Shown piece by piece: positions 1-52,623 of a stretch of DNA of 52,623 nucleotides. The notes beneath the pieces were generated by a model, which saw nothing but the letters and a program-made list of their open reading frames with translations, did not search any database and was not told the origin of the DNA. A program made the position numbers and the translations under genes. The first letter of the stretch is position 1, and each line of letters opens with the position of its first letter. Source of the DNA: an uncultured Eubacterium sp. (GTDB lineage: Bacteria; Bacillota; Clostridia; Lachnospirales; Lachnospiraceae); the NCBI GenBank assembly GCA_947642745.1, contig CANRTU010000033.1, positions 1-52,623 of the forward strand. Direction: 5' to 3'.

Positions 1-23
1 CGTAAAGATTTATTCAAAAGCAG

Positions 24-164
24 CTAAGCCACTTTCAAATCTGTCTGGTGTATCCTGCAATATTCTTCCGGCGTCAGACAGCCGTTTGCTTCATGGATCC
101 GTTTTCGGTTATAAAATATCCATATGTACTCAGATACCGCACTCCCGGCTTCCACCACATCAAT
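24..164 (-). pseudogene. IS3-family transposase C-terminal remnant
   Basis: The minus-strand frame ends with EYIWIFYNRKRIHEANG followed by LTPEEYCRIHQ. This is the pattern that closes the DDE integrase core of IS3-family OrfB proteins (EYI-FYN-KR-H---G-LTP-EY). Only the last 45 or so residues remain; the DDE catalytic residues are absent and the upstream frame runs into the end of the anti-sigma gene. It is a scrap of an old insertion, not a working element. No terminal inverted repeat could be identified. Confidence 0.6.
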
Positions 165-241
165 ATTATGTTTTACCTGAAATTGGTACCCTTGCCCATC
201 ATCCCAACCAGGCCGCAGCCACAGCCCTCCCGAAGCGTCAG

Positions 242-856
242 CTATTTCCATAACAGACGGCAGTTATTTTGTGTTCCATAATATATTTCGGTGATCCGCA
301 CTGCTTTCCCCGAGTCAGACACGGACATGCGGGAAGCGGAATAAGTGCCTCCCCGGCTGGTTCCATGACCGCTTTTGACCGGTATGATTCCACGTTTAAA
401 AAAAATAAACAGTTTGCCATCCTCTGTTGTAAGCTGATCTGTGGATATAGTTTTATATCCATCCGTGGTTTTGAGATGAATCACAAATTCAGATCCGGAT
501 ACAGTTGCGTCCGTCAGGACGGCAGCGGGAGGCACAGTTACAAAAGGCCAGCGAACCAGACCAACGCAGACGGCGGATAGTAACAAAAGGATACAGCTGG
601 CAGTATAGATTCCTTTTAGAAAGCTTTTTAGCAGTGATTTATTCCAAAAGACGACCATATTCTTCAACATGGTTTCTTCGTGCTGTTGCCGCATATTGTC
701 CAGGCGGTATTCTGTGTGGATTTTTTCCAGCATACTGCGGCAGGCCGCACAGTCTTTCAGATGTGCTTCCACCAGGCTGCGGCTGTCCGTTGTAGATGCG
801 TCGTCGTAGTAGAGTGGCAGCAGATCGCTTATGACGTCACAGGATAGTTTAAGCAT
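242..856 (-). CDS. Anti-sigma factor with zinc-finger (zf-HC2) domain
   Basis: This 204-residue membrane protein probably holds the ECF sigma factor encoded just upstream. Residues 4-45 have the zinc anti-sigma arrangement: C6, then H32-x3-C36-x2-C39. A single membrane segment lies at about residues 82-101 (IYTASCILLLLSAVCVGLV), so the N-terminus is cytoplasmic and about 100 residues lie outside. The start at 856 is preceded by GGAGG and overlaps the sigma gene by 8 bases, so translation is coupled. The signal sensed by the outer domain cannot be told from sequence. A transposase remnant lies just beyond the stop. Confidence 0.85.
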   Translation of the reverse strand: MLKLSCDVISDLLPLYYDDASTTDSRSLVEAHLKDCAACRSMLEKIHTEYRLDNMRQQHEETMLKNMVVFWNKSLLKSFLKGIYTASCILLLLSAVCVGLVRWPFVTVPPAAVLTDATVSGSEFVIHLKTTDGYKTISTDQLTTEDGKLFIFFKRGIIPVKSGHGTSRGGTYSASRMSVSDSGKAVRITEIYYGTQNNCRLLWK

Positions 857-1385
857 TTTGGTCCTCCATTTCAGATATGATTTTTAGTTTCGCCCAGTGA
901 TAAGTCACTCTGGCCCGGTTTTCCGATTTGCCAAAAATATGGGCGATTTTTCTAAAGGGCAGTTCCCCAAAGAACCGCAGCATAAATACTTCCTTGTAAG
1001 GTTCTTCCAGCTGGTGCGGCAGCTGGTGTATCTGCATGGCATCCGCCTCATTGCATAAGAGCTGTTCCGGTGATGGGTACGGCGCTGGTACCGCCCGGCT
1101 GTCTGATGCTGGTGCGGCGGCAGACAGTCCCGGAACATGCCGCAGAATTTCCTGGCGGCGTTTTTGCTTTTTCTGGTCAGCAAAATACAGGTGTCTGGCA
1201 ATCTGGCACAGCCAGACGGTTATTTTACAGTCTCCACGAAATGAGGGAAGCGTTTTCATGGCCTGGAAAAACGTTTCCTGGGTGATTTCTTCTGCTTCTG
1301 CGGCATTGCGGCAGAGAGAAAGCAGATAACGGTATACATCTTTAAAATACAGGTCGTAGATCTGTTCAAATGAATAGGAATCCAC
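849..1385 (-). CDS. RNA polymerase sigma factor, ECF subfamily
   Basis: This 178-residue protein has sigma region 2 at about residues 5-75 (YDLYFKDVYRYLLSLCR, then EEITQETFFQAMKTLPSF) and region 4 at about 115-170 (EPYKEVFMLRFFGELPFRKI, then the recognition helix near SENRARVTYHWAKLK). A longer in-frame reading exists upstream. GTG at 1385 is preferred because AGGAGG sits 7 bases before it and the family usually begins at this point (DSYSFEQIYDLYFKDVYRYL). It is co-transcribed with the anti-sigma gene. The neighbouring permease ruin may be a former regulon member, which is only inference. Confidence 0.85.
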   Translation of the reverse strand: MDSYSFEQIYDLYFKDVYRYLLSLCRNAAEAEEITQETFFQAMKTLPSFRGDCKITVWLCQIARHLYFADQKKQKRRQEILRHVPGLSAAAPASDSRAVPAPYPSPEQLLCNEADAMQIHQLPHQLEEPYKEVFMLRFFGELPFRKIAHIFGKSENRARVTYHWAKLKIISEMEDQNA

Positions 1386-1480
1386 CGGATACCTCCTCTG
1401 TGTCCCCTGGTTTATGGCAGCTGCAGCACGAAGTCCGCCTATAAAATAAAGAAAAGAAAAAATCAATTCTGTGTCTCAAT

Positions 1481-1497
1481 GTACCAGAGTCTGGTAC
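1481..1497. promoter_or_regulatory. 17-bp palindrome upstream of the sigma/anti-sigma operon
   Basis: GTACCAGA-G-TCTGGTAC is a perfect 8+1+8 palindrome, about 100 bases upstream of the sigma start, in an otherwise unexplained 314-base gap (1386-1699). It could be an operator. A related string, CTGGTACCATT then GCAG, recurs at about 29198, so it may instead be part of a dispersed repeat. I see no convincing promoter in the gap. Confidence 0.35.
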
Positions 1498-1699
1498 CAT
1501 TCGCAGCCTTGGACCAATGTGTCACTGTCCTGTATAAACGGAATTATTTTCATGTTTCCTGTGTTGTGATAACAGGGTGTGATATATAAGTCTGGTTATA
1601 TATTCCCTCAGGCATATGGCCGGTTTTTTCAGGAACCATGTGGTGCGGTCCGGCTGGAATTATGGTTGTACGCTTTCTGGCATGGTTTCATCGTGGAGG

Positions 1700-2877
1700 T
1701 TATATGATATTCCGGATCTCCGTTAAGAAATCCCTGCGTTTTATCAGGTACCAGCTGGCGGCTGTGGCGGCCGCTGATGTAAGGGCTGTCAGTGCCGTCA
1801 TAAGTAAAAGCTGATGGACTGGCAGCGCAAAGCGTATCTGCCATACCGGAAAAACATAGCAGGCAGGATGCGGGCAGGGCGTACAACATTCCGTGAATAA
1901 GACTGCGCAGCGCTTCCAGGGAAAGAATCTGTACCAGGTGCTTTTGCGTGCAGCCAGGAGACCATAAAACAGCAAAACCATGGCTGCGTTGCAGGCAGTG
2001 AAACAGCATGGTAGCGGCCACACTGAACAGGGCAGTGAAAAAAGGAGCAGGCAGATGCAGTTCATGGCCAGGTGGATGTGATGCATGGAATCATTCCAGA
2101 GCTGGACATTTTTACGGACATTTGTCAGACGCACCGAGGAATCTGAATCCAGCTGTCTGAGGAGTCTGTCATAAAGTGCTGCGTCTGTGTCTGCGAATAA
2201 TCCGCATACCTGCATGTCATGGCAGACAGTCTGTATCTGTCTGTCTGCCGGCAGAGAGACGGTATTTACCGGAGGGCTCTGCCGGGATGATGTGAGAACC
2301 GTCGCAGAGGGCAGTGATGCGGCTCAGAGGAAGGATAACGGTAATATTTCCAGAGGAGATTCCTGGCGGAAATCCATCACAACAGGCTGTGGGCCGGATG
2401 CGGATTCCAGTGTCCGGTTCCGTTTCACAGATACCCGGGTAAATGTGGATCCCGTCTTTGCTGGCAGGCACACTCGTCCCGATATCCGTGGTACCGATCT
2501 GAATGCGGGAAATACCGCTGCCTGTTTTGCTGACAGGCACAACTGCCCGGACATCCGTGGAACTTGTTCTGTGTACGGGAAATGCCGCTGCCTGTTTTGC
2601 TGATGGACAAAACCGTCCGGTTATCCGGGAAATTATACTGAGTGCGGTAAATGGCTTCATCTCTTTCGCTGACGGACAAAACCGCCCGGACATTCGTGGA
2701 ACAAAATTGTCTGTGGGAAATGCGGATATCGTCTTCCCCGGCAGGCACAAAGGTCTGGTCAGCCAGAGCCCTGTGTTGTATGTGGTTAATGGCCTTATTT
2801 CTTTCGCTGACGGACACAACTGTCCGGTCATCCGTAGAACAGGATTGTCCGGGGGTTTCTAATTCGATCAAGTGCAT
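1700..2877 (-). pseudogene. Decayed FtsX-family ABC permease with internal 23-residue repeats
   Basis: Read on the minus strand, fragments in three frames join into the end of an FtsX/MacB-type permease. They are an extracellular-domain piece (ITVILPLSRITALCDG), then VCGLFADTDAALYDRLLRQL and LWNDSMHHIHLAMNCICLLL (the start of a membrane segment), then LVQILSLEALRSLIHGMLYA in another frame, and finally ALTALTSAAATAASWYLIKR and a tail resembling the usual xLVERIR ending. At least three frameshifts are needed. The 5' end still has a good start: ATG at 2877 with AGGAGG 8 bases upstream. That reading runs into the 69-bp repeat tract and not into an N-terminal membrane helix, so a rearrangement has replaced the original front of the gene. 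The assignment rests on pattern recognition over broken frames. Confidence 0.55.
2460..2862. repeat. Six tandem 69-bp units (23 codons each)
   Basis: Units begin at about 2460, 2529, 2599, 2668, 2737 and 2806, each opening with a variant of GCTGACRGRCACAAC. Spacing is 69 bases, except 70 in the second unit. On the minus strand each unit encodes 23 residues on the theme TDxRTVxSVSERxxAIxRIQ (for example STDDRTVVSVSER and STNVRAVLSVSERDEAI). The extra base in the 70-base unit shifts the frame, so the repeat protein is broken there. Divergence between units points to an old expansion. The units are adjacent without unique spacers, which rules out CRISPR. Confidence 0.75.
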
Positions 2878-3046
2878 GAAATTCACCTCCTGTATATAAG
2901 AGGTGGCTGAGACAGATTTGTTACAGAAAAAAATAAAATTTAGAAAAATTTTTCCGGGATGTAACAGGAATGCCTGTGCCCGGTATATGGAAGCCGGGAA
3001 CAGGGTTTCAGACAGGACCTTGTGTAAATGGACTTTTCAACAGGGG

Positions 3047-3232
3047 AAAACCGGACGTACAGACATGGATTGCTGTGACCATATCCGGCGGCAGCTATTG
3101 TGTATACAGGAAGAAAACCGGACGTACAGACACGGATTGCTGTGACCAGCCATGTCTGTACGGGCCGGTTTAAAAGGCGCTGCGGGAGATGAGTATGGTT
3201 AACAGGTACTGTGACCAGCCATGTCTGTACGG
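3047..3232. repeat. REP-like inverted-repeat cluster
   Basis: AAACCGGACGTACAGACA plus TGGATTGCTGTGACC occurs at 3047-3080 and again (CACGG variant) at 3114-3147. The second copy is followed at 3150-3171 by CCATGTCTGTACGGGCCGG, its near-perfect inverse, giving a hairpin of about 20 bp with a 12-15 base loop. A third part, TGTGACCAGCCATGTCTGTA then CGG, lies at 3210-3232, ending just before the stop of the DUF4253 gene. It fills the 2887-3238 gap, where I found no credible gene. It may act as a transcription stop for the minus-strand gene, but it lacks a long U-tract. Confidence 0.7.
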
Positions 3233-3238
3233 CATAGT

Positions 3239-3958
3239 TTAATCCCACCAGAAATACCATACATCTGAATCTGCCAGTCCGGCCGCCAGTTCCGATAATC
3301 TGTAAGTACGGGTTCCCTGGTCGATCCGGTCATTGCAGAAAGCGTAATGCTCTTTTGCCGCTTCGATGCCGTCGATGCCGTTTAAGCGGTCTGGCGCATA
3401 AAACTCCATGACGTCATGGGTAAATGCGGCAGGCACCGCATGGTATTTTTCGTACCAGTATTTGCATATCGCAATCATTTCCTCCGCATCCGGGCATTCA
3501 TTCCATCCGCCCATAGGCAGATATCCGATAATTTCCCAGGGATGTTTTACTGGCAGCTCCAGCAGCAGTGTATCTGCTTCCAGCATTTTGTCACGAAAGG
3601 ATATGTATCCCATAAAATGATGCAGCCTGTCCCCTTCGGTTTCGTTTCCTGTAAAGTTTTCCAGTTCTTTTTCATCCATATAATCTGTATATGTTTCAAA
3701 ACGTTCCTGCAGAATTTCTTTTCCATTATCCCCGCACCCGGAAATAATCTGATCCCGGTCGGTTTCACCGCTTACTATATTCAGCCATTCTGACGCATGT
3801 TCGTCCAGTGAAAGGATTGCGGGCCAGTAACCGCCGTCTTTTGCGGCCGCAAAGGAGTTCATATAAGCTTCTTCCACCAGTTCCGGGTCTGTTCCCTGTT
3901 CAAAAATAGTGTAGTTACATTGAAATTTTTCTGCCGTCTGTTTTGTAAGTTCATTCAT
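3239..3958 (-). CDS. DUF4253 domain-containing protein
   Basis: This is a 239-residue soluble protein of unknown function. The C-terminal half has the DUF4253 signature: PWEIIGYLPMGGWNECPDAE, then ICKYWYEKYHAVPAAFTHDV, and the closing WYFWWD. The reading frame extends 20 codons upstream, but ATG at 3958 is chosen because GGAGGTG lies just before it. It has no signal peptide or membrane segment. The family is common in bacteria, often alone or near polymorphic-toxin immunity genes; nothing nearby supports such a role here. The gene is monocistronic, with its own promoter at about 4023-4051. Confidence 0.8.
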   Translation of the reverse strand: MNELTKQTAEKFQCNYTIFEQGTDPELVEEAYMNSFAAAKDGGYWPAILSLDEHASEWLNIVSGETDRDQIISGCGDNGKEILQERFETYTDYMDEKELENFTGNETEGDRLHHFMGYISFRDKMLEADTLLLELPVKHPWEIIGYLPMGGWNECPDAEEMIAICKYWYEKYHAVPAAFTHDVMEFYAPDRLNGIDGIEAAKEHYAFCNDRIDQGTRTYRLSELAAGLADSDVWYFWWD

Positions 3959-4022
3959 AATACGCACCTCCGGTTTCTGATTTTGATTGTTAATACTAAA
4001 TAGCAGATTATTTGACATTTAT

Positions 4023-4051
4023 ATTGTACCTCTTTCTCAGTTTAACAGCAA
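4023..4051 (-). promoter_or_regulatory. Promoter of the DUF4253 gene
   Basis: On the minus strand TTGCTG (-35) and TACAAT (-10) are separated by 17 bases. The predicted start of transcription leaves a leader of roughly 55-60 bases before the ATG at 3958. Confidence 0.5.
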
Positions 4052-4105
4052 GCTTCATATTGTATTTTTAGTACAGATAAAAACCGCCGAAGGAGTGAAC
4101 CGGAA

Positions 4106-4258
4106 ATGAAAAGACCAGAATCAGTCACAAGACCAGGGATGAAATATTTGAAATGGAGACGGTGGGAAAAGTATGGAACGAATCCGTCGTTGCTGCTGGT
4201 ATTATGTCAATATTGCCTTAAAAGATGTCAGGAAATGACCTTTTTATTACCGGAATAA
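4106..4258 (+). CDS. Small ORF, 50 residues, unknown
   Basis: ATG at 4106 follows AAGGAG at a 10-base spacing. The product starts MKRPESVTRPGMKYLKWRR and continues with a hydrophobic stretch (SLLLVLCQYCLKRC) bearing two cysteines. It is basic, with no recognisable family. It lies directly upstream of another short ORF in the same direction, so the two could form a small operon. Support is limited to the start signal and position; it could be chance. Confidence 0.35.
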   Translation: MKRPESVTRPGMKYLKWRRWEKYGTNPSLLLVLCQYCLKRCQEMTFLLPE

Positions 4259-4319
4259 AAGAGTATTCTGTAATACGTAACAAAGATATATCAAAATTAA
4301 GTTAACGGAGGTAATTATT

Positions 4320-4496
4320 ATGAGTACAATGACATTACAAAACCAGGCAGTAAGAACGAAGAAGAGTCTGTGGGAAAGACTGGAAAATTATTTCAGGGAT
4401 AATATGGAAACTGTTGCACTGGGAGCAGTAGGAATGTATACTCTTTCCGGAAAAATGCCGGATGCGGAGATGCTTCGTGCGATGAATCTTCTGTAA
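4320..4496 (+). CDS. Small ORF, 58 residues, unknown
   Basis: A strong site, GGAGG, lies 8 bases before ATG at 4320. The protein starts MSTMTLQNQAVRTKKSLWER and contains the amphipathic segment LENYFRDNMETVALGAVGMY. There is no signal peptide and no known domain. A good intrinsic terminator follows 50 bases after the stop, which supports a real transcription unit. Its function is unknown. Confidence 0.6.
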   Translation: MSTMTLQNQAVRTKKSLWERLENYFRDNMETVALGAVGMYTLSGKMPDAEMLRAMNLL

Positions 4497-4545
4497 CCGG
4501 CAGGTATGACAGAAGATGGGAAAAATTCATACAGACAAAATGGTT

Positions 4546-4590
4546 AAAAAGCGTTTCGTCCGGCAGGCAGGCTGGGACGGGGCGCTTTTT
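4546..4590 (+). terminator. Intrinsic terminator after the 58-residue ORF
   Basis: AAAAAGCG-TTT-CGTCC pairs with GGACG-GG-CGCTTTTT around a short loop, ending in a U-tract. The U-tract continues into the left arm of the first hairpin of the structured repeat that follows. Confidence 0.7.
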
Positions 4591-4726
4591 ATTATCTTAT
4601 TAGGAAAGAGCGTTCTATAAGATAAAAACCCTCCGGGAGGATCGCCATGCGGCGGAAGGGAAAATGCTGCAGAGGCAGCCCGCCGCAGGCGGCGTATCCG
4701 GCTTTGCCGGATACTTTTTTATTATG
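4586..4726. repeat. Structured dispersed repeat (family R1), copy a
   Basis: The copy contains four stem-loops in series. (I) TTATCTTAT pairs with ATAAGATAA around a loop containing GGAAAGAGCG. (II) CCTCCGGGAGG. (III) A GCCCGCCGCAGGCGG hairpin. (IV) GTATCCGGC-TTT-GCCGGATAC followed by TTTTTT. The same order is seen near 41800, 50190 and 52335-52611. Hairpin I takes its left arm from the tail of the preceding terminator. Hairpin IV itself looks like an intrinsic terminator. Confidence 0.8.
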
Positions 4727-4778
4727 GGAGTGGGAAACCGCGCTTTATGCGTTTGTTCCGGAAGAACCGGCTTTTTGC

Positions 4779-4807
4779 TTTACACGGTTTTTGAAAATGT
4801 ATATAAT
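4779..4807 (+). promoter_or_regulatory. Promoter of the DUF3842-xylB operon
   Basis: TTTACA and TATAAT are separated by exactly 17 bases. Transcription would start near 4815, giving a leader of about 140 bases that contains both operator-like repeats. Confidence 0.65.
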
Positions 4808-4830
4808 ATTTGTTGTGTAAGCAGTAAGCG

Positions 4831-4930
4831 GGTATATCTGATCAGAATAAATCTGTACATGCCAGAAACAGGTATGGGCGAAGATGTGCTGAAATAAACA
4901 GGTATATCTGATCAGAAATAAATCTGTACA
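4831..4930. promoter_or_regulatory. Two operator-like direct repeats in the xylB operon leader
   Basis: GGTATATCTGATCAGAATAA followed by ATCTGTACA stands at 4831-4859 and recurs with one inserted A at 4901-4930, 70 bases (about 6.7 helical turns) apart. Each copy is centred on the palindrome TCTGATCAGA. Placement just downstream of a strong -10 fits repressor binding, with possible looping between sites. No regulator gene is adjacent, so the binding protein is unknown. Confidence 0.55.
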
Positions 4931-4955
4931 GGAAAATAGCAGGGGAGGGTCGTGG

Positions 4956-5360
4956 ATGAATATTCTGGTAATCGACGCACAGGGCGGCGGACTGGGCAGG
5001 CAGGTGATTACGGCGGTAAAAAAGGCGTTACCGGATATCGAAATTACAGCTGTTGGTACGAATGCGATTGCGTCTTCCAATATGTTAAAGGCAGGGGCGC
5101 ACAACGTGGCGACCGGGGAAAATGCGGTTATCACATGCAGCCGTAAGGCGGATTATATTATCGGGCCGGTGGGAATCGTAATTGCGGATTCCCTGTTTGG
5201 TGAAATTACGCCCCGGATGGCAGTGGCTGTTGGGCAAAGCAGTGCGGTCAGGCTGCTGATTCCCATGAACAGGTGTGACAATCTGATAACAGGGACCCGT
5301 GGCAGGACGGTGGAAGAAATGATTGAAGAACTGCTGGAATATCTGGCAAAAGGAGTATAA
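4956..5360 (+). CDS. DUF3842 family protein
   Basis: This 134-residue soluble protein begins MNILVIDAQGGGLGRQV, a glycine-rich loop after a beta strand that suggests a Rossmann-like nucleotide-binding fold. The body matches DUF3842 (AVGTNAIASSNMLKAGA, then ATGENAV, then GPVGIVIADSLFGEITP). The start has GGGGAGGG 7 bases before it. The gene ends one base before the xylulokinase start, and the two share a promoter and leader operators, which hints at a role tied to sugar phosphorylation. The biochemical function of the family is not known to me. Confidence 0.85.
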   Translation: MNILVIDAQGGGLGRQVITAVKKALPDIEITAVGTNAIASSNMLKAGAHNVATGENAVITCSRKADYIIGPVGIVIADSLFGEITPRMAVAVGQSSAVRLLIPMNRCDNLITGTRGRTVEEMIEELLEYLAKGV

Positions 5361-5361
5361 T

Positions 5362-6870
5362 ATGAGCTGTATACTTGGAATTGATTTAGGAACCTCCAGC
5401 GTCAAAGCCATGATTCTGGATGTGGAAACTGGGGAAGTCTGCGTGGAGTCCTGCGGCTACGGGGTGCAGATACCGGCGGCGGGGCAGGCACAGCAGGATC
5501 CCGGGCTGTGGTGGGAAAGTACGTGCGGCATACTGGCTGCGCTTTCCAGGAAATATCCGGCTACCTTTGACAATATCAGGGCAGTAGGGCTTTCAGGACA
5601 GATGCACGGGCTGGTGATGGCGGACGCACAGGGCAGGGTGACCCGTCCCGCAATTATCTGGCTGGATCAGCGTTCCGCAGCGGAATGCGAAACCATTCAG
5701 TCAGAAATGAAAAAGCATGACTGGGACAGGATGCTGCAAAACCAGGTTTTTCCTGGCTTTGCGCTTCCATCCCTGCTCTGGGTCAGAAACCGGGAACCTT
5801 CTATTTATAAACAAACGGACCGGATCATGCAGCCAAAAGATTATATCAGATACCGGCTGACTGGAGAGATGGGAACAGATGTGACAGACGCTTCTGCGTC
5901 ATTGATGTGCGATATTGGAAAACGGCAGTGGGCATATCCGGTTCTTGAGGCTTTGGGCATAGACAGCCGCATTCTGCCGGATTGTCACGAATCAATGGAA
6001 ATAGCAGGCGTTATCACTGACAGGGCTCATGAACAGACCGGCCTGAAAGCGGGGATTCCGGTTATTTTCGGTGCGGGCGACCAGCAGTGCCAGAGTGTGG
6101 GCAACGGTGTGATTACGCCGGGACAGGTTGTGTGCAATATCGGAACCGGCGGGCAGGTGTCGGTCTGTTCTGGGGAGAATTGTTATGACAGCAGGCTTAG
6201 AACCCATACATTCTGTCACTGTTTCGGACAGGCGTATACGGTATTTGGAGCGGTACTATGTGCGGGAGAGGCGCTGCAGTGGCTCAGGGACAGGGTGGTG
6301 CATGAGGAAAGCTTTGCCGCATTAAGTGAAAAAGCCGGGCAGATAACGCCGGGAAGCGGAGGGGCGCTGTTTTTACCTTATCTGGCCGGAGAGCGGACGC
6401 CTCATATGAATGACCGGGCCACGGGAATGTTTTTTGGGCTGAAACTGGCTCAGGATGAGCGGCATCTGGCCAGGGCTGTCATGGAAGGCGTGACGTTTGC
6501 GCTGAAAGACTCCCTTCTCCTGGTACGGGAAGTTGTCCGGGGAGAGGACAGCGGAGACGGGAAACTTCTGGAAGAAGGCGTTATGATTGCTTCCGGCGGC
6601 GCATGTGCCAGTCCGGTATGGCTGCAGATGCAGGCGGATATATTCAGACAGCAAGTCCGGGTAAGCAGGATCAGAGAGCAGGCCTGTCTGGGAGCGTGTA
6701 TTCTGGCAGGCGTGGGAACAGGCATACTGTCAGGGCTGGAACAGGCGTGCCGGACATACGTAGCGTATGAAGATAAAGTATATGATCCGGATGAGAAATA
6801 TACGGACTGTTATGAAAATATGTACAGGAAATTTCACGGATTGTATGAGAAGGTAAAAGAATTTTACTGA
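5362..6870 (+). CDS. xylB: Xylulokinase (FGGY family)
   Basis: The product phosphorylates D-xylulose (or a related ketose) with ATP to feed the pentose phosphate pathway. It has 502 residues, the full family length. The N-terminal FGGY domain opens MSCILGIDLGTSSVKAMILD (phosphate-binding loop) and holds GLSGQMHGLV. The C-terminal domain has VVCNIGTGGQVSV and ASGGACASPVWLQMQADIF. ATG at 5362 is chosen over an upstream in-frame start because AAAGGAG lies 7 bases before it. No xylose isomerase or transporter is in the window, so the true substrate could be another ketose. Confidence 0.85.
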   Translation: MSCILGIDLGTSSVKAMILDVETGEVCVESCGYGVQIPAAGQAQQDPGLWWESTCGILAALSRKYPATFDNIRAVGLSGQMHGLVMADAQGRVTRPAIIWLDQRSAAECETIQSEMKKHDWDRMLQNQVFPGFALPSLLWVRNREPSIYKQTDRIMQPKDYIRYRLTGEMGTDVTDASASLMCDIGKRQWAYPVLEALGIDSRILPDCHESMEIAGVITDRAHEQTGLKAGIPVIFGAGDQQCQSVGNGVITPGQVVCNIGTGGQVSVCSGENCYDSRLRTHTFCHCFGQAYTVFGAVLCAGEALQWLRDRVVHEESFAALSEKAGQITPGSGGALFLPYLAGERTPHMNDRATGMFFGLKLAQDERHLARAVMEGVTFALKDSLLLVREVVRGEDSGDGKLLEEGVMIASGGACASPVWLQMQADIFRQQVRVSRIREQACLGACILAGVGTGILSGLEQACRTYVAYEDKVYDPDEKYTDCYENMYRKFHGLYEKVKEFY

Positions 6871-6915
6871 TTCTGTGGACATTCTGAGTCCGGAATCCTG
6901 GGATCATACAATGTA

Positions 6916-7113
6916 CTATGATCCTGACGGTGGGATGTATTCCTGTTTCCCATGCTCTAAGTCGTGGAGAATGACACGCTTTAACCTTTCCTCTATGTTT
7001 TGGGTACTTGTAGCAGAAAAATGTACCCCGGCTAAATACCTTGTCTTATTAATAGTATGTTGTAAACAGGGCGTAATCCGCCCTGTGGCAGTGTTCTGAA
7101 TGTTGTCGTTCAT
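6916..7113 (-). CDS. TnpW-family transposon-encoded small protein
   Basis: This 65-residue protein has the core INKTRYLAGVHFSATSTQNI followed by EERLKRVIL. It matches the TnpW-type proteins carried by Tn4451-like and other conjugative elements of Clostridia (pattern V-FS-TS-E---KI-RLI). AAAGGAG stands 5 bases before ATG at 7113. No transposase, recombinase or mobilisation gene is nearby, so it is an orphan, probably left by an excised or decayed element. The role of the family is unknown. Confidence 0.65.
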   Translation of the reverse strand: MNDNIQNTATGRITPCLQHTINKTRYLAGVHFSATSTQNIEERLKRVILHDLEHGKQEYIPPSGS

Positions 7114-7130
7114 GCTACTCCTTTTGGGCG

Positions 7131-7172
7131 TAAAAAAAGACGCATGGTTTACAATTTACTGTTCCATGCGCC
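7131..7172 (-). terminator. Intrinsic terminator, minus strand
   Basis: On the minus strand CGCATGG and CCATGCG form the stem, followed by TCTTTTTTTA. It lies between the 29-residue ORF and the TnpW-like gene, and so separates them into two units. Confidence 0.65.
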
Positions 7173-7209
7173 TTTACGCTGTTTTACTGGTATTAAATTG
7201 TTCTGTTGA

Positions 7210-7299
7210 TTACGCCAGCTGCAGAACCCCGGCTTCAGGTTCGTTTAATTCTTCAAGTGATAATGACGGAACATAATCCGCAATTTCTTCCAGTGACAT
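7210..7299 (-). CDS. Very small ORF or gene fragment, 29 residues
   Basis: On the minus strand AAAGGAAAA precedes ATG at 7299. The product begins MSLEEIADYVPSLSLEELNE and ends GVLQLA. It resembles the helical tail found at the C-terminus of some transposase-like (Rpn/PD-(D/E)XK) proteins, but this is a weak resemblance. A terminator follows. It may be the last exon-like scrap of a decayed mobile-element gene. Confidence 0.3.
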   Translation of the reverse strand: MSLEEIADYVPSLSLEELNEPEAGVLQLA

Positions 7300-7352
7300 T
7301 TTTCCTTTCTTTATCATTGTTTATCATTCTTTCTGCGGTTTTCCTGTCTGCG

Positions 7353-7523
7353 TCATGCCTTTCGCTTCTGATAAATGATTTCAATGATATCATCTGTATC
7401 GCTTTCATAGATGACCTTTGCTTTTACTTTAATTTCAATATCCGCACCTTCAAAAAATTCTTTTGATAAATATATTTTATCGGGGTTTCGTCCTTTGTTT
7501 TGATTTCTAAAAATCTGTGACAC
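7353..7523 (-). CDS. Short ORF, probable fragment, 56 residues
   Basis: The minus-strand frame reads GRNPDKIYLSKEFFEGADIE, then KVKAKVIYESDTDDIIEIIY, and ends QKRKA. The amino-acid pattern looks genuine (alternating charged and beta-forming residues). The only start is GTG at 7523, about 16 bases from GGAAGGAG, so the true start is doubtful. A plausible promoter lies at 7560-7587. I do not recognise the family. Confidence 0.35.
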   Translation of the reverse strand: MSQIFRNQNKGRNPDKIYLSKEFFEGADIEIKVKAKVIYESDTDDIIEIIYQKRKA

Positions 7524-7559
7524 AAGTTACGATATATTTTCTACTCCTTCCGCACTTCA

Positions 7560-7587
7560 ATTATACAAAAAAGTCCCGTATTTACAA
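7560..7587 (-). promoter_or_regulatory. Promoter, minus strand
   Basis: TTGTAA and TATAAT are separated by 16 bases on the minus strand, with GGAAGGAG downstream. It would drive the short ORFs at 7353-7523 and 7210-7299. Confidence 0.5.
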
Positions 7588-7613
7588 TGAAATTTATATG
7601 AATTTTTCATATA

Positions 7614-8318
7614 CTATATTTCCTTGTCAACCGCCTGCAAATTTATCATGGTAACTATCTGGTTCTGCATATCCTCAACAGTTTCTATTCTGATTCTGCC
7701 TGTATTTTTTCTTGTCAATTCAAAATCTATGTCGGAAAATAATCTTTCACAAAAACAATTTGTTTCGGGAAACGCCCCCATTAAAGCTGTTACAAGCGTA
7801 TGAGTGTCAAACTGTCCTGACACTTCTTTCAGTTCCTTTTCAGAGATTGTTGAAATCTGTTCAAAATCCGTTATCTTCTGTGGCCGTATCTGCAACTTAG
7901 ACATGATATTTCCTGTAACAATCATCAACACGCCAATGATACCAAAAACAAGCTGACCAGTATCCAATGAAACAGATGATAAATTTTCAACTTTGTTAGA
8001 GCTTGTGTAAAGGGAATAGACATTCAGGGCATTAAACAATACCAGCGCTAAAATACCTGCAATGATGGTAACATTTTTATTGTTTTCCCCATGTTCTTCC
8101 TGCTTCATCGCCAATTTTGCCATTCCAGGCAGAAAATACCCCATTAAAAAACTTATTATTGGAAACAGCATAGCCTCATACTTGTTTCCCCAACGGTCAG
8201 CCTGACTGTCAAATCCGTAATGAGCAGGAATTTCTTCAGGAAGATATGGCAATGCAATCAAAACAATCACTAAAGGAAGATACATCAAAATATAATATAC
8301 TGTTTTCTTTGTTTTCAT
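7614..8318 (-). CDS. SdpI-like (DUF1648) membrane protein with a FliG_C-like tail
   Basis: This 234-residue protein is led by GGGGAGG. The N-terminal region (about 1-60) is DUF1648: membrane helix, then PEEIPAHYGFDSQADRWGNK and a second helix. Further helices lie near 80-100 and 120-140, ending GQLVFGIIGVLMIVTGNIMS. Where SdpI proteins normally continue (IGIRTPWTL...), this one switches to a soluble tail of about 85 residues: EKELKEVSGQFDTHTLVTAL, then GRIRIETVEDMQNQIVTMIN. The tail resembles the C-terminal domain of FliG. The 5' neighbour is a ruined SdpR-type repressor gene overlapping by 4 bases, the usual sdpR-sdpI order. It may be a chimera formed by deletion. Confidence 0.65.
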   Translation of the reverse strand: MKTKKTVYYILMYLPLVIVLIALPYLPEEIPAHYGFDSQADRWGNKYEAMLFPIISFLMGYFLPGMAKLAMKQEEHGENNKNVTIIAGILALVLFNALNVYSLYTSSNKVENLSSVSLDTGQLVFGIIGVLMIVTGNIMSKLQIRPQKITDFEQISTISEKELKEVSGQFDTHTLVTALMGAFPETNCFCERLFSDIDFELTRKNTGRIRIETVEDMQNQIVTMINLQAVDKEI

Positions 8319-8490
8319 TTCTGACCTCCCCGTAACTCGTTAATCCACATGATAGTTTCATCAAGTACAGATAAATTTAATTCATAATAAATAAAGTTCT
8401 TAAACTTTGTCTCATAAATTAAATCTGCCTTTTTAACTTTGATAAGTGATATGATAGAGCTTGCGGCGTCATGCTCAAAGCATTATCTTT
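8315..8490 (-). pseudogene. SdpR/ArsR-type repressor remnant, frameshifted
   Basis: On the minus strand LSMTPQALSYHLSKLK is followed, one frame over, by ADLIYETKFKNFIYYELNLS and a tail ending RGGQK. These are the second half of an ArsR-family autorepressor of the SdpR type (helix-turn-helix, then the winged strand). A run of five A's has lost one base, so the first frame reaches TAA at once. The N-terminal half is missing. The second frame ends overlapping the ATG of the SdpI-like gene, as in intact sdpRI operons. Confidence 0.65.
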
Positions 8491-8705
8491 TTGTATTTAT
8501 TAAGTATAAAATAAAGTATGAATTTGCATCTGCCAGAATGCGTTATACGAAATTTTTTCAGATACGATCCGAAGCGGCCTATACTGCGCCTTCAATTTCT
8601 GTCATGAAATGCCGGTGACCTTTCTTAAAGAAACGACTGTGTTGCAAACAGACGGTAGGGGATCTTAAACGTTTATGGGTACCGGTACCGATTTAACAAT
8701 AAAAA

Positions 8706-8734
8706 TTGACTAATTACCGGAAAAAGGGTATAGT
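8706..8734 (+). promoter_or_regulatory. Promoter of the DUF6465 gene
   Basis: TTGACT and TATAGT are separated by 17 bases, about 40 bases before the TTG start at 8774. The preceding stretch (8491-8705) shows no gene; it contains the short palindrome GGTACCGGTACC. Confidence 0.7.
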
Positions 8735-8773
8735 AAGCTGAAAAGAATTTTAAAAATAAGGAGGAAAAATATT

Positions 8774-9058
8774 TTGAAGACAAAATCCAGAAGGCAGAAC
8801 GCCAAGAACAACGTATCCCAGTCAGCCAGGAATGGAGCTGTGGCAAAACCGGCAGAAACGATAAAAGAAGAAATGGTCATTCAGTTTGGTCAGATTGAGA
8901 TTACAACCGGGGATATCTCGGACAAGGTGAAAAACAGCTATAAAGAAAATGGCGGACAAGAACAGATCAAAGAAATGAAAATTTATGTAAAACCAGAAGA
9001 AAACAAGGCATATTATGTGATCAACGGAAACGTGGATGGCAGTGTGGATCTGGCATAG
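8774..9058 (+). CDS. DUF6465 family protein
   Basis: This is a 94-residue soluble protein. The first 35 residues are basic and low in structure (MKTKSRRQNAKNNVSQSARN). The rest matches the DUF6465 pattern: EEMVIQFGQIEITTGDISDK, then EMKIYVKPEENKAYYVINGN and a GSVDLA end. It starts with TTG, placed 9 bases after AGGAGG; no better ATG exists upstream. The family is widespread in Lachnospiraceae with no known function. A bidirectional terminator follows at 9135-9175. Confidence 0.8.
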   Translation: MKTKSRRQNAKNNVSQSARNGAVAKPAETIKEEMVIQFGQIEITTGDISDKVKNSYKENGGQEQIKEMKIYVKPEENKAYYVINGNVDGSVDLA

Positions 9059-9134
9059 TGGCAGGCTGGAAACCGCAGGGGCGGCGGTATCTGTGCAGAC
9101 TTTTAAAACTGCGCGGCCGTGTGGATATCATGAA

Positions 9135-9175
9135 AAAACGATTGAACCGGATATGATTTCCTGTTCAATCGTTTT
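9135..9175. terminator. Bidirectional intrinsic terminator
   Basis: AAAACGATTGAAC at 9135-9147 pairs perfectly with GTTCAATCGTTTT at 9163-9175. It serves the DUF6465 gene on the plus strand and the converging XRE regulator gene on the minus strand. Confidence 0.8.
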
Positions 9176-9191
9176 ATACATGCGTTTTCAG

Positions 9192-9575
9192 TCAGGATAC
9201 TTCAGATTCCAGTGTTTCTAAGGGGAAATCCCCGCCTGATCTGTGGACATCCGCGATTTTGAGCAGTCCCTGCATATAGGCAGTCACCAGACTCTTGTCA
9301 CTTCTTGGCAAACGGTGCCAGTCTGAAAGTAACTGCTGGTCAGAGATGGTCAGCTGTTTTGGCATAGTGCCTTCTTCATCAAAGAATTCAGCCAGAGTAA
9401 TGCCAAATCCTTCACAAATACGCATCAGTGTAGAAATAGAAGGGACGTTGTTGCGGTGAAACGTATTGCTCAGGGTGGAATAACTGATGTCAGCTTCTTT
9501 TGCCAGCTTGTAAAGTGACCAGTGTCGCTCTTCACGGAGCTGTGTAACTTTTTTCAGAACATATTCTTCTTTCAT
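9192..9575 (-). CDS. XRE-family helix-turn-helix regulator
   Basis: This 127-residue protein has a Cro/C1-type HTH at about residues 8-63: VTQLREERHWSLYKLAKEAD, ISYSTLSNTF (recognition helix region), and VPSISTLMRICEGFGITLAE. The C-terminal 60 residues (LLSDWHRLPRSDKSLVTAYM) are probably a dimerisation or short sensor segment. AGGAGC precedes ATG at 9575. It is transcribed away from the unknown gene at 9797; the 220-base AT-rich space between them contains the inverted repeat TTTGGTTACTAAAACCA, a possible operator. Confidence 0.85.
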   Translation of the reverse strand: MKEEYVLKKVTQLREERHWSLYKLAKEADISYSTLSNTFHRNNVPSISTLMRICEGFGITLAEFFDEEGTMPKQLTISDQQLLSDWHRLPRSDKSLVTAYMQGLLKIADVHRSGGDFPLETLESEVS

Positions 9576-9796
9576 AGTATAGCTCCTATCTTCTCATTTG
9601 TATTATATATGTATTGTATTAAATGGTTTTAGTAACCAAAAGATGTTAAAAAGTGCCATAAAGGTAAGACGCAAAGGGGTAACATTCGGAATATAGCAAA
9701 CTATGAATATAATTATAATATATAACTGGCAGATTAAACAAGGATGAAATTAGTTGTTATATAGTTTTTATTTCAACAGAAAAGCAGGAGAGAAAA

Positions 9797-10168
9797 ATGT
9801 CAGATTTAATTACAGAAAAAGAACTGCTCTGTTTCGGGCAGGCAGATGCGGACGAAATAGACGGAATTTTTGAACGCCATATGACAGACTATGATATTGA
9901 CTGGGATGCGCGGGAGATTGGCCGGATACCAGTGCTGGCCCATTACTATGTGAAAGGGCAGGAGATCCATTATTATGTACTATCCCGTGTACACGACGAG
10001 GAAGACGATCTGCTTACCTGTGTCAGCGTCAGCCGGGGAAACAGGGAGCTGGTGCTGTTTCCGGTACGGATGTTTAACGGTGCGGTACTGGATGAACAGA
10101 CACAGGAACATGCGTTTGCGGAAGAGAAATTATTTGGAAATGTATTTCTGCGGGATGTACTGAAATAG
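9797..10168 (+). CDS. Hypothetical protein, 123 residues
   Basis: I do not recognise the family. The protein is acidic and soluble, starts MSDLITEKELLCFGQADADE, and has a beta-rich centre (GQEIHYYVLSRVHDEEDDLL, then CVSVSRGNRELVLFPVRMFN). AGGAG lies before the ATG at a proper distance. It stands alone between the divergent XRE regulator and the convergent endonuclease IV gene, so it may be controlled by that regulator; this is inference from position only. Confidence 0.65.
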   Translation: MSDLITEKELLCFGQADADEIDGIFERHMTDYDIDWDAREIGRIPVLAHYYVKGQEIHYYVLSRVHDEEDDLLTCVSVSRGNRELVLFPVRMFNGAVLDEQTQEHAFAEEKLFGNVFLRDVLK

Positions 10169-10181
10169 CGGGGCTGTGGAA

Positions 10182-10210
10182 TAAAAAGACTGCCTGTTAC
10201 AGCAGTCTTT
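10182..10210 (-). terminator. Terminator of the nfo gene
   Basis: AAAGACTGC and GCAGTCTTT form the stem. Read on the minus strand the hairpin is followed by a T-rich tract. The nfo stop codon lies inside the loop. Confidence 0.6.
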
Positions 10211-11051
10211 CGATTTCTTCTTTGTAAGGCGGGTATTTTTTCTTTGCGTCATCCGGGTCCTGCAGATAAGGTGTTTCCAGAATTTTTGGCACGTCTGGAA
10301 AATCCGGATGATGGACAATGGAATAAATGGCTTCAAAGCCGATCTCTCCGTCGCCAATATTCGCATGCCGGTCTTTTGCGGCGCCGCATTTATTTTTACT
10401 GTCGTTAATATGAAATACAGCGATCTGGTCTTTGCCCAGTATCTGGTCAAACTTTCCAATTACACCGTCAAAATCATGGACGATATCATAGCCAGCATCG
10501 TGGACATGACATGTGTCAAAACAGACACGTAGTTTGTCATTGTGTACCACGCCTTCGTAAATGGCGGCAAGTTCCTCAAAGGATCTTCCAATTTCGGAGC
10601 CTTTTCCAGCCATTGTTTCCAGGGCAATCAGGCACTGGGTATCTTTTGTCAGCACCTGATTGAGGCCTTCGATAATTTTGTCAGTCCCGGCTTTTGTTCC
10701 TGCCCCCACATGGGCGCCCGGATGGAGAATTAACAGGCTGCTGCCCATGGCAATGGTACGGTCCAGTTCTTTAGCCAGGAATTCCACGGCAAGCGAGAAG
10801 GTTTCCGGCTTGATGGAATTGCCAAGATTAATAATATAAGGCGCATGGACCACAAAACTGTCAATGCCGTGTTCTTTCATATAAGAATGGGCGGCAGGAA
10901 TATTTAATTCCCCGATTTCTTTACGGCGGGTATTCTGCGGTGCGCCGGTATATACCATAAAGGTGTTTGCGCCATAGGATGCGGCCTCTTTCACGGAATT
11001 CAAAAACATGTCTTTCCCGCTCATGCCCACATGGGAACCTATTCTGATCAT
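10197..11051 (-). CDS. nfo: Deoxyribonuclease IV (AP endonuclease)
   Basis: The product cleaves DNA 5' to abasic sites in base excision repair, using a three-zinc centre in a TIM barrel. It has 284 residues, normal for the family. Visible motifs are [20 protein letters not shown] at the start, [89 protein letters not shown] and ILETPYL. These hold the expected His, Asp and Glu zinc ligands. The open frame extends 77 codons upstream, but ATG at 11051 matches the family start and has GAGAGG before it. Confidence 0.95.
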
Positions 11052-11300
11052 GGCAGTTGCCTCTCTTTCTTCTGAACAATCTGATATTCCTGCTGGCGCC
11101 AGAACGTGTCCGAAATAAATGTTGCCAGAGACAGACTGCCGCAGCCGGATATTTTTTATATTATATAGGAAGTCTGCGGTATTTGTCCAGAATAAAAAAA
11201 TATGGAAAATTTTTTTATTTTTTTGCAAGGATTCAGAAAGCCGGATCGTATTATTTATATAAGAACAGTCATTCACAAGCATAATAAGGAGGTAATTCAG

Positions 11301-11537
11301 ATGAATTTATTAAAGAACTGGAAGAAAGCGGCAGTGGTAGCAATGACAGCCGTTATGGTATCAGGCAGTGTAACAGTGCCGGCCCTGGCCCATGGTCATC
11401 ATGGAAGCAGCTATAGAGGAACATACTGTTCCTATCATCACACAACACACAGATACAAAACCAGCTGCTCAAAATATTGCAGTAAACACGGAACAACTCA
11501 TGCCAAAGGAAAAGTGCACCATACGAACCATCATTAA
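11301..11537 (+). CDS. Small secreted His/Cys-rich protein
   Basis: This 78-residue precursor has AAGGAGG before the ATG. Residues 1-30 or so form a signal peptide (basic start [10 protein letters not shown], hydrophobic [17 protein letters not shown], cleavage near ALA-HG). The mature part of roughly 48 residues is dense in histidine and cysteine: [20 protein letters not shown], then [10 protein letters not shown] and a VHHTNHH end. This composition suggests metal binding outside the cell. I do not recognise the family. It stands alone with its own terminator, next to a sigma/anti-sigma pair whose anti-sigma also ends in a His/Cys cluster. Confidence 0.75.
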
Positions 11538-11542
11538 TTCAG

Positions 11543-11588
11543 AAGGACAATGTAAGGGATACAGACAGATCTCCTGCATTGTCCTTTT
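11543..11588 (+). terminator. Terminator of the His/Cys-rich protein gene
   Basis: AAGGACAATG at 11543-11552 pairs with CATTGTCCTT at 11577-11586, followed by TT. It is a strong stem directly after the stop codon. Confidence 0.65.
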
Positions 11589-11602
11589 GCATGATTTTAG
11601 CG

Positions 11603-11664
11603 GAGCGTGTCTGAAAAATCATTTCCCTGGTCTGTATTGCGGAAAAGATTTTTCAGCTGCGTTC
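11603..11664. repeat. Short end-to-end copy of the MITE-like repeat
   Basis: GAGCGTGTCTGAAAAATCAT, the terminal sequence of the elements near 23.7 and 27 kb, is followed after 19 bases by its inverse, GGAAAAGATTTTTCAGCTGC. The result is a 62-base hairpin, as if the interior of an element had been deleted. It lies just before the sigma factor gene. Confidence 0.6.
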
Positions 11665-11708
11665 CCGGACTGTTGTGTGATACAATGTAAAAAAGCGCAG
11701 GGGGTGAT

Positions 11709-12200
11709 TTGCGGGTGCGGAGCGAGTGGGAGGTAAACCATGCAGTAGAAGAGTATGCTGATATGGTACAGCGTGTCTGCTTTTATTATTTGAAAAACCG
11801 GGCAGATACAGAAGATGTGTTCCAGAAAGTTTTTTTGAAATATATGTTGCACGGAGAACCATTCAGTGATGGCGAACATGAAAAGGCATGGGTGCTGCGT
11901 GTGGCCATTAATGCCTGTAAAGATCATCTGAGAAGTTTCTTCCGGCGTAATACGGTTCCTTTGGAAATGATAACCGAAATGGCGGCAGAGGTTCCGGAAG
12001 ATCACAGAGAGGTGCTGGAAGCGGTGCTGGCACTGCCGGAAAAATACAAAGATCCGGTCTACCTGCATTACTATGAAGGATATTCGGCGGCTGAAATAGG
12101 AAAAATACTTGGAAAAAAAGAGAATACGGTGTATTCTTTATTATCCAGGGGCCGTGCAATCTTAAAAGACAGGCTGGGAGGTGATGGAATTGGCGAATAA
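11709..12200 (+). CDS. RNA polymerase sigma factor, ECF subfamily
   Basis: This 163-residue protein has region 2 at about residues 12-75 (EYADMVQRVCFYYLKNRADT, then EDVFQKVFLKYM and EKAWVLRVAINACKDHLRSF) and region 4 at about 100-155 (LPEKYKDPVYLHYYEGYSAA, then EIGKILGKKENTVYSLLSRG). The start is TTG at 11709 or GTG at 11715; both are near AGGGGGTGA, and neither is certain. The end overlaps the following anti-sigma gene, so the pair is translationally coupled. Target promoters cannot be read from the window. Confidence 0.85.
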   Translation: MRVRSEWEVNHAVEEYADMVQRVCFYYLKNRADTEDVFQKVFLKYMLHGEPFSDGEHEKAWVLRVAINACKDHLRSFFRRNTVPLEMITEMAAEVPEDHREVLEAVLALPEKYKDPVYLHYYEGYSAAEIGKILGKKENTVYSLLSRGRAILKDRLGGDGIGE

Positions 12201-13020
12201 AATATATGATGCATTTGACGGTATAAAGGCGGATGCCAGGCTGAAAGAAACAACAATGCAGTATATAGGGACCAGATACGCAAAAAAGTCACGGCGAAGT
12301 CTGCGGATTTCATTTCGGAAAATGCTTGCGCTCGCATGCATGGCTCTGGTTTTTGTGGCGGCCGCAGGCGGTTATACGTGGATACAGACGCCCGTGTCCT
12401 ATCTGAGTATAGATGTCAATCCCTCCATCGAGCTGGCGCTGAACCGTTTTGACAGGGTTGTGTCCGTAGCGGCATATAATGAACAGGGAGAGGAAATATT
12501 AAAAAATCTGTCCCTGAAAGGAAAGAAATATACAGACGCCATTGATGCGATTGTGGATGATGATACAATCAATGATTATCTGACGGAGGAAAACGGGGTC
12601 GTATTTACAATAGCAGCGGACAGCAGCCGGGAACAGGCGCTGCAGACCGGGGTGGAAAAGTGCTCCCGTCATATTGTGGGATACAGCGAAAGTGTGAGCG
12701 CAGATATCGGAATTGTTTCAAAAGCCCATGAATACGGCCTGTCTGTTGGGAAATACTATGCATGGCTCCAGTTGAGCCGGTATGACGATACGGTAACCGT
12801 GGAAGAATGCAAAGGCATGAGCATTGGAAAAATCCACGATCTGACCTGGGAGCATGCGCATGGGCATAATGAAGATGATATAGTGGAGGAAATACCGGAA
12901 GATGACGGCACAGGAGACGGGATTTCAGAAGATGAGACTCCGGAAAATAATGTTGTGGATGACGATGGGACGTATTATGAAGAAGATCATGGATGCTGTC
13001 ATCATGACGGGCACGAGTAA
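12190..13020 (+). CDS. RsgI-like anti-sigma factor with metal-binding-like tail
   Basis: This 276-residue single-pass membrane protein has a short cytoplasmic N-terminus (MANKIYDAFDGIKADARLKE) that probably binds the sigma factor. A membrane helix follows at about residues 44-62 (MLALACMALVFVAAAGGY). Next comes an outer domain matching the RsgI periplasmic region: PVSYLSIDVNPSIELALNRF, then RVVSVAAYNEQGEEIL. The tail is acidic and carries EHAHGHNEDD and a final EEDHGCCHHDGHE. TTG at 12190 is chosen because GGGAGG lies 8 bases before it; GTG 12181 and ATG 12184 are too close to that site. The His/Cys tail suggests sensing of a metal, which is inference. Confidence 0.8.
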   Translation: MANKIYDAFDGIKADARLKETTMQYIGTRYAKKSRRSLRISFRKMLALACMALVFVAAAGGYTWIQTPVSYLSIDVNPSIELALNRFDRVVSVAAYNEQGEEILKNLSLKGKKYTDAIDAIVDDDTINDYLTEENGVVFTIAADSSREQALQTGVEKCSRHIVGYSESVSADIGIVSKAHEYGLSVGKYYAWLQLSRYDDTVTVEECKGMSIGKIHDLTWEHAHGHNEDDIVEEIPEDDGTGDGISEDETPENNVVDDDGTYYEEDHGCCHHDGHE

Positions 13021-13055
13021 CAGAATATAATCAGCTGGGGATGGCTGTAAATTTT

Positions 13056-13343
13056 CCGGACGTCCCGGAAAGGCAGCCGGACCCTGCCGGCATTCCGGTT
13101 ACGAAAAGCAGGAATCTCTAAGTTTTCTGACGGGAAGGCGTTCTTACCGGACGGACCGGCGCCAGTTCTCTGTGATCTGTGCTGGCGGTACCTTACAGCC
13201 ACATGTGGCGGATAGTGAAAAAATACATTTCAGACTGGACAGACTGTTATATGTCCGGGCAGTACTTCTGTCCTGACAGACTGCTGTAAGCGCACGGCAT
13301 ACGGATGGTGCATATTTCCGGCGCGCCTTTCCGGGACGTCCGG
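13056..13343. repeat. Inverted repeat pair in the gap before the PBP gene
   Basis: CCGGACGTCCCGGAAAGGC at 13056-13074 recurs exactly inverted at 13325-13343, about 250 bases apart. A diverged relative of the right arm (GCCTTTCCACGGCGTCCGGA) stands near 23205. The 508-base gap (13021-13528) has no credible gene; its GC-rich inverted segments look like another dispersed repeat. Confidence 0.55.
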
Positions 13344-13528
13344 AGTATGCCGGTTATCCTGTTGCTGTTCATATATAAAATAGCAGATCACCGTAGCGCC
13401 AGAGCGTGTTCTTTTCGCTGAATATGTGTCTGGATTTTCCACCCACCTTAAAAATATAAAATTCCGATCCGTATTTATTGAAATGGATAATAAAACGTAT
13501 GGGCAACCGGGAAAGAGGTGTGGGATAT

Positions 13529-15628
13529 ATGGGCAGTAAAAAAAAGAGCCGGCCCGGGCGCCAGCCGATGGTGGTCCGGGTGAAAAAGGCACATATTAAT
13601 CAGGACAGCGGCGGGGGCAGTTATGTATTGCAGCTGGCCGGGGCAGGTCTGTGTGATTTTTTCTATTATTTCTGGAAAGGATTTAAATGGATTCTGCTGA
13701 CAGGCCTGATACTGACCGCATCAGTGGCGCTGTATTTCTTTTTGCGGTATGGGGATACTTACCGCCAGTATGAAAAGGAAGCTGACCAGCTGGTGGCGGA
13801 CAGTAAAGCGGAGGATTTCCGCATGGATGAAATTACTTATATTTATGCGGAGGACGGCGGGGAAATCGCGGAATTGTCTTCCGGAAACGGAAGGTCCAGT
13901 TATTTAGAATATGACGAGATTCCAAAAGCGGCTGTAGACGCCTTTGTAGCCGTTGAGGACCGCAGTTTCTGGCGTAATATCGGGATTGACGTGAAGGGTA
14001 TTGTGCGGGTAATTGTAGACTATGTCAGTGGAAACAGCGACAATCTGGCAGGAGCCAGCACGATTACACAGCAGCTGTCCCGGACCATTTATCTGACCAG
14101 GGAACGGTCATTTGAGCGGAAAATCAAGGAAATGATGATAGCAATCCGTCTGACCAGAAAATACAGTAAAGAGGAAATCGCAGAGTATTATATTAATACA
14201 GCCTGTTTTAGTAATGGAATATACGGACTGGAGGCGGCGGCAAAGGCGTTTTTTGATAAGAGCGCCTCGCGGCTCTCCCTGGCGCAGACGGCTTATCTGT
14301 GCGCCATTCCCAACCGGCCGGAATATTTCAATCCATACAAGCATCCGGAACGGGCCCTGGACCGGAAAGACAAGATATTAAGCGATATGTATGAGACAGG
14401 GTATCTGGAAAAGGCCGAATATGAACAGGCGCTGCGGGAAAAGATTCAGATAAAAAAATCAGCCGGGGAGTTTTATAATTATGAGACTACGTATGCAGTA
14501 TACTGTGCGGTGGAATATCTGATGAAACTGCATGGTTTTGAGTTCCGGTATGAGTTTTCCAGCGAGGATGACTACAAAGAATATCTGGAATCTTATGATG
14601 CGGCTTATAACCTGGAAAAGAAAAATCTCTATGCGAAAGGTTACCGGATTACCACATCACTGAAAACAGACGTGCAGGAGGCGGTCCAGCAGATGCTGGA
14701 TAATAATCTGGCGTTTGCCACATCTACCGATCCGCAGACGAATATTTATGAGCTGCAGGGGGCGGTCACCGTGATTGATAATACCACTGGCAAAGTAACG
14801 GCTGTGGTGGGCGGACGTTCCCAGGAAAATCTGGTGGATGTATACAGTTTAAACCGGGCGTACCAGAGCCACCGCCAGCCGGGCAGCGCTATCAAACCAC
14901 TGGTGGTGTATACGCCGGCGCTGATGATGGGTTATACAGACCGTACAACGGTTTACGATATTGATGTGGAGGCGGCGCAGCAGCCGGGCGCAGATGTTTC
15001 CGGTATGAGCGGTCCGTCCATGCCGCTGCGCAGCGCGGTGGAACAGAGCAAAAATGGCGTGGCTTATTCGGTATTTAATGATCTTACGCCTGTATACGGG
15101 TTATCATTTCTGACAGCGATGAAGTTTGATAAAATCGTACCGTCCGATTATACGCTTTCGGCGTCGCTGGGAGGTCTGACCTATGGGACAACAACGGTAC
15201 AGATGGCCAGCGGTTACAGTACGCTGGTGAATCAGGGAGAATACCGGGATCCGTCCTGTCTTACATCTGTCATAGACGCTTATGGAAAGGAATTATACGA
15301 AGAAGAAGAGGCGGAAACAGTATATACGCCCCAGGCTTCCTCACAGATGCTGGATATATTAAAAGGTGTGCTGACGGTGGGAACCGCTAAAAACATAGAC
15401 TGGGCCGGTGAATCGGAGCTGGCGGCCGCGGGAAAAACCGGTACGACAAACGCCAGTAAGGACGGCTGGTTCTGCGGGGTGACGCCTTATTATTCCGTGG
15501 CGGTCTGGATCGGGTATGATACGCCAAAGACACTGGAAAGCCTGTACGGCGGATCATATCCTGCGGCAGTATGGAAAGACACCATGCGGTATCTGACAGA
15601 AGGCCTGCCGGAGATTGATTTTAATTAA
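13529..15628 (+). CDS. Class A penicillin-binding protein (glycosyltransferase/transpeptidase)
   Basis: This 699-residue protein polymerises and cross-links peptidoglycan at the outer face of the membrane. After a basic cytoplasmic start there is one membrane helix (residues 49-70; ILLTGLILTASVALYFFLRY). The GT51 glycosyltransferase domain follows, with the catalytic E143 in AVEDRSFW and the motifs GASTITQQLSRTIYL and KIKEMMIAIRLTRKYSKEEI. The transpeptidase domain has S453-A-I-K456 (nucleophile), S507-K-N509 and K636-T-G. ATG at 13529 follows AGAGGTG; an upstream ATG is in frame but has no good site. It appears monocistronic. Confidence 0.92.
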   Translation: MGSKKKSRPGRQPMVVRVKKAHINQDSGGGSYVLQLAGAGLCDFFYYFWKGFKWILLTGLILTASVALYFFLRYGDTYRQYEKEADQLVADSKAEDFRMDEITYIYAEDGGEIAELSSGNGRSSYLEYDEIPKAAVDAFVAVEDRSFWRNIGIDVKGIVRVIVDYVSGNSDNLAGASTITQQLSRTIYLTRERSFERKIKEMMIAIRLTRKYSKEEIAEYYINTACFSNGIYGLEAAAKAFFDKSASRLSLAQTAYLCAIPNRPEYFNPYKHPERALDRKDKILSDMYETGYLEKAEYEQALREKIQIKKSAGEFYNYETTYAVYCAVEYLMKLHGFEFRYEFSSEDDYKEYLESYDAAYNLEKKNLYAKGYRITTSLKTDVQEAVQQMLDNNLAFATSTDPQTNIYELQGAVTVIDNTTGKVTAVVGGRSQENLVDVYSLNRAYQSHRQPGSAIKPLVVYTPALMMGYTDRTTVYDIDVEAAQQPGADVSGMSGPSMPLRSAVEQSKNGVAYSVFNDLTPVYGLSFLTAMKFDKIVPSDYTLSASLGGLTYGTTTVQMASGYSTLVNQGEYRDPSCLTSVIDAYGKELYEEEEAETVYTPQASSQMLDILKGVLTVGTAKNIDWAGESELAAAGKTGTTNASKDGWFCGVTPYYSVAVWIGYDTPKTLESLYGGSYPAAVWKDTMRYLTEGLPEIDFN

Positions 15629-15757
15629 TGATGATTTGCGTGTATGATGCAAAGAAAGTCTGCCGGGGCATCTAAAGCCTTTATATCTGGGTGCCGATAA
15701 ACAATTTGCGTATTTTTACGGTTCCGGGATATTCCGGGCCGGACTGTAACAAAGAAT

Positions 15758-15804
15758 GCTGCGCAGGTGTGTCTGAATTTTGGTTTCAGGCACACTTGCG
15801 CAGC
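15758..15804. other. Long perfect-type hairpin upstream of thrH
   Basis: GCTGCGCAGGTGTGTCTGAA pairs with TTCAGGCACACTTGCGCAGC, a 20-bp stem with two mismatched positions and a 7-base loop. There is no U-tract, so it is not a classical terminator. It ends 33 bases before the thrH start and would lie in its leader if transcription begins upstream. Confidence 0.6.
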
Positions 15805-15836
15805 CGTATGTGTACGGATTGATGGAGGAAATAAAA

Positions 15837-16445
15837 ATGTATGTGACATGTTTGGATCTGGAAGGCGTCCTGGTACCTGAAATCTGGATTGCGTTTGCGG
15901 AAGCTACAGGTATTGCGGAGTTAAAAAGGACTACCAGGGATGAGCCGGATTATGGTAAATTAATGGCTTTCCGCATTGGAATTTTAAAAGAGCACGGGCT
16001 GGGTTTAAAACAAATCCAGGATACGATTGCGACGATTGACCCGCTTCCCGGGGCACGGGAATTTCTGGACGAGCTGCGTTCCATTACCCAGGTAATTATT
16101 ATCAGTGACACATTTGAGCAGTTTGCGAAGCCGCTGATGAAAAAGCTGGGCTGGCCGACAATTTTCTGCAATGCGCTGGAAGTAGCGGATGACGGGGAAA
16201 TTACCGGATTTAAGATGCGTGTGGAAAATCCAAAATACGCAACCGTCAGAGCGCTGCAGTCCATCGGGTGTGAAACGATTGCCAGCGGGGACAGCTATAA
16301 TGATCTGGGGATGATAGAAGCAGGCAAAGCTGGTTTTCTGTTCAGAACCACGCCGCAGATCAGAAAAGACCATCCGGATATTCCGGCATTTGAAGCATAT
16401 GATGATCTGTTATGTGCTATCAAAGGCGCCATGGAAATCCGGTAA
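15837..16445 (+). CDS. thrH: Phosphoserine phosphatase / homoserine phosphotransferase
   Basis: This 202-residue HAD-superfamily enzyme has the ThrH version of the first motif, CLDLEGVLVPEIWIAFAE, in which the usual DxD is DLE. Other HAD motifs are IIISDTFEQF (motif II region), KMRVENPKYATVRAL (motif III lysine region) and ASGDSYNDLGMIEAGKAGFL (motif IV). It is expected to release phosphate from phosphoserine and to transfer it to homoserine. TGGAGG lies before ATG at 15837. It stands alone after the hairpin at 15758 and is followed by a terminator. Confidence 0.92.
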   Translation: MYVTCLDLEGVLVPEIWIAFAEATGIAELKRTTRDEPDYGKLMAFRIGILKEHGLGLKQIQDTIATIDPLPGAREFLDELRSITQVIIISDTFEQFAKPLMKKLGWPTIFCNALEVADDGEITGFKMRVENPKYATVRALQSIGCETIASGDSYNDLGMIEAGKAGFLFRTTPQIRKDHPDIPAFEAYDDLLCAIKGAMEIR

Positions 16446-16473
16446 AACAAAAAATAAAAAGAAAAGGAATCTG

Positions 16474-16500
16474 CCCGGACAGTGATGTCCGGGTATTTTC
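16474..16500 (+). terminator. Terminator of thrH
   Basis: CCCGGACA-GTGA-TGTCCGGG forms a perfect 8-bp stem with a tetraloop, followed by TATTTTC. Confidence 0.65.
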
Positions 16501-16601
16501 AGGTGTCAGGAACAGACAGCGGAGAGCAGGCTGCCAGGCTGGCCCGGATCAGGCGGGACACAGCCGGCAGCGGAAATAACCGCTATATTACAAAAAAAGC
16601 C

Positions 16602-16630
16602 TTGACGTAAATTTTTATTCGTTTTAACAT
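16602..16630 (+). promoter_or_regulatory. Promoter of the ABC exporter operon
   Basis: TTGACG and TAACAT are separated by 17 bases, 57 bases before the start of the first ABC gene. Confidence 0.55.
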
Positions 16631-16687
16631 ATATACACTGATCCGGATTTCCCGGATTAAATATTATAGTAAAGGAAGTGAATCCAG

Positions 16688-18532
16688 TTGATCAGAACGT
16701 TAAGTTCATACATCCGGGAATTTAAAAAAGATTCCTTTATGACCCCATGCTTTATGATTCTGGAAGTTATTATGGAAATGGTTATTCCGCTTCTGATGGC
16801 GTCTATTATTAATGAAGGCGTGGAAAAAAGTGATATTAACCATATTTACCTGATGGGGGCTTATATGGTAGTGGCTGCGTTTATCGGCCTGCTGGCAGGC
16901 GTGATGGGCGGCAAATACGGGGCCAGGGCATCGGCGGGATTTGCCAGGAACCTGCGGGAGGGAATGTTTGTAAATATCCAGAGTTTTTCTTTTGAAAATA
17001 TTGACAAATTTTCCACAGCCGGTCTGGTAACCAGGCTTACCACCGACGTGACAAATCTTCAGAACGCCTACCAGATGATTCTGCGCATGTGCATCCGGGC
17101 GCCGTTTTCGCTGGTCATCGCAATGATTATGTCTTTTTTCATCTCCGTACAGCTGGCCAGTATCTATCTGGTGGCAGTCATTCTGCTGGGCGGGTTTCTG
17201 GCGGTCATTACGGTCAGTGCGTACAAATATTTCAGCGCCGCATTTGAAAAATACGACGAACTAAACGCCAGCGTACAGGAAAATATATCGGCCATCCGTG
17301 TGGTAAAGGCTTATGTACGGGAAGATTACGAAATTGAGAAATTCAAAAAAGCCAGCGGAAACCTGTACCTGATGCTTCTGAAAGCGGAAAATATTGTGGT
17401 AAACAATGCGCCGGCCATGATGTTTACGGTTTACAGCTGTATTCTTGGAATCAGCTGGTTCGGGGCAAAAATTATCGTATCCAGCGGCGCCACCAGTCTG
17501 CATACCGGAGACTTAATGAGCCTGCTGGCTTACTGCATGAACATTCTGATGAGCCTGATGATGCTGTCCATGGCTTTTGTGATGATTACCATGAGTTCGG
17601 CCAGCGCCAGGCGTATTGCGGAAGTATTACAGGAAAAAAGCACGATCAGCAATCCGCCGCAGCCGGATTTTGAAGTGCCGGATGGCAGCATACAGTTTGA
17701 ACATGTGGATTTTACTTATAAAAAGAACAGTGAAGAGCTGGTACTCTCGGATATTGACGTCAGTATCCATTCTGGCGAAACCATAGGTATTATCGGCGGT
17801 ACTGGAAGCTCCAAGTCCAGTCTGGTGAATCTGGTCAGCCGCCTGTATGATGTGACAAATGGATGCGTTCTGGTAGGCGGAAAGGATGTGCGCAGTTATG
17901 ATCTGGATACGCTGCGCAATGAGGTGTCTGTCGTGCTGCAGAAAAATGTGCTTTTTTCCGGTACGATTTATGAGAACCTGCGCTGGGGGGATATTGACGC
18001 CACGGATGAAGAGTGCCAGCGGGTATGCCGTCTGGCCTGTGCGGATGATTTTATCCGTGCCATGCCAGAAGGGTATGATACATACATTGAACAGGGTGGT
18101 TCCAATGTATCCGGCGGCCAGAAACAGCGTCTGTGTATTGCAAGGGCATTGTTAAAAAAACCTAAAATACTTATACTGGACGATTCCACCAGTGCGGTGG
18201 ACACTGCCACGGACGCCAGAATCCGTAAGGCTTTCGCTGAAGAGATTCCTGGTACCACAAAGCTTATTATCGCCCAGCGTATATCTTCGGTGCAGCATGC
18301 GGACCGTATCATTGTGCTGGAGGAAGGCCGGGTAAACGGTTTTGGCACCCATGAGGAGCTGCTGGCTCACAATGATATTTACCGTGAGGTATATGAGTCC
18401 CAGACTGAAGGAGGCGGGGATTTCGACGAACATAATGACAGACATCCGCACGCTGCGTCCGCAGATAAAGCGGAAAATAACGTACATTCTGTCAGTCATG
18501 ACGTACAATCTGGTAATGGAGGTGATGTATAA
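16688..18532 (+). CDS. ABC exporter half-transporter, degenerate-site subunit
   Basis: This 614-residue protein has a six-helix type IV membrane domain (about 1-310) and an ATPase domain (about 335-575). Walker A is GGTGSSKSS, the signature is NVSGGQKQRLCIARALL, and Walker B reads ILILDDSTSAVD, with Asp in place of the catalytic Glu. This marks the inactive site of a heterodimer such as TM287/288. The start is TTG at 16688 with GGAAGTG upstream. Its TAA shares one base with the ATG of the partner gene, so subunits are made together. The C-terminal tail is rich in His and Asp (DFDEHNDRHPHAAS). The substrate is unknown; multidrug or peptide export is usual. Confidence 0.9.
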   Translation: MIRTLSSYIREFKKDSFMTPCFMILEVIMEMVIPLLMASIINEGVEKSDINHIYLMGAYMVVAAFIGLLAGVMGGKYGARASAGFARNLREGMFVNIQSFSFENIDKFSTAGLVTRLTTDVTNLQNAYQMILRMCIRAPFSLVIAMIMSFFISVQLASIYLVAVILLGGFLAVITVSAYKYFSAAFEKYDELNASVQENISAIRVVKAYVREDYEIEKFKKASGNLYLMLLKAENIVVNNAPAMMFTVYSCILGISWFGAKIIVSSGATSLHTGDLMSLLAYCMNILMSLMMLSMAFVMITMSSASARRIAEVLQEKSTISNPPQPDFEVPDGSIQFEHVDFTYKKNSEELVLSDIDVSIHSGETIGIIGGTGSSKSSLVNLVSRLYDVTNGCVLVGGKDVRSYDLDTLRNEVSVVLQKNVLFSGTIYENLRWGDIDATDEECQRVCRLACADDFIRAMPEGYDTYIEQGGSNVSGGQKQRLCIARALLKKPKILILDDSTSAVDTATDARIRKAFAEEIPGTTKLIIAQRISSVQHADRIIVLEEGRVNGFGTHEELLAHNDIYREVYESQTEGGGDFDEHNDRHPHAASADKAENNVHSVSHDVQSGNGGDV

Positions 18533-20463
18533 TGGCGGAAAAGGCAAAACCAGTCAAAGGTCCTGGCCCGGGACGGATGCACGGTCCAAGGCCGAACGTA
18601 AAAAATCCCTGGAAGATCATCCGGCGCCTGATGGGCTATGTAATAAAAAAATACGGGCTGGCGGTGGCGGTGGTTATTTTATGTATTTTTTATACGGCCT
18701 TTGCCAATGTACAGGGCACGTTATTTATGGAAGATCTGATCGACGATTATATCCAGCCGCTGCTGGCAAGCGAAACGCCGGATTTTGGAAATCTGCTCAG
18801 GGCGGTTTCAAAAGTGGCATTATTTTATGGACTGGGCGTGACGGCCGCTTTTATACAGGCAAAAATTATGGTTTATGTTGGCCAGGGCACCCTGCGCAGC
18901 ATAAGAAACGACCTGTTTTCCCATATGGAAAAGCTGCCCATCAGTTATTTTGATACCCATGCCCACGGGGATATCATGTCGGTGTATACAAACGATACGG
19001 ATACGCTGCGGCAGATGATCAGCCAGAGTATTCCCCAGCTGTTTTCCAGTGTGATTGCCATTATCAGTGTGGTGGGCAGCATGGTTTATCTGAGCCTGCC
19101 GCTGACGGCGGTCACCCTTTTTATGGTAGGGGTCATGCTGTTTATGACAAAACGGCTGGCAGGATTAAGCAGCAGGTATTTTCTTGCCCAACAGCAGGAT
19201 CTGGGGAAAGTCAATGGCTATATTGAAGAGATGATGGAAGGGCAGAAAGTGGTAAAAGTATTCTGCCATGAAGAAACGTCCATCAGGGATTTTAAAGCGT
19301 TAAATGACCAGTTGTTTGACAGTGCGGATAAAGCCAACCGGTTTGCCAATATTCTGATGCCGGTGAATGCCCAGCTTGGAAATATCAGTTATGTGCTCTG
19401 TGCTATTTTTGGCGGGATTCTGGCCATGAATGGCGCCGGAGGGTTTACGGTCGGCAAACTGGCCAGTTTTCTGACCTTTAACCGGAGTTTTAACCAGCCT
19501 GTCAGTCAGGTCAGTATGCAGCTGAATGCGGTGGTCATGGCGGTGGCCGGTGCGGAGCGAATTTTTAAACTGCTGGATGAAGAGCCGGAAAAAGATGAGG
19601 GCTATGTAACACTGGTCAATATCCGCAAAGAACGGGGACAGATTATCGAAGCGCCGGAATATGAACGTACCGGGCTGTGGGCCTGGAAGCATCCGCACCA
19701 GGCGGACGGTACAGTCACTTACCAGGAACTGACCGGAGACGTGGTATTTGACGATGTGGACTTTGGATATGTACCGGAAAAAATCGTGCTTCATAATGTG
19801 GATCTGTTTGCGACGCCGGGGCAGAAAATAGCTTTTGTAGGTTCTACCGGAGCGGGTAAGACTACCATTACGAATCTGATTAACCGTTTTTATGATATTC
19901 AGGATGGAAAAATCCGCTATGACGGCATTAATATAAACAAAATCAGAAAAGACGCGCTGCGTCATTCCCTGGGCATTGTGCTCCAGGATACCCATCTGTT
20001 TACGGCCACGGTAATGGATAATATCCGTTATGGCAAGCTGGACGCTACAGACCGGGAAGTTATGGAAGCGGCCAGACTGGCAAATGCGGACGGATTTATC
20101 AGACATCTGCCGGATGGCTATCAGACGATGCTGACCGGGGATGGAGCGAATCTAAGTCAGGGCCAGCGGCAGCTGCTGGCCATTGCAAGGGCTGCGGTGG
20201 CGGATCCTCCGGTACTGATTCTGGATGAGGCAACCAGTTCGATTGATACCAGAACAGAAAAAATTGTCCAGAGCGGTATGGATAAGCTGATGAGCGGAAG
20301 GACTACGTTTGTTATTGCCCACCGTCTGTCCACGGTCAAAAACAGTGACTGCATTATGGTACTGGAGCAGGGCCGGGTGATTGAGCGGGGCAGCCATGAG
20401 AAGCTGATGGAAGAACGTGGGAAATATTATCAGCTTTATACCGGCAATATTGTATCTGCGTAA
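18532..20463 (+). CDS. ABC exporter half-transporter, catalytic subunit
   Basis: This 643-residue partner has membrane helices at about 40-330 (YGLAVAVVILCIFYTAFANV and following) and an ATPase domain from about 400. Walker A is GSTGAGKTT, the signature NLSQGQRQLLAIARAA, Walker B VLILDEATSSID with the catalytic Glu, and the H-loop IAHRLSTV. An insertion of about 35 residues (ERTGLWAWKHPHQADGTVTY) lies between the two domains. GGAGGTGATGTATA precedes the ATG. With the first subunit it should form a heterodimeric exporter driven by one consensus ATP site. Confidence 0.92.
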   Translation: MAEKAKPVKGPGPGRMHGPRPNVKNPWKIIRRLMGYVIKKYGLAVAVVILCIFYTAFANVQGTLFMEDLIDDYIQPLLASETPDFGNLLRAVSKVALFYGLGVTAAFIQAKIMVYVGQGTLRSIRNDLFSHMEKLPISYFDTHAHGDIMSVYTNDTDTLRQMISQSIPQLFSSVIAIISVVGSMVYLSLPLTAVTLFMVGVMLFMTKRLAGLSSRYFLAQQQDLGKVNGYIEEMMEGQKVVKVFCHEETSIRDFKALNDQLFDSADKANRFANILMPVNAQLGNISYVLCAIFGGILAMNGAGGFTVGKLASFLTFNRSFNQPVSQVSMQLNAVVMAVAGAERIFKLLDEEPEKDEGYVTLVNIRKERGQIIEAPEYERTGLWAWKHPHQADGTVTYQELTGDVVFDDVDFGYVPEKIVLHNVDLFATPGQKIAFVGSTGAGKTTITNLINRFYDIQDGKIRYDGININKIRKDALRHSLGIVLQDTHLFTATVMDNIRYGKLDATDREVMEAARLANADGFIRHLPDGYQTMLTGDGANLSQGQRQLLAIARAAVADPPVLILDEATSSIDTRTEKIVQSGMDKLMSGRTTFVIAHRLSTVKNSDCIMVLEQGRVIERGSHEKLMEERGKYYQLYTGNIVSA

Positions 20464-20514
20464 ATGAATGAAAAAGCCTCAGATTGATATTATAATTAAA
20501 AAGGAGCTGAACGA

Positions 20515-22431
20515 ATGGCAAGTGAAGCATATCTGGCAGCGAACCGGCAGGCGCAGCGTGCGTACCGGGCGGCCATTAATAAAGGGGAATACCCGTATTT
20601 AAGCGCACTGGATGATTTCTTATTGTATGAACAGACCGCAGGGGAGAAGTATATCGGGCTGATTGAAATTCCGCTGGATCTGGTAGTGGGTACCAAAACC
20701 GCCGGCCGGCAGAATTCTTTTGCGAATAATTTTATGCCTCTCCTGGATGAAGAGACAGAGTTTAGCCATAAATGGGCCAGCCTGTACAATGCGCAGGTGG
20801 AGGAAGGTATCCGGGACCCGATTGTGGTTTATGAATATATGCGCCGGTTTTATGTAATGGAAGGCAACAAACGGGTCAGCGTATTAAAAAGTCTGAATGC
20901 GGTGAAAATAAGCGCAAAGGTGACAAGAATCGTACCTAAGAAAACAGAGGATGCGGAAAATAAAATCTACTATGAATTTATGGATTTTTATGAGGATTCC
21001 CAGATTTATGACATCTGGTTTTCCAGGGAAGGTTCTTTCAAAAAGCTGAAACGTTATTATGGATATAAACCGGGGGATAGGTGGACAGAAGAAAGCAGGA
21101 CAGCGCTGCGCAGCGAGTATTCGATTTTCCGTAAGGAATATAAGTCAAAGGGCGGAGATAAGCTGCATATGACTACCGGAGACGCATTTCTGGCCTATAT
21201 CAGCATCTTTCCGGCCTGGCAGCTGCAGTCTTTTCACAGGGACCAGGTGCGGGAAAACCTGACTAAAATGTGGGATGAGTTTGTGACGCTGGCGCAAAGC
21301 CAGTCTGTGAAGATTCTCCTGGAGCCGCAGCAGAAAGAAAAGCCGGCCAGCGGGCTTTCTATATTAAATAAGATCATTGGAACGGAAATATTAAAGCAGT
21401 TAAAAATAGCCTTTATATATGAAAAAGCGGTGGGGGATTCCGCCTGGAATTATGCCCATGAAATGGGCAGGCTGTATCTGGAACAGATTTTTGGCGACAA
21501 GGTAAAGACCACGGTGTACGAACATGCGGAATATACAGACAATTCCGAAGATATTCTGGAGGCGGCTATCCGGGACGGAAACAAGATCATTTTTACGATT
21601 GCGGCGCAGCTGGCAAATGCCAGTGTAAAAACCGCCCTCCAGCATACGGAAGTAAAGATCTTAAACTGTTCTACAAACTCTGTGCACCGGGCAATCCGTG
21701 CCTATTACTGCCGGATGTATGAAAATAAATTTCTGCTGGGTGTGATAGCGGGCGCATTGTCTGAGACAAACCGGCTGGGCTATATTGCGGACTATCCGAT
21801 ATACAGTACGATTGCGAATATTAATGCGTTTGCGCTGGGAGCCCAGATGGTAAATCCAAGGGTACGGGTACAGCTGCGGTGGCGTTCCCTGACTGACGGC
21901 GCCGGACTGGAAGAATGGCCGCAGGATGTGCGTATTATTTCGGACATGGACTGGATCAGACCGGGAAATCCTACGAGAAAGTACGGTCTGTACCAGATTC
22001 GCGGCGGTGAGATTGAAAATATCGCTGCTTCCATCTGTCACTGGGGGAAATTTTATGAACAGATTGTCCGCAGTATTATGGAGAAAACCTGGAAAGCGGC
22101 TGATGAGAAAAATAAAAACCGGGCCATTAATTACTGGTGGGGAATCTCCGCAGGCGTACTGGAAATCGTATGTTCCCAGAAACTGCCGGAAGGTACGAGA
22201 TTACTGATAGAAATGCTCACTAAAAATATAAGAAGAGGGGAGTTCAGCCCGTTCGACGGCACCTGGACGGCTCAGGATGGAAAAGTAGTGAATGAGGCAA
22301 ATCACCGTTTCGATCTGGAAAAAATATTCCAGATGGATTATCTGGCGGAAAATATAGACGGACTGATTCCGGGGCTGGATGAGCTGAAAGACGAAGCAAA
22401 AGAGTTTGTCCAGCTGCAGGGTGCTTTCTGA
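20515..22431 (+). CDS. Cytosolic ParB-like/BMP-family fusion protein
   Basis: This 638-residue protein has no signal peptide and no lipobox. Residues about 47-140 look like a ParB/sulfiredoxin-type domain: YIGLIEIPLDLVVGTKTAGR, then IRDPIVVYEYMRRFYVMEGN and KRVSVLKSLNA. Residues from about 297 to 530 match the BMP/PnrA family of nucleoside-binding proteins (LKQLKIAFIYEKAVGDSAWN, then AALQ-like and LLGVIAGALSETNRLGYIAD). BMP proteins normally sit outside the cell as ABC-transport lipoproteins, so a cytosolic version may sense a purine nucleoside or related ligand. AAAGGAG lies before the ATG. The stop overlaps the start of the phosphoesterase gene by one base. Confidence 0.75.
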   Translation: MASEAYLAANRQAQRAYRAAINKGEYPYLSALDDFLLYEQTAGEKYIGLIEIPLDLVVGTKTAGRQNSFANNFMPLLDEETEFSHKWASLYNAQVEEGIRDPIVVYEYMRRFYVMEGNKRVSVLKSLNAVKISAKVTRIVPKKTEDAENKIYYEFMDFYEDSQIYDIWFSREGSFKKLKRYYGYKPGDRWTEESRTALRSEYSIFRKEYKSKGGDKLHMTTGDAFLAYISIFPAWQLQSFHRDQVRENLTKMWDEFVTLAQSQSVKILLEPQQKEKPASGLSILNKIIGTEILKQLKIAFIYEKAVGDSAWNYAHEMGRLYLEQIFGDKVKTTVYEHAEYTDNSEDILEAAIRDGNKIIFTIAAQLANASVKTALQHTEVKILNCSTNSVHRAIRAYYCRMYENKFLLGVIAGALSETNRLGYIADYPIYSTIANINAFALGAQMVNPRVRVQLRWRSLTDGAGLEEWPQDVRIISDMDWIRPGNPTRKYGLYQIRGGEIENIAASICHWGKFYEQIVRSIMEKTWKAADEKNKNRAINYWWGISAGVLEIVCSQKLPEGTRLLIEMLTKNIRRGEFSPFDGTWTAQDGKVVNEANHRFDLEKIFQMDYLAENIDGLIPGLDELKDEAKEFVQLQGAF

Positions 22432-23027
22432 TGAAGATATTATTACTGGCAGACGTCGAGTGTAAAGCGCTCTGGGATTATTACCGGAAGGAAGAAGTGG
22501 AAGGTGTGGATCTGATACTGTCCTGCGGGGATCTGAATGCGGAATATTTATCGTTTATCGCTACCATGACCTCCCTTCCGGTGCTGTATGTCCATGGCAA
22601 TCATGACACAAAATACAGTCTGCGGGCACCGGAAGGATGTACGTGTATCGACGATACGGTATACAGGTTCCGGGGGCTGCGGATTCTGGGGCTGGGGGGG
22701 TCCATGCGCTATAAAAATGACGACTGGCAGTATACAGAAGAACAGATGCGCAGCCGCATCAGGAAAATGTGGTATCCGCTGTGGCGGGAAAAAGGTTTTG
22801 ACATCCTGCTGACCCATGCGCCGGCTAAAGGAATTCACGATGGCACGGATCTGCCGCACAGGGGCTTTGAAGTGTTTAAGAAACTAATGGATAAATATAA
22901 TCCGGGTTATTTTATTCATGGGCATGTGCATATGAATTATGGACGGGATCATGTGCGGGAGGATATATATAAAAGCACCCGGGTGATCAATGCGTTTGAG
23001 CGGTATATCATTGAAATACCGGATTGA
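22431..23027 (+). CDS. Metallophosphoesterase (calcineurin-like)
   Basis: This 198-residue protein has the metallophosphoesterase motifs: DVECKALWDYY (a variant of D-x-H), LILSCGDLNAEYL (GD), VLYVHGNHDTKY (GNHD), ILLTHAPAKGIHDG (H) and YFIHGHVHMNYG (GHxH). The first motif has Glu-Cys where Asp-x-His is usual, so metal binding may differ. It is translationally coupled to the ParB-like/BMP gene (shared base in TGATG), which suggests that it acts on the ligand or signal recognised there. The actual substrate cannot be told. Confidence 0.85.
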   Translation: MKILLLADVECKALWDYYRKEEVEGVDLILSCGDLNAEYLSFIATMTSLPVLYVHGNHDTKYSLRAPEGCTCIDDTVYRFRGLRILGLGGSMRYKNDDWQYTEEQMRSRIRKMWYPLWREKGFDILLTHAPAKGIHDGTDLPHRGFEVFKKLMDKYNPGYFIHGHVHMNYGRDHVREDIYKSTRVINAFERYIIEIPD

Positions 23028-23655
23028 GAAATATGACAGGCAGTCAGGGCTTCGCATCTGACCAGAACCAGGTACCGGGCAGCCGGCAGCTGGACGTATA
23101 TTTCCTGACTCCCTTCCTCCGGCTGTTTCCGGCAGAATAAGCCTTCCGTATGAAAATCCCGGAACTGCCAGGCTTTCCGGAGACGGAACAGCGGCAGCAT
23201 GCCTTTCCACGGCGTCCGGAATATACGGCTATCTGCCGGCTGCCATGAAAAAATAAAAGATTACCGTGTATGAGCGGCCTGCCGCAGGCGCAGGGTTTGT
23301 AAAATTAGTCTCTGATCAGGAATCGCCAGTTCCGGCAAATGCCGGTTCTGGCGATTTCTTGTTTTTTATTCCTGTTTTTAATCCGCCTCCTCTGGATCGC
23401 ATTCATTTTTATGCCGGCAGCTCCCACAGGATTCGCATTCCAAAAGTTCTTCCATTTTCCATACGGAATCTTATAAACAGGACGCCTGCTTTTAAAGCGG
23501 AACCGCTTCCCGTCCGGGCAGGGCAGGTTTCCGGGAAAAGATTCAGACAATATGCGGACTTATACCACTATTTGCGTTTTTTGTCCGGACAGTATTTTGG
23601 AAAAAGTTACCGGCTGGTTCCGCATGGGATTGCGGACGTAAGGCGCCGGATGCCT
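23028..23655. other. Intergenic region with terminator and GC-rich repeats
   Basis: No credible gene. A stem AATCGCCAG (23321-23329) pairs with CTGGCGATT (23348-23356), enclosing a second small stem (CCGGCAAATGCCGG) and followed by TTCTTGTTTTTT; it is a good terminator for the phosphoesterase operon. The stretch 23170-23230 has a diverged copy of the 13325-13343 repeat. Open frames at 23266-23724 (plus) and 23305-23550 (minus) have no start signal or recognisable family. Confidence 0.5.
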
Positions 23656-23882
23656 GAGCGTGTCTTAAAAATCATTCCTGTAATCCGCACTCTCCATTTT
23701 GCGGAGTATTCATCCCGTATTTAGCCATACAGCCTGTTATACCCAAAGGGTATGATGCAGCGTGCCACCTGGGTATGCCCCCGGATTTGTGATTTTCCAT
23801 ATTATGACCTTCAGGGTACAGACTGGGAGGCATATCATGCCCTTTGGGTACATTTTATGGAAAGCATTTTTCAGATACGCTC
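23656..23882. repeat. MITE-like element, copy A
   Basis: It starts GAGCGTGTCTTAAAAATCAT and ends with the inverse form (AAAGCATTTTTCAGATACGC, then TC), giving imperfect terminal inverted repeats of about 21 bases. The 227-base interior has no ORF but holds small palindromes around TACCCAAAGGGTATGAT. It shares the same layout with the two copies at 26.9-27.4 kb. It lies about 180 bases upstream of gerA; 23883-24060 holds no further feature that I can support. Confidence 0.7.
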
Positions 23883-24060
23883 TCGTGTTTCTGGAAAAAG
23901 ATATAGATCAATTCCCCAGCCGCTTCTGTTTTGAAAAGATGTGTGGTCTGAATGTATATTTATTCTGGAAATACGAATACTTGTATCGTAACCAGAAATG
24001 ACGTAATACTCACTCCGTTAGTGAGATACACGGAGATTGATAATAAAAGGAATCGTAGAG

Positions 24061-25632
24061 ATGGACAAAAATCAGACCAGACAGGCGCAGGTAAACCAGA
24101 TGGAAAAACTGACGACCAGCGAACAGGTGCATCCGGTATCCATGCATATTAGTGAAAATAAGCAGATACTTCAAAATATGCTTGGCAACAGTGCGGATAT
24201 TAAAATGCGGGAAATGGTACTGGGCAAAGAGCGGGTACGCTGCCTGGCGGCTTATATAGAGATTACAGCCGGTTCCCTGGCTTTTGAAAATTCGCTGATT
24301 GGCCGGCTGTTAAACGACCTGGCGGATCTGCCGGCGGAGCGGATATACGAATCCCTGGCATCCAATGGGCAGGGATTGTGTGATGTGACGCCTTTTGAAA
24401 ATGTGGAAGACGCCGTTCAGTACGGCATGTTAACCGGTGATGTGCTGTTGTTTATCGACGGATTTGCCAGTGCGTTAAAAATACCGGATAAAGGCTATCC
24501 GAACATGGGTGTTACGAAGCCGGAATCTGAAAAAGTAATCCGGGGCTCCCAGGAAGGATTCGCAGATTCTGTCAAAGTAAATACAGCGCTGATCCGCAAA
24601 AGAATCCGGTCCACGAAAGTAAGGGTGGAAGAAGTAAAGGCAGGACTATATTCCCATACGAATATTGATCTGGTATATATGGAAGGGCTGGTGTATCCGG
24701 GGCTTCTGGAAGAAATTAAAAAAAGGCTGGACGACTATACGATTGACGGGCTTATGGACAGCGGCATGATCGAACAGCTGACGGAAGAAACCTGGTATTC
24801 CCCATTTCCACAGTTTCAGTCTACGCAGCGGCCAGACCGGGCGGCGATGGCAGTACTGGAGGGCAGGGTAGTCCTGTTGTGTGATAATTCTCCTTCAGCG
24901 CTCATTCTGCCTACCGATTATAATTCTCTGTTAAAGACCAGTGATGATTATTTTAACCGGTTTGAAATCGCTTCACTGGAAAGGGTCATCCGGTATCTGG
25001 CTTCTTTTTTTGCGGTGGCATTTCCGGCGTTTTATCTGGCGGTAACAACGTTTCATACCCAGATACTGCCTACGTCCCTGTTGTTGTCCTTTGCTTCTGC
25101 CAGGCAGGGGGTGCCGTTTCCGGCTGTGGTGGAAGTACTGTTAATGGAATTTTCTTTTGAACTGCTGCGGGAGGCGGGTGTCCGTCTCCCGGGAGCCATG
25201 GGCAATACCATTGGCATTGTAGGCGGTCTTATTATTGGTCAGGCGGCGGTGGAAGCCAATCTGGTCAGTCCGATTGTGGTGATTGTGGTGGCGTTTACAG
25301 CGCTTAGTTCTTTTGCGGTGCCAAATGAAGAGCTGGCTACGGCGTTCCGGATTCTGAAGTTTTATATGATAGCCCTTTCTGCCTGGCTGGGACTGTTCGG
25401 TTTTCTTGTATCGGCGCTCAGCATACTGATTCATCTGGCTGGCCTCAGAAGCTTTGGAATTCCATATCTGATGCCGTTTGTAGGTGCGGAACTGAGCCAT
25501 TATCAGGATGAACGGGACAGCCTGATACGTTTTCCGCTGTCTATGATGCGTTACCGGCCGGTATATGCCAGGCGTCAGGAGAGGATGCGGCTGACATTCG
25601 GACAAAAAAAGAACAAAGGGAAGGAACGATAA
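24061..25632 (+). CDS. gerAA: Spore germination protein GerA family, A subunit
   Basis: This 523-residue inner-spore-membrane protein is the A subunit of a nutrient germinant receptor. The soluble N-terminal half holds VRCLAAYIEITAGSLAFENS, EDAVQYGMLTGDVLLFIDG and RGSQEGFADSVKVNTALIRK, the family core. The C-terminal half has about five membrane helices (LASFFAVAFPAFYLAVTTFH, IIGQAAVEANLVSPIVVIVV, FYMIALSAWLGLFGFLVSAL) and the FGIPYLMPF motif. Its end lies 2 bases from gerB. ATG at 24061 follows AAAGGA. Expression in the forespore is expected from the family, but I could not find a clear sigma-G promoter. Confidence 0.92.
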   Translation: MDKNQTRQAQVNQMEKLTTSEQVHPVSMHISENKQILQNMLGNSADIKMREMVLGKERVRCLAAYIEITAGSLAFENSLIGRLLNDLADLPAERIYESLASNGQGLCDVTPFENVEDAVQYGMLTGDVLLFIDGFASALKIPDKGYPNMGVTKPESEKVIRGSQEGFADSVKVNTALIRKRIRSTKVRVEEVKAGLYSHTNIDLVYMEGLVYPGLLEEIKKRLDDYTIDGLMDSGMIEQLTEETWYSPFPQFQSTQRPDRAAMAVLEGRVVLLCDNSPSALILPTDYNSLLKTSDDYFNRFEIASLERVIRYLASFFAVAFPAFYLAVTTFHTQILPTSLLLSFASARQGVPFPAVVEVLLMEFSFELLREAGVRLPGAMGNTIGIVGGLIIGQAAVEANLVSPIVVIVVAFTALSSFAVPNEELATAFRILKFYMIALSAWLGLFGFLVSALSILIHLAGLRSFGIPYLMPFVGAELSHYQDERDSLIRFPLSMMRYRPVYARRQERMRLTFGQKKNKGKER

Positions 25633-25634
25633 AA

Positions 25635-26837
25635 GTGTTTTCCAATAATGATAAAATATCACCCAGGCAGATAAAAAGACTGCTTATTTTTGATCTGTTC
25701 GGAGCCGGATCGCTGCTGCTTCCATCCAGACTGGCAGAGTCCGGAGGCGGTTCCGGGATGTGGAGTATATGTTTTGGATTAATTCTGGCGGTCTGTTACT
25801 TATGGATGCTGCAGATCTGCTGCGGCCGTATGAAACAGGATTATATGGCATATCTGCAGTCGGGCTGGGGAAGTCTGGCAGCCAGATTTATGTATATCTG
25901 CTATGGACTGGTCAGTCTGTTTGTGAGCGGCTGGGCGGCGAAGCTGCTGGCGGACCTGGTATGTAATGAGCTGCTGGACGACCGGGAGTTCCCGGTGGCC
26001 CTGCTTCTGATCCTGCTGCTGGCTTTGTATGGCGGTGCGGCAGGGCTTGAGTCCAGGGCCAGGATTTATGAAATTATGTACTGGGTACTGGCCGTGCCGT
26101 TTGTGATCATGCTGCTGCTCTGTGTCCGGCAGGTGCAGACGGTACGGTGGTTTCCGCTGCTCCCTGTAACTTCCGGGACTGGATGGTCCCAGGGTGGTAT
26201 TGTGTGGGGAAGTATTCAGTGCTTTGCCGTATTTCTGCCGCTGACATTTTTATTGTTTTTAAAATCCCATGAGCAGGATGAAAGCCGCACCGGCAGATCG
26301 GCGGTCAGTGCGCTGCTAATCAGCGGCGGTGCGGTGGCGGCGGTATATATGGTGCTGACTGGTATTTTTGGAAGCGGGGCGCTGGTCAGGGAAGCATATC
26401 CGGTCATTACACTTATGGGAATGGTGCGTATACCGGGGGATTTTGTGAAACGGCTGGATGCGGTTATGATCGGAGTATGGTTTTTTACGCTGTATGCGCT
26501 GATTGCGGCCACGCTGTATTACAGTGTGACCATTGCAATCCGGGCGCTGGCCGGCAAGGCTGCGCAGCCAGCGCCCGGCGGTTCCCGGGAAGCGGACAGG
26601 AGTGTACGGATCAGGAAATACTGGTTCTGGGGCATGACTGCGGCGGTATATGGGATTGCTTATGGGTTTCATCTGGAGCCCCGTATGGAGCAGCTGGCTT
26701 CAAAGGTTTTTTACATGGCAGGATTACCGTTTCTTGTGCTGGTACCATTGTTTTCAAATATGATCTGCAGGGTGCGCAGGAGAAAGCATAATCCTTCGGA
26801 TACCGGTCAGGGTGCGTCCCGGAATAACCAGCAGTAA
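25635..26837 (+). CDS. gerAB: Spore germination protein GerB family permease
   Basis: This 400-residue integral membrane protein of the APC-like superfamily has about ten helices and is the B (ligand-recognition) subunit of the germinant receptor. The start (ISPRQIKRLLIFDLFGAGSL then LPSRLAES) and the middle (YEIMYWVLAVPFVIMLLLCV) are typical of the family. GTG at 25635 is used, with AAGGAACG upstream. The gene is followed by a MITE-like array before the C subunit, so the receptor operon is interrupted here. Confidence 0.88.
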   Translation: MFSNNDKISPRQIKRLLIFDLFGAGSLLLPSRLAESGGGSGMWSICFGLILAVCYLWMLQICCGRMKQDYMAYLQSGWGSLAARFMYICYGLVSLFVSGWAAKLLADLVCNELLDDREFPVALLLILLLALYGGAAGLESRARIYEIMYWVLAVPFVIMLLLCVRQVQTVRWFPLLPVTSGTGWSQGGIVWGSIQCFAVFLPLTFLLFLKSHEQDESRTGRSAVSALLISGGAVAAVYMVLTGIFGSGALVREAYPVITLMGMVRIPGDFVKRLDAVMIGVWFFTLYALIAATLYYSVTIAIRALAGKAAQPAPGGSREADRSVRIRKYWFWGMTAAVYGIAYGFHLEPRMEQLASKVFYMAGLPFLVLVPLFSNMICRVRRRKHNPSDTGQGASRNNQQ

Positions 26838-26915
26838 AGAACCTGCTGTTTCGCTGATCTGAATTTCCAACAGCACATGCCGGAAATTTCCGGCACAGGA
26901 TCCGCTACGGATTTA

Positions 26916-27157
26916 GAGTGCGTCTGAAAAATCATTGTTGCCAGCTGCACACCCCACTTTGCGGTATATGCGGCCCTGCCGGTCAACGCAGCCTGCTATA
27001 TCATGCCCTTTTGGTACGCCTCCCTCATCTGGGTCAAATATCCCATATCATTCGGGATATATCATGCTCTAAAGTATCATATCCTTCAGGGTACAGTTTG
27101 TGACGCATATCATGCCCTTTGGGTACTTCTGACAGAAAGCATTTTTTAAATACGCTC
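26916..27157. repeat. MITE-like element, copy B
   Basis: It opens with GAGTGCGTCTGAAAAATCAT and closes AAGCATTTTTTAAATACGCT followed by C. It is about 242 bases. The interior repeats the motif ATCATGCCCTTTKGGTAC and its inverse. It abuts copy C through CCGG, giving CGCTCCGGAGCG at the joint. It sits between gerB and gerC. Confidence 0.75.
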
Positions 27158-27159
27158 CG

Positions 27160-27400
27160 GAGCGTGTCTGAAAAATCATTCCGGTGATCCGCAGATCCGC
27201 ACGCCCCATTTTGTGTAGAATTCATCCCGGATTTATGAGGCATGGCCCGCTACAGCGTGCCCCCGGGCAGGCCCCATAAATTTGGGATGAATATCTCCAT
27301 ATCATGCCCTTCAGGGTACTAAGTGTGAAGCATACCCTAAAGGGTATGATGTATCGTATTCTTTGGGTACATCCACAGAAAGCATTTTTTAAATACGCTC
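27160..27400. repeat. MITE-like element, copy C
   Basis: It starts GAGCGTGTCTGAAAAATCAT and ends AAGCATTTTTTAAATACGCT followed by C, 241 bases. The interior has CATCCCGGATTTATGAGGCA and TACCCTAAAGGGTATGATG. It is in tandem with copy B and followed, again after CGGAG, by the start of a third copy. Confidence 0.75.
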
Positions 27401-27402
27401 CG

Positions 27403-27550
27403 GAGCGTGTCTGAAAAATGTTTTCCGTGAGATGTACCCTGAAGGACATGATAGGGAGAATTTATTCCCCATTTGGGCGGCATACCCAGGGAGAACGCTG
27501 CAGGAGGCAGCCTGCCGCAGCCGTAATATGCGACAGAGCCGGATACTCTC
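27403..27550. repeat. MITE-like element, partial copy D, with an R1-like fragment
   Basis: Copy D begins GAGCGTGTCTGAAAAATG, keeps GATGTACCCTGAAGG, then loses similarity. It runs into GCTGCAGGAGGCAGCCTGCC and GCCGGATACTCTC, which look like the third and fourth hairpins of the R1 family in decayed form. It appears to be a junction of the two repeat families. Confidence 0.5.
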
Positions 27551-27632
27551 TGGATCATGGTAAATCAGGAGAAACGAAGGGTCAGAAAGAAAGGACTGTA
27601 AGGGTCAGAAAGATAAGACCGGAATGAAAGGC

Positions 27633-27674
27633 TTAGACAGAAAAGATTAGACAGAAAAGATTAGACAGAAAGGA
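27633..27674. repeat. Three tandem 14-bp repeats that supply the gerC ribosome binding site
   Basis: TTAGACAGAAAAGA occurs at 27633-27646 and 27647-27660, then as TTAGACAGAAAGGA at 27661-27674. The change in the last unit creates AAAGGA, 5 bases before the gerC ATG at 27680. Slipped-strand gain or loss of units would change spacing upstream of the gene. Confidence 0.75.
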
Positions 27675-27679
27675 TTAAT

Positions 27680-28819
27680 ATGATGCGATGGACGAAAAGA
27701 AAAAACACTGGTGAACCAGCCCCGGGAACTGCCAGCCGGTTTGTCCGCCGGCTGCTGTCCGCCAGTACAGGCGCCGCACTGCTATGTCTGTCCGGATGTG
27801 CGGCTACGGAACTGGAAAATAAAAGTTTTCCTCTGGCAGTGCTGGCCGGGGAACAGGAAGGGCAGTGCCGGGTCTGTTATCTTTCCCAGGATCTCTCCCA
27901 GGTGGCGAATGAAAATGCGGACGGACAGAATGTCACCAGCGCCAGTGCCCTGGGCAGTACTTATTATGAGGCGCAGAAGACATTTGAAAAAAATAACCGC
28001 TGCCAGCTGGATCTGTCCCATACGAAAGCGCTGATTTTTCAACAGAGTTTTTTTGAATCAGATAACTTTCATCTGTTTCTGGAAACAGTCCGGCAGGAAA
28101 ATATGTATGCCAGAAACACACTGGTCTTTTTATCAGACGCTACAATGAAAGAATTGTCTGAAATGAACGGAGAGCTGGAAATGCCTCTGGGCAGTTATCT
28201 GGAGCAGATGATGGAAAATGAGCAGGATATCCGGGGGCAGGCGGTAGTGACTCTGGGCACGTTACTGAATGAGCAGGCGAACAGCAGTCAGACGATACTG
28301 ATTCCAAAGCTGGTGGAAGAAAATGGACTGCCGGTAATTCATGCATACCAGGTCATGCAGGATTTTGTGCAAAAAGGCGAAGTGGATGTGGAACAGGCTA
28401 TGGTTTGTTATCTGCTGGAAAACCAGCTGCAGCAGATGGATCTGAGGCTGGCAGAAGGGATACAGGTGCGGCTGAGGGATCTGCGCTGTAAAAGGGATTA
28501 TACACTGCGGGCGGATACGGATCTGGCAGGCGCCGGACAGAAAGCGGTCAGGCCTGAAATAACAGGGCGGCTTACGGTGACTGCCACTGCCCGGCGGATT
28601 ACGGGAAAGGAATCAGAAGAAGAGATCACACAGATGCTTCAGGATAAAATTGAAGATGTGTGCCGCAGCGTCTGGCGGGAACAGCAGGCGGATCTTTCAG
28701 ACAGTTTCCGTTATCTGGCCAGGTATGCGCCTGACATATACCGGGTTTATAAAGAACGGCCGGAGGCATTTCGTGAACTGCTGGATTATCAGGTTCAGGT
28801 GGAGATACATCTGGTTTAA
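27680..28819 (+). CDS. gerAC: Spore germination lipoprotein, Ger(x)C family
   Basis: This 379-residue lipoprotein is the C subunit of the germinant receptor, anchored at the outer face of the inner spore membrane. The signal peptide has a lipobox LLCLSGC at about residues 35-41. The mature part follows the family: TKALIFQQSFFESDNFHLFL in domain 1, and a C-terminal domain with TQMLQDKIEDVCRSVWREQQ. The N-terminal region before the lipobox is longer than usual (about 40 residues). Its separation from gerB by about 840 bases of repeats means it may need its own promoter, or long read-through. Confidence 0.85.
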   Translation: MMRWTKRKNTGEPAPGTASRFVRRLLSASTGAALLCLSGCAATELENKSFPLAVLAGEQEGQCRVCYLSQDLSQVANENADGQNVTSASALGSTYYEAQKTFEKNNRCQLDLSHTKALIFQQSFFESDNFHLFLETVRQENMYARNTLVFLSDATMKELSEMNGELEMPLGSYLEQMMENEQDIRGQAVVTLGTLLNEQANSSQTILIPKLVEENGLPVIHAYQVMQDFVQKGEVDVEQAMVCYLLENQLQQMDLRLAEGIQVRLRDLRCKRDYTLRADTDLAGAGQKAVRPEITGRLTVTATARRITGKESEEEITQMLQDKIEDVCRSVWREQQADLSDSFRYLARYAPDIYRVYKERPEAFRELLDYQVQVEIHLV

Positions 28820-29329
28820 ACGAATGCCATGACCGCGGCATCTGGTTCTGTTCGGAGGGGAGAGTCTGCCTGAAGCGGGCAACAGGGAAGCGGTGCCGGT
28901 CTTTGTCTGATTTGTTCTGTACGGGATTTTCCGTGTGGGAGGGCCGTGCAGAGGCCCGGTACCGGTCTGGCTGTCTGCTTCCGTCCGGGGGCTGTGTGGA
29001 TCGGGCAGCAGGGAAGCGGTGCCGGTCTGTGCGTCTGATTTGTTCCGTACTGGGTTTTCTGGGCGGGGCAGGCCTGCATGAGGCAGATGGTCTGGTTGTC
29101 TGCGTCCATATCCATGTGGGGGATCCTGGTATGGAGCGGATGGTCTGGCTGCCTGATTTGTTCCGTACCGGTGGTTTTGTACAGGCAGGATAAACGCTGG
29201 TACCATTTGCAGTCCGGGCCATTCAGTTGTTAACAGAATGACGCTGACTGCATAGACAGGATGCGGCGAATGTGATATGATAAGCTGGACAACAGATACA
29301 GAAGGTGCTTTTCACATGGAGGTAATGCC
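28820..29329. repeat. Intergenic region with degenerate direct repeats
   Basis: CAGGGAAGCGGTGCCGGTCT starts at 28883 and 29009, each followed by GTCTGATTTGTTCYGTAC. A third piece, CCTGATTTGTTCCGTACC, lies near 29152. Units are about 126 bases apart. Several long open frames cross the region on both strands, but these follow from the GC-rich repeats; none has a start signal or a known domain. The stretch ends with the ribosome binding site of the next gene. Confidence 0.55.
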
Positions 29330-29833
29330 ATGACAGACAATCAGCTATTATATGCCATTTCAGAAATCGTTGAACAAAAAATAAAAGCAGAAACAGAACC
29401 GGTGAAAAATCAATTAAATAAGATTGAAAACGAAATGGGCCGGATGAAAGAACAGCTGGACAATCTGGAAATGAAGACAGACAGACTGGAAATGAAGGTA
29501 GACAGTCTGGAAACAAAAGTAAACAGCCTGGAAATAAAGGTAAATAGTCTGGAAACAAAAGTAGACAGTCTGGAACAACGGACAGGTAATCTGGAAGGTG
29601 AAATGGGATCGGTGAAGAAACAGCTGGAACAGGTGGATCACCGGTTGAAACGGGTGGAAATCAGTCTGGAAAGTGATGTGGTTCCACGTTTACAAACCAT
29701 TGAATCCTGTTACCTGGATACATATAAGCGTTATCAGTCCGGAATTGACCAGATTGATACCATGCAAAGAGATATTGACGTATTAAAAAAAGTGACGGAA
29801 GAGCATAGTGAGAAATTAAGAAAGATATCGTAA
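29330..29833 (+). CDS. Coiled-coil protein with heptad tandem repeats
   Basis: This 167-residue soluble protein has GGAGG before the ATG. Residues about 44-92 are seven near-identical heptads of the form LExKVxS (LEMKTDR, LEMKVDS, LETKVNS, LEIKVNS, LETKVDS, LEQRTGN, LEGEMGS), coded by 21-bp DNA repeats. The rest is also helical with heptad spacing. A long parallel coiled coil is expected. Similar short proteins are common in Lachnospiraceae with no assigned role. The near-identical DNA repeats suggest variable heptad number between strains. Confidence 0.75.
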   Translation: MTDNQLLYAISEIVEQKIKAETEPVKNQLNKIENEMGRMKEQLDNLEMKTDRLEMKVDSLETKVNSLEIKVNSLETKVDSLEQRTGNLEGEMGSVKKQLEQVDHRLKRVEISLESDVVPRLQTIESCYLDTYKRYQSGIDQIDTMQRDIDVLKKVTEEHSEKLRKIS

Positions 29834-29871
29834 GCTCAGAGTGTGCTGAAAAGATCAGGGAGTGATACAAC

Positions 29872-30375
29872 ATGCATGTAACAATTCGTAAAGCAGGCCA
29901 CTCTGACCTGGCGGATATTCTTGGGATTTACGCATATGCCAGGGAGCAGATGCGGCGGAACGGGAATCCCACACAATGGGGCAGCAGCCAGCCGTCGCAA
30001 GAAATATTAACAGAAGATATAAATAACGGAAATCTGTATGTTATATGCGGTAACGGACAGACTGGCGGGGTCTTTGCCTTTCTTACTGGCGATGAACCCA
30101 CTTATCAGGTGATTGCGGGCAGCTGGCTCAATGATCTGCCCTATGGCACGCTGCACCGGGTGGCGGGCAATGGGACGGTTTGTGGCGTAGTGGAGCGGTG
30201 TATCGCATACTGTGGCAGTATCTGCCCTAATATCCGGGTGGATACCCATGAGCGTAATGTGGTTATGCGGCATCTGCTGGAAAAAAACGGGTTTACGGAA
30301 TGCGGGATTATTTATGTCCGGGATCACTCACCCAGGATTGCGTACCAGCGTCTGATAAAATATGAATCAGAATAA
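29872..30375 (+). CDS. GNAT-family N-acetyltransferase
   Basis: This 167-residue protein starts MHVTIRKAGHSDLADILGIY, the usual first strand and helix of GNAT enzymes. Next come QWGSSQPSQEILTEDINNGN and a central strand pair (VICGNGQTGGVFAFLTGDEP). The C-terminal part has NIRVDTHERNVVMRHLLEKN then GFTECGIIYV, the acetyl-CoA-fold end of the family. The acceptor substrate is unknown. GGGAGTG lies before the ATG. Confidence 0.85.
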   Translation: MHVTIRKAGHSDLADILGIYAYAREQMRRNGNPTQWGSSQPSQEILTEDINNGNLYVICGNGQTGGVFAFLTGDEPTYQVIAGSWLNDLPYGTLHRVAGNGTVCGVVERCIAYCGSICPNIRVDTHERNVVMRHLLEKNGFTECGIIYVRDHSPRIAYQRLIKYESE

Positions 30376-30422
30376 AAGCTTCTGGTAAAGGAGACGCGGC
30401 AGCAGGTAAAAATCAAACAGAT

Positions 30423-30450
30423 GTATAAACAGGAAAAAAGTGGTTATGAT
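30423..30450 (+). promoter_or_regulatory. Possible sigma-F promoter of spoIIR
   Basis: GTATA, 14 bases, then GGTTATGAT is close to the sigma-F consensus (GYATA, 15-16 bases, GGnnAnAnT). spoIIR is known to be sigma-F dependent in Bacillus, so the site is expected here. The match in the -10 is imperfect. Confidence 0.4.
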
Positions 30451-30476
30451 TTTCTGTATCAGAATGATACAGAAAA
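30450..30476. other. Hairpin in the spoIIR leader
   Basis: TTTTCTGTATC and GATACAGAAAA form a perfect 11-bp stem with a 5-base loop, ending 17 bases before the spoIIR ATG. It lies at or just after the candidate promoter. It could close the GNAT transcript or affect spoIIR translation. Confidence 0.6.
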
Positions 30477-30493
30477 ACCGGAGGGAATAAATA

Positions 30494-31132
30494 ATGACTG
30501 CTTTTTTTCGTAAATATTACAAACAGATGGACGCTGTACTGCTGATTATCGTATTTGCGCTGGGCTTTAGCTGGTTTTATCATGGATACCGCCTGCGGCA
30601 GACGCAGGTAAATATCGCGGAAAAAATATTACGGTTTCATGTGCGGGCCAACTCTGACAGCAGCAGGGATCAGGAGCTGAAATTAAAAGTGCGGGATGCC
30701 CTGGGCGGATATATGCAGACAAAGCTGTCCGGTGCGTCGGATCTTGACGAATGTAAAACAATTGTGAAAGAGAATCTGCCGCAGATCGTACATACCGCAG
30801 AGCAGGTGATCCGTCAGGAAGGATATGATTATCCGGTCAGCGCCAGTGTGGAAACAGAAACATTTCCGGAACGCACGTATGGGGATTATACCTTTCCGGC
30901 CGGGGATTATCAGGCGCTGCATGTGGAGATTGGCAGTGGTCTGGGACATAACTGGTGGTGCGTCATGTATCCGAATATGTGTTTTCAGGGTTCTGTTTAT
31001 GAGGTTCCGGACAAGGAAGCGGATCAGCAGCTGCAGCAGGTTCTGTCGGAAGACGAATATGACGCTGTGTTAAAAAGCCGCCGTTTCCGGATACGTTTTA
31101 AATATCTGGACTTTTTAAACGATATTTTCTGA
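30494..31132 (+). CDS. spoIIR: Stage II sporulation protein R
   Basis: This 212-residue signal protein is made in the forespore and sent across to trigger processing of pro-sigma-E by SpoIIGA in the mother cell. An N-terminal membrane anchor or signal (residues 13-30, VLLIIVFALGFSWFYHGY) is followed by the conserved domain: ILRFHVRANSDSSRDQELKL, KVRDAL, FPAGDYQALHVEIGSGLGHN and WWCVMYPNMCF. AAACCGGAGGG lies before the ATG. With gerA it shows that this organism forms spores. Confidence 0.93.
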   Translation: MTAFFRKYYKQMDAVLLIIVFALGFSWFYHGYRLRQTQVNIAEKILRFHVRANSDSSRDQELKLKVRDALGGYMQTKLSGASDLDECKTIVKENLPQIVHTAEQVIRQEGYDYPVSASVETETFPERTYGDYTFPAGDYQALHVEIGSGLGHNWWCVMYPNMCFQGSVYEVPDKEADQQLQQVLSEDEYDAVLKSRRFRIRFKYLDFLNDIF

Positions 31133-31205
31133 TTGCCAAAATGCTTAAAAAGAGATAAAATGGATACGTTAAAGTGCAAATGCATAAAAATAAAGGGGAA
31201 CGATT

Positions 31206-31664
31206 ATGACAAAGGACGTATTATTAAAAATCAGCGGCATGCAGTTCACAGCGGATAATGAAGAATCCAGCGAACCGGAACCGGTGGAAATTATCGCTCC
31301 GGGAGAATATTACTTTAAAAATGGAAAGCATTACATTGTATATGATGAATTTATGGAAGGTTTTGACAGCGCTACCAGAAATGTACTTAAGCTGCAGGAT
31401 GATTCGCTTGAAATTACCAAACGGGGAACTTCCAATGTGCATATGGTTTTTGAAAAAGATAAAAAAAATATGACCTGTTATACCACACCTTTCGGAAGCA
31501 TGATGATGGGAATTGACGCCAGAAGTATTTCTATCGAAGAGTCTGAGCAGGAAATCTGCGCACAGATTGAATATGCGCTGGACGTGAACTATGAACATAT
31601 GGCAGACTGTACGATTCATTTGTCGGTGCAGTCAAAAGAACAGCGGAATTTTTCCATAAACTGA
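31206..31664 (+). CDS. DUF1934 domain-containing protein
   Basis: This 152-residue soluble protein matches DUF1934, a calycin-like beta-barrel (structure known for B. subtilis YwiB). Visible segments are MTKDVLLKISGMQF at the start, ITKRGTSNVHMVFEKDKKNM, TTPFGSMMMGIDARSI and YALDVNYEHMADCTIHLSVQ at the end. The usual neighbour, argS, is not present here; spoIIR is directly upstream. GGGGAACG precedes the ATG. Its function is unknown. Confidence 0.88.
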   Translation: MTKDVLLKISGMQFTADNEESSEPEPVEIIAPGEYYFKNGKHYIVYDEFMEGFDSATRNVLKLQDDSLEITKRGTSNVHMVFEKDKKNMTCYTTPFGSMMMGIDARSISIEESEQEICAQIEYALDVNYEHMADCTIHLSVQSKEQRNFSIN

Positions 31665-31708
31665 TCAATCAGAAAAAGATAAAATATGTAAAGCACAGAT
31701 ACATTTCC

Positions 31709-31792
31709 TGCGGCACAGGGCACAGTGTTCCGGCTTATCCTGAAAGGATCAGTATAGTTATGATCCATGGTGTGCCGCGGCATTGTGCCCTG
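31709..31792. terminator. Possible bidirectional stop between convergent genes
   Basis: TGCGGCACA and CAGGGCACA (31709-31724) have inverted partners TGTGCCGCG (about 31771) and TGTGCCCTG (31784-31792). The nested inverted repeats lie between the ends of two converging genes, but there is no clear U-tract. Confidence 0.35.
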
Positions 31793-31814
31793 TACGGAAG
31801 GAAAATTTCTGATT

Positions 31815-32327
31815 TCATTTCTTTTTACCGCCTTTTGCGGCTGGCGCTTTTGTGGAACTTGTTTTCGCCTGCATACTGTCCGCTTTTTCCCGCAGCCGCT
31901 GGAACAGTTTCTTTTTCTTTGGTGCGGTATTGCGCTGTAATGGTTTGCGCAGCCCTTTTACCCCGGTGATATACAGACCGCTGACAGTAACCCGTACCGA
32001 TTCTTTCACGGGAATATCATCATATACGGCATTGTCACACATAAACGTCTGGATTTTCGGACCGACCTTGGCCTTTACCACAGGAACTTTCTGCCGGCGC
32101 AGCAGTTTCGGCGTCTGTTCATATACGGTTGGCGGCAGTCCGGCTTCTTTTAGTTTCATCTTCTTTTTATCAATAATTAGCATCGGAATGGTCTGGGATG
32201 TGGCTGCGATCTGCTTATCAGATTCCTCTTTTTTCTTCTGGAGTCTTCTGCCCAGGAAATAAAGAATAACCGTGGTAATCAGCAGGATCGCAGTGATGAC
32301 CAGTAGAACAATCTGCCAGGTTTTCAC
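31815..32327 (-). CDS. Hypothetical single-pass membrane protein
   Basis: This 170-residue protein has a membrane helix at residues 4-26 (WQIVLLVITAILLITTVILY) and then a basic cytoplasmic part: TIPMLIIDKKKMKLKEAGLP, KVPVVKAKVGPKIQTFMCD and VRVTVSGLYITGVKGL. It ends with a lysine-rich tail (SSTKAPAAKGGKKK). GTG at 32327 is used, 8 bases after GAGGAGG. I recognise the general type from Lachnospiraceae but not a named family. A promoter lies at 32391-32419, divergent from the trigger-factor-like gene. Confidence 0.7.
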   Translation of the reverse strand: MKTWQIVLLVITAILLITTVILYFLGRRLQKKKEESDKQIAATSQTIPMLIIDKKKMKLKEAGLPPTVYEQTPKLLRRQKVPVVKAKVGPKIQTFMCDNAVYDDIPVKESVRVTVSGLYITGVKGLRKPLQRNTAPKKKKLFQRLREKADSMQAKTSSTKAPAAKGGKKK

Positions 32328-32390
32328 ATTAGTATCCTCCTCGAATCAAATTTTAAGCGCTGTTAAAGTGGCATCGCCGGACCGACATAC

Positions 32391-32419
32391 ATTATAGCAT
32401 TGATTTTAAGAAAAAGCAA
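32391..32419 (-). promoter_or_regulatory. Promoter of the membrane protein gene
   Basis: On the minus strand TTGCTT and TATAAT are 17 bases apart, about 65 bases before the GTG start at 32327. Confidence 0.6.
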
Positions 32420-32427
32420 TAAATCCT

Positions 32428-32455
32428 TTGATTTTTCACAATTCTATGGTATGCT
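32428..32455 (+). promoter_or_regulatory. Promoter of the trigger-factor-like lipoprotein gene
   Basis: TTGATT and TATGCT are 16 bases apart. This leaves a long leader of about 185 bases before the ATG at 32645, in which I see no recognised riboswitch. Confidence 0.5.
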
Positions 32456-32644
32456 TAAACAGAATGCGGGTTTGCGTGCGGGCGGTTATTGTGATACGCC
32501 GTCTGCCGGTATCAGGCGTGAAAGAGAAGGACGGATATCACAGGCTGCGGTTCTTTGGAAAAAAACGGCAGCAACGGTAAAATCTGCGGCATATAACCGG
32601 CATGTTGTGAAGAATATATTTATTATATAGAAGGGATCGGTATC

Positions 32645-33859
32645 ATGAAAAAAAGGATAGTGATAATGCTTACCGCTGTCATGATGACGGCAGCACTGGC
32701 GACAGCATGTGCAAAAAGTGAAAAAGACGGGGGAAAGAGCGACATCCAGCAGATGCATGCTACAGAAGACGACGGTTCAAAGGCCGGAAAAATCCAGTAT
32801 GATGCGAAGGATTGCGTAACACTGGGAGATTATTCCGCCTTACAGATATCTGTAAAAAATACTTATGAAGTGACACAGGAACAGATCGACGATTATGCCA
32901 GACGTATGGCGGAGTTTTATGCCCAGCCGGTTTATAAAGACACAGATAAGAAAGTGGTGGAAAACGGAGACACAGTGAATATAGACTATGAAGGCAGACA
33001 GGATGGCGTGGCCTTTGAGGGCGGAACGGCGAAAGGCGCTTATCTGACCATCGGGTCCGGCCGGTTTATTGACGGTTTTGAAGAAGGACTCACTGGCAAA
33101 AAAGTGGGAGAGACCGTGGATCTGAATCTGACATTTCCGGATCCCTATGAACCAGACCCGGATATGTCGGGAGCGAAAGTCGTCTTTACTGTTACGATTC
33201 ATAAAATCGTGGAACCGGATGAGAATGCGAAGGTGGAGCTGACAGATGAATTCGTACAGGCCAATCTGAACGCTGACTCTGTCAAAGAATATAAGAAAAA
33301 TGTAAAGGGATATCTGGAAGCGGACAGCGAACGTTCCAAACGGACGGATACAATACAGGCAGTTACGGACAAGCTGCAGGAAATCTGTACCGTAAATATG
33401 CCGGAAGGACTGCTGGAGGCAACAGTGGATGATTATGTTGTGCAGTTTACAAACAGCAACTGTAAGGACACCACACTGGAGGAATATCTGAAAAACCAGT
33501 TTAACGGTATGACAGAAGAGGATTTCAGAAAAAGTATTACTACAGAAATGGAAGTTAATCTGACCATTGAAATGATTCTGGAAACCATTGCGGAAAAAGA
33601 AGGCATTGAGCTGGAAGAGGACAAGTTTCAGGAATATGTGTCGTCCATGATGGAAGCAAATAATTATGAAACAAAAGAAGACTATTTCAAGGCAAACGGA
33701 GTCAGTGAAAAGAATGGGGAGGCCTTTGTGCGCAGGCTGTATGTGTGCAACCTGGCCCTTGAGCAGGTACTAAACCAGGCGGATGTGAAGTATGGCGCCG
33801 CAGACGGGGAAGAAAACGATCAGAAGCAAAGCGAAACTGACAAAAAGGATAAAAAATAA
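32645..33859 (+). CDS. Trigger-factor-like peptidyl-prolyl isomerase lipoprotein
   Basis: This 404-residue lipoprotein has a signal peptide with a lipobox (ALATAC, Cys at about 22). After a linker it has the trigger factor layout: an FKBP-type isomerase domain at about 100-190 (VVENGDTVNIDYEGRQDGVA, then GSGRFIDGFEEGLTGKKVGE and VVFTVTIHKI). A helical C-terminal chaperone domain follows (EYKKNVKGYLEADSERSKRT and on). The tail is Lys/Asp/Glu-rich. It probably helps fold exported proteins, as PrsA does in other Firmicutes. AAGGGATCG lies before the ATG. Confidence 0.88.
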   Translation: MKKRIVIMLTAVMMTAALATACAKSEKDGGKSDIQQMHATEDDGSKAGKIQYDAKDCVTLGDYSALQISVKNTYEVTQEQIDDYARRMAEFYAQPVYKDTDKKVVENGDTVNIDYEGRQDGVAFEGGTAKGAYLTIGSGRFIDGFEEGLTGKKVGETVDLNLTFPDPYEPDPDMSGAKVVFTVTIHKIVEPDENAKVELTDEFVQANLNADSVKEYKKNVKGYLEADSERSKRTDTIQAVTDKLQEICTVNMPEGLLEATVDDYVVQFTNSNCKDTTLEEYLKNQFNGMTEEDFRKSITTEMEVNLTIEMILETIAEKEGIELEEDKFQEYVSSMMEANNYETKEDYFKANGVSEKNGEAFVRRLYVCNLALEQVLNQADVKYGAADGEENDQKQSETDKKDKK

Positions 33860-33901
33860 AAACCGGACAGTTAAAACAAAAAACAGAAAGGAAGAACAGA
33901 T

Positions 33902-35293
33902 ATGGAACTGACAAATATCAGGGATTTATTCCGGGACAGGCAGCGGTATATTGATCAGGAAGTAACAGTGGGAGGCTGGGTGCGCAGTAACCGCAACTCC
34001 AAAACCTTTGGATTTCTGGTTATTAACGACGGAACATTTTTTGAGCCGGTCCAGGTAGTATATGGGGACGGACTGGAAAATTTTGAAGAAACCGGAAAAA
34101 TTAATGTGGGGGCGGCGCTGGTAGTAACAGGCACTCTGGTGGCAACACCGGACGCAAAGCAGCCGTTTGAGATACAGGCAAAAAAAGTAGAGATCGAAGG
34201 GGTATCCACGCCGGATTATCCGCTGCAGAAGAAAAAGCATGGATTGGAATATTTGCGGACAATTTCTCATCTGAGACCACGCACCAATACATTTGAAGCG
34301 GTTTTTCGTGTGCGCTCACTGACTGCCTATGCGATTCATAAGTTTTTCCAGGAGCGGGACTTCGTCTATGTTCATACACCGGTGATTACCGGCAGCGACT
34401 GTGAAGGGGCAGGGGAGATGTTCCAGGTAACGACAATGGATATGAGTGATCTGCCGAAATTCAGCGACGGAACGATTGATTATTCAAAAGACTTTTTTGG
34501 CAGGCCGGTGAATCTGACGGTCAGCGGGCAGTTAAACGGGGAAGCCTACGCCCTGGCTTTTAAAAATATTTATACGTTCGGTCCTACATTCCGGGCGGAG
34601 AACTCCAATACGACCAGACATGCGGCGGAGTTCTGGATGATTGAACCGGAAATCGCCTTTGCGGATCTGGAAGACGACATGTATCTGGCGGAAAGTATGT
34701 TAAAATACATTATCCGTTATGTACTGGAACATGCGCCGGAAGAAATGCGGTTTTTTAATAAATTTATGGATAAAGGGCTGATCGAACGTCTGGAGCACGT
34801 CATGAACGCAGATTTTGCGAGAGTGTCCTATACAGAGGCTGTCTCGATTCTGCAAAAAAATAATAAAAAATTTGAATATCCGGTATCCTGGGGCAGCGAC
34901 CTGCAGACAGAGCATGAGCGTTATCTGACCGAGACTGTGTATAAGCGTCCGGTGTTTGTCTATGATTATCCAAAGGAGATCAAGGCGTTCTATATGAAGC
35001 TGAACGAAGATGGCAGGACAGTGGCGGCTGTGGACTGTCTGGTTCCGGGTATTGGGGAAATTATTGGCGGCAGCCAGCGTGAGGATGATTATGACAAGCT
35101 GCTGGAGCGGATGAACCAGCTGGGAATGAAAGAGGAGGATTACGGATTTTATCTGGATCTGCGTAAATATGGTTCTGCGAGACATGCGGGGTTTGGCCTT
35201 GGATTCGAACGCTGTGTGATGTATCTGACGGGCATGTCAAATATCCGGGATGTGATTCCGTTCCCCCGGACAGTAAATAACTGCGGGTTATAA
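33902..35293 (+). CDS. asnS: Asparagine--tRNA ligase
   Basis: This 463-residue class II enzyme charges tRNA-Asn. The N-terminal OB-fold domain binds the anticodon ([20 protein letters not shown]). The catalytic core has motif 1 near [20 protein letters not shown], motif 2 [20 protein letters not shown] and motif 3 [20 protein letters not shown]. The full family length is present. AAGGAAG lies before the ATG. It follows the trigger-factor-like gene by 42 bases and may be co-transcribed; a strong terminator follows it. No T-box leader was seen. Confidence 0.95.
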
Positions 35294-35320
35294 GACTGCC
35301 TGGTAAGGTGTTTCACATAG

Positions 35321-35362
35321 AAATGAGCAAATTTACCGTATGTGTACGGAATTTGCTCATTT
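35321..35362 (+). terminator. Terminator of asnS
   Basis: AAATGAGCAAATT pairs with AATTTGCTCATTT, enclosing CCGTATGTGTACGG. It is a perfect 13-bp outer stem ending in T-rich sequence. Confidence 0.75.
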
Positions 35363-35431
35363 GTAGTTTACCAGATCTGCCGGACGTCTGGATTTCTGAA
35401 GGCTATCTGAAAGGACAGGGAGGAAACGATT

Positions 35432-36391
35432 ATGAAAAAAGCAGCGGCGGTCATGCTGGTTACTATTGGTGTGGCTGCTTCCTTATATGGATGCGGCAGT
35501 AAACAGAAACTGGAAAATGAAAAAGCTTACCGTCAGACAGGCATCAGCCAGCTGGAAGAGGGAGATTATGAGGGGGCGGTGGAGTCTTTTAATCAGGCGC
35601 TCAACGAACGGACCGGTAAAGTAACAAACCTGGAAGAGGATATTAATTTTTACAAGGCCTTTGCGCAGATGGAAGCCGGCAGGACAAAAGACGCCATTGA
35701 AACTTATACCGCACTGGTGGAATATGATGAGAAAAACGCCGGCGCCTGGTATCTGCGGGGATGTGCGTATATCAGCGTGGGCAATGCGAAACAGGCCGCA
35801 GAAGATTTCCGGCAGGCGGCAAAATATAATTCTGACAGCAGCCAGATGTATGCCGGCATATATGAACAGCTGGTATCTGTGGGAATGCTGGATGAAGCTG
35901 CGGATTATCTGGATAAAGGGCTGAAAATAAAAGGGGATGGCGCCACGGATTATCTTTCCAGGGGCCGGCTGTATCTGGCAAGCGGCGCCTATGAAAAGGC
36001 GGTGGACGAATTAAAACAGGCGCTGGACAAAAAAGAGCCGTCAGCGAACCTGTATCTGGGGGACGCAGCCAGGGCGCTGGGAAATAAAGACGAGGCTTCG
36101 TCATATTATCAGGTTTATGCGCAGGAACATCCGGAGGATTCCAAAGTATTATATGCGCTTGGAGAAATGGAATTTGAGGACGGTGCCTATGAACAGGCGC
36201 TTTCCTATTTTGAACAGGGAATGGCTGCCGGAAGCGGCGCCAGTAAGCAGCAGCTCTGGTCTGGCAAAATCGCTGTTTTAGAAAATATGGGAGACTTTTC
36301 CGGTGCGAAAAAGGAAATGGAGAGTTATCTGGAAAGCTATCCGGAAGATGAAACAGCGCAGAGGGAGTATGTTTTCCTGAAAACAAGATAA
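35432..36391 (+). CDS. TPR-repeat lipoprotein
   Basis: This 319-residue exported lipoprotein has a signal peptide with a lipobox ASLYGC (Cys 21). The mature part is built of tetratricopeptide repeats (for example AYRQTGISQLEEGDYEGAVE, AGAWYLRGCAYISVGNAKQA, YLSRGRLYLASGAYEKAVDE and VLYALGEMEFEDGAYEQALS), about seven units in all. It is likely a scaffold for protein-protein contact at the cell surface. GGGAGGAAACG precedes the ATG. It is probably its own transcription unit after the asnS terminator. Confidence 0.88.
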   Translation: MKKAAAVMLVTIGVAASLYGCGSKQKLENEKAYRQTGISQLEEGDYEGAVESFNQALNERTGKVTNLEEDINFYKAFAQMEAGRTKDAIETYTALVEYDEKNAGAWYLRGCAYISVGNAKQAAEDFRQAAKYNSDSSQMYAGIYEQLVSVGMLDEAADYLDKGLKIKGDGATDYLSRGRLYLASGAYEKAVDELKQALDKKEPSANLYLGDAARALGNKDEASSYYQVYAQEHPEDSKVLYALGEMEFEDGAYEQALSYFEQGMAAGSGASKQQLWSGKIAVLENMGDFSGAKKEMESYLESYPEDETAQREYVFLKTR

Positions 36392-36482
36392 GGCCGGATG
36401 TATCCGGTACGCTGTATGGATGTCACAGGCAGCGGGGATACTGGTATGGCAGGATAAACTTTGGTAAAAGGGGTGCGGCAGT

Positions 36483-37691
36483 ATGGCAAATATGATGGAT
36501 TATCTGGACTGGAGAGGAGATCTGACCTTTCAGCAGGCGCCGTTTAATGAGGTGGACAACCTGTTGCTGACGGAACTGGTTTATGTGGATTTTACCGGGA
36601 TTGTACCTGCGCCGGGATTTAACGGGGCGGTTTTTCTGAAAGACGCATCCCGTCTGTTCTGGGAGCAGCATACAGATCAGGAGATTCTGGAACGGGTATC
36701 CATGACAAAGAGCGCTCCGTTTGTCATGAGAAAGATGGCGGAAAGCAGAAGATTTGAAAATATCTGTCTTTCTTCTTATGTCAGGGAAATCGACGCAGAG
36801 ATGCAGTCCCAGTTCTCCGCGGTCTGCTGTGTCATGGACGACCAGAGTCTGTTCGTGGCGTACAGCGGGACGGACAGTACGATTGTAGGCTGGCGGGAAA
36901 ATTTTAACATGACGTATCTGGAACATACCCCAGGCCAGGAAAAGGCTGTACGGTATCTGGAGGAAGCCGTCCGGGATACCCATCAGACAGTACGTATCGG
37001 GGGCCATTCAAAAGGAGGCAATCTGGCTGTCTATGCTGGAGTATTCTGTAACGAATCTGTCAGGGAAAAGATCCTGGAAGTGTACAGCAATGATGGTCCC
37101 GGATTTGCGGAAGGGGTATTAAGCTGCGGAGCTTACAAAGAGCTGCTGCCCCGTATCCGGCGGGTGCTGCCCCAGCGTGCGGTAGTAGGTATGCTGCTGG
37201 GACACAGGGCGGAATATGAGGTGGTGCACAGTACTGAAAATTACACAAAACAGCACGACATGCTTTCCTGGGAAGTACTGGGACCTGCGATGGTCTGTGA
37301 AGACCACCTGTCGGAACATAGCATAATGATTGATGAAATTTTAAAGACCTGGGTATCCGCTATGGACATTTACCAGCGGCAGCGGTTTGTGGAGACGATT
37401 TTTACAATGCTGGACAATGCCGGCGTAAAGAGTGTGGATGATCTGTTTCATATGAAATGGAGAAGTGTCTCTGAATTTATCCGCACCCAGCGTGAACTGT
37501 CAGAAGAAGAAAAAGAGATTCTCTCCCGTACCTGGAAAATGCTGGTAGGGGCGGGAAGCGGTAAGCTTCGAAAGACCATACAGGATAAAAGGAGGCAGGA
37601 AAAGGAGAAAGCTGTGGAAATCAAAAAAGCTGCGGAAATGAAAAAAGTGAAAAAAGCTGTGGAAATCAAAAAAGAAAGGAGCCTGAAATGA
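36483..37691 (+). CDS. DUF2974 (Mbeg1-like) alpha/beta hydrolase
   Basis: This 402-residue protein opens MANMMDYLDWRGDLTFQQAP, typical of DUF2974. The alpha/beta-hydrolase core has AVCCVMDDQSLFVAYSGTDS and the nucleophile elbow GGHSKGGNLAVYAG. It ends in a long Lys/Glu-rich tail with repeated KAVEIKK units (residues about 375-402). There is no signal peptide. The TGA overlaps the ATG of pyrC (ATGA), so it is translationally coupled to pyrimidine synthesis genes, an order that I cannot explain functionally. The substrate is unknown. Confidence 0.85.
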   Translation: MANMMDYLDWRGDLTFQQAPFNEVDNLLLTELVYVDFTGIVPAPGFNGAVFLKDASRLFWEQHTDQEILERVSMTKSAPFVMRKMAESRRFENICLSSYVREIDAEMQSQFSAVCCVMDDQSLFVAYSGTDSTIVGWRENFNMTYLEHTPGQEKAVRYLEEAVRDTHQTVRIGGHSKGGNLAVYAGVFCNESVREKILEVYSNDGPGFAEGVLSCGAYKELLPRIRRVLPQRAVVGMLLGHRAEYEVVHSTENYTKQHDMLSWEVLGPAMVCEDHLSEHSIMIDEILKTWVSAMDIYQRQRFVETIFTMLDNAGVKSVDDLFHMKWRSVSEFIRTQRELSEEEKEILSRTWKMLVGAGSGKLRKTIQDKRRQEKEKAVEIKKAAEMKKVKKAVEIKKERSLK

Positions 37692-38965
37692 CACTATTAA
37701 TAAAAAACGGCAGGGTGACCGATCCGGCCACAAATATGGATGCTGTGGCGGATATACTGGTAGAAGACGGACGGATCGCCAGGGTGGAGCCGGGTATATC
37801 TGAGGAGGCAGATGACCAGATAGACGCCGCAGGCTGTTTTGTCATGCCGGGATTTATTGATCTGCATGTACATCTGCGGGATCCGGGGGCAGAGCACAAG
37901 GAAACGGTGGCCACCGGGGCGGCAGCGGCAGCAAGGGGCGGCTATACAACTATTGTGGCAATGCCAAATACCAGGCCTGTAGTGGATCACGAAGACGTGG
38001 TGAATTATGTCCATAACAAGGCCAAAGATGTGACAAAAGTAAATGTGCTGCAGGCAGGAGCCATTACAAAAGGCATGGAAGGAAAAACACTGGCGGATAT
38101 CGAAAAAATGGTACAGGCAGGCAGTCCGGCTATCAGCGAGGATGGCAAATCAGTTATGAACGCCCATTTGTTGCGGGAAGCCATGAAAATTGCCAGGACT
38201 CTGGACATTCCTGTGCTGGCCCATTGTGAGGACAGCAACCTGGTTAACGGCGGAGTGGTAAATGAAGATGAAAACGCCCGTAAAAAAGGCCTGCCGGGAA
38301 TCGCTAATGTGGTGGAAGACGCCATTGCCATCCGGGATGTACTGCTGGCCGGGGATACTGGCGCAAAGCTGCATCTGTGCCACTGTTCCACACAGGGCAG
38401 CGTGGAAATAGTGGAAATGGCAAGAAGTAAAGGGATACGCATTTCTGCGGAAGTATGTCCCCATCATTTTACGCTGACGTCGGATGATATCCCGGCTGGG
38501 GATACTAATTATAAAATGAATCCGCCCCTGCGTACAAAGGAAGATGTGGAAGCGTTGCGGGAAGGACTGAAAAATGGTATTATGGACGTCATCGCTACTG
38601 ACCACGCACCGCATACAAAAGAAGAAAAAAATGATTCCATTATGATGGCGCCGTTTGGTATTGTCGGACTGGAGACAGCGGCGGCGCTGACTTATACGGA
38701 ACTGGTGCTGGGCGGCTATCTTACTCCTATGCAGATGGCGGAAAAAATGAGTTATAATCCCGCAAAGGTCATTGGTTCAGACAGGGGAAGCCTGGAACCG
38801 GGCAGACCGGCGGACATCGTGATTTTTGATCCGGAAGTAACTTATCAGATTGATGCGTCAGCTTTTGCTTCCCAGGGCAGAAACACGCCGTTTCACGGCA
38901 GAAGCGTAACCGGTGCGGTACGCTCTACCATTGCGGGGGGCACAGTGATATATCAGGCAGAATAA
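37688..38965 (+). CDS. pyrC: Dihydroorotase
   Basis: This 425-residue type I dihydroorotase cyclises carbamoyl-aspartate to dihydroorotate in pyrimidine synthesis. The zinc-binding motif is FIDLHVHLRDPG, and other family blocks are IVAMPNTRPVVD, HLCHCSTQGSVEIVEMARSK, AEVCPHHFTLT and the signature IATDHAPHTKEEK. The C-terminal part has NPAKVIGSDRGSLEPGRPAD. It overlaps the upstream DUF2974 gene by 4 bases and leads the pyrC-pyrF-pyrK-pyrD run. Confidence 0.95.
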   Translation: MTLLIKNGRVTDPATNMDAVADILVEDGRIARVEPGISEEADDQIDAAGCFVMPGFIDLHVHLRDPGAEHKETVATGAAAAARGGYTTIVAMPNTRPVVDHEDVVNYVHNKAKDVTKVNVLQAGAITKGMEGKTLADIEKMVQAGSPAISEDGKSVMNAHLLREAMKIARTLDIPVLAHCEDSNLVNGGVVNEDENARKKGLPGIANVVEDAIAIRDVLLAGDTGAKLHLCHCSTQGSVEIVEMARSKGIRISAEVCPHHFTLTSDDIPAGDTNYKMNPPLRTKEDVEALREGLKNGIMDVIATDHAPHTKEEKNDSIMMAPFGIVGLETAAALTYTELVLGGYLTPMQMAEKMSYNPAKVIGSDRGSLEPGRPADIVIFDPEVTYQIDASAFASQGRNTPFHGRSVTGAVRSTIAGGTVIYQAE

Positions 38966-39013
38966 CAGAAAGTGCGGCAGAGCGCCGCTTAAAAGACAGA
39001 ACAGAGGTAGATT

Positions 39014-39943
39014 ATGATTCAGAAATTAATAGAAAAAATAAAGAAAACGCACGCTCCGGTGGTGGTGGGGCTGGATCCGGCGCTTTCCTATGTACCGGAA
39101 CACCTGTTGAAAAAATCATTCGGGGAATATGGAGAGACACTGGAAGGAGCCGCAGACGCCATCTGGCAGTTTAATAAAGGGATTATTGACAGTACTTACG
39201 ATCTGATACCGGCTGTAAAGCCCCAGATAGCCATGTATGAGCAGTTTGGCCTGCGGGGTCTTGAGGTGTTTCAAAAGACAGTGGACTACTGCCATGAAAA
39301 AGGGCTGGTAGTAATCGGGGATGTGAAACGGGGAGATATCGGCTCCACATCCGCTGCGTATGCCACCGGACATCTGGGCAGGGTCACAGTAGGAAACAGT
39401 CAGTTTTCCACCTTCAACGAGGACTTTATCACCGTCAATCCTTATCTGGGTACCGATGGTATCCGTCCTTTTATAGATGTGTGTAAAGAAGAAAATAAAG
39501 GACTGTTTATCCTTGTAAAGACATCCAATCCTTCCAGCGGGGAGTTTCAGGACCGCCTCTGTGACGGCAGGCCGGTTTATGAATATGTGGGTGAAAAAGT
39601 GGCGGAATGGGGAGCCATGCATATGGGTGAGTCCTACAGCTATATCGGGGCCGTGGTAGGCGCCACGTATCCGGAAGCAGGCAGGGTGATGCGTAAAATT
39701 ATGCCAAAAGCATTTATTCTTGTTCCGGGTTATGGGGCGCAGGGCGGAAAAGGCGCTGATCTGGTCCACTATTTCAATGAAGACGGCCTGGGGGCGATTG
39801 TCAATTCTTCCAGGGGGATTATCGCTGCCCACCAGCAGGAACAGTATGCCCGTTTCGGAGAAGAGCATTATGCGGAGGCTTCCAGACAGGCGGTGCTGGA
39901 TATGATACAGGATATTGACCAGGCGCTGCAGGCTGTAGTATAA
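39014..39943 (+). CDS. pyrF: Orotidine 5'-phosphate decarboxylase (long form)
   Basis: This 309-residue enzyme makes UMP from OMP. It belongs to the longer type-2 OMP decarboxylases common in Clostridia and Actinobacteria: VVVGLDPALSYVPEHLL, then YDLIPAVKPQIAMYEQFGLR, and the active-site block LVVIGDVKRGDIGSTSAAYA with the Asp-Lys-Asp set. LVPGYGAQGGKGADLV and AIVNSSRGIIAAH close the barrel. Its stop is followed by a 150-base space holding the end of a repeat element, then pyrK. Confidence 0.95.
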   Translation: MIQKLIEKIKKTHAPVVVGLDPALSYVPEHLLKKSFGEYGETLEGAADAIWQFNKGIIDSTYDLIPAVKPQIAMYEQFGLRGLEVFQKTVDYCHEKGLVVIGDVKRGDIGSTSAAYATGHLGRVTVGNSQFSTFNEDFITVNPYLGTDGIRPFIDVCKEENKGLFILVKTSNPSSGEFQDRLCDGRPVYEYVGEKVAEWGAMHMGESYSYIGAVVGATYPEAGRVMRKIMPKAFILVPGYGAQGGKGADLVHYFNEDGLGAIVNSSRGIIAAHQQEQYARFGEEHYAEASRQAVLDMIQDIDQALQAVV

Positions 39944-40030
39944 AATAAAAAGCAGTGTGCATGGCAGTATCGTACAGGCTGCGCTGGCTGAACCGGAGAT
40001 TTTTTACCGGATGGGGCAGGGACAGATTAC

Positions 40031-40054
40031 GGAAGTGATTTTTCAGACACGCTC
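40031..40054. repeat. Solo end of the MITE-like repeat between pyrF and pyrK
   Basis: GGAAGTGATTTTTCAGACAC followed by GCTC is the inverse of the GAGCGTGTCTGAAAAATCAT terminus seen at 11603, 23656 and 27160. No matching opposite end is visible within the pyrF-pyrK space, so it is a partial copy. Confidence 0.55.
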
Positions 40055-40097
40055 CGGGCAGGACAGCCGGAGCCGGGTGAAAAAGGAGTGGGGAGTA

Positions 40098-40868
40098 GTG
40101 GCAGAAAAATTTAAAGAAGAAGCGGTCATTATACAACAGGAAGAGCTGGTAAAAAATGTATACAGCATGTGGCTTCACGCAGATAAAATTTCAGCGGCGG
40201 CAAAACCGGGGCAGTTTCTGGGACTGTACAGTTCCGACGGCAGCAGGCTGCTGCCAAGGCCCATCAGCATATGCGAAACAGATATGGCGGACCGGGCGGT
40301 ACGGATTGTCTACCGGATCGCAGGGAAAGGAACGGCGGAATTTTCCCATATGCGCACAGGAATGCCTTTAAATATTATCGGACCGCTGGGGAACGGTTTT
40401 CCACTGAAATCCCAAAAAGCGCTGGTGGTGGGAGGAGGAATCGGCATACCGCCGCTGCTGCAGCTGACGAAGGAGCTGGAATGCGAAAAGCAGGTAATTC
40501 TCGGATACCGGGACCGGGAGATGTTTTTGCTGCGGCAGTTTGAGGAGCTGGCTCCGGTACTGACTGCTACAGAAGACGGTTCGGCTGGTACGAAAGGAAA
40601 TGTACTGGATGTGCTGCGCAACACGCAGCCGGAGGGAGATGTGATATACGCCTGCGGTCCGCTTCCCATGCTAAGGGCGCTGAAAGCCTATGCGAAGGAG
40701 CGGGACATGGAATGTTATCTTTCACTGGAAGAGCATATGGCCTGCGGAGTCGGCGCCTGTCTGGGCTGTGTCTGCAAAACAGTGCACAGGGATGCCCATA
40801 CACATGTGCATAATACCAGGATCTGTACCGAAGGTCCGGTATTTCTGGCAGAGGAGGTGGATATCTGA
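40098..40868 (+). CDS. pyrK: Dihydroorotate dehydrogenase B, electron-transfer subunit
   Basis: This 256-residue protein passes electrons from dihydroorotate oxidation to NAD. It has a FAD-binding domain (GSRLLPRPISICE), an NAD-binding domain (ALVVGGGIGIPPLLQLTKEL and VIYACGPLPMLRALKAY) and a C-terminal [2Fe-2S] site (C-G-V-G-A-C-L-G-C followed by a further Cys at KTV side). The frame is open for 47 codons upstream, but GTG at 40098, 9 bases after AAAAGGAG, fits the family start AEKFKEEAVII. It is coupled to pyrD by a TGATG overlap. Confidence 0.93.
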   Translation: MAEKFKEEAVIIQQEELVKNVYSMWLHADKISAAAKPGQFLGLYSSDGSRLLPRPISICETDMADRAVRIVYRIAGKGTAEFSHMRTGMPLNIIGPLGNGFPLKSQKALVVGGGIGIPPLLQLTKELECEKQVILGYRDREMFLLRQFEELAPVLTATEDGSAGTKGNVLDVLRNTQPEGDVIYACGPLPMLRALKAYAKERDMECYLSLEEHMACGVGACLGCVCKTVHRDAHTHVHNTRICTEGPVFLAEEVDI

Positions 40869-41770
40869 TGAATACAAAAGTGACAATCGCAGGTGTTACC
40901 TTTCAAAATCCCGTGCTGACCGCATCCGGCACATTCGGCTCGGGTGAGGAGTATTCGCAGTTTGTGGATTTAAACTGTCTGGGCGGCGTAGTAACCAAAG
41001 GGGTGGCAAATGTGCCCTGGCAAGGAAACCCGGCGCCCCGGGTAGCGGAAGTCTACGGAGGGATGCTCAATGCCATCGGTCTGCAGAATCCCGGCATTGA
41101 CGTCTTTATCAAACGGGATCTGCCATTTCTAAAACAGTTTCAGACAAAGGTTATCGTAAATGTCTGCGGCAGATCGGAGTCTGACTATCTGGAAGTGGTG
41201 GAACGGTTAAACGACCAGCCGGTGGATATGCTGGAGATTAATATTTCCTGCCCGAATGTGAAAGAAGGGGGCATTGCTTTTGGCCAGGACCCGCAGATGG
41301 CAACCCATATTACAAAAGAAGTCCGCCGCCTGTCTGTGCATCCGGTGATTATGAAGCTGAGCCCTAATGTGACAGATATCGCCACAATGGCCAGGGCTGT
41401 GGAAGATGCGGGGGCGGATGCGGTATCACTGATTAATACACTGACCGGGATGAAAATCGACGTGCACCGCCGTACATTTGCGCTGGCTAATAAAACCGGG
41501 GGGCTGTCCGGTCCTGCCATACATCCGGTGGCGGTGCGCATGGTCTACGAAGTGGCGCAAGCCGTGAAAATTCCGGTGATCGGAATGGGCGGTATCATGA
41601 ATGGGGAAGACGCACTGGAGCTGATACTGGCAGGCGCTTCTGCGGTGTCAGTGGGAACTGCGAATTTTACAAATCCTACGGTTACCATGGATATTATAAA
41701 TGATATCCGTTATTTCATGATGGAAGAAGGCGTACGCAATATTAACGAACTGGTTGGCGCCGTGCGCTGA
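40868..41770 (+). CDS. pyrD: Dihydroorotate dehydrogenase B, catalytic subunit
   Basis: This 300-residue FMN enzyme converts dihydroorotate to orotate and works as a complex with PyrK. Family blocks are NPVLTASGTFGSGEEY, VTKGVANVPWQGNPAPRVAE, NAIGLQNPG, EINISCPNVKEGG (with the catalytic Cys of the B type), VIMKLSPNVTDI and VIGMGGIMNGEDALELILAG. It follows pyrK with a one-base overlap. pyrE, which often follows in related genomes, is not here; a structured repeat and an unrelated operon come next. Confidence 0.95.
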   Translation: MNTKVTIAGVTFQNPVLTASGTFGSGEEYSQFVDLNCLGGVVTKGVANVPWQGNPAPRVAEVYGGMLNAIGLQNPGIDVFIKRDLPFLKQFQTKVIVNVCGRSESDYLEVVERLNDQPVDMLEINISCPNVKEGGIAFGQDPQMATHITKEVRRLSVHPVIMKLSPNVTDIATMARAVEDAGADAVSLINTLTGMKIDVHRRTFALANKTGGLSGPAIHPVAVRMVYEVAQAVKIPVIGMGGIMNGEDALELILAGASAVSVGTANFTNPTVTMDIINDIRYFMMEEGVRNINELVGAVR

Positions 41771-41797
41771 ACGCTTTCCGGGCAGCTTCTTAATTAT

Positions 41798-41925
41798 ATA
41801 GGAAAAGAGCGTCTTATAAAGAAAGATCCTCCGGGAGGATCGCAGGGTTTTTATACTCCGTTCCGGCCGTTGCCAGGCAGCCCGCCGCAGGCGGAGTATC
41901 CGGCAGGGCCGGATACTTTATTACA
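41798..41925. repeat. Structured dispersed repeat (family R1), copy b
   Basis: This copy starts ATAGGAAAAGAGCGTCTTAT and has the CCTCCGGGAGG stem, then TACTCCGTTCCGG, then GGCAGCCCGCCGCAGGCGG and the hairpin GTATCCGGC-AGG-GCCGGATAC with TTTATT. It lies between pyrD and the 41935 gene and ends just before that gene's AGGAGG. Copy e near 52100 shares the TACTCCGTTCCGG variant, so the two form a subfamily. Confidence 0.75.
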
Positions 41926-41934
41926 GGAGGCAGG

Positions 41935-42531
41935 ATGAGCAGACTTATTTATATCGCAGGGGATATTCCTTTCAGGGAAATCAGAAAGGAAAGCGGCGTT
42001 CATGGCCAGAGGACTATGACAGTGCGGGAAGCGCTGGATGAAGGAATTATAATTCCGGAATATCTGATGGAGCAGGACGACGGCTTACAGCTGCAGTTTA
42101 TAGTGGAAGAAGATCAGGGCAATTATACAGGTCCGGAGGGATTTTCGGTATATTCCATCGAAAAAACAGCGGATATACGTACAGACAGACGGTACTGCGC
42201 AGCGCTGGAATGGGATCTGTGCAGGCCAAAATGCGGGGAAGTGGTCATCCGTTATATAAAAGAACTGCTGGAACATACGCCGGAGGTGGAGATCTGGCAC
42301 ATCTGGATGGGCAGCGGGTATCCAGAGCCCCGGATACGGTCAGTTACACTGGACGCTGACAGTCTGTCCACGGAAGTATTAAAGCAGATAGATGAAGCCC
42401 GGGATCCGGCGGATCATATGTACAAAGGATATCTGCCTGACGACTGGGGTGTATCCGGAGAGGAGCTGGAGCAGGATACCTGGCGCCGTTATGTGATCAG
42501 GGCGGCGTGGGAGAGAAGTGATACTGTGTGA
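41935..42531 (+). CDS. Hypothetical protein upstream of a MoxR operon
   Basis: This 198-residue soluble acidic protein is of no family that I recognise. It begins MSRLIYIAGDIPFREIRKES and contains YSIEKTADIRTDRRYCAALE, VVIRYIKELLEHTPEVEIWH and IWMGSGYPEPRIRSVTLDAD. AGGAGG lies 5 bases before the ATG, immediately after the repeat element. The final GTGTGA overlaps the GTG start of the MoxR gene by 4 bases, so it is the first gene of a coupled operon. Confidence 0.75.
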   Translation: MSRLIYIAGDIPFREIRKESGVHGQRTMTVREALDEGIIIPEYLMEQDDGLQLQFIVEEDQGNYTGPEGFSVYSIEKTADIRTDRRYCAALEWDLCRPKCGEVVIRYIKELLEHTPEVEIWHIWMGSGYPEPRIRSVTLDADSLSTEVLKQIDEARDPADHMYKGYLPDDWGVSGEELEQDTWRRYVIRAAWERSDTV

Positions 42532-43505
42532 CGGGAAAGGAGCCGGAGGTGGAAGATTTATATCAAAAGGCAGGGGAAGTGGTACGGGAAGTAAAAAAAG
42601 TACTTACCGGCAAGGATGACTGCATTTTAAAAGCCTTTGCGGCCATACTGGCGGGCGGACATATTCTGATCGAGGATGTGCCGGGAGTTGGAAAGACGAC
42701 GCTTGCGGTGGCGTTTTCGAAAGCCATGGCGCTGGAAAATCACCGGGTGCAGTTTACGCCGGATGTGACGCCATCGGATATTCTGGGATTTAATATGTAT
42801 CAGAAAAGTACCGGAGAGTTTGTCTATTATCCCGGGACAGTCATGTGCAATCTGTTTCTGGCGGATGAGATCAACCGGACGTCTCCGAAGACACAGTCCG
42901 CACTGCTGGAAGTAATGGAAGAAGGCAGGGTGACAGTGGACGGTGTCAGCAGAAATGTTCCGGAACCTTTTATCGTAATGGCCACACAGAACCCGAAAGG
43001 GAGCGCCGGAACCCAGCTGCTGCCGGAAGCGCAGCTGGACCGGTTTATGATCTGTATGCAGATGGGATATCCGGATGTCCGGAGTGAAATAGATATTGCG
43101 AAAGGAAAAAGTGTCAGTACTGGTATGGAAGCGGTACACTCCGTGCTGGGTGCGCAGGAGCTGACGCAGCTGCGTGCCCGGGTTGCGCAGGTCTATGTAC
43201 AGGACGAAATTTATGAATATATTGTGAAGCTGTCACAGGCAACCAGGGAAAATGATTATATTGATCTGGGCATCAGTCCAAGAGGCTCCATTGCCTGCAC
43301 ACGCATGGCAAAAGCCAGGGCTTTTCTGCACGGGCGCAGTTACGTGGTGCCGGAAGATGTGGCCGCTGTATATACGGATATCGCAAAGCACCGGCTGCTG
43401 CTCAATACAAAAGCCAGGGTGACCCATGTAACGCCGGATGAGGTGGCAGGAGAGATTCTGGCGTCAGTCAGGAAGCCGGTTTCTTATAAAAAAGCGCCGG
43501 TATGA
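42528..43505 (+). CDS. MoxR-family AAA+ ATPase
   Basis: This 325-residue AAA+ protein is a chaperone-like ATPase. Walker A is GVGKTT (K56), with the preceding GGHILIEDVPGVGK. Walker B is FLADEINRTSPKTQSALLEV, followed by EGRVTVDGVSR and the sensor-1 region IVMATQNPKGSAGTQLLPEA, then QLDRF. The C-terminal lid has LGISPRGSIACTRMAKARAF. MoxR proteins act with a DUF58 and a transglutaminase partner, both of which follow here. GTG at 42528 overlaps the upstream stop. Confidence 0.93.
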   Translation: MTGKEPEVEDLYQKAGEVVREVKKVLTGKDDCILKAFAAILAGGHILIEDVPGVGKTTLAVAFSKAMALENHRVQFTPDVTPSDILGFNMYQKSTGEFVYYPGTVMCNLFLADEINRTSPKTQSALLEVMEEGRVTVDGVSRNVPEPFIVMATQNPKGSAGTQLLPEAQLDRFMICMQMGYPDVRSEIDIAKGKSVSTGMEAVHSVLGAQELTQLRARVAQVYVQDEIYEYIVKLSQATRENDYIDLGISPRGSIACTRMAKARAFLHGRSYVVPEDVAAVYTDIAKHRLLLNTKARVTHVTPDEVAGEILASVRKPVSYKKAPV

Positions 43506-43562
43506 CAATGGTGTGAGGAACATCCGGTATGGCCCGGCGCTATTATAAAGGAAATAAAACAG

Positions 43563-44660
43563 ATGTTAAGTATACTGAGATGGGGCGGCGTAATTGCCCT
43601 TACATTTTATACCTCCCTGTTGTACCGCAGTATCCCGCTGGCGCTGGCAGGTTACGTACAAATAGTACTGCTGGTGGCGGCGGGATTGTTTTTATTGTAC
43701 CGTATGCGCACTTTCAGCGGCCGGATGCATATTCCGGTGTCTGTCGCAGAATGCGGCCATGATCTGACGGTGCGTTTTGTGGTGGAAAACAAAAGCTTTC
43801 TGCCCTGTCCGAAATTCCGGATCTGTCTGGAACAGGGCAGTTATTTTTTGATAAACCGAAGACGGAAATGGATTTCCGGCGGCATGGCGCTGGCAGGAGA
43901 AAACAGTTATGATTATTCCATTCGTTTTCAAAACTATGGCAGCTACAGGCTGAGACTTGTAAAAATCAGGATTTATGATTTTACAGGATTGTTTTACCTG
44001 AATCAGACGGTAAACAGCTGTGGAAGCGTGCAGATATTTCCGGAAATACAGGAAACAGGCGTACATCTGACGGAAGCTGTGCGTAATTTCTGCGGGGAGG
44101 CGGATGTGTACGATGATTTCCGCCCGGGACATGACAGCAGCGAACTATACGGATTCCGGCCGTTTTGCAAAGGAGACAGAATCCAGGGCATTCACTGGAA
44201 ACTAAGCGCCAGAATGGATGAACTGCTTGTAAAAGAAGTCAGTATGCCAAAGGCCTGTCCGGTAGTATTTTTGCTGGATTACCGGCCGGCGGGGCAGCGG
44301 GACGAAAAAAAGGTCAATGTATATCTGGCGCTGCTGGCAGGAATTTCGTTTTCCATGATGGACGCAGGCTGTCCCCATTATGTGTCCTGGTACAGCGGCC
44401 GTATGAGGGATGTGGTAAGGGTACGGGTGGACGATGAGGAGAGTCTGTATCTGTTTCTGGGCTGTTATCTGGAAGAAACATTTCAGGATACCGGCCGGAA
44501 CCTGCCGGAGGCTTACCGGGAAAAATACCGGGGAGAGTACTGCCTGCATACGCTTTTACTGAATGAATCACTGGAACTAAGAAAGAACCGGGATAAAATC
44601 GCAGAATTTAACAGAAAAGACTGGAAGGAACAGCTGCGGGGACTGGAGCTGGTGTTGTGA
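43563..44660 (+). CDS. DUF58 domain-containing protein
   Basis: This 365-residue protein has two membrane helices near the start (about 8-25 and 30-47; LALAGYVQIVLLVAAGLFLL). A beta-rich outer or linker region follows, then the DUF58 block at about 190-260: YDDFRPGHDSSELYGFRPFC and KGDRIQGIHWKLSARMDELL, then VKEVSMP. This is the vWA-like partner of MoxR ATPases. Its stop shares one base with the ATG of the transglutaminase gene. Confidence 0.9.
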   Translation: MLSILRWGGVIALTFYTSLLYRSIPLALAGYVQIVLLVAAGLFLLYRMRTFSGRMHIPVSVAECGHDLTVRFVVENKSFLPCPKFRICLEQGSYFLINRRRKWISGGMALAGENSYDYSIRFQNYGSYRLRLVKIRIYDFTGLFYLNQTVNSCGSVQIFPEIQETGVHLTEAVRNFCGEADVYDDFRPGHDSSELYGFRPFCKGDRIQGIHWKLSARMDELLVKEVSMPKACPVVFLLDYRPAGQRDEKKVNVYLALLAGISFSMMDAGCPHYVSWYSGRMRDVVRVRVDDEESLYLFLGCYLEETFQDTGRNLPEAYREKYRGEYCLHTLLLNESLELRKNRDKIAEFNRKDWKEQLRGLELVL

Positions 44661-47239
44661 TGTCTGATAAAATAAAATATAGCAAAACAGAACGCCCATG
44701 GGCAGAAGCGCTGGCCGATTGTATTTTTTTAGCTGTCTATACGCTTCTGTGCGCTTATTCCGCTCTCTGGATGGCGCAGGGTGTGTTTCCACAGTTTCGG
44801 ATTTCCGCCGGGGCGCACAGATGGCTGTGCGCCCTGGTGTCTGTGACTGTGGCGGTATATGGGGCCGCAGGCTGGATCAATGGTCAGTATGCTGGCGGAA
44901 AGAGACAGATGCGTCTGAAAAGAACGGATCATACTGACGGATATGGAGCGGAAGACTGCGGATCTGGCAAAGCAATGCCAGGTGGGCTGCTGCGGCTGGC
45001 TGCTGCGCTGCCGGTAGTATTGTATGGACTGCTGTTTTACCGTTATATCAGCAGACGGCGGATTGACTTTGAAGACGGCAGCTGCGCCATTGTGTCCTGC
45101 TATCTGAAACAGTTTAACCGTCGTATGAAAACGTCTTTTTCTATCTGGCATGGGAAAGAGGAATTCCTGGAAATGGCGCTGGCAGTCTGGATCTGCATAA
45201 TTGTACTGGCGCTGCTGTGTCTGGCATTCATTACGGGAAAGCGGATTTGTTCCATGCTGCTGCCTGCCCTGGTACTGCCTGCGCTGCTGCTGTCCGGAAA
45301 TGGGCCGGGATGGCAAGGAACCGCATTCTTTCTGGCCGCCATATTCGTTACGTTTTCCGGAGCGGGCAGCGGCAGGCGTCATACCCTGCGGGCCCGTGGG
45401 CGGTCCGGGACAGGTACGGGGTATCTGCTGTCCGGCGCTGTACTGACGGTTGTGGTAGCGGCGGCTGTGTCAGCCGGCAGTATATTTTTTGACAACAGAG
45501 CCGCCGGAATGCTGGAACACGCTTCCACGGCAAAACGTTTTCAGAAAAATCTGGAACAGAAGGTGTCCGGACTGCTTGACGGATGGTTTACCGGCCAGCG
45601 GGAAACGATAGACAACGAAGCGCCGCATTATACTGGTAAAGAGATTTTAAGCATGACCATGTCGCAAGAGCCGGCTGCGGATGTATATTTAAAAGGTTTT
45701 TATGGGACAGATTATGAAAACGGCGGCTGGGTGTGCCGCAGACAGGCATTCGCACAGGCGTGTTCCACGGCGGACTGTACGACGCGGCAGGCGGCGGAGA
45801 ACCTGTTATCCGGAGCCATGGTTTTTCTGGAAGCCGGGAAACTGGACTGGCCGGTTATGTCATCCGTAGTGGTGGACAGCCATACCAGGCATCCGGCAGA
45901 ATATGTACTGGAATACCGGGACGGTGGCGGACGGAATGCCTGGGTGCCCTATTTTACAAAACCGCAGCAGGAAGGGGATGCATACCGTCTGTGGGGAGAC
46001 GTGCTGGTACAAAAGAAGCGGGGAGCTGATGCGATGACGTTTTCCGGATGGAACGGACAGCTGGATGACAATGCGCTGACACTGGCCGTCCGGACAAAGG
46101 AACGGACAGGCGGTGACATACTCTCCTGGTATGATGCGTTTGCGCTGGACGCCTATCTGGACGGATCAGACCGGGTACCTGCGGCGGAAGTTTCCAGATG
46201 GCAGGCGCTGCGCCAGTATGAGGCCAATGAGAAACCAGAGCCGGATAAATATCTGTCCGCTTCACAGGATCAGTGGCTGACGGAACGGGTGACAGAACGG
46301 AATCAGATGCGTCTGTCAGTGGCGGAAAGTGTCTGTGATTTTTTACGAACTAATTATAAATACAGCCTGAATCTGAAAACGCTTCCGGAGGGCGAAGATG
46401 TGGTGAATTACTTTTTATCGGAAAGCCGTGAAGGATTCTGTGTGCATTTTGCCAGTGCGGCGGTACTGTTACTGCGAAACTGCGGGATTCCGGCCCGCTA
46501 TGTATCCGGTTATCTGGCAAAAAAAGAGGAGTTCCGGCACTCCGGCGACGGATATGCCACAGTGGTCAGGGACTCTGACGCCCATGCCTGGGCGGAAATA
46601 TATCTGGATGGATTTGGCTGGGTGCCGGTGGACGGCACACCGGGAGCCGGCAGGGCGGAACCAGAGCAGTCCGAAGATCAGACAGACACAGATGATTCTT
46701 CCGGAGAAACAGGGACACAGGATGCGGAAATAAATGACCGGACAGACGAGGCAGATCCGGAAGAAACCGGGGCGGATAAAGATTCAGTATCAGATATGGA
46801 AACAGTATCAGATACACAAACTGCCGGAGAAGACGGATCAGATACCGGAACAGACCGGGAAACCCGGAGTGCGGCGTCCCGGGTGGCGGTGATGTTACTG
46901 CTTTTGTCAGCATCCATTCTGTGCGCTTATATGCTGCTGCGCCGGGGAATCTGTATTTATCACTGTGTGCCGGAAAAGGAGATCAGACAGGGAAAATACC
47001 GCAGCGCCGTGCTGCGTATGAACCGGCGGCTTTACCGGAAACTGGCGCTCAGGGGCAGAATACGCAGAAACAGTTTGTCAGATGAGGAATACACAGAAAT
47101 GCTGAAAGAAGTCTGGCGGCAGATACCGGAAACAGACTGGGACCGTTATATGCGGGTCGTACAGGAAGCGGCGTTTTCCAACAGACAGCCGGATGAGCCG
47201 GATGTCTGGTTTTGTTACCGGGTTTACCGGAAATGCTGA
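44660..47239 (+). CDS. Transglutaminase-like membrane protein (TgpA type)
   Basis: This 859-residue protein has about six membrane helices in the first 290 residues, a large outer part with the transglutaminase core, and a last helix at about 740-760 (RVAVMLLLLSASILCAYMLL) followed by a cytoplasmic tail. The catalytic triad is present: C594 in REGFCVHFASAAVLLL, H642 in DSDAHAWAEIY and D658 in WVPVDGTPG. A Glu/Asp/Thr-rich linker of about 75 residues follows the core. It completes the MoxR-DUF58-transglutaminase set, thought to modify or process proteins at the envelope; the substrate is unknown. Confidence 0.9.
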   Translation: MSDKIKYSKTERPWAEALADCIFLAVYTLLCAYSALWMAQGVFPQFRISAGAHRWLCALVSVTVAVYGAAGWINGQYAGGKRQMRLKRTDHTDGYGAEDCGSGKAMPGGLLRLAAALPVVLYGLLFYRYISRRRIDFEDGSCAIVSCYLKQFNRRMKTSFSIWHGKEEFLEMALAVWICIIVLALLCLAFITGKRICSMLLPALVLPALLLSGNGPGWQGTAFFLAAIFVTFSGAGSGRRHTLRARGRSGTGTGYLLSGAVLTVVVAAAVSAGSIFFDNRAAGMLEHASTAKRFQKNLEQKVSGLLDGWFTGQRETIDNEAPHYTGKEILSMTMSQEPAADVYLKGFYGTDYENGGWVCRRQAFAQACSTADCTTRQAAENLLSGAMVFLEAGKLDWPVMSSVVVDSHTRHPAEYVLEYRDGGGRNAWVPYFTKPQQEGDAYRLWGDVLVQKKRGADAMTFSGWNGQLDDNALTLAVRTKERTGGDILSWYDAFALDAYLDGSDRVPAAEVSRWQALRQYEANEKPEPDKYLSASQDQWLTERVTERNQMRLSVAESVCDFLRTNYKYSLNLKTLPEGEDVVNYFLSESREGFCVHFASAAVLLLRNCGIPARYVSGYLAKKEEFRHSGDGYATVVRDSDAHAWAEIYLDGFGWVPVDGTPGAGRAEPEQSEDQTDTDDSSGETGTQDAEINDRTDEADPEETGADKDSVSDMETVSDTQTAGEDGSDTGTDRETRSAASRVAVMLLLLSASILCAYMLLRRGICIYHCVPEKEIRQGKYRSAVLRMNRRLYRKLALRGRIRRNSLSDEEYTEMLKEVWRQIPETDWDRYMRVVQEAAFSNRQPDEPDVWFCYRVYRKC

Positions 47240-47529
47240 TACAGCCGCTGTTTCCTATTGTTTTGCCAGTGGCCCGCAGACGGCTGGGAAGATAAGCAGG
47301 CCGGTCACATATGTAAATTTACAACTTCTGGTTAAATGTCTGTATGCATGAACCGATATAGAAAATAACTGGCATCCGCTCTGGTAAAAACGGGGACTTT
47401 ATCCGGGTGCGGAACCGGATGGAACACAGGGAACAGCCACAGATGCATAAAGCCAGCCGGCAGAGTATCTGCGGCAGATAACAGAAATCGTGTAACAGTC
47501 AGTATCAGTCTGTGTAAAGGAGGAAACAT
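47240..47529. other. Intergenic region, no feature recognised
   Basis: About 290 bases separate the transglutaminase gene from the DUF6033 gene. No clear terminator, promoter or riboswitch could be supported. It ends with AAAGGAGG before the ATG at 47530. Confidence 0.4.
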
Positions 47530-48498
47530 ATGGCAGTACAGGTAGGAAACAGCTGGGTATCAGAAGCGGCGTATGCGTATGCTACCAGGAAATCATCCGG
47601 TAAAGGGAAATCAGCGAATACACTGGAAAATCTTTCGAAGGAATTCAAAAATTTAAAGTTTACCACAGATACAAAACCGTATTCCGCAACCGGGAGAAAT
47701 AATATGGCCATATCGCCGGAGATTTTAAAAGAAATGGAAAATAATCCGGACAAAAAGCTGGAATACGAAGCGTTACTTTATGATTGCAATGAGGCGGTGA
47801 AAAATCTGCCGGAGAAAACCGCAGATGGCGCTGAAATAAAGTCGTTTGGTTTTATACTTAATAGTGATGGAAGCCTTGGGGCCTGGAGTGTCTCTGAGGA
47901 CAGCAAAAGTACGCGGAAACAGACATTTATCCTGGATAAAAAGAAAAAGAGCGGCTGGATGGATCAGATCGCAGGCAGAAAAACCAGCGGGCAGGATACG
48001 TACGATAAGTCTGACCAGCCTGATTCAGCAGTCTATTCTGTTCATAAAATGTCTGCGCAGGACCGGGCAGGACTGGTGAAAAGGCTGCAGGCGGAACAGG
48101 AAGCAAGGCAGCGGCAGTTAATTGATATTGTAAAACAGACGCTTAATAAACAGGCAGGCGCATACAACAAAGCCACAGACCCGTGGAAATTCCTTGCGGG
48201 AGGCGGCTTTCAGGTCGATGCGGCCACAAAGTCGAAGGCGCAGAATGATATTTCTGAAGACGGTTATTATGGGGTGAAACAGACGTCCCAGCGTCTGTTT
48301 GATTTTGCCTGTGCGCTGGCCGGGGACGATGTGGAACAGATGAAAAAGATGCAGAAAGCCATGGAAAAAGGATTCCGGCAGGCCACCGGAGCCTGGGGAA
48401 AAGAACTGCCGGGTATCTGTCAGGAAACCTTTCAGGCGGCCAACAAACTATTCCAGGACTATTACGCATCCAAAAAGGCAGAGGAGATTGAAGCATGA
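47530..48498 (+). CDS. DUF6033 family protein
   Basis: This is a 322-residue soluble protein. The N-terminal part matches the family pattern (MAVQVGNSWVSEAAYAYATR, then MAISPEILKEMENNPDKKLE). The C-terminal 80 residues form a helical domain: DGYYGVKQTSQRLFDFACAL, AGDDVEQMKKMQKAMEKGFR and KELPGICQETFQAANKLFQD. This domain resembles the DUF5610/HyfG-type tail (GFxxAxxxWGxELPxISQxT). It has no signal peptide. It overlaps the next gene by 4 bases (ATGA). Its function is unknown. Confidence 0.8.
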   Translation: MAVQVGNSWVSEAAYAYATRKSSGKGKSANTLENLSKEFKNLKFTTDTKPYSATGRNNMAISPEILKEMENNPDKKLEYEALLYDCNEAVKNLPEKTADGAEIKSFGFILNSDGSLGAWSVSEDSKSTRKQTFILDKKKKSGWMDQIAGRKTSGQDTYDKSDQPDSAVYSVHKMSAQDRAGLVKRLQAEQEARQRQLIDIVKQTLNKQAGAYNKATDPWKFLAGGGFQVDAATKSKAQNDISEDGYYGVKQTSQRLFDFACALAGDDVEQMKKMQKAMEKGFRQATGAWGKELPGICQETFQAANKLFQDYYASKKAEEIEA

Positions 48499-49193
48499 AT
48501 ATCAGTTTAAAGGGAATGATGGATGGTATCCGGATGTCTGGCGGCTTAAAGAGCACACAGCAGAAGATGGAGCGGAAGGAAAAATGTGAAAGCCAGGTGT
48601 CTTTTCTGGAAAAGCAGAAAGAAAACCTGAAAACCTTACAATGCGACAGTCTGGAAGAGATTGCCCGCAAACTGGAAATGTATCACTCTTATGAAGACCA
48701 GATTTCGGCGGCAAAGAAGGAATTTAATTTCAGCCAGATGATGCATGCGCTGGATGAAGCCAGGGAAAAAGGCGAAAAAACTGCGGAAGAAGCAGAAAAG
48801 ACAGCGCCAAAGACGCCGGAAGAGCGCAGGAAAGATATGCGGGAAGAAGCCCTGGGCAAAGAAGAGGACAATGGCGTCTTAACAGAAGTGCTGGAAGAGA
48901 CACTGGAGCAGTCCGTGGAGGAAACAGAAGAGTCGCTGGAAGAGATACTGGAAGAATCTGTGGAGGAAACAGAAGAGACGCTGGCAGAGACAGTGGAAGA
49001 AACAGAACAGATACAGACAGCGGCAGATGGCGGCCGGACAGTGACAGAATCTGTAGCGGATGCGGCAGACGCTGTGGGAAACGGCAAAGAAACGCTGACG
49101 GATCTGGTGAATGAAAGTGTGGAACAAAGGCGCCAGATGCAGAAAATTGTTTCAGATCCGTGGAGTTATAAGCATTTCGACCAGCTGGCTTAA
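48495..49193 (+). CDS. Hypothetical acidic-repeat protein coupled to DUF6033
   Basis: This 232-residue protein begins MNISLKGMMDGIRMSGGLKS and has a coiled-coil stretch (about 25-100). A strongly acidic repeat region follows at about 135-175, with units SVEETEESLEEILEE and SVEETEETLAETVEE. It ends SDPWSYKHFDQLA. It has no signal peptide. Translation is coupled to the DUF6033 gene, so the two products probably work together. I do not recognise a family. Confidence 0.7.
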   Translation: MNISLKGMMDGIRMSGGLKSTQQKMERKEKCESQVSFLEKQKENLKTLQCDSLEEIARKLEMYHSYEDQISAAKKEFNFSQMMHALDEAREKGEKTAEEAEKTAPKTPEERRKDMREEALGKEEDNGVLTEVLEETLEQSVEETEESLEEILEESVEETEETLAETVEETEQIQTAADGGRTVTESVADAADAVGNGKETLTDLVNESVEQRRQMQKIVSDPWSYKHFDQLA

Positions 49194-49296
49194 TACATGG
49201 ATCAAAAGAATCAGCAGGGAAACACGTTTTTTGCGGGTCGTTCTTGTATGGGACAGGATGTTGTACATATCCTGGTGTTTGTTTTATTTCTTAGAC

Positions 49297-49369
49297 AACT
49301 GGTAAAAATTGTATGGTAAAATTTTTATCCGGATGTGTTATGATAGTTCTGTACAAAATATTACCAGTT
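49297..49369. promoter_or_regulatory. Inverted repeat around the promoter of the Big2 protein gene
   Basis: AACTGGTAA at 49297-49305 and TTACCAGTT at 49361-49369 are exact inverses, 55 bases apart, flanking TATGAT (a likely -10). The right arm ends just before AAGGAGG. It could be a pair of operator half-sites or a leader hairpin. Confidence 0.4.
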
Positions 49370-49386
49370 TAAGGAGGAATATCAGA

Positions 49387-50067
49387 ATGAAAAATTATAA
49401 AAGAATTACATGCGGATGTCTGTCCGCCGCAGTTATGTTCACCGCACTGGCAGTTACGCCGGTAACCGCTCAGGCAGCCGCCATGAAGCTGAATAAAAGC
49501 TCCGCTACACTGACAGTAGGCAAAAAGCTGACACTCAAAGTCCAGAACGGGAAAAAGGGCGCTAAAGTAAAATGGTCCACCAGTCAGAAATCAGTAGCCA
49601 CTGTGACACAAAAGGGAGTGGTGACCGCAAAAGCTGAGGGAAAAGCAACGATTAAAGCTGTGGTAAATAAAGTGACTTTAAAGTGCAATGTGACTGTGAA
49701 TGATAAAGTGGTTAAAGATGAAAACGCTACGGATATAACTGCCGCACTGGCAGGAAAGACCTATAAAGGAACCGCTGAGATACCGGGGGTTGGCAACATG
49801 AATGTGATGAACCTTACCTTTGGGGAAGACGGCGCAGTTTCCGGGTCAATGCTGAGCGAAACAACATTTCAGCTGGAAGAATTTGCCGGTACGTATAAAG
49901 CCATGTTGTCAGGCAAAAAAGTGAATATCACTGTAACTGCAGACGGAGAGACATTTACTTATGGACTGACTGTGGAGAAGGAAGACTATTCCAGACTGTC
50001 CGCAAAACAGAAGGTGGGCGCACTGGAGATTACTGTTGTAATAGAAGAGGTGAAAGAAGAACAGTAA
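49387..50067 (+). CDS. Secreted protein with Big2 (Ig-like) domain
   Basis: This 226-residue exported protein has a signal peptide at residues 1-31 (basic KNYKRITCG, core AAVMFTALAVTPVTA, cleavage near AQA-AA). A bacterial Ig-like group 2 domain follows at about 32-110 (LNKSSATLTVGKKLTLKVQN, KVKWSTSQKSVATVTQKGVV, TAKAEGKATIKAVV). The last 110 residues form a second beta-rich domain (GTAEIPGVGNMNVMNLTFGE) that I do not recognise. No sorting signal is visible, so it is likely released or held by the wall. The start at 49387 has AAGGAGG upstream. Confidence 0.85.
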   Translation: MKNYKRITCGCLSAAVMFTALAVTPVTAQAAAMKLNKSSATLTVGKKLTLKVQNGKKGAKVKWSTSQKSVATVTQKGVVTAKAEGKATIKAVVNKVTLKCNVTVNDKVVKDENATDITAALAGKTYKGTAEIPGVGNMNVMNLTFGEDGAVSGSMLSETTFQLEEFAGTYKAMLSGKKVNITVTADGETFTYGLTVEKEDYSRLSAKQKVGALEITVVIEEVKEEQ

Positions 50068-50148
50068 GTCATCCGTTGTGGACATAAAAATAAAAAGCGT
50101 TTGTGTTCCGGATGCTTTGTGAAATAATATTCCGGCAGGTTAAACAGG

Positions 50149-50187
50149 AACCGGCAGAAAATGACGTTCATTTTCTGCCGGTTTTTT
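50149..50187 (+). terminator. Terminator of the Big2 protein gene
   Basis: AACCGGCAGAAAATGA pairs perfectly with TCATTTTCTGCCGGTT around CGT, followed by TTTT. The U-tract region (TTTTTTACTTTATAG) is also the left arm of hairpin I of the following repeat. Confidence 0.85.
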
Positions 50188-50316
50188 ACTTTATAGGAAA
50201 GAGCGTTCTATAAAGTAAACCCCTCCGGGAGGATCGCCATGCGCCGGAAGGGAAGATGCTGCCGGGGGCAGCCCGCCGCAGGCGGAGTATCCGGCAAAGC
50301 CGGATACTTTTTTCTT
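50184..50316. repeat. Structured dispersed repeat (family R1), copy c
   Basis: Hairpin I is TTTACTTTATAG with CTATAAAGTAAA around GAAAGAGCGTT. Compared with copy a, both arms have changed together (ACTTTA with TAAAGT versus ATCTTA with TAAGAT). Hairpins II, III (GCAGCCCGCCGCAGGCGG) and IV (GTATCCGGC-AAA-GCCGGATAC then TTTTTT) follow. Confidence 0.8.
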
Positions 50317-50372
50317 ATGGGAAAGAGCGTTCTATAAGATAAAACCCCTCCGGGAGGATCGCCATGCGCCGG
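50312..50372. repeat. Structured dispersed repeat (family R1), truncated copy d
   Basis: Hairpin I (TTTTCTTAT with ATAAGATAAAA around GAAAGAGCGTT) and hairpin II are present. The copy then stops at GCCATGCGCCGG, directly at the stop codon of the MATE gene. Its U-rich left arm is the tail of hairpin IV of copy c. Confidence 0.7.
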
Positions 50373-51729
50373 TCAGGCATTATCCGCAGGATCTTTCAGT
50401 CTGCGGTATACGGTCAGCCACATGGTTGTAAAACACGCCACCCCTCCGGCGAGATTGGATACCGGTTCGGCCAGAAATACGCCATTCACCCCAAGGCCCA
50501 GCATGGGAAGCAGCAGTGTCAGCGGCACCACAATGATGACTTTGCGAAATAGTGAAAAGAAGATGGAACGTTTTGCGTATCCCAGCGCCTGAAACGTACA
50601 CTGTCCGGTAAACTGGAAAGCCATAAAGCAAAAACCGGCAAAATAAATCTGCAGGGCTTCCCTGCCTGATTCTGCCATGGACAGGTCACTGGTAAAGACA
50701 GAAAACAGCAGATGGGGAAACTGTATAACAAGTCCCCAGGCAATCAGAGTATAGGTAATGCCGGTCAGGGCGGTAAAACGTATTCCTTCTTTCACACGGG
50801 ACATTTTCTGCGCACCGAAATTATAACCGATGACCGGCTGGGAGCCGCTGGCAATACCCATAACCGGGAGGGAGAGCAGTTCCCGTACGGAATTGAGGAC
50901 CGTCATAATGCCTACATACAGATCGCCGCCATAATTTTGTAAAGAGACATTACATACAATCTGTACCAGTGAATTGGTGGCCTGTACGATAAAGCCGGAA
51001 GCGCCAAGTCCCAGAATTTCAAAAACCAGTTTACGGTCTGGCATAAGACAGGTCTTTCTGATCCGCAGCAGACACCTGTTTCCGGTCAGAAAACGCAGAA
51101 CCCACAGTGCGGAGACGATCTGGCTGATAACGGTGGCAAGCGCAGCGCCCCGTACTCCCATATGCAGCGCAAATATGAAAACGGGGTCCAGAATCAGGTT
51201 TAGCAGGGCGCCAATCATAGTGGTCAGCATACTGACGCCGGGATATCCCTGGGCGCTGATAAAACCGTTCAGCCCTGTAGTCAGCATGGAAAACGTAGTA
51301 CCAGCCAGATAGATCCGCAGATATTCGTCCGCATAGACATTAAGAGGCGTCGCTGGCCCCGAACAGAAACAGCACCGGTCTTCGCAGCAGATAACACAGG
51401 ATCAGGAGCGCAAAAGAAGTGGCTGTGAGCAGGGAAAAGACGTTTCCAAGTATTTTTTCTGCCCGGGCTTCTTCCCGCCGTCCCCTGGCAATGGAAAATA
51501 AAGGGGTACCGCCGGTTCCATACAGGCTGGTAAACGCGGCAATGATTGTAATAACAGGAAAGGTCAGGCCGACGCCGGTCAGCGCCTCGTTGCCGGAGCC
51601 CGGCAGATGGCCGATATAAATGCGGTCAACAATATTGTATAAAAGCTGTACCAGCTGGGCCAGCGTAAGCGGAATAGCCTGACGGATAATATTGCGGGAT
51701 ACTTTTCCCTGTGAAAAATCTGTTGTCAT
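50373..51729 (-). pseudogene. MATE-family efflux transporter, frameshifted
   Basis: The two halves of a MATE multidrug/Na+ antiporter lie in different frames. The first (from ATG 51729, with AAAGGAG upstream) reads MTTDFSQGKVSRNIIRQAIP, then LTGVGLTFPVITIIAAFTSL, and ends LFGASDAS at a stop near 51342. The second resumes at once as YADEYLRIYLAGTTFSMLTT and continues to the normal end (SNLAGGVACFTTMWLTVYRR). One base lost or gained in GACGCCTCTTAATG (minus strand, about 51340-51355) explains it. Apart from that, the sequence looks well preserved (about 450 residues), so the event is recent or is a sequencing error. Confidence 0.75.
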
Positions 51730-52059
51730 TACAGCTCCTTTCCAAAAAGAGTGTCCGGGAATCAGTGTTGTGGCCGTTACCTGCAGTTTAGCCATAACCG
51801 GATGCCACAGATACAAAAAGTACCACGGGAAACAAAAGCTGCCATAGTACGTTGCCAGCTGTCTTTTGCAGACCGGATTTCCCAGCCGGATGTATGTAAG
51901 GATACGGACTTTACGGCGTGGCGCCGGGGCTCTGGCAAAACTGTGCCAAAAGTTATTTTAAAAGCATTAGAAGACTTGTAAAAAGATGCCACGTATGTTA
52001 CGATGAACTCCATCGGAGACTATGCAAAAGTTGTTCAGGCGGGCATTTACCTGGCTGTT
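51730..52059. other. Intergenic region upstream of the MATE gene
   Basis: An open frame at 51802-51981 (59 residues, ending GSGKTVPKVILKALEDL) has plausible composition but no ribosome binding site or known family, so I do not call it. No convincing promoter was found. Confidence 0.3.
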
Positions 52060-52623
52060 ATTTTTACTCTCCGGAGGATCGCTCTGGTTTATGTACTCCG
52101 TTCCGGTGGCTGTCTGGCATCTGCCCGGGATTAAGTGAAGCTGGAGATACAGCCGCAGCAGGCGGAGTATCCACAGAAGCCGGATGCTTTTAATCATATC
52201 ATACAGGAAATTGTGCCGCAATCCCCTGTATGAAATTCCTGCCGGGGAAGCAGACTGTGTGCCTGTGGAAGATGTCCGCCGGCGCAGAAACGCTCCGATG
52301 AGGCGTATCCGGCAAAGCCGGATGTTTTTCATCTTACAGGAAAGAGCGTCTTATCAGATGAAAGCCCTCCGGGCAGGATCACAGGGTCTGCCCCGGCAAA
52401 GCGGGGGCGCTGCGGCGAAGAAGAAGCTGCCGGAGGCATTCTGCCGCAGGCGTTGTATCCGGCTACACCGGATACTTTTTTATCATATAGGAAAGAGCGG
52501 CCTATAAGATAAAACCTTCCGGGAGGATCGCCATGCGGCGGAAGGGAAGATGCGGCCAGAGGCATCCCGCCGCAGGCGTTGTATCCGGCTACACCGGATA
52601 CTTTTTTATCATATAGGAAAGAG
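52060..52623. repeat. Tandem array of R1 structured repeats, copies e to h
   Basis: Copy e (about 52060-52200) is diverged and shares TACTCCGTTCCGG with copy b. A partial fourth hairpin (GCGTATCCGGC-AAA-GCCGGATG) lies near 52305. Copy f runs 52329-52484 and has a longer middle (GTCTGCCCCGGCAAAGCGGG), and its hairpin I has CATCTTACAGG against TATCAGATG. Copy g runs about 52470-52611, with hairpin I ATATAGG against CCTATAAG. Copy h begins at about 52600 and is cut by the end of the window. Each hairpin IV tail becomes the left arm of the next hairpin I. Confidence 0.75.

Follow-up and report, generated by a model that had tools for sequence, protein, structure and literature searches.

What are the structured repeats, here called R1, that recur along this contig of an uncultured Eubacterium sp., and how did so many copies come to lie directly behind terminators? 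The window, that is, the whole stretch of DNA analysed (52,623 nt), is one whole contig, and its repeats had been read beforehand as a mobile palindromic element, a transcript-end module or a structured RNA. Comparison of copies within and between genomes leads us to propose, with a probability of about 0.8, that R1 is a mobile, non-autonomous DNA repeat found in Lachnospiraceae, with the T-tract right behind an intrinsic-terminator hairpin as its insertion site. The relevant features of the window are the following.

4546..4590 (approximate), plus strand: terminator-like native hairpin and T-tract, 5' of the first R1 copy (sequence reading)
4585..4720, plus strand: complete R1 unit, hairpins I-IV (R1 model 148 bits, R3 model 116.4 bits)
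11061..11157, plus strand: possible decayed R1 remnant, weak (R1 model 17.7 bits, E 0.0013)
27458..27552, plus strand: decayed R1 remnant (R1 model 27.5 bits, E 2.1e-6)
41784..41922, plus strand: R1 unit with diverged hairpin III (R1 model 86.7 bits)
50146..50186, plus strand: native intrinsic terminator; the next R1 unit starts with its T-tract (terminator scan, 19 pairs)
50179..50313, plus strand: complete R1 unit, hairpins I-IV (R1 model 161.8 bits)
50185..50219, plus strand: hairpin I of that unit, made of T-tract and AT-rich arm, loop and complementary arm (sequence; family covariation)
50221..50229, plus strand: hairpin II of that unit, small (CCC-TCC-GGG) and weakly supported (family alignment)
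50239..50280, plus strand: hairpin III of that unit, a two-part GC-rich stem (68-row alignment)
50286..50313, plus strand: hairpin IV and T-tract of that unit, its own terminator (terminator scan; 97.4% of cells paired)
50305..50372 (start approximate), plus strand: tandem second R1 unit, 3'-truncated (sequence)
52060..52194 (limits approximate), plus strand: decayed R1 unit, hairpin I missing (sequence; repeat family D1)
52189..52331, plus strand: degenerate R1 unit (R1 model 41.3 bits, E 2.2e-10; R3 model 28.6 bits)
52322..52481, plus strand: complete R1 unit that carries an additional hairpin (about 26 nt) between II and III (E 1.3e-27 in the host-genome search; sequence)
52473..52607, plus strand: complete R1 unit (R1 model 152 bits)
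52600..52623, plus strand: beginning of another R1 unit, which the contig end interrupts (sequence)

The unit is about 125 nt long and runs from T-tract to T-tract in one direction only: the target T-tract leads into hairpin I, followed by II, III and finally IV with its own T-tract. The last hairpin had been called terminator-like, which agrees with its match in the terminator scan, and the left arm of hairpin I does include the upstream U-tract. Seven copies had been credited with four hairpins. This stands for 4585-4720, 50179-50313, 52473-52607 and, with the extra hairpin, 52322-52481, but not for the copies at 50312, which stops in hairpin III, and 52060, which has no hairpin I; at 41784-41922, hairpin III has diverged. 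An R1 start is indeed present near 52600. Searches with the R1 model added the overlooked degenerate unit at 52189-52331 and the two decayed candidates; the unit at 52322-52481 was matched in the host-genome search and is absent from the later R1- and R3-model matches in the window. Hairpin III is well paired in the 68-row family alignment (outer part 97.5% of cells, inner part 87.3%), and hairpin II changes on both sides in two of its three pairs (76.5% of cells paired). In one whole-element fold, the 3' arm of hairpin III pairs alternatively with the GGCGG behind it. Two units have identifiable neighbours: 41784-41922 lies between a dihydroorotate dehydrogenase gene (Pfam DHO_dh match at 40868-41770) and the next same-strand ORF (41935-42531), and the copy that breaks off at 50372 adjoins the stop codon of a minus-strand MatE ORF (Pfam MatE match at 50373-51287). 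A frame opens behind GGGAGG in some copies; we dropped a coding reading because the ATG is absent in many copies and tandem spacing, mostly 124-128 nt, is variable.

The family is real and far beyond chance. With up to two mismatches allowed, an 18-nt hairpin I pattern occurs 84 times in the host genome and its backward control not at all, and the R1 model finds at least 150 matches there. Ten of 12 congeners are without a match and the other two have one weak match each. The model search of Lachnospiraceae genomes that the preliminary description had suggested gave matches in 174 of the 397 genomes sampled from the host's family, inferred to be Lachnospiraceae, across which R1 is patchily spread. 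Beyond the family, a phylum sample searched with the R3 model, in which hairpin I is in the correct register, gave no match, and a class sample searched with the R2 model, in which hairpin I is out of register, gave weak matches in six genomes; viral contigs held no exact match to the one variant of the R1 core that was searched. Modules are missing or swapped in some copies, and some tandem mates are near-identical, which indicates that local duplication does occur.

R1 begins within the T-tract of an intrinsic terminator. Leaving aside copies that follow another R1, the T run comes directly after a stable hairpin (energy below -8) in 44 of 55 host copies and 79 of 98 elsewhere, compared with 311 of 1500 control T runs, which themselves include true terminators. 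Such a hairpin is missing in the remaining 11 and 19 copies, respectively, and four host copies and eight others have no T run of three in the stretch examined. According to crude ORF calls, the upstream gene, where one was called, lies on the same strand for 67 of 86 copies in the host and for 67 of 86 elsewhere, and on the opposite strand for 19 copies in each set. Units were also found behind T-box, NiCo and cobalamin leaders and behind a tRNA, and one lies downstream of an FMN riboswitch. "Transcript-end module" is thus apt as to place, behind terminators and with a terminator of its own, and only in that respect.

That R1 is mobile, as had been suspected, is supported by near-identical units at unrelated sites, by empty sites in relatives and by its near-absence from the twelve congeners. 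The one-contig genome G391 carries four units of 135-138 nt that are 96.4-99.3% identical and that show TTTTTT at both ends, in the same orientation at each; identity between the 100-nt flanks next to them is 43-55%, about that of shuffled sequence (50%). At the valS T-box, the host has a truncated R1 directly after TTTTTTTA, and 10 of 12 congener loci have the T-box terminator and a short leader with no R1 unit; likewise, this site is filled in G248 and empty in G794, a member of the same genus. These comparisons are between relatives rather than strains of one species, and at the dihydroorotate dehydrogenase locus and one G391 locus the relatives are too distant for the junctions to be read. 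Empty sites hold the native terminator only, with one T-tract. A filled site has T-tracts at both unit ends, which fits target duplication and insertion beside a T run equally, as two T-tract ends make a duplication indistinguishable.

If R1 moves, a known system could be responsible, either a transposase of the IS200/IS605 type (Y1, RAYT), like that of REPs, or a group IIC intron reverse transcriptase. IS200/IS605-type elements have subterminal hairpins, a T-rich target and no terminal inverted repeats, and R1 resembles them in these respects; group IIC introns share the terminator target, and at locus L027 a group II intron lies directly downstream of an R1 hairpin IV. We nevertheless consider a known mover improbable, since neither enzyme is associated with R1, and both were rejected as mobilisers on this ground: Y1_Tnp matches occur in 24 of 45 strongly matched genomes compared with 217 of 394 overall, and group II maturase (GIIM) matches in 19 of 40 R1-matched compared with 15 of 40 unmatched genomes. 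G391, with its four near-identical copies, has no GIIM match and is absent from the Y1_Tnp matches, and the host draft genome has only a partial Y1_Tnp match (positions 2-30 of 121, with one stop, near a contig end). The search for each of these two families used a single Pfam model, which may overlook a divergent enzyme.

Slightly less probable still is that R1 is a functional transcript-end RNA, for instance a stability element, a processing signal or a small RNA, whose fold is selected and whose spread is a by-product. The compensatory arm changes that first suggested selection on structure are present, and covariation holds in larger sets. Arm pairing in hairpin I gave z values of 6.4 and 7.4, with the 66 distinct arm pairs of the host lying 6.4 sd above re-dealt arms; in the 68-row alignment, 205 cells change on both sides, compared with 42.2 in shuffles, and the covariation score is 0.223 (0.081 ± 0.003 shuffled, at most 0.061 slid). 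Hairpins III and IV also covary strongly. The sense orientation described above points the same way, as does the G-U excess over A-C among departures from pairing in hairpin I of the host (58 to 39, two-sided p 0.067) and in the stems of alignment A1 (63 to 44). Over all sets, however, G-U and A-C departures are near parity, and hairpin I of the family alignment has 43 A-C to 13 G-U, partly at stem ends, unlike a small control of 15 tRNAs, with the register chosen by Watson-Crick pairs, that gave nine G-U and no A-C. The pairing therefore gives no clear evidence for a functional RNA. The two strands form hairpins I, III and IV with similar frequency (in 47-55 of 68 copies), which further weakens the idea of an RNA selected for its fold, and most congeners do without R1. 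The hairpin I loop, described beforehand as constant, is nearly so in the host only (variants include AAAGATCG) and varies in sequence and length elsewhere. Single templated events, in which one arm serves as the template for the other, were considered as well but are not supported, because close host copies differ more often by one-side changes than by matched ones (11:1 and 121:30).

We consider it very unlikely that recombination or gene conversion among similar 3' regions, with no dedicated mobile mechanism, spread R1 as a terminator cassette. Despite the local duplication and the missing or swapped modules, the four G391 units share nothing beyond their T-tract limits and empty sites hold only the native terminator, which homologous recombination through flanks cannot explain.

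For R1 as a mobile repeat, we propose the following mechanism. The unit would land in a terminator T-tract, where little harm is done; as it runs one way from the target T-tract to its own hairpin IV terminator, it would keep transcription terminated behind itself and offer that terminator as a further target, from which tandem arrays could arise. An enzyme acting in trans presumably moves it. Hairpin I would take the target T run into its stem and may be needed for recognition of the ends, such that copies with matched arms spread, and settled copies would then decay with no strong strand preference. More tentatively, and with rather less than even odds, R1 could be an undescribed mobile class whose integration site is the terminator hairpin plus T-tract, whose palindrome I absorbs the target T run, and which repeatedly rewires regulated leaders across Lachnospiraceae by inserting between a riboswitch or T-box terminator and its gene.

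Lachnospiraceae belong to the most common bacteria of the gut. If R1 does target terminators as a mobile element, this would offer a simple account of how small elements can multiply in a compact genome and leave its genes intact, and it would suggest an integration machinery able to recognise terminator DNA. Since R1 also occurs behind the terminators of riboswitches and T-boxes and carries one of its own, it may switch or retune regulated genes. It can also confuse the annotation of terminators, small RNAs and riboswitches, and it illustrates that strong covariation within repeats of one family does not necessarily imply that their RNA is functional.

How does R1 compare with known systems? 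No Rfam family that matches it reaches threshold, as had been suspected: the window has no match at the curated gathering score, and at five loci scanned at E up to 1, R1 is overlapped only by hits below the gathering score, the other matches being R1 neighbours. REP elements with RAYT transposases are extragenic palindromes near gene ends, and so is R1, which differs in its four hairpins in fixed order, its terminator target and its lack of association with Y1_Tnp. The papers found by literature searches do not describe R1, as far as their summaries show. One account presents BOX, RUP and SPRITE of Streptococcus pneumoniae as short, structured, modular interspersed repeats that are enriched behind genes and clustered, with SPRITE terminator-like, BOX and RUP having terminal inverted repeats and target duplications, and a BOX insertion upstream of trp genes discussed in the context of T-box control (PMC3049150). 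By description, R1 can be set beside them as likewise short, structured, modular, interspersed, behind genes and clustered. Unlike them, it occupies the T-tract that follows a terminator hairpin, has T-tracts as its two limits and includes the target T run in its covarying arms; unlike BOX and RUP, the whole unit has no inverted ends. Prokaryotic MITEs, as outlined in PMC10969869, resemble R1 in being small, non-autonomous and present in many copies, with no coding capacity shown; R1 differs in that the whole unit lacks terminal inverted repeats, hairpin I alone being an inverted repeat, and in that the search of two enzyme families turned up no related insertion sequence for it. Group IIC introns likewise insert at intrinsic terminators (PMC4424553), whereas R1 is only about 125 nt, has no Rfam group II match on it in the loci scanned and occurs independently of maturase genes. 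With its many dispersed structured copies and the evidence of mobility, R1 fits the general kind of small structured interspersed repeats.

R1 is a real, widespread repeat, and we judge it, with a probability of about 0.8, to be a mobile repeat that targets terminators. In the host draft genome (4.1 Mb, 111 contigs, of which the window is one entire contig, G000:C33), the unit is about 125 nt long and comprises four hairpins:

Hairpin I: left arm begins inside the T-tract; in the host TTTTATCTTATAGG, loop AAAGAGCGT, CCTATAAGATAAAA
Hairpin II: small, CCC-TCC-GGG
Hairpin III: GC-rich; family form CTGCGGCGG ... CCGCCGCAG plus an inner stem
Hairpin IV: T-tract directly after; scored as a terminator

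An 18-nt hairpin I pattern gave 84 matches in the host genome and its backward control none, while the first covariance model (R1) gave at least 150. Tandem copies are numerous, with a spacing of mostly 124–128 nt, and copies lie in or beside the ends of several contigs, including the window. In a subset, an additional hairpin (about 26 nt) separates II from III; this hairpin (window 52322–52481 and other long copies) matches five places in contigs of the congener G012, and may thus be a separate small repeat. Further features of the window are as follows:

11600, 23653, 26913, 27157, 27400 (+) and 40019 (−): second short repeat family, core close to GGAGCGTGTCTGAAAAATCATT
23833–27372: TATCATGCCCTTTGGGTAC repeats, with the second family nearby
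2429–2839 and 29439–29596: direct repeats at spacings of about 69 and 21 nt, probably within genes
50373–51287 and 51340–51729 (−): adjoining ORFs, each with a MatE match; the gene looks split in two

Of the 96 host copies having a T run, 41 sit behind another R1, as do three copies elsewhere. For the others, a hairpin (energy below −8) directly precedes the T run in 44/55 host copies and 79/98 copies from other genomes, compared with 311/1500 other T runs from the same loci, a control that includes true terminators. These counts omit copies without a T run of three (4 host, 8 other) and copies too close to a locus end (1 host, 5 other). Crude ORF calls put the upstream gene on the strand of R1 for 67 of 101 host copies and on the opposite strand for 19, with no upstream gene for 8 and another 7 copies inside an ORF; the corresponding figures elsewhere (n=114) are 67, 19, 10, and 18. 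An Rfam scan of 17 loci within L102–L119 placed T-boxes (L109 and L116), a NiCo riboswitch (L114), a cobalamin riboswitch (L117), and a tRNA (L118) upstream of R1, all within about 25 nt of it. A T-box also precedes R1 in L019, L150, L197, and L340 (loci mostly chosen for scanning on suspicion), and in L273 about 150 nt separate the end of an FMN riboswitch from the R1 downstream of it. Hairpin IV is lost in both T-box copies that were not retrieved via the 3′ half, L019 (host valS) and L340 (genome G391); complete copies at T-boxes also occur, for example in L116. Sites of this kind are also used by a related subfamily whose hairpin III is GCGC-rich (L364, L174 at 3446–3580, and L134 at 2345–2477), the valS T-box terminator of G015 being one of them.

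Mobility is indicated by the one-contig genome G391, where four units (135–138 nt) are 96.4–99.3% identical and their 100-nt flanks are 43–55% identical, no more than shuffled sequence would be. Judged by eye, the flanks on the upstream side contain differing terminator hairpins. At host valS, a truncated unit lies immediately 3′ of TTTTTTTA of the T-box terminator. At 10 of 12 congener valS loci, the T-box terminator and a short leader are present without an R1 unit, one of these (L329) having a short left-arm-like stretch after the T run and no hairpin; a T-box was not seen at the remaining two (L327 and L338). In another genus, the same T-box site holds a complete unit in G248, none in G794, and a related R1 subfamily in G015.

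Model R1 (E ≤ 0.001) matched at least 174 of 397 genomes and at least 150 of 334 genera of the host's family (probably Lachnospiraceae), which are lower bounds because only eight candidates were scored per genome. Among the matches listed, the exact 23-nt core spanning hairpins III and IV occurs in Blautia wexlerae, Anaerostipes butyraticus, and the Lachnospiraceae member Candidatus Pullilachnospira. Two of the 12 congeners gave a single weak match each and ten gave none. The corrected model R3 matched 2 of 398 genomes in a phylum sample, both inside the family. Model R2, in which hairpin I was mis-specified, matched 13 of 391 genomes in a class sample, seven in the family and six outside it at 33–41 bits. 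In three of these six, from three other families of the class, the core was not recognized beside palindrome I (hairpin I):

L321, 1591: palindrome I, no core recognized
L322, 1503: palindrome I, no core recognized
L324, 1629: palindrome I, no core recognized

In all three, a T run and an arm of the ATAGGAAA type are followed by the loop, the matching arm, and an A run; palindrome I may therefore be older and wider than the entire unit.

Pairing was analyzed in two alignments. For A1, 101 pattern matches in the host yielded 71 full-length copies, of which 54 were non-redundant; 50 of these were aligned and four odd ones omitted. A3 combines four host copies with 64 taken from the best 82 of 114 matches at 100 loci, leaving out copies with long or odd inserts; many loci were fetched by the exact core, so that variation in hairpins III and IV is underestimated. 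Both-side changes occupy 55 cells in A1 (19.8 in shuffles) and 205 in A3 (42.2), and the A3 covariation score is 0.223 compared with 0.081 after shuffling and no more than 0.061 when partners are slid. Such changes affect 14/17 pairs of hairpin I, 2/3 of II, 8/14 of III, and 7/10 of IV in A3. An alignment-free test of arms around the fixed loop gave 611 Watson–Crick cells in the host versus 551.8 ± 9.3 when re-dealt (66 distinct pairs), and 180 versus 146.3 ± 4.6 in other genomes (16 pairs); the shuffle and re-deal controls retain the relatedness of copies.

Selection on a sense RNA would be expected to place G–U far above A–C departures. The G–U:A–C ratio in hairpin I is 58:39 in the host (p 0.067) and 0:6 in other genomes (16 pairs). 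By stem, A1 gives 27:22 (I), 8:1 (II), 18:14 (III), and 10:7 (IV), 63:44 in sum; A3 gives 13:43 (I, where stem ends account for part of the A–C excess), 0:5 (II), 5:4 (III outer), 13:15 (III inner), and 8:7 (IV). Host copies thus lean to G–U and the family set to A–C. In a small control, 15 tRNAs from the R1 loci gave 9:0 in their acceptor stems. Hairpins I, III, and IV formed in 49 of 68 copies as sense RNA, 47 as antisense RNA, 50 as sense DNA, and 55 as antisense DNA, and the fold z of a single copy is −7.43 as antisense DNA versus −4.26 as sense RNA. We infer that pairing matters for the spread of copies, which then decay without strong strand preference.

Searches for Y1_Tnp and group II maturase found no autonomous partner of R1. 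Y1_Tnp shows no association (24/45 genomes with R1 at E ≤ 1e-20 versus 217/394 overall, in samples differing by three genomes), and the maturase occurs in 19/40 R1-matched versus 15/40 unmatched genomes. G391 has zero maturase (GIIM) matches and is absent from the Y1_Tnp match list. In L027, a group II intron (about 1640–1878; Rfam group-II-D1D4-3 at 1708–1878) lies just 3′ of R1 hairpin IV, and, going by the usual start of such introns, we take its 5′ end to be the GTGCG directly behind the R1 T-tract.

Intrinsic terminators are described in PMC4424553 as insertion sites of group IIC introns. A term search of the main text of PMC2267715, a survey of stem-loop families of bacterial genomes, returned no word beginning Lachno, and no description of R1 was found among the open-licence PMC papers listed in literature searches. 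PMC3049150 describes BOX, RUP, and SPRITE as small repeats that are enriched downstream of genes, with SPRITE resembling a terminator. Compared by description, R1 falls into one general class with these and with the prokaryotic MITEs reviewed in PMC10969869, yet differs from both in its sharper target and in having no inverted ends.
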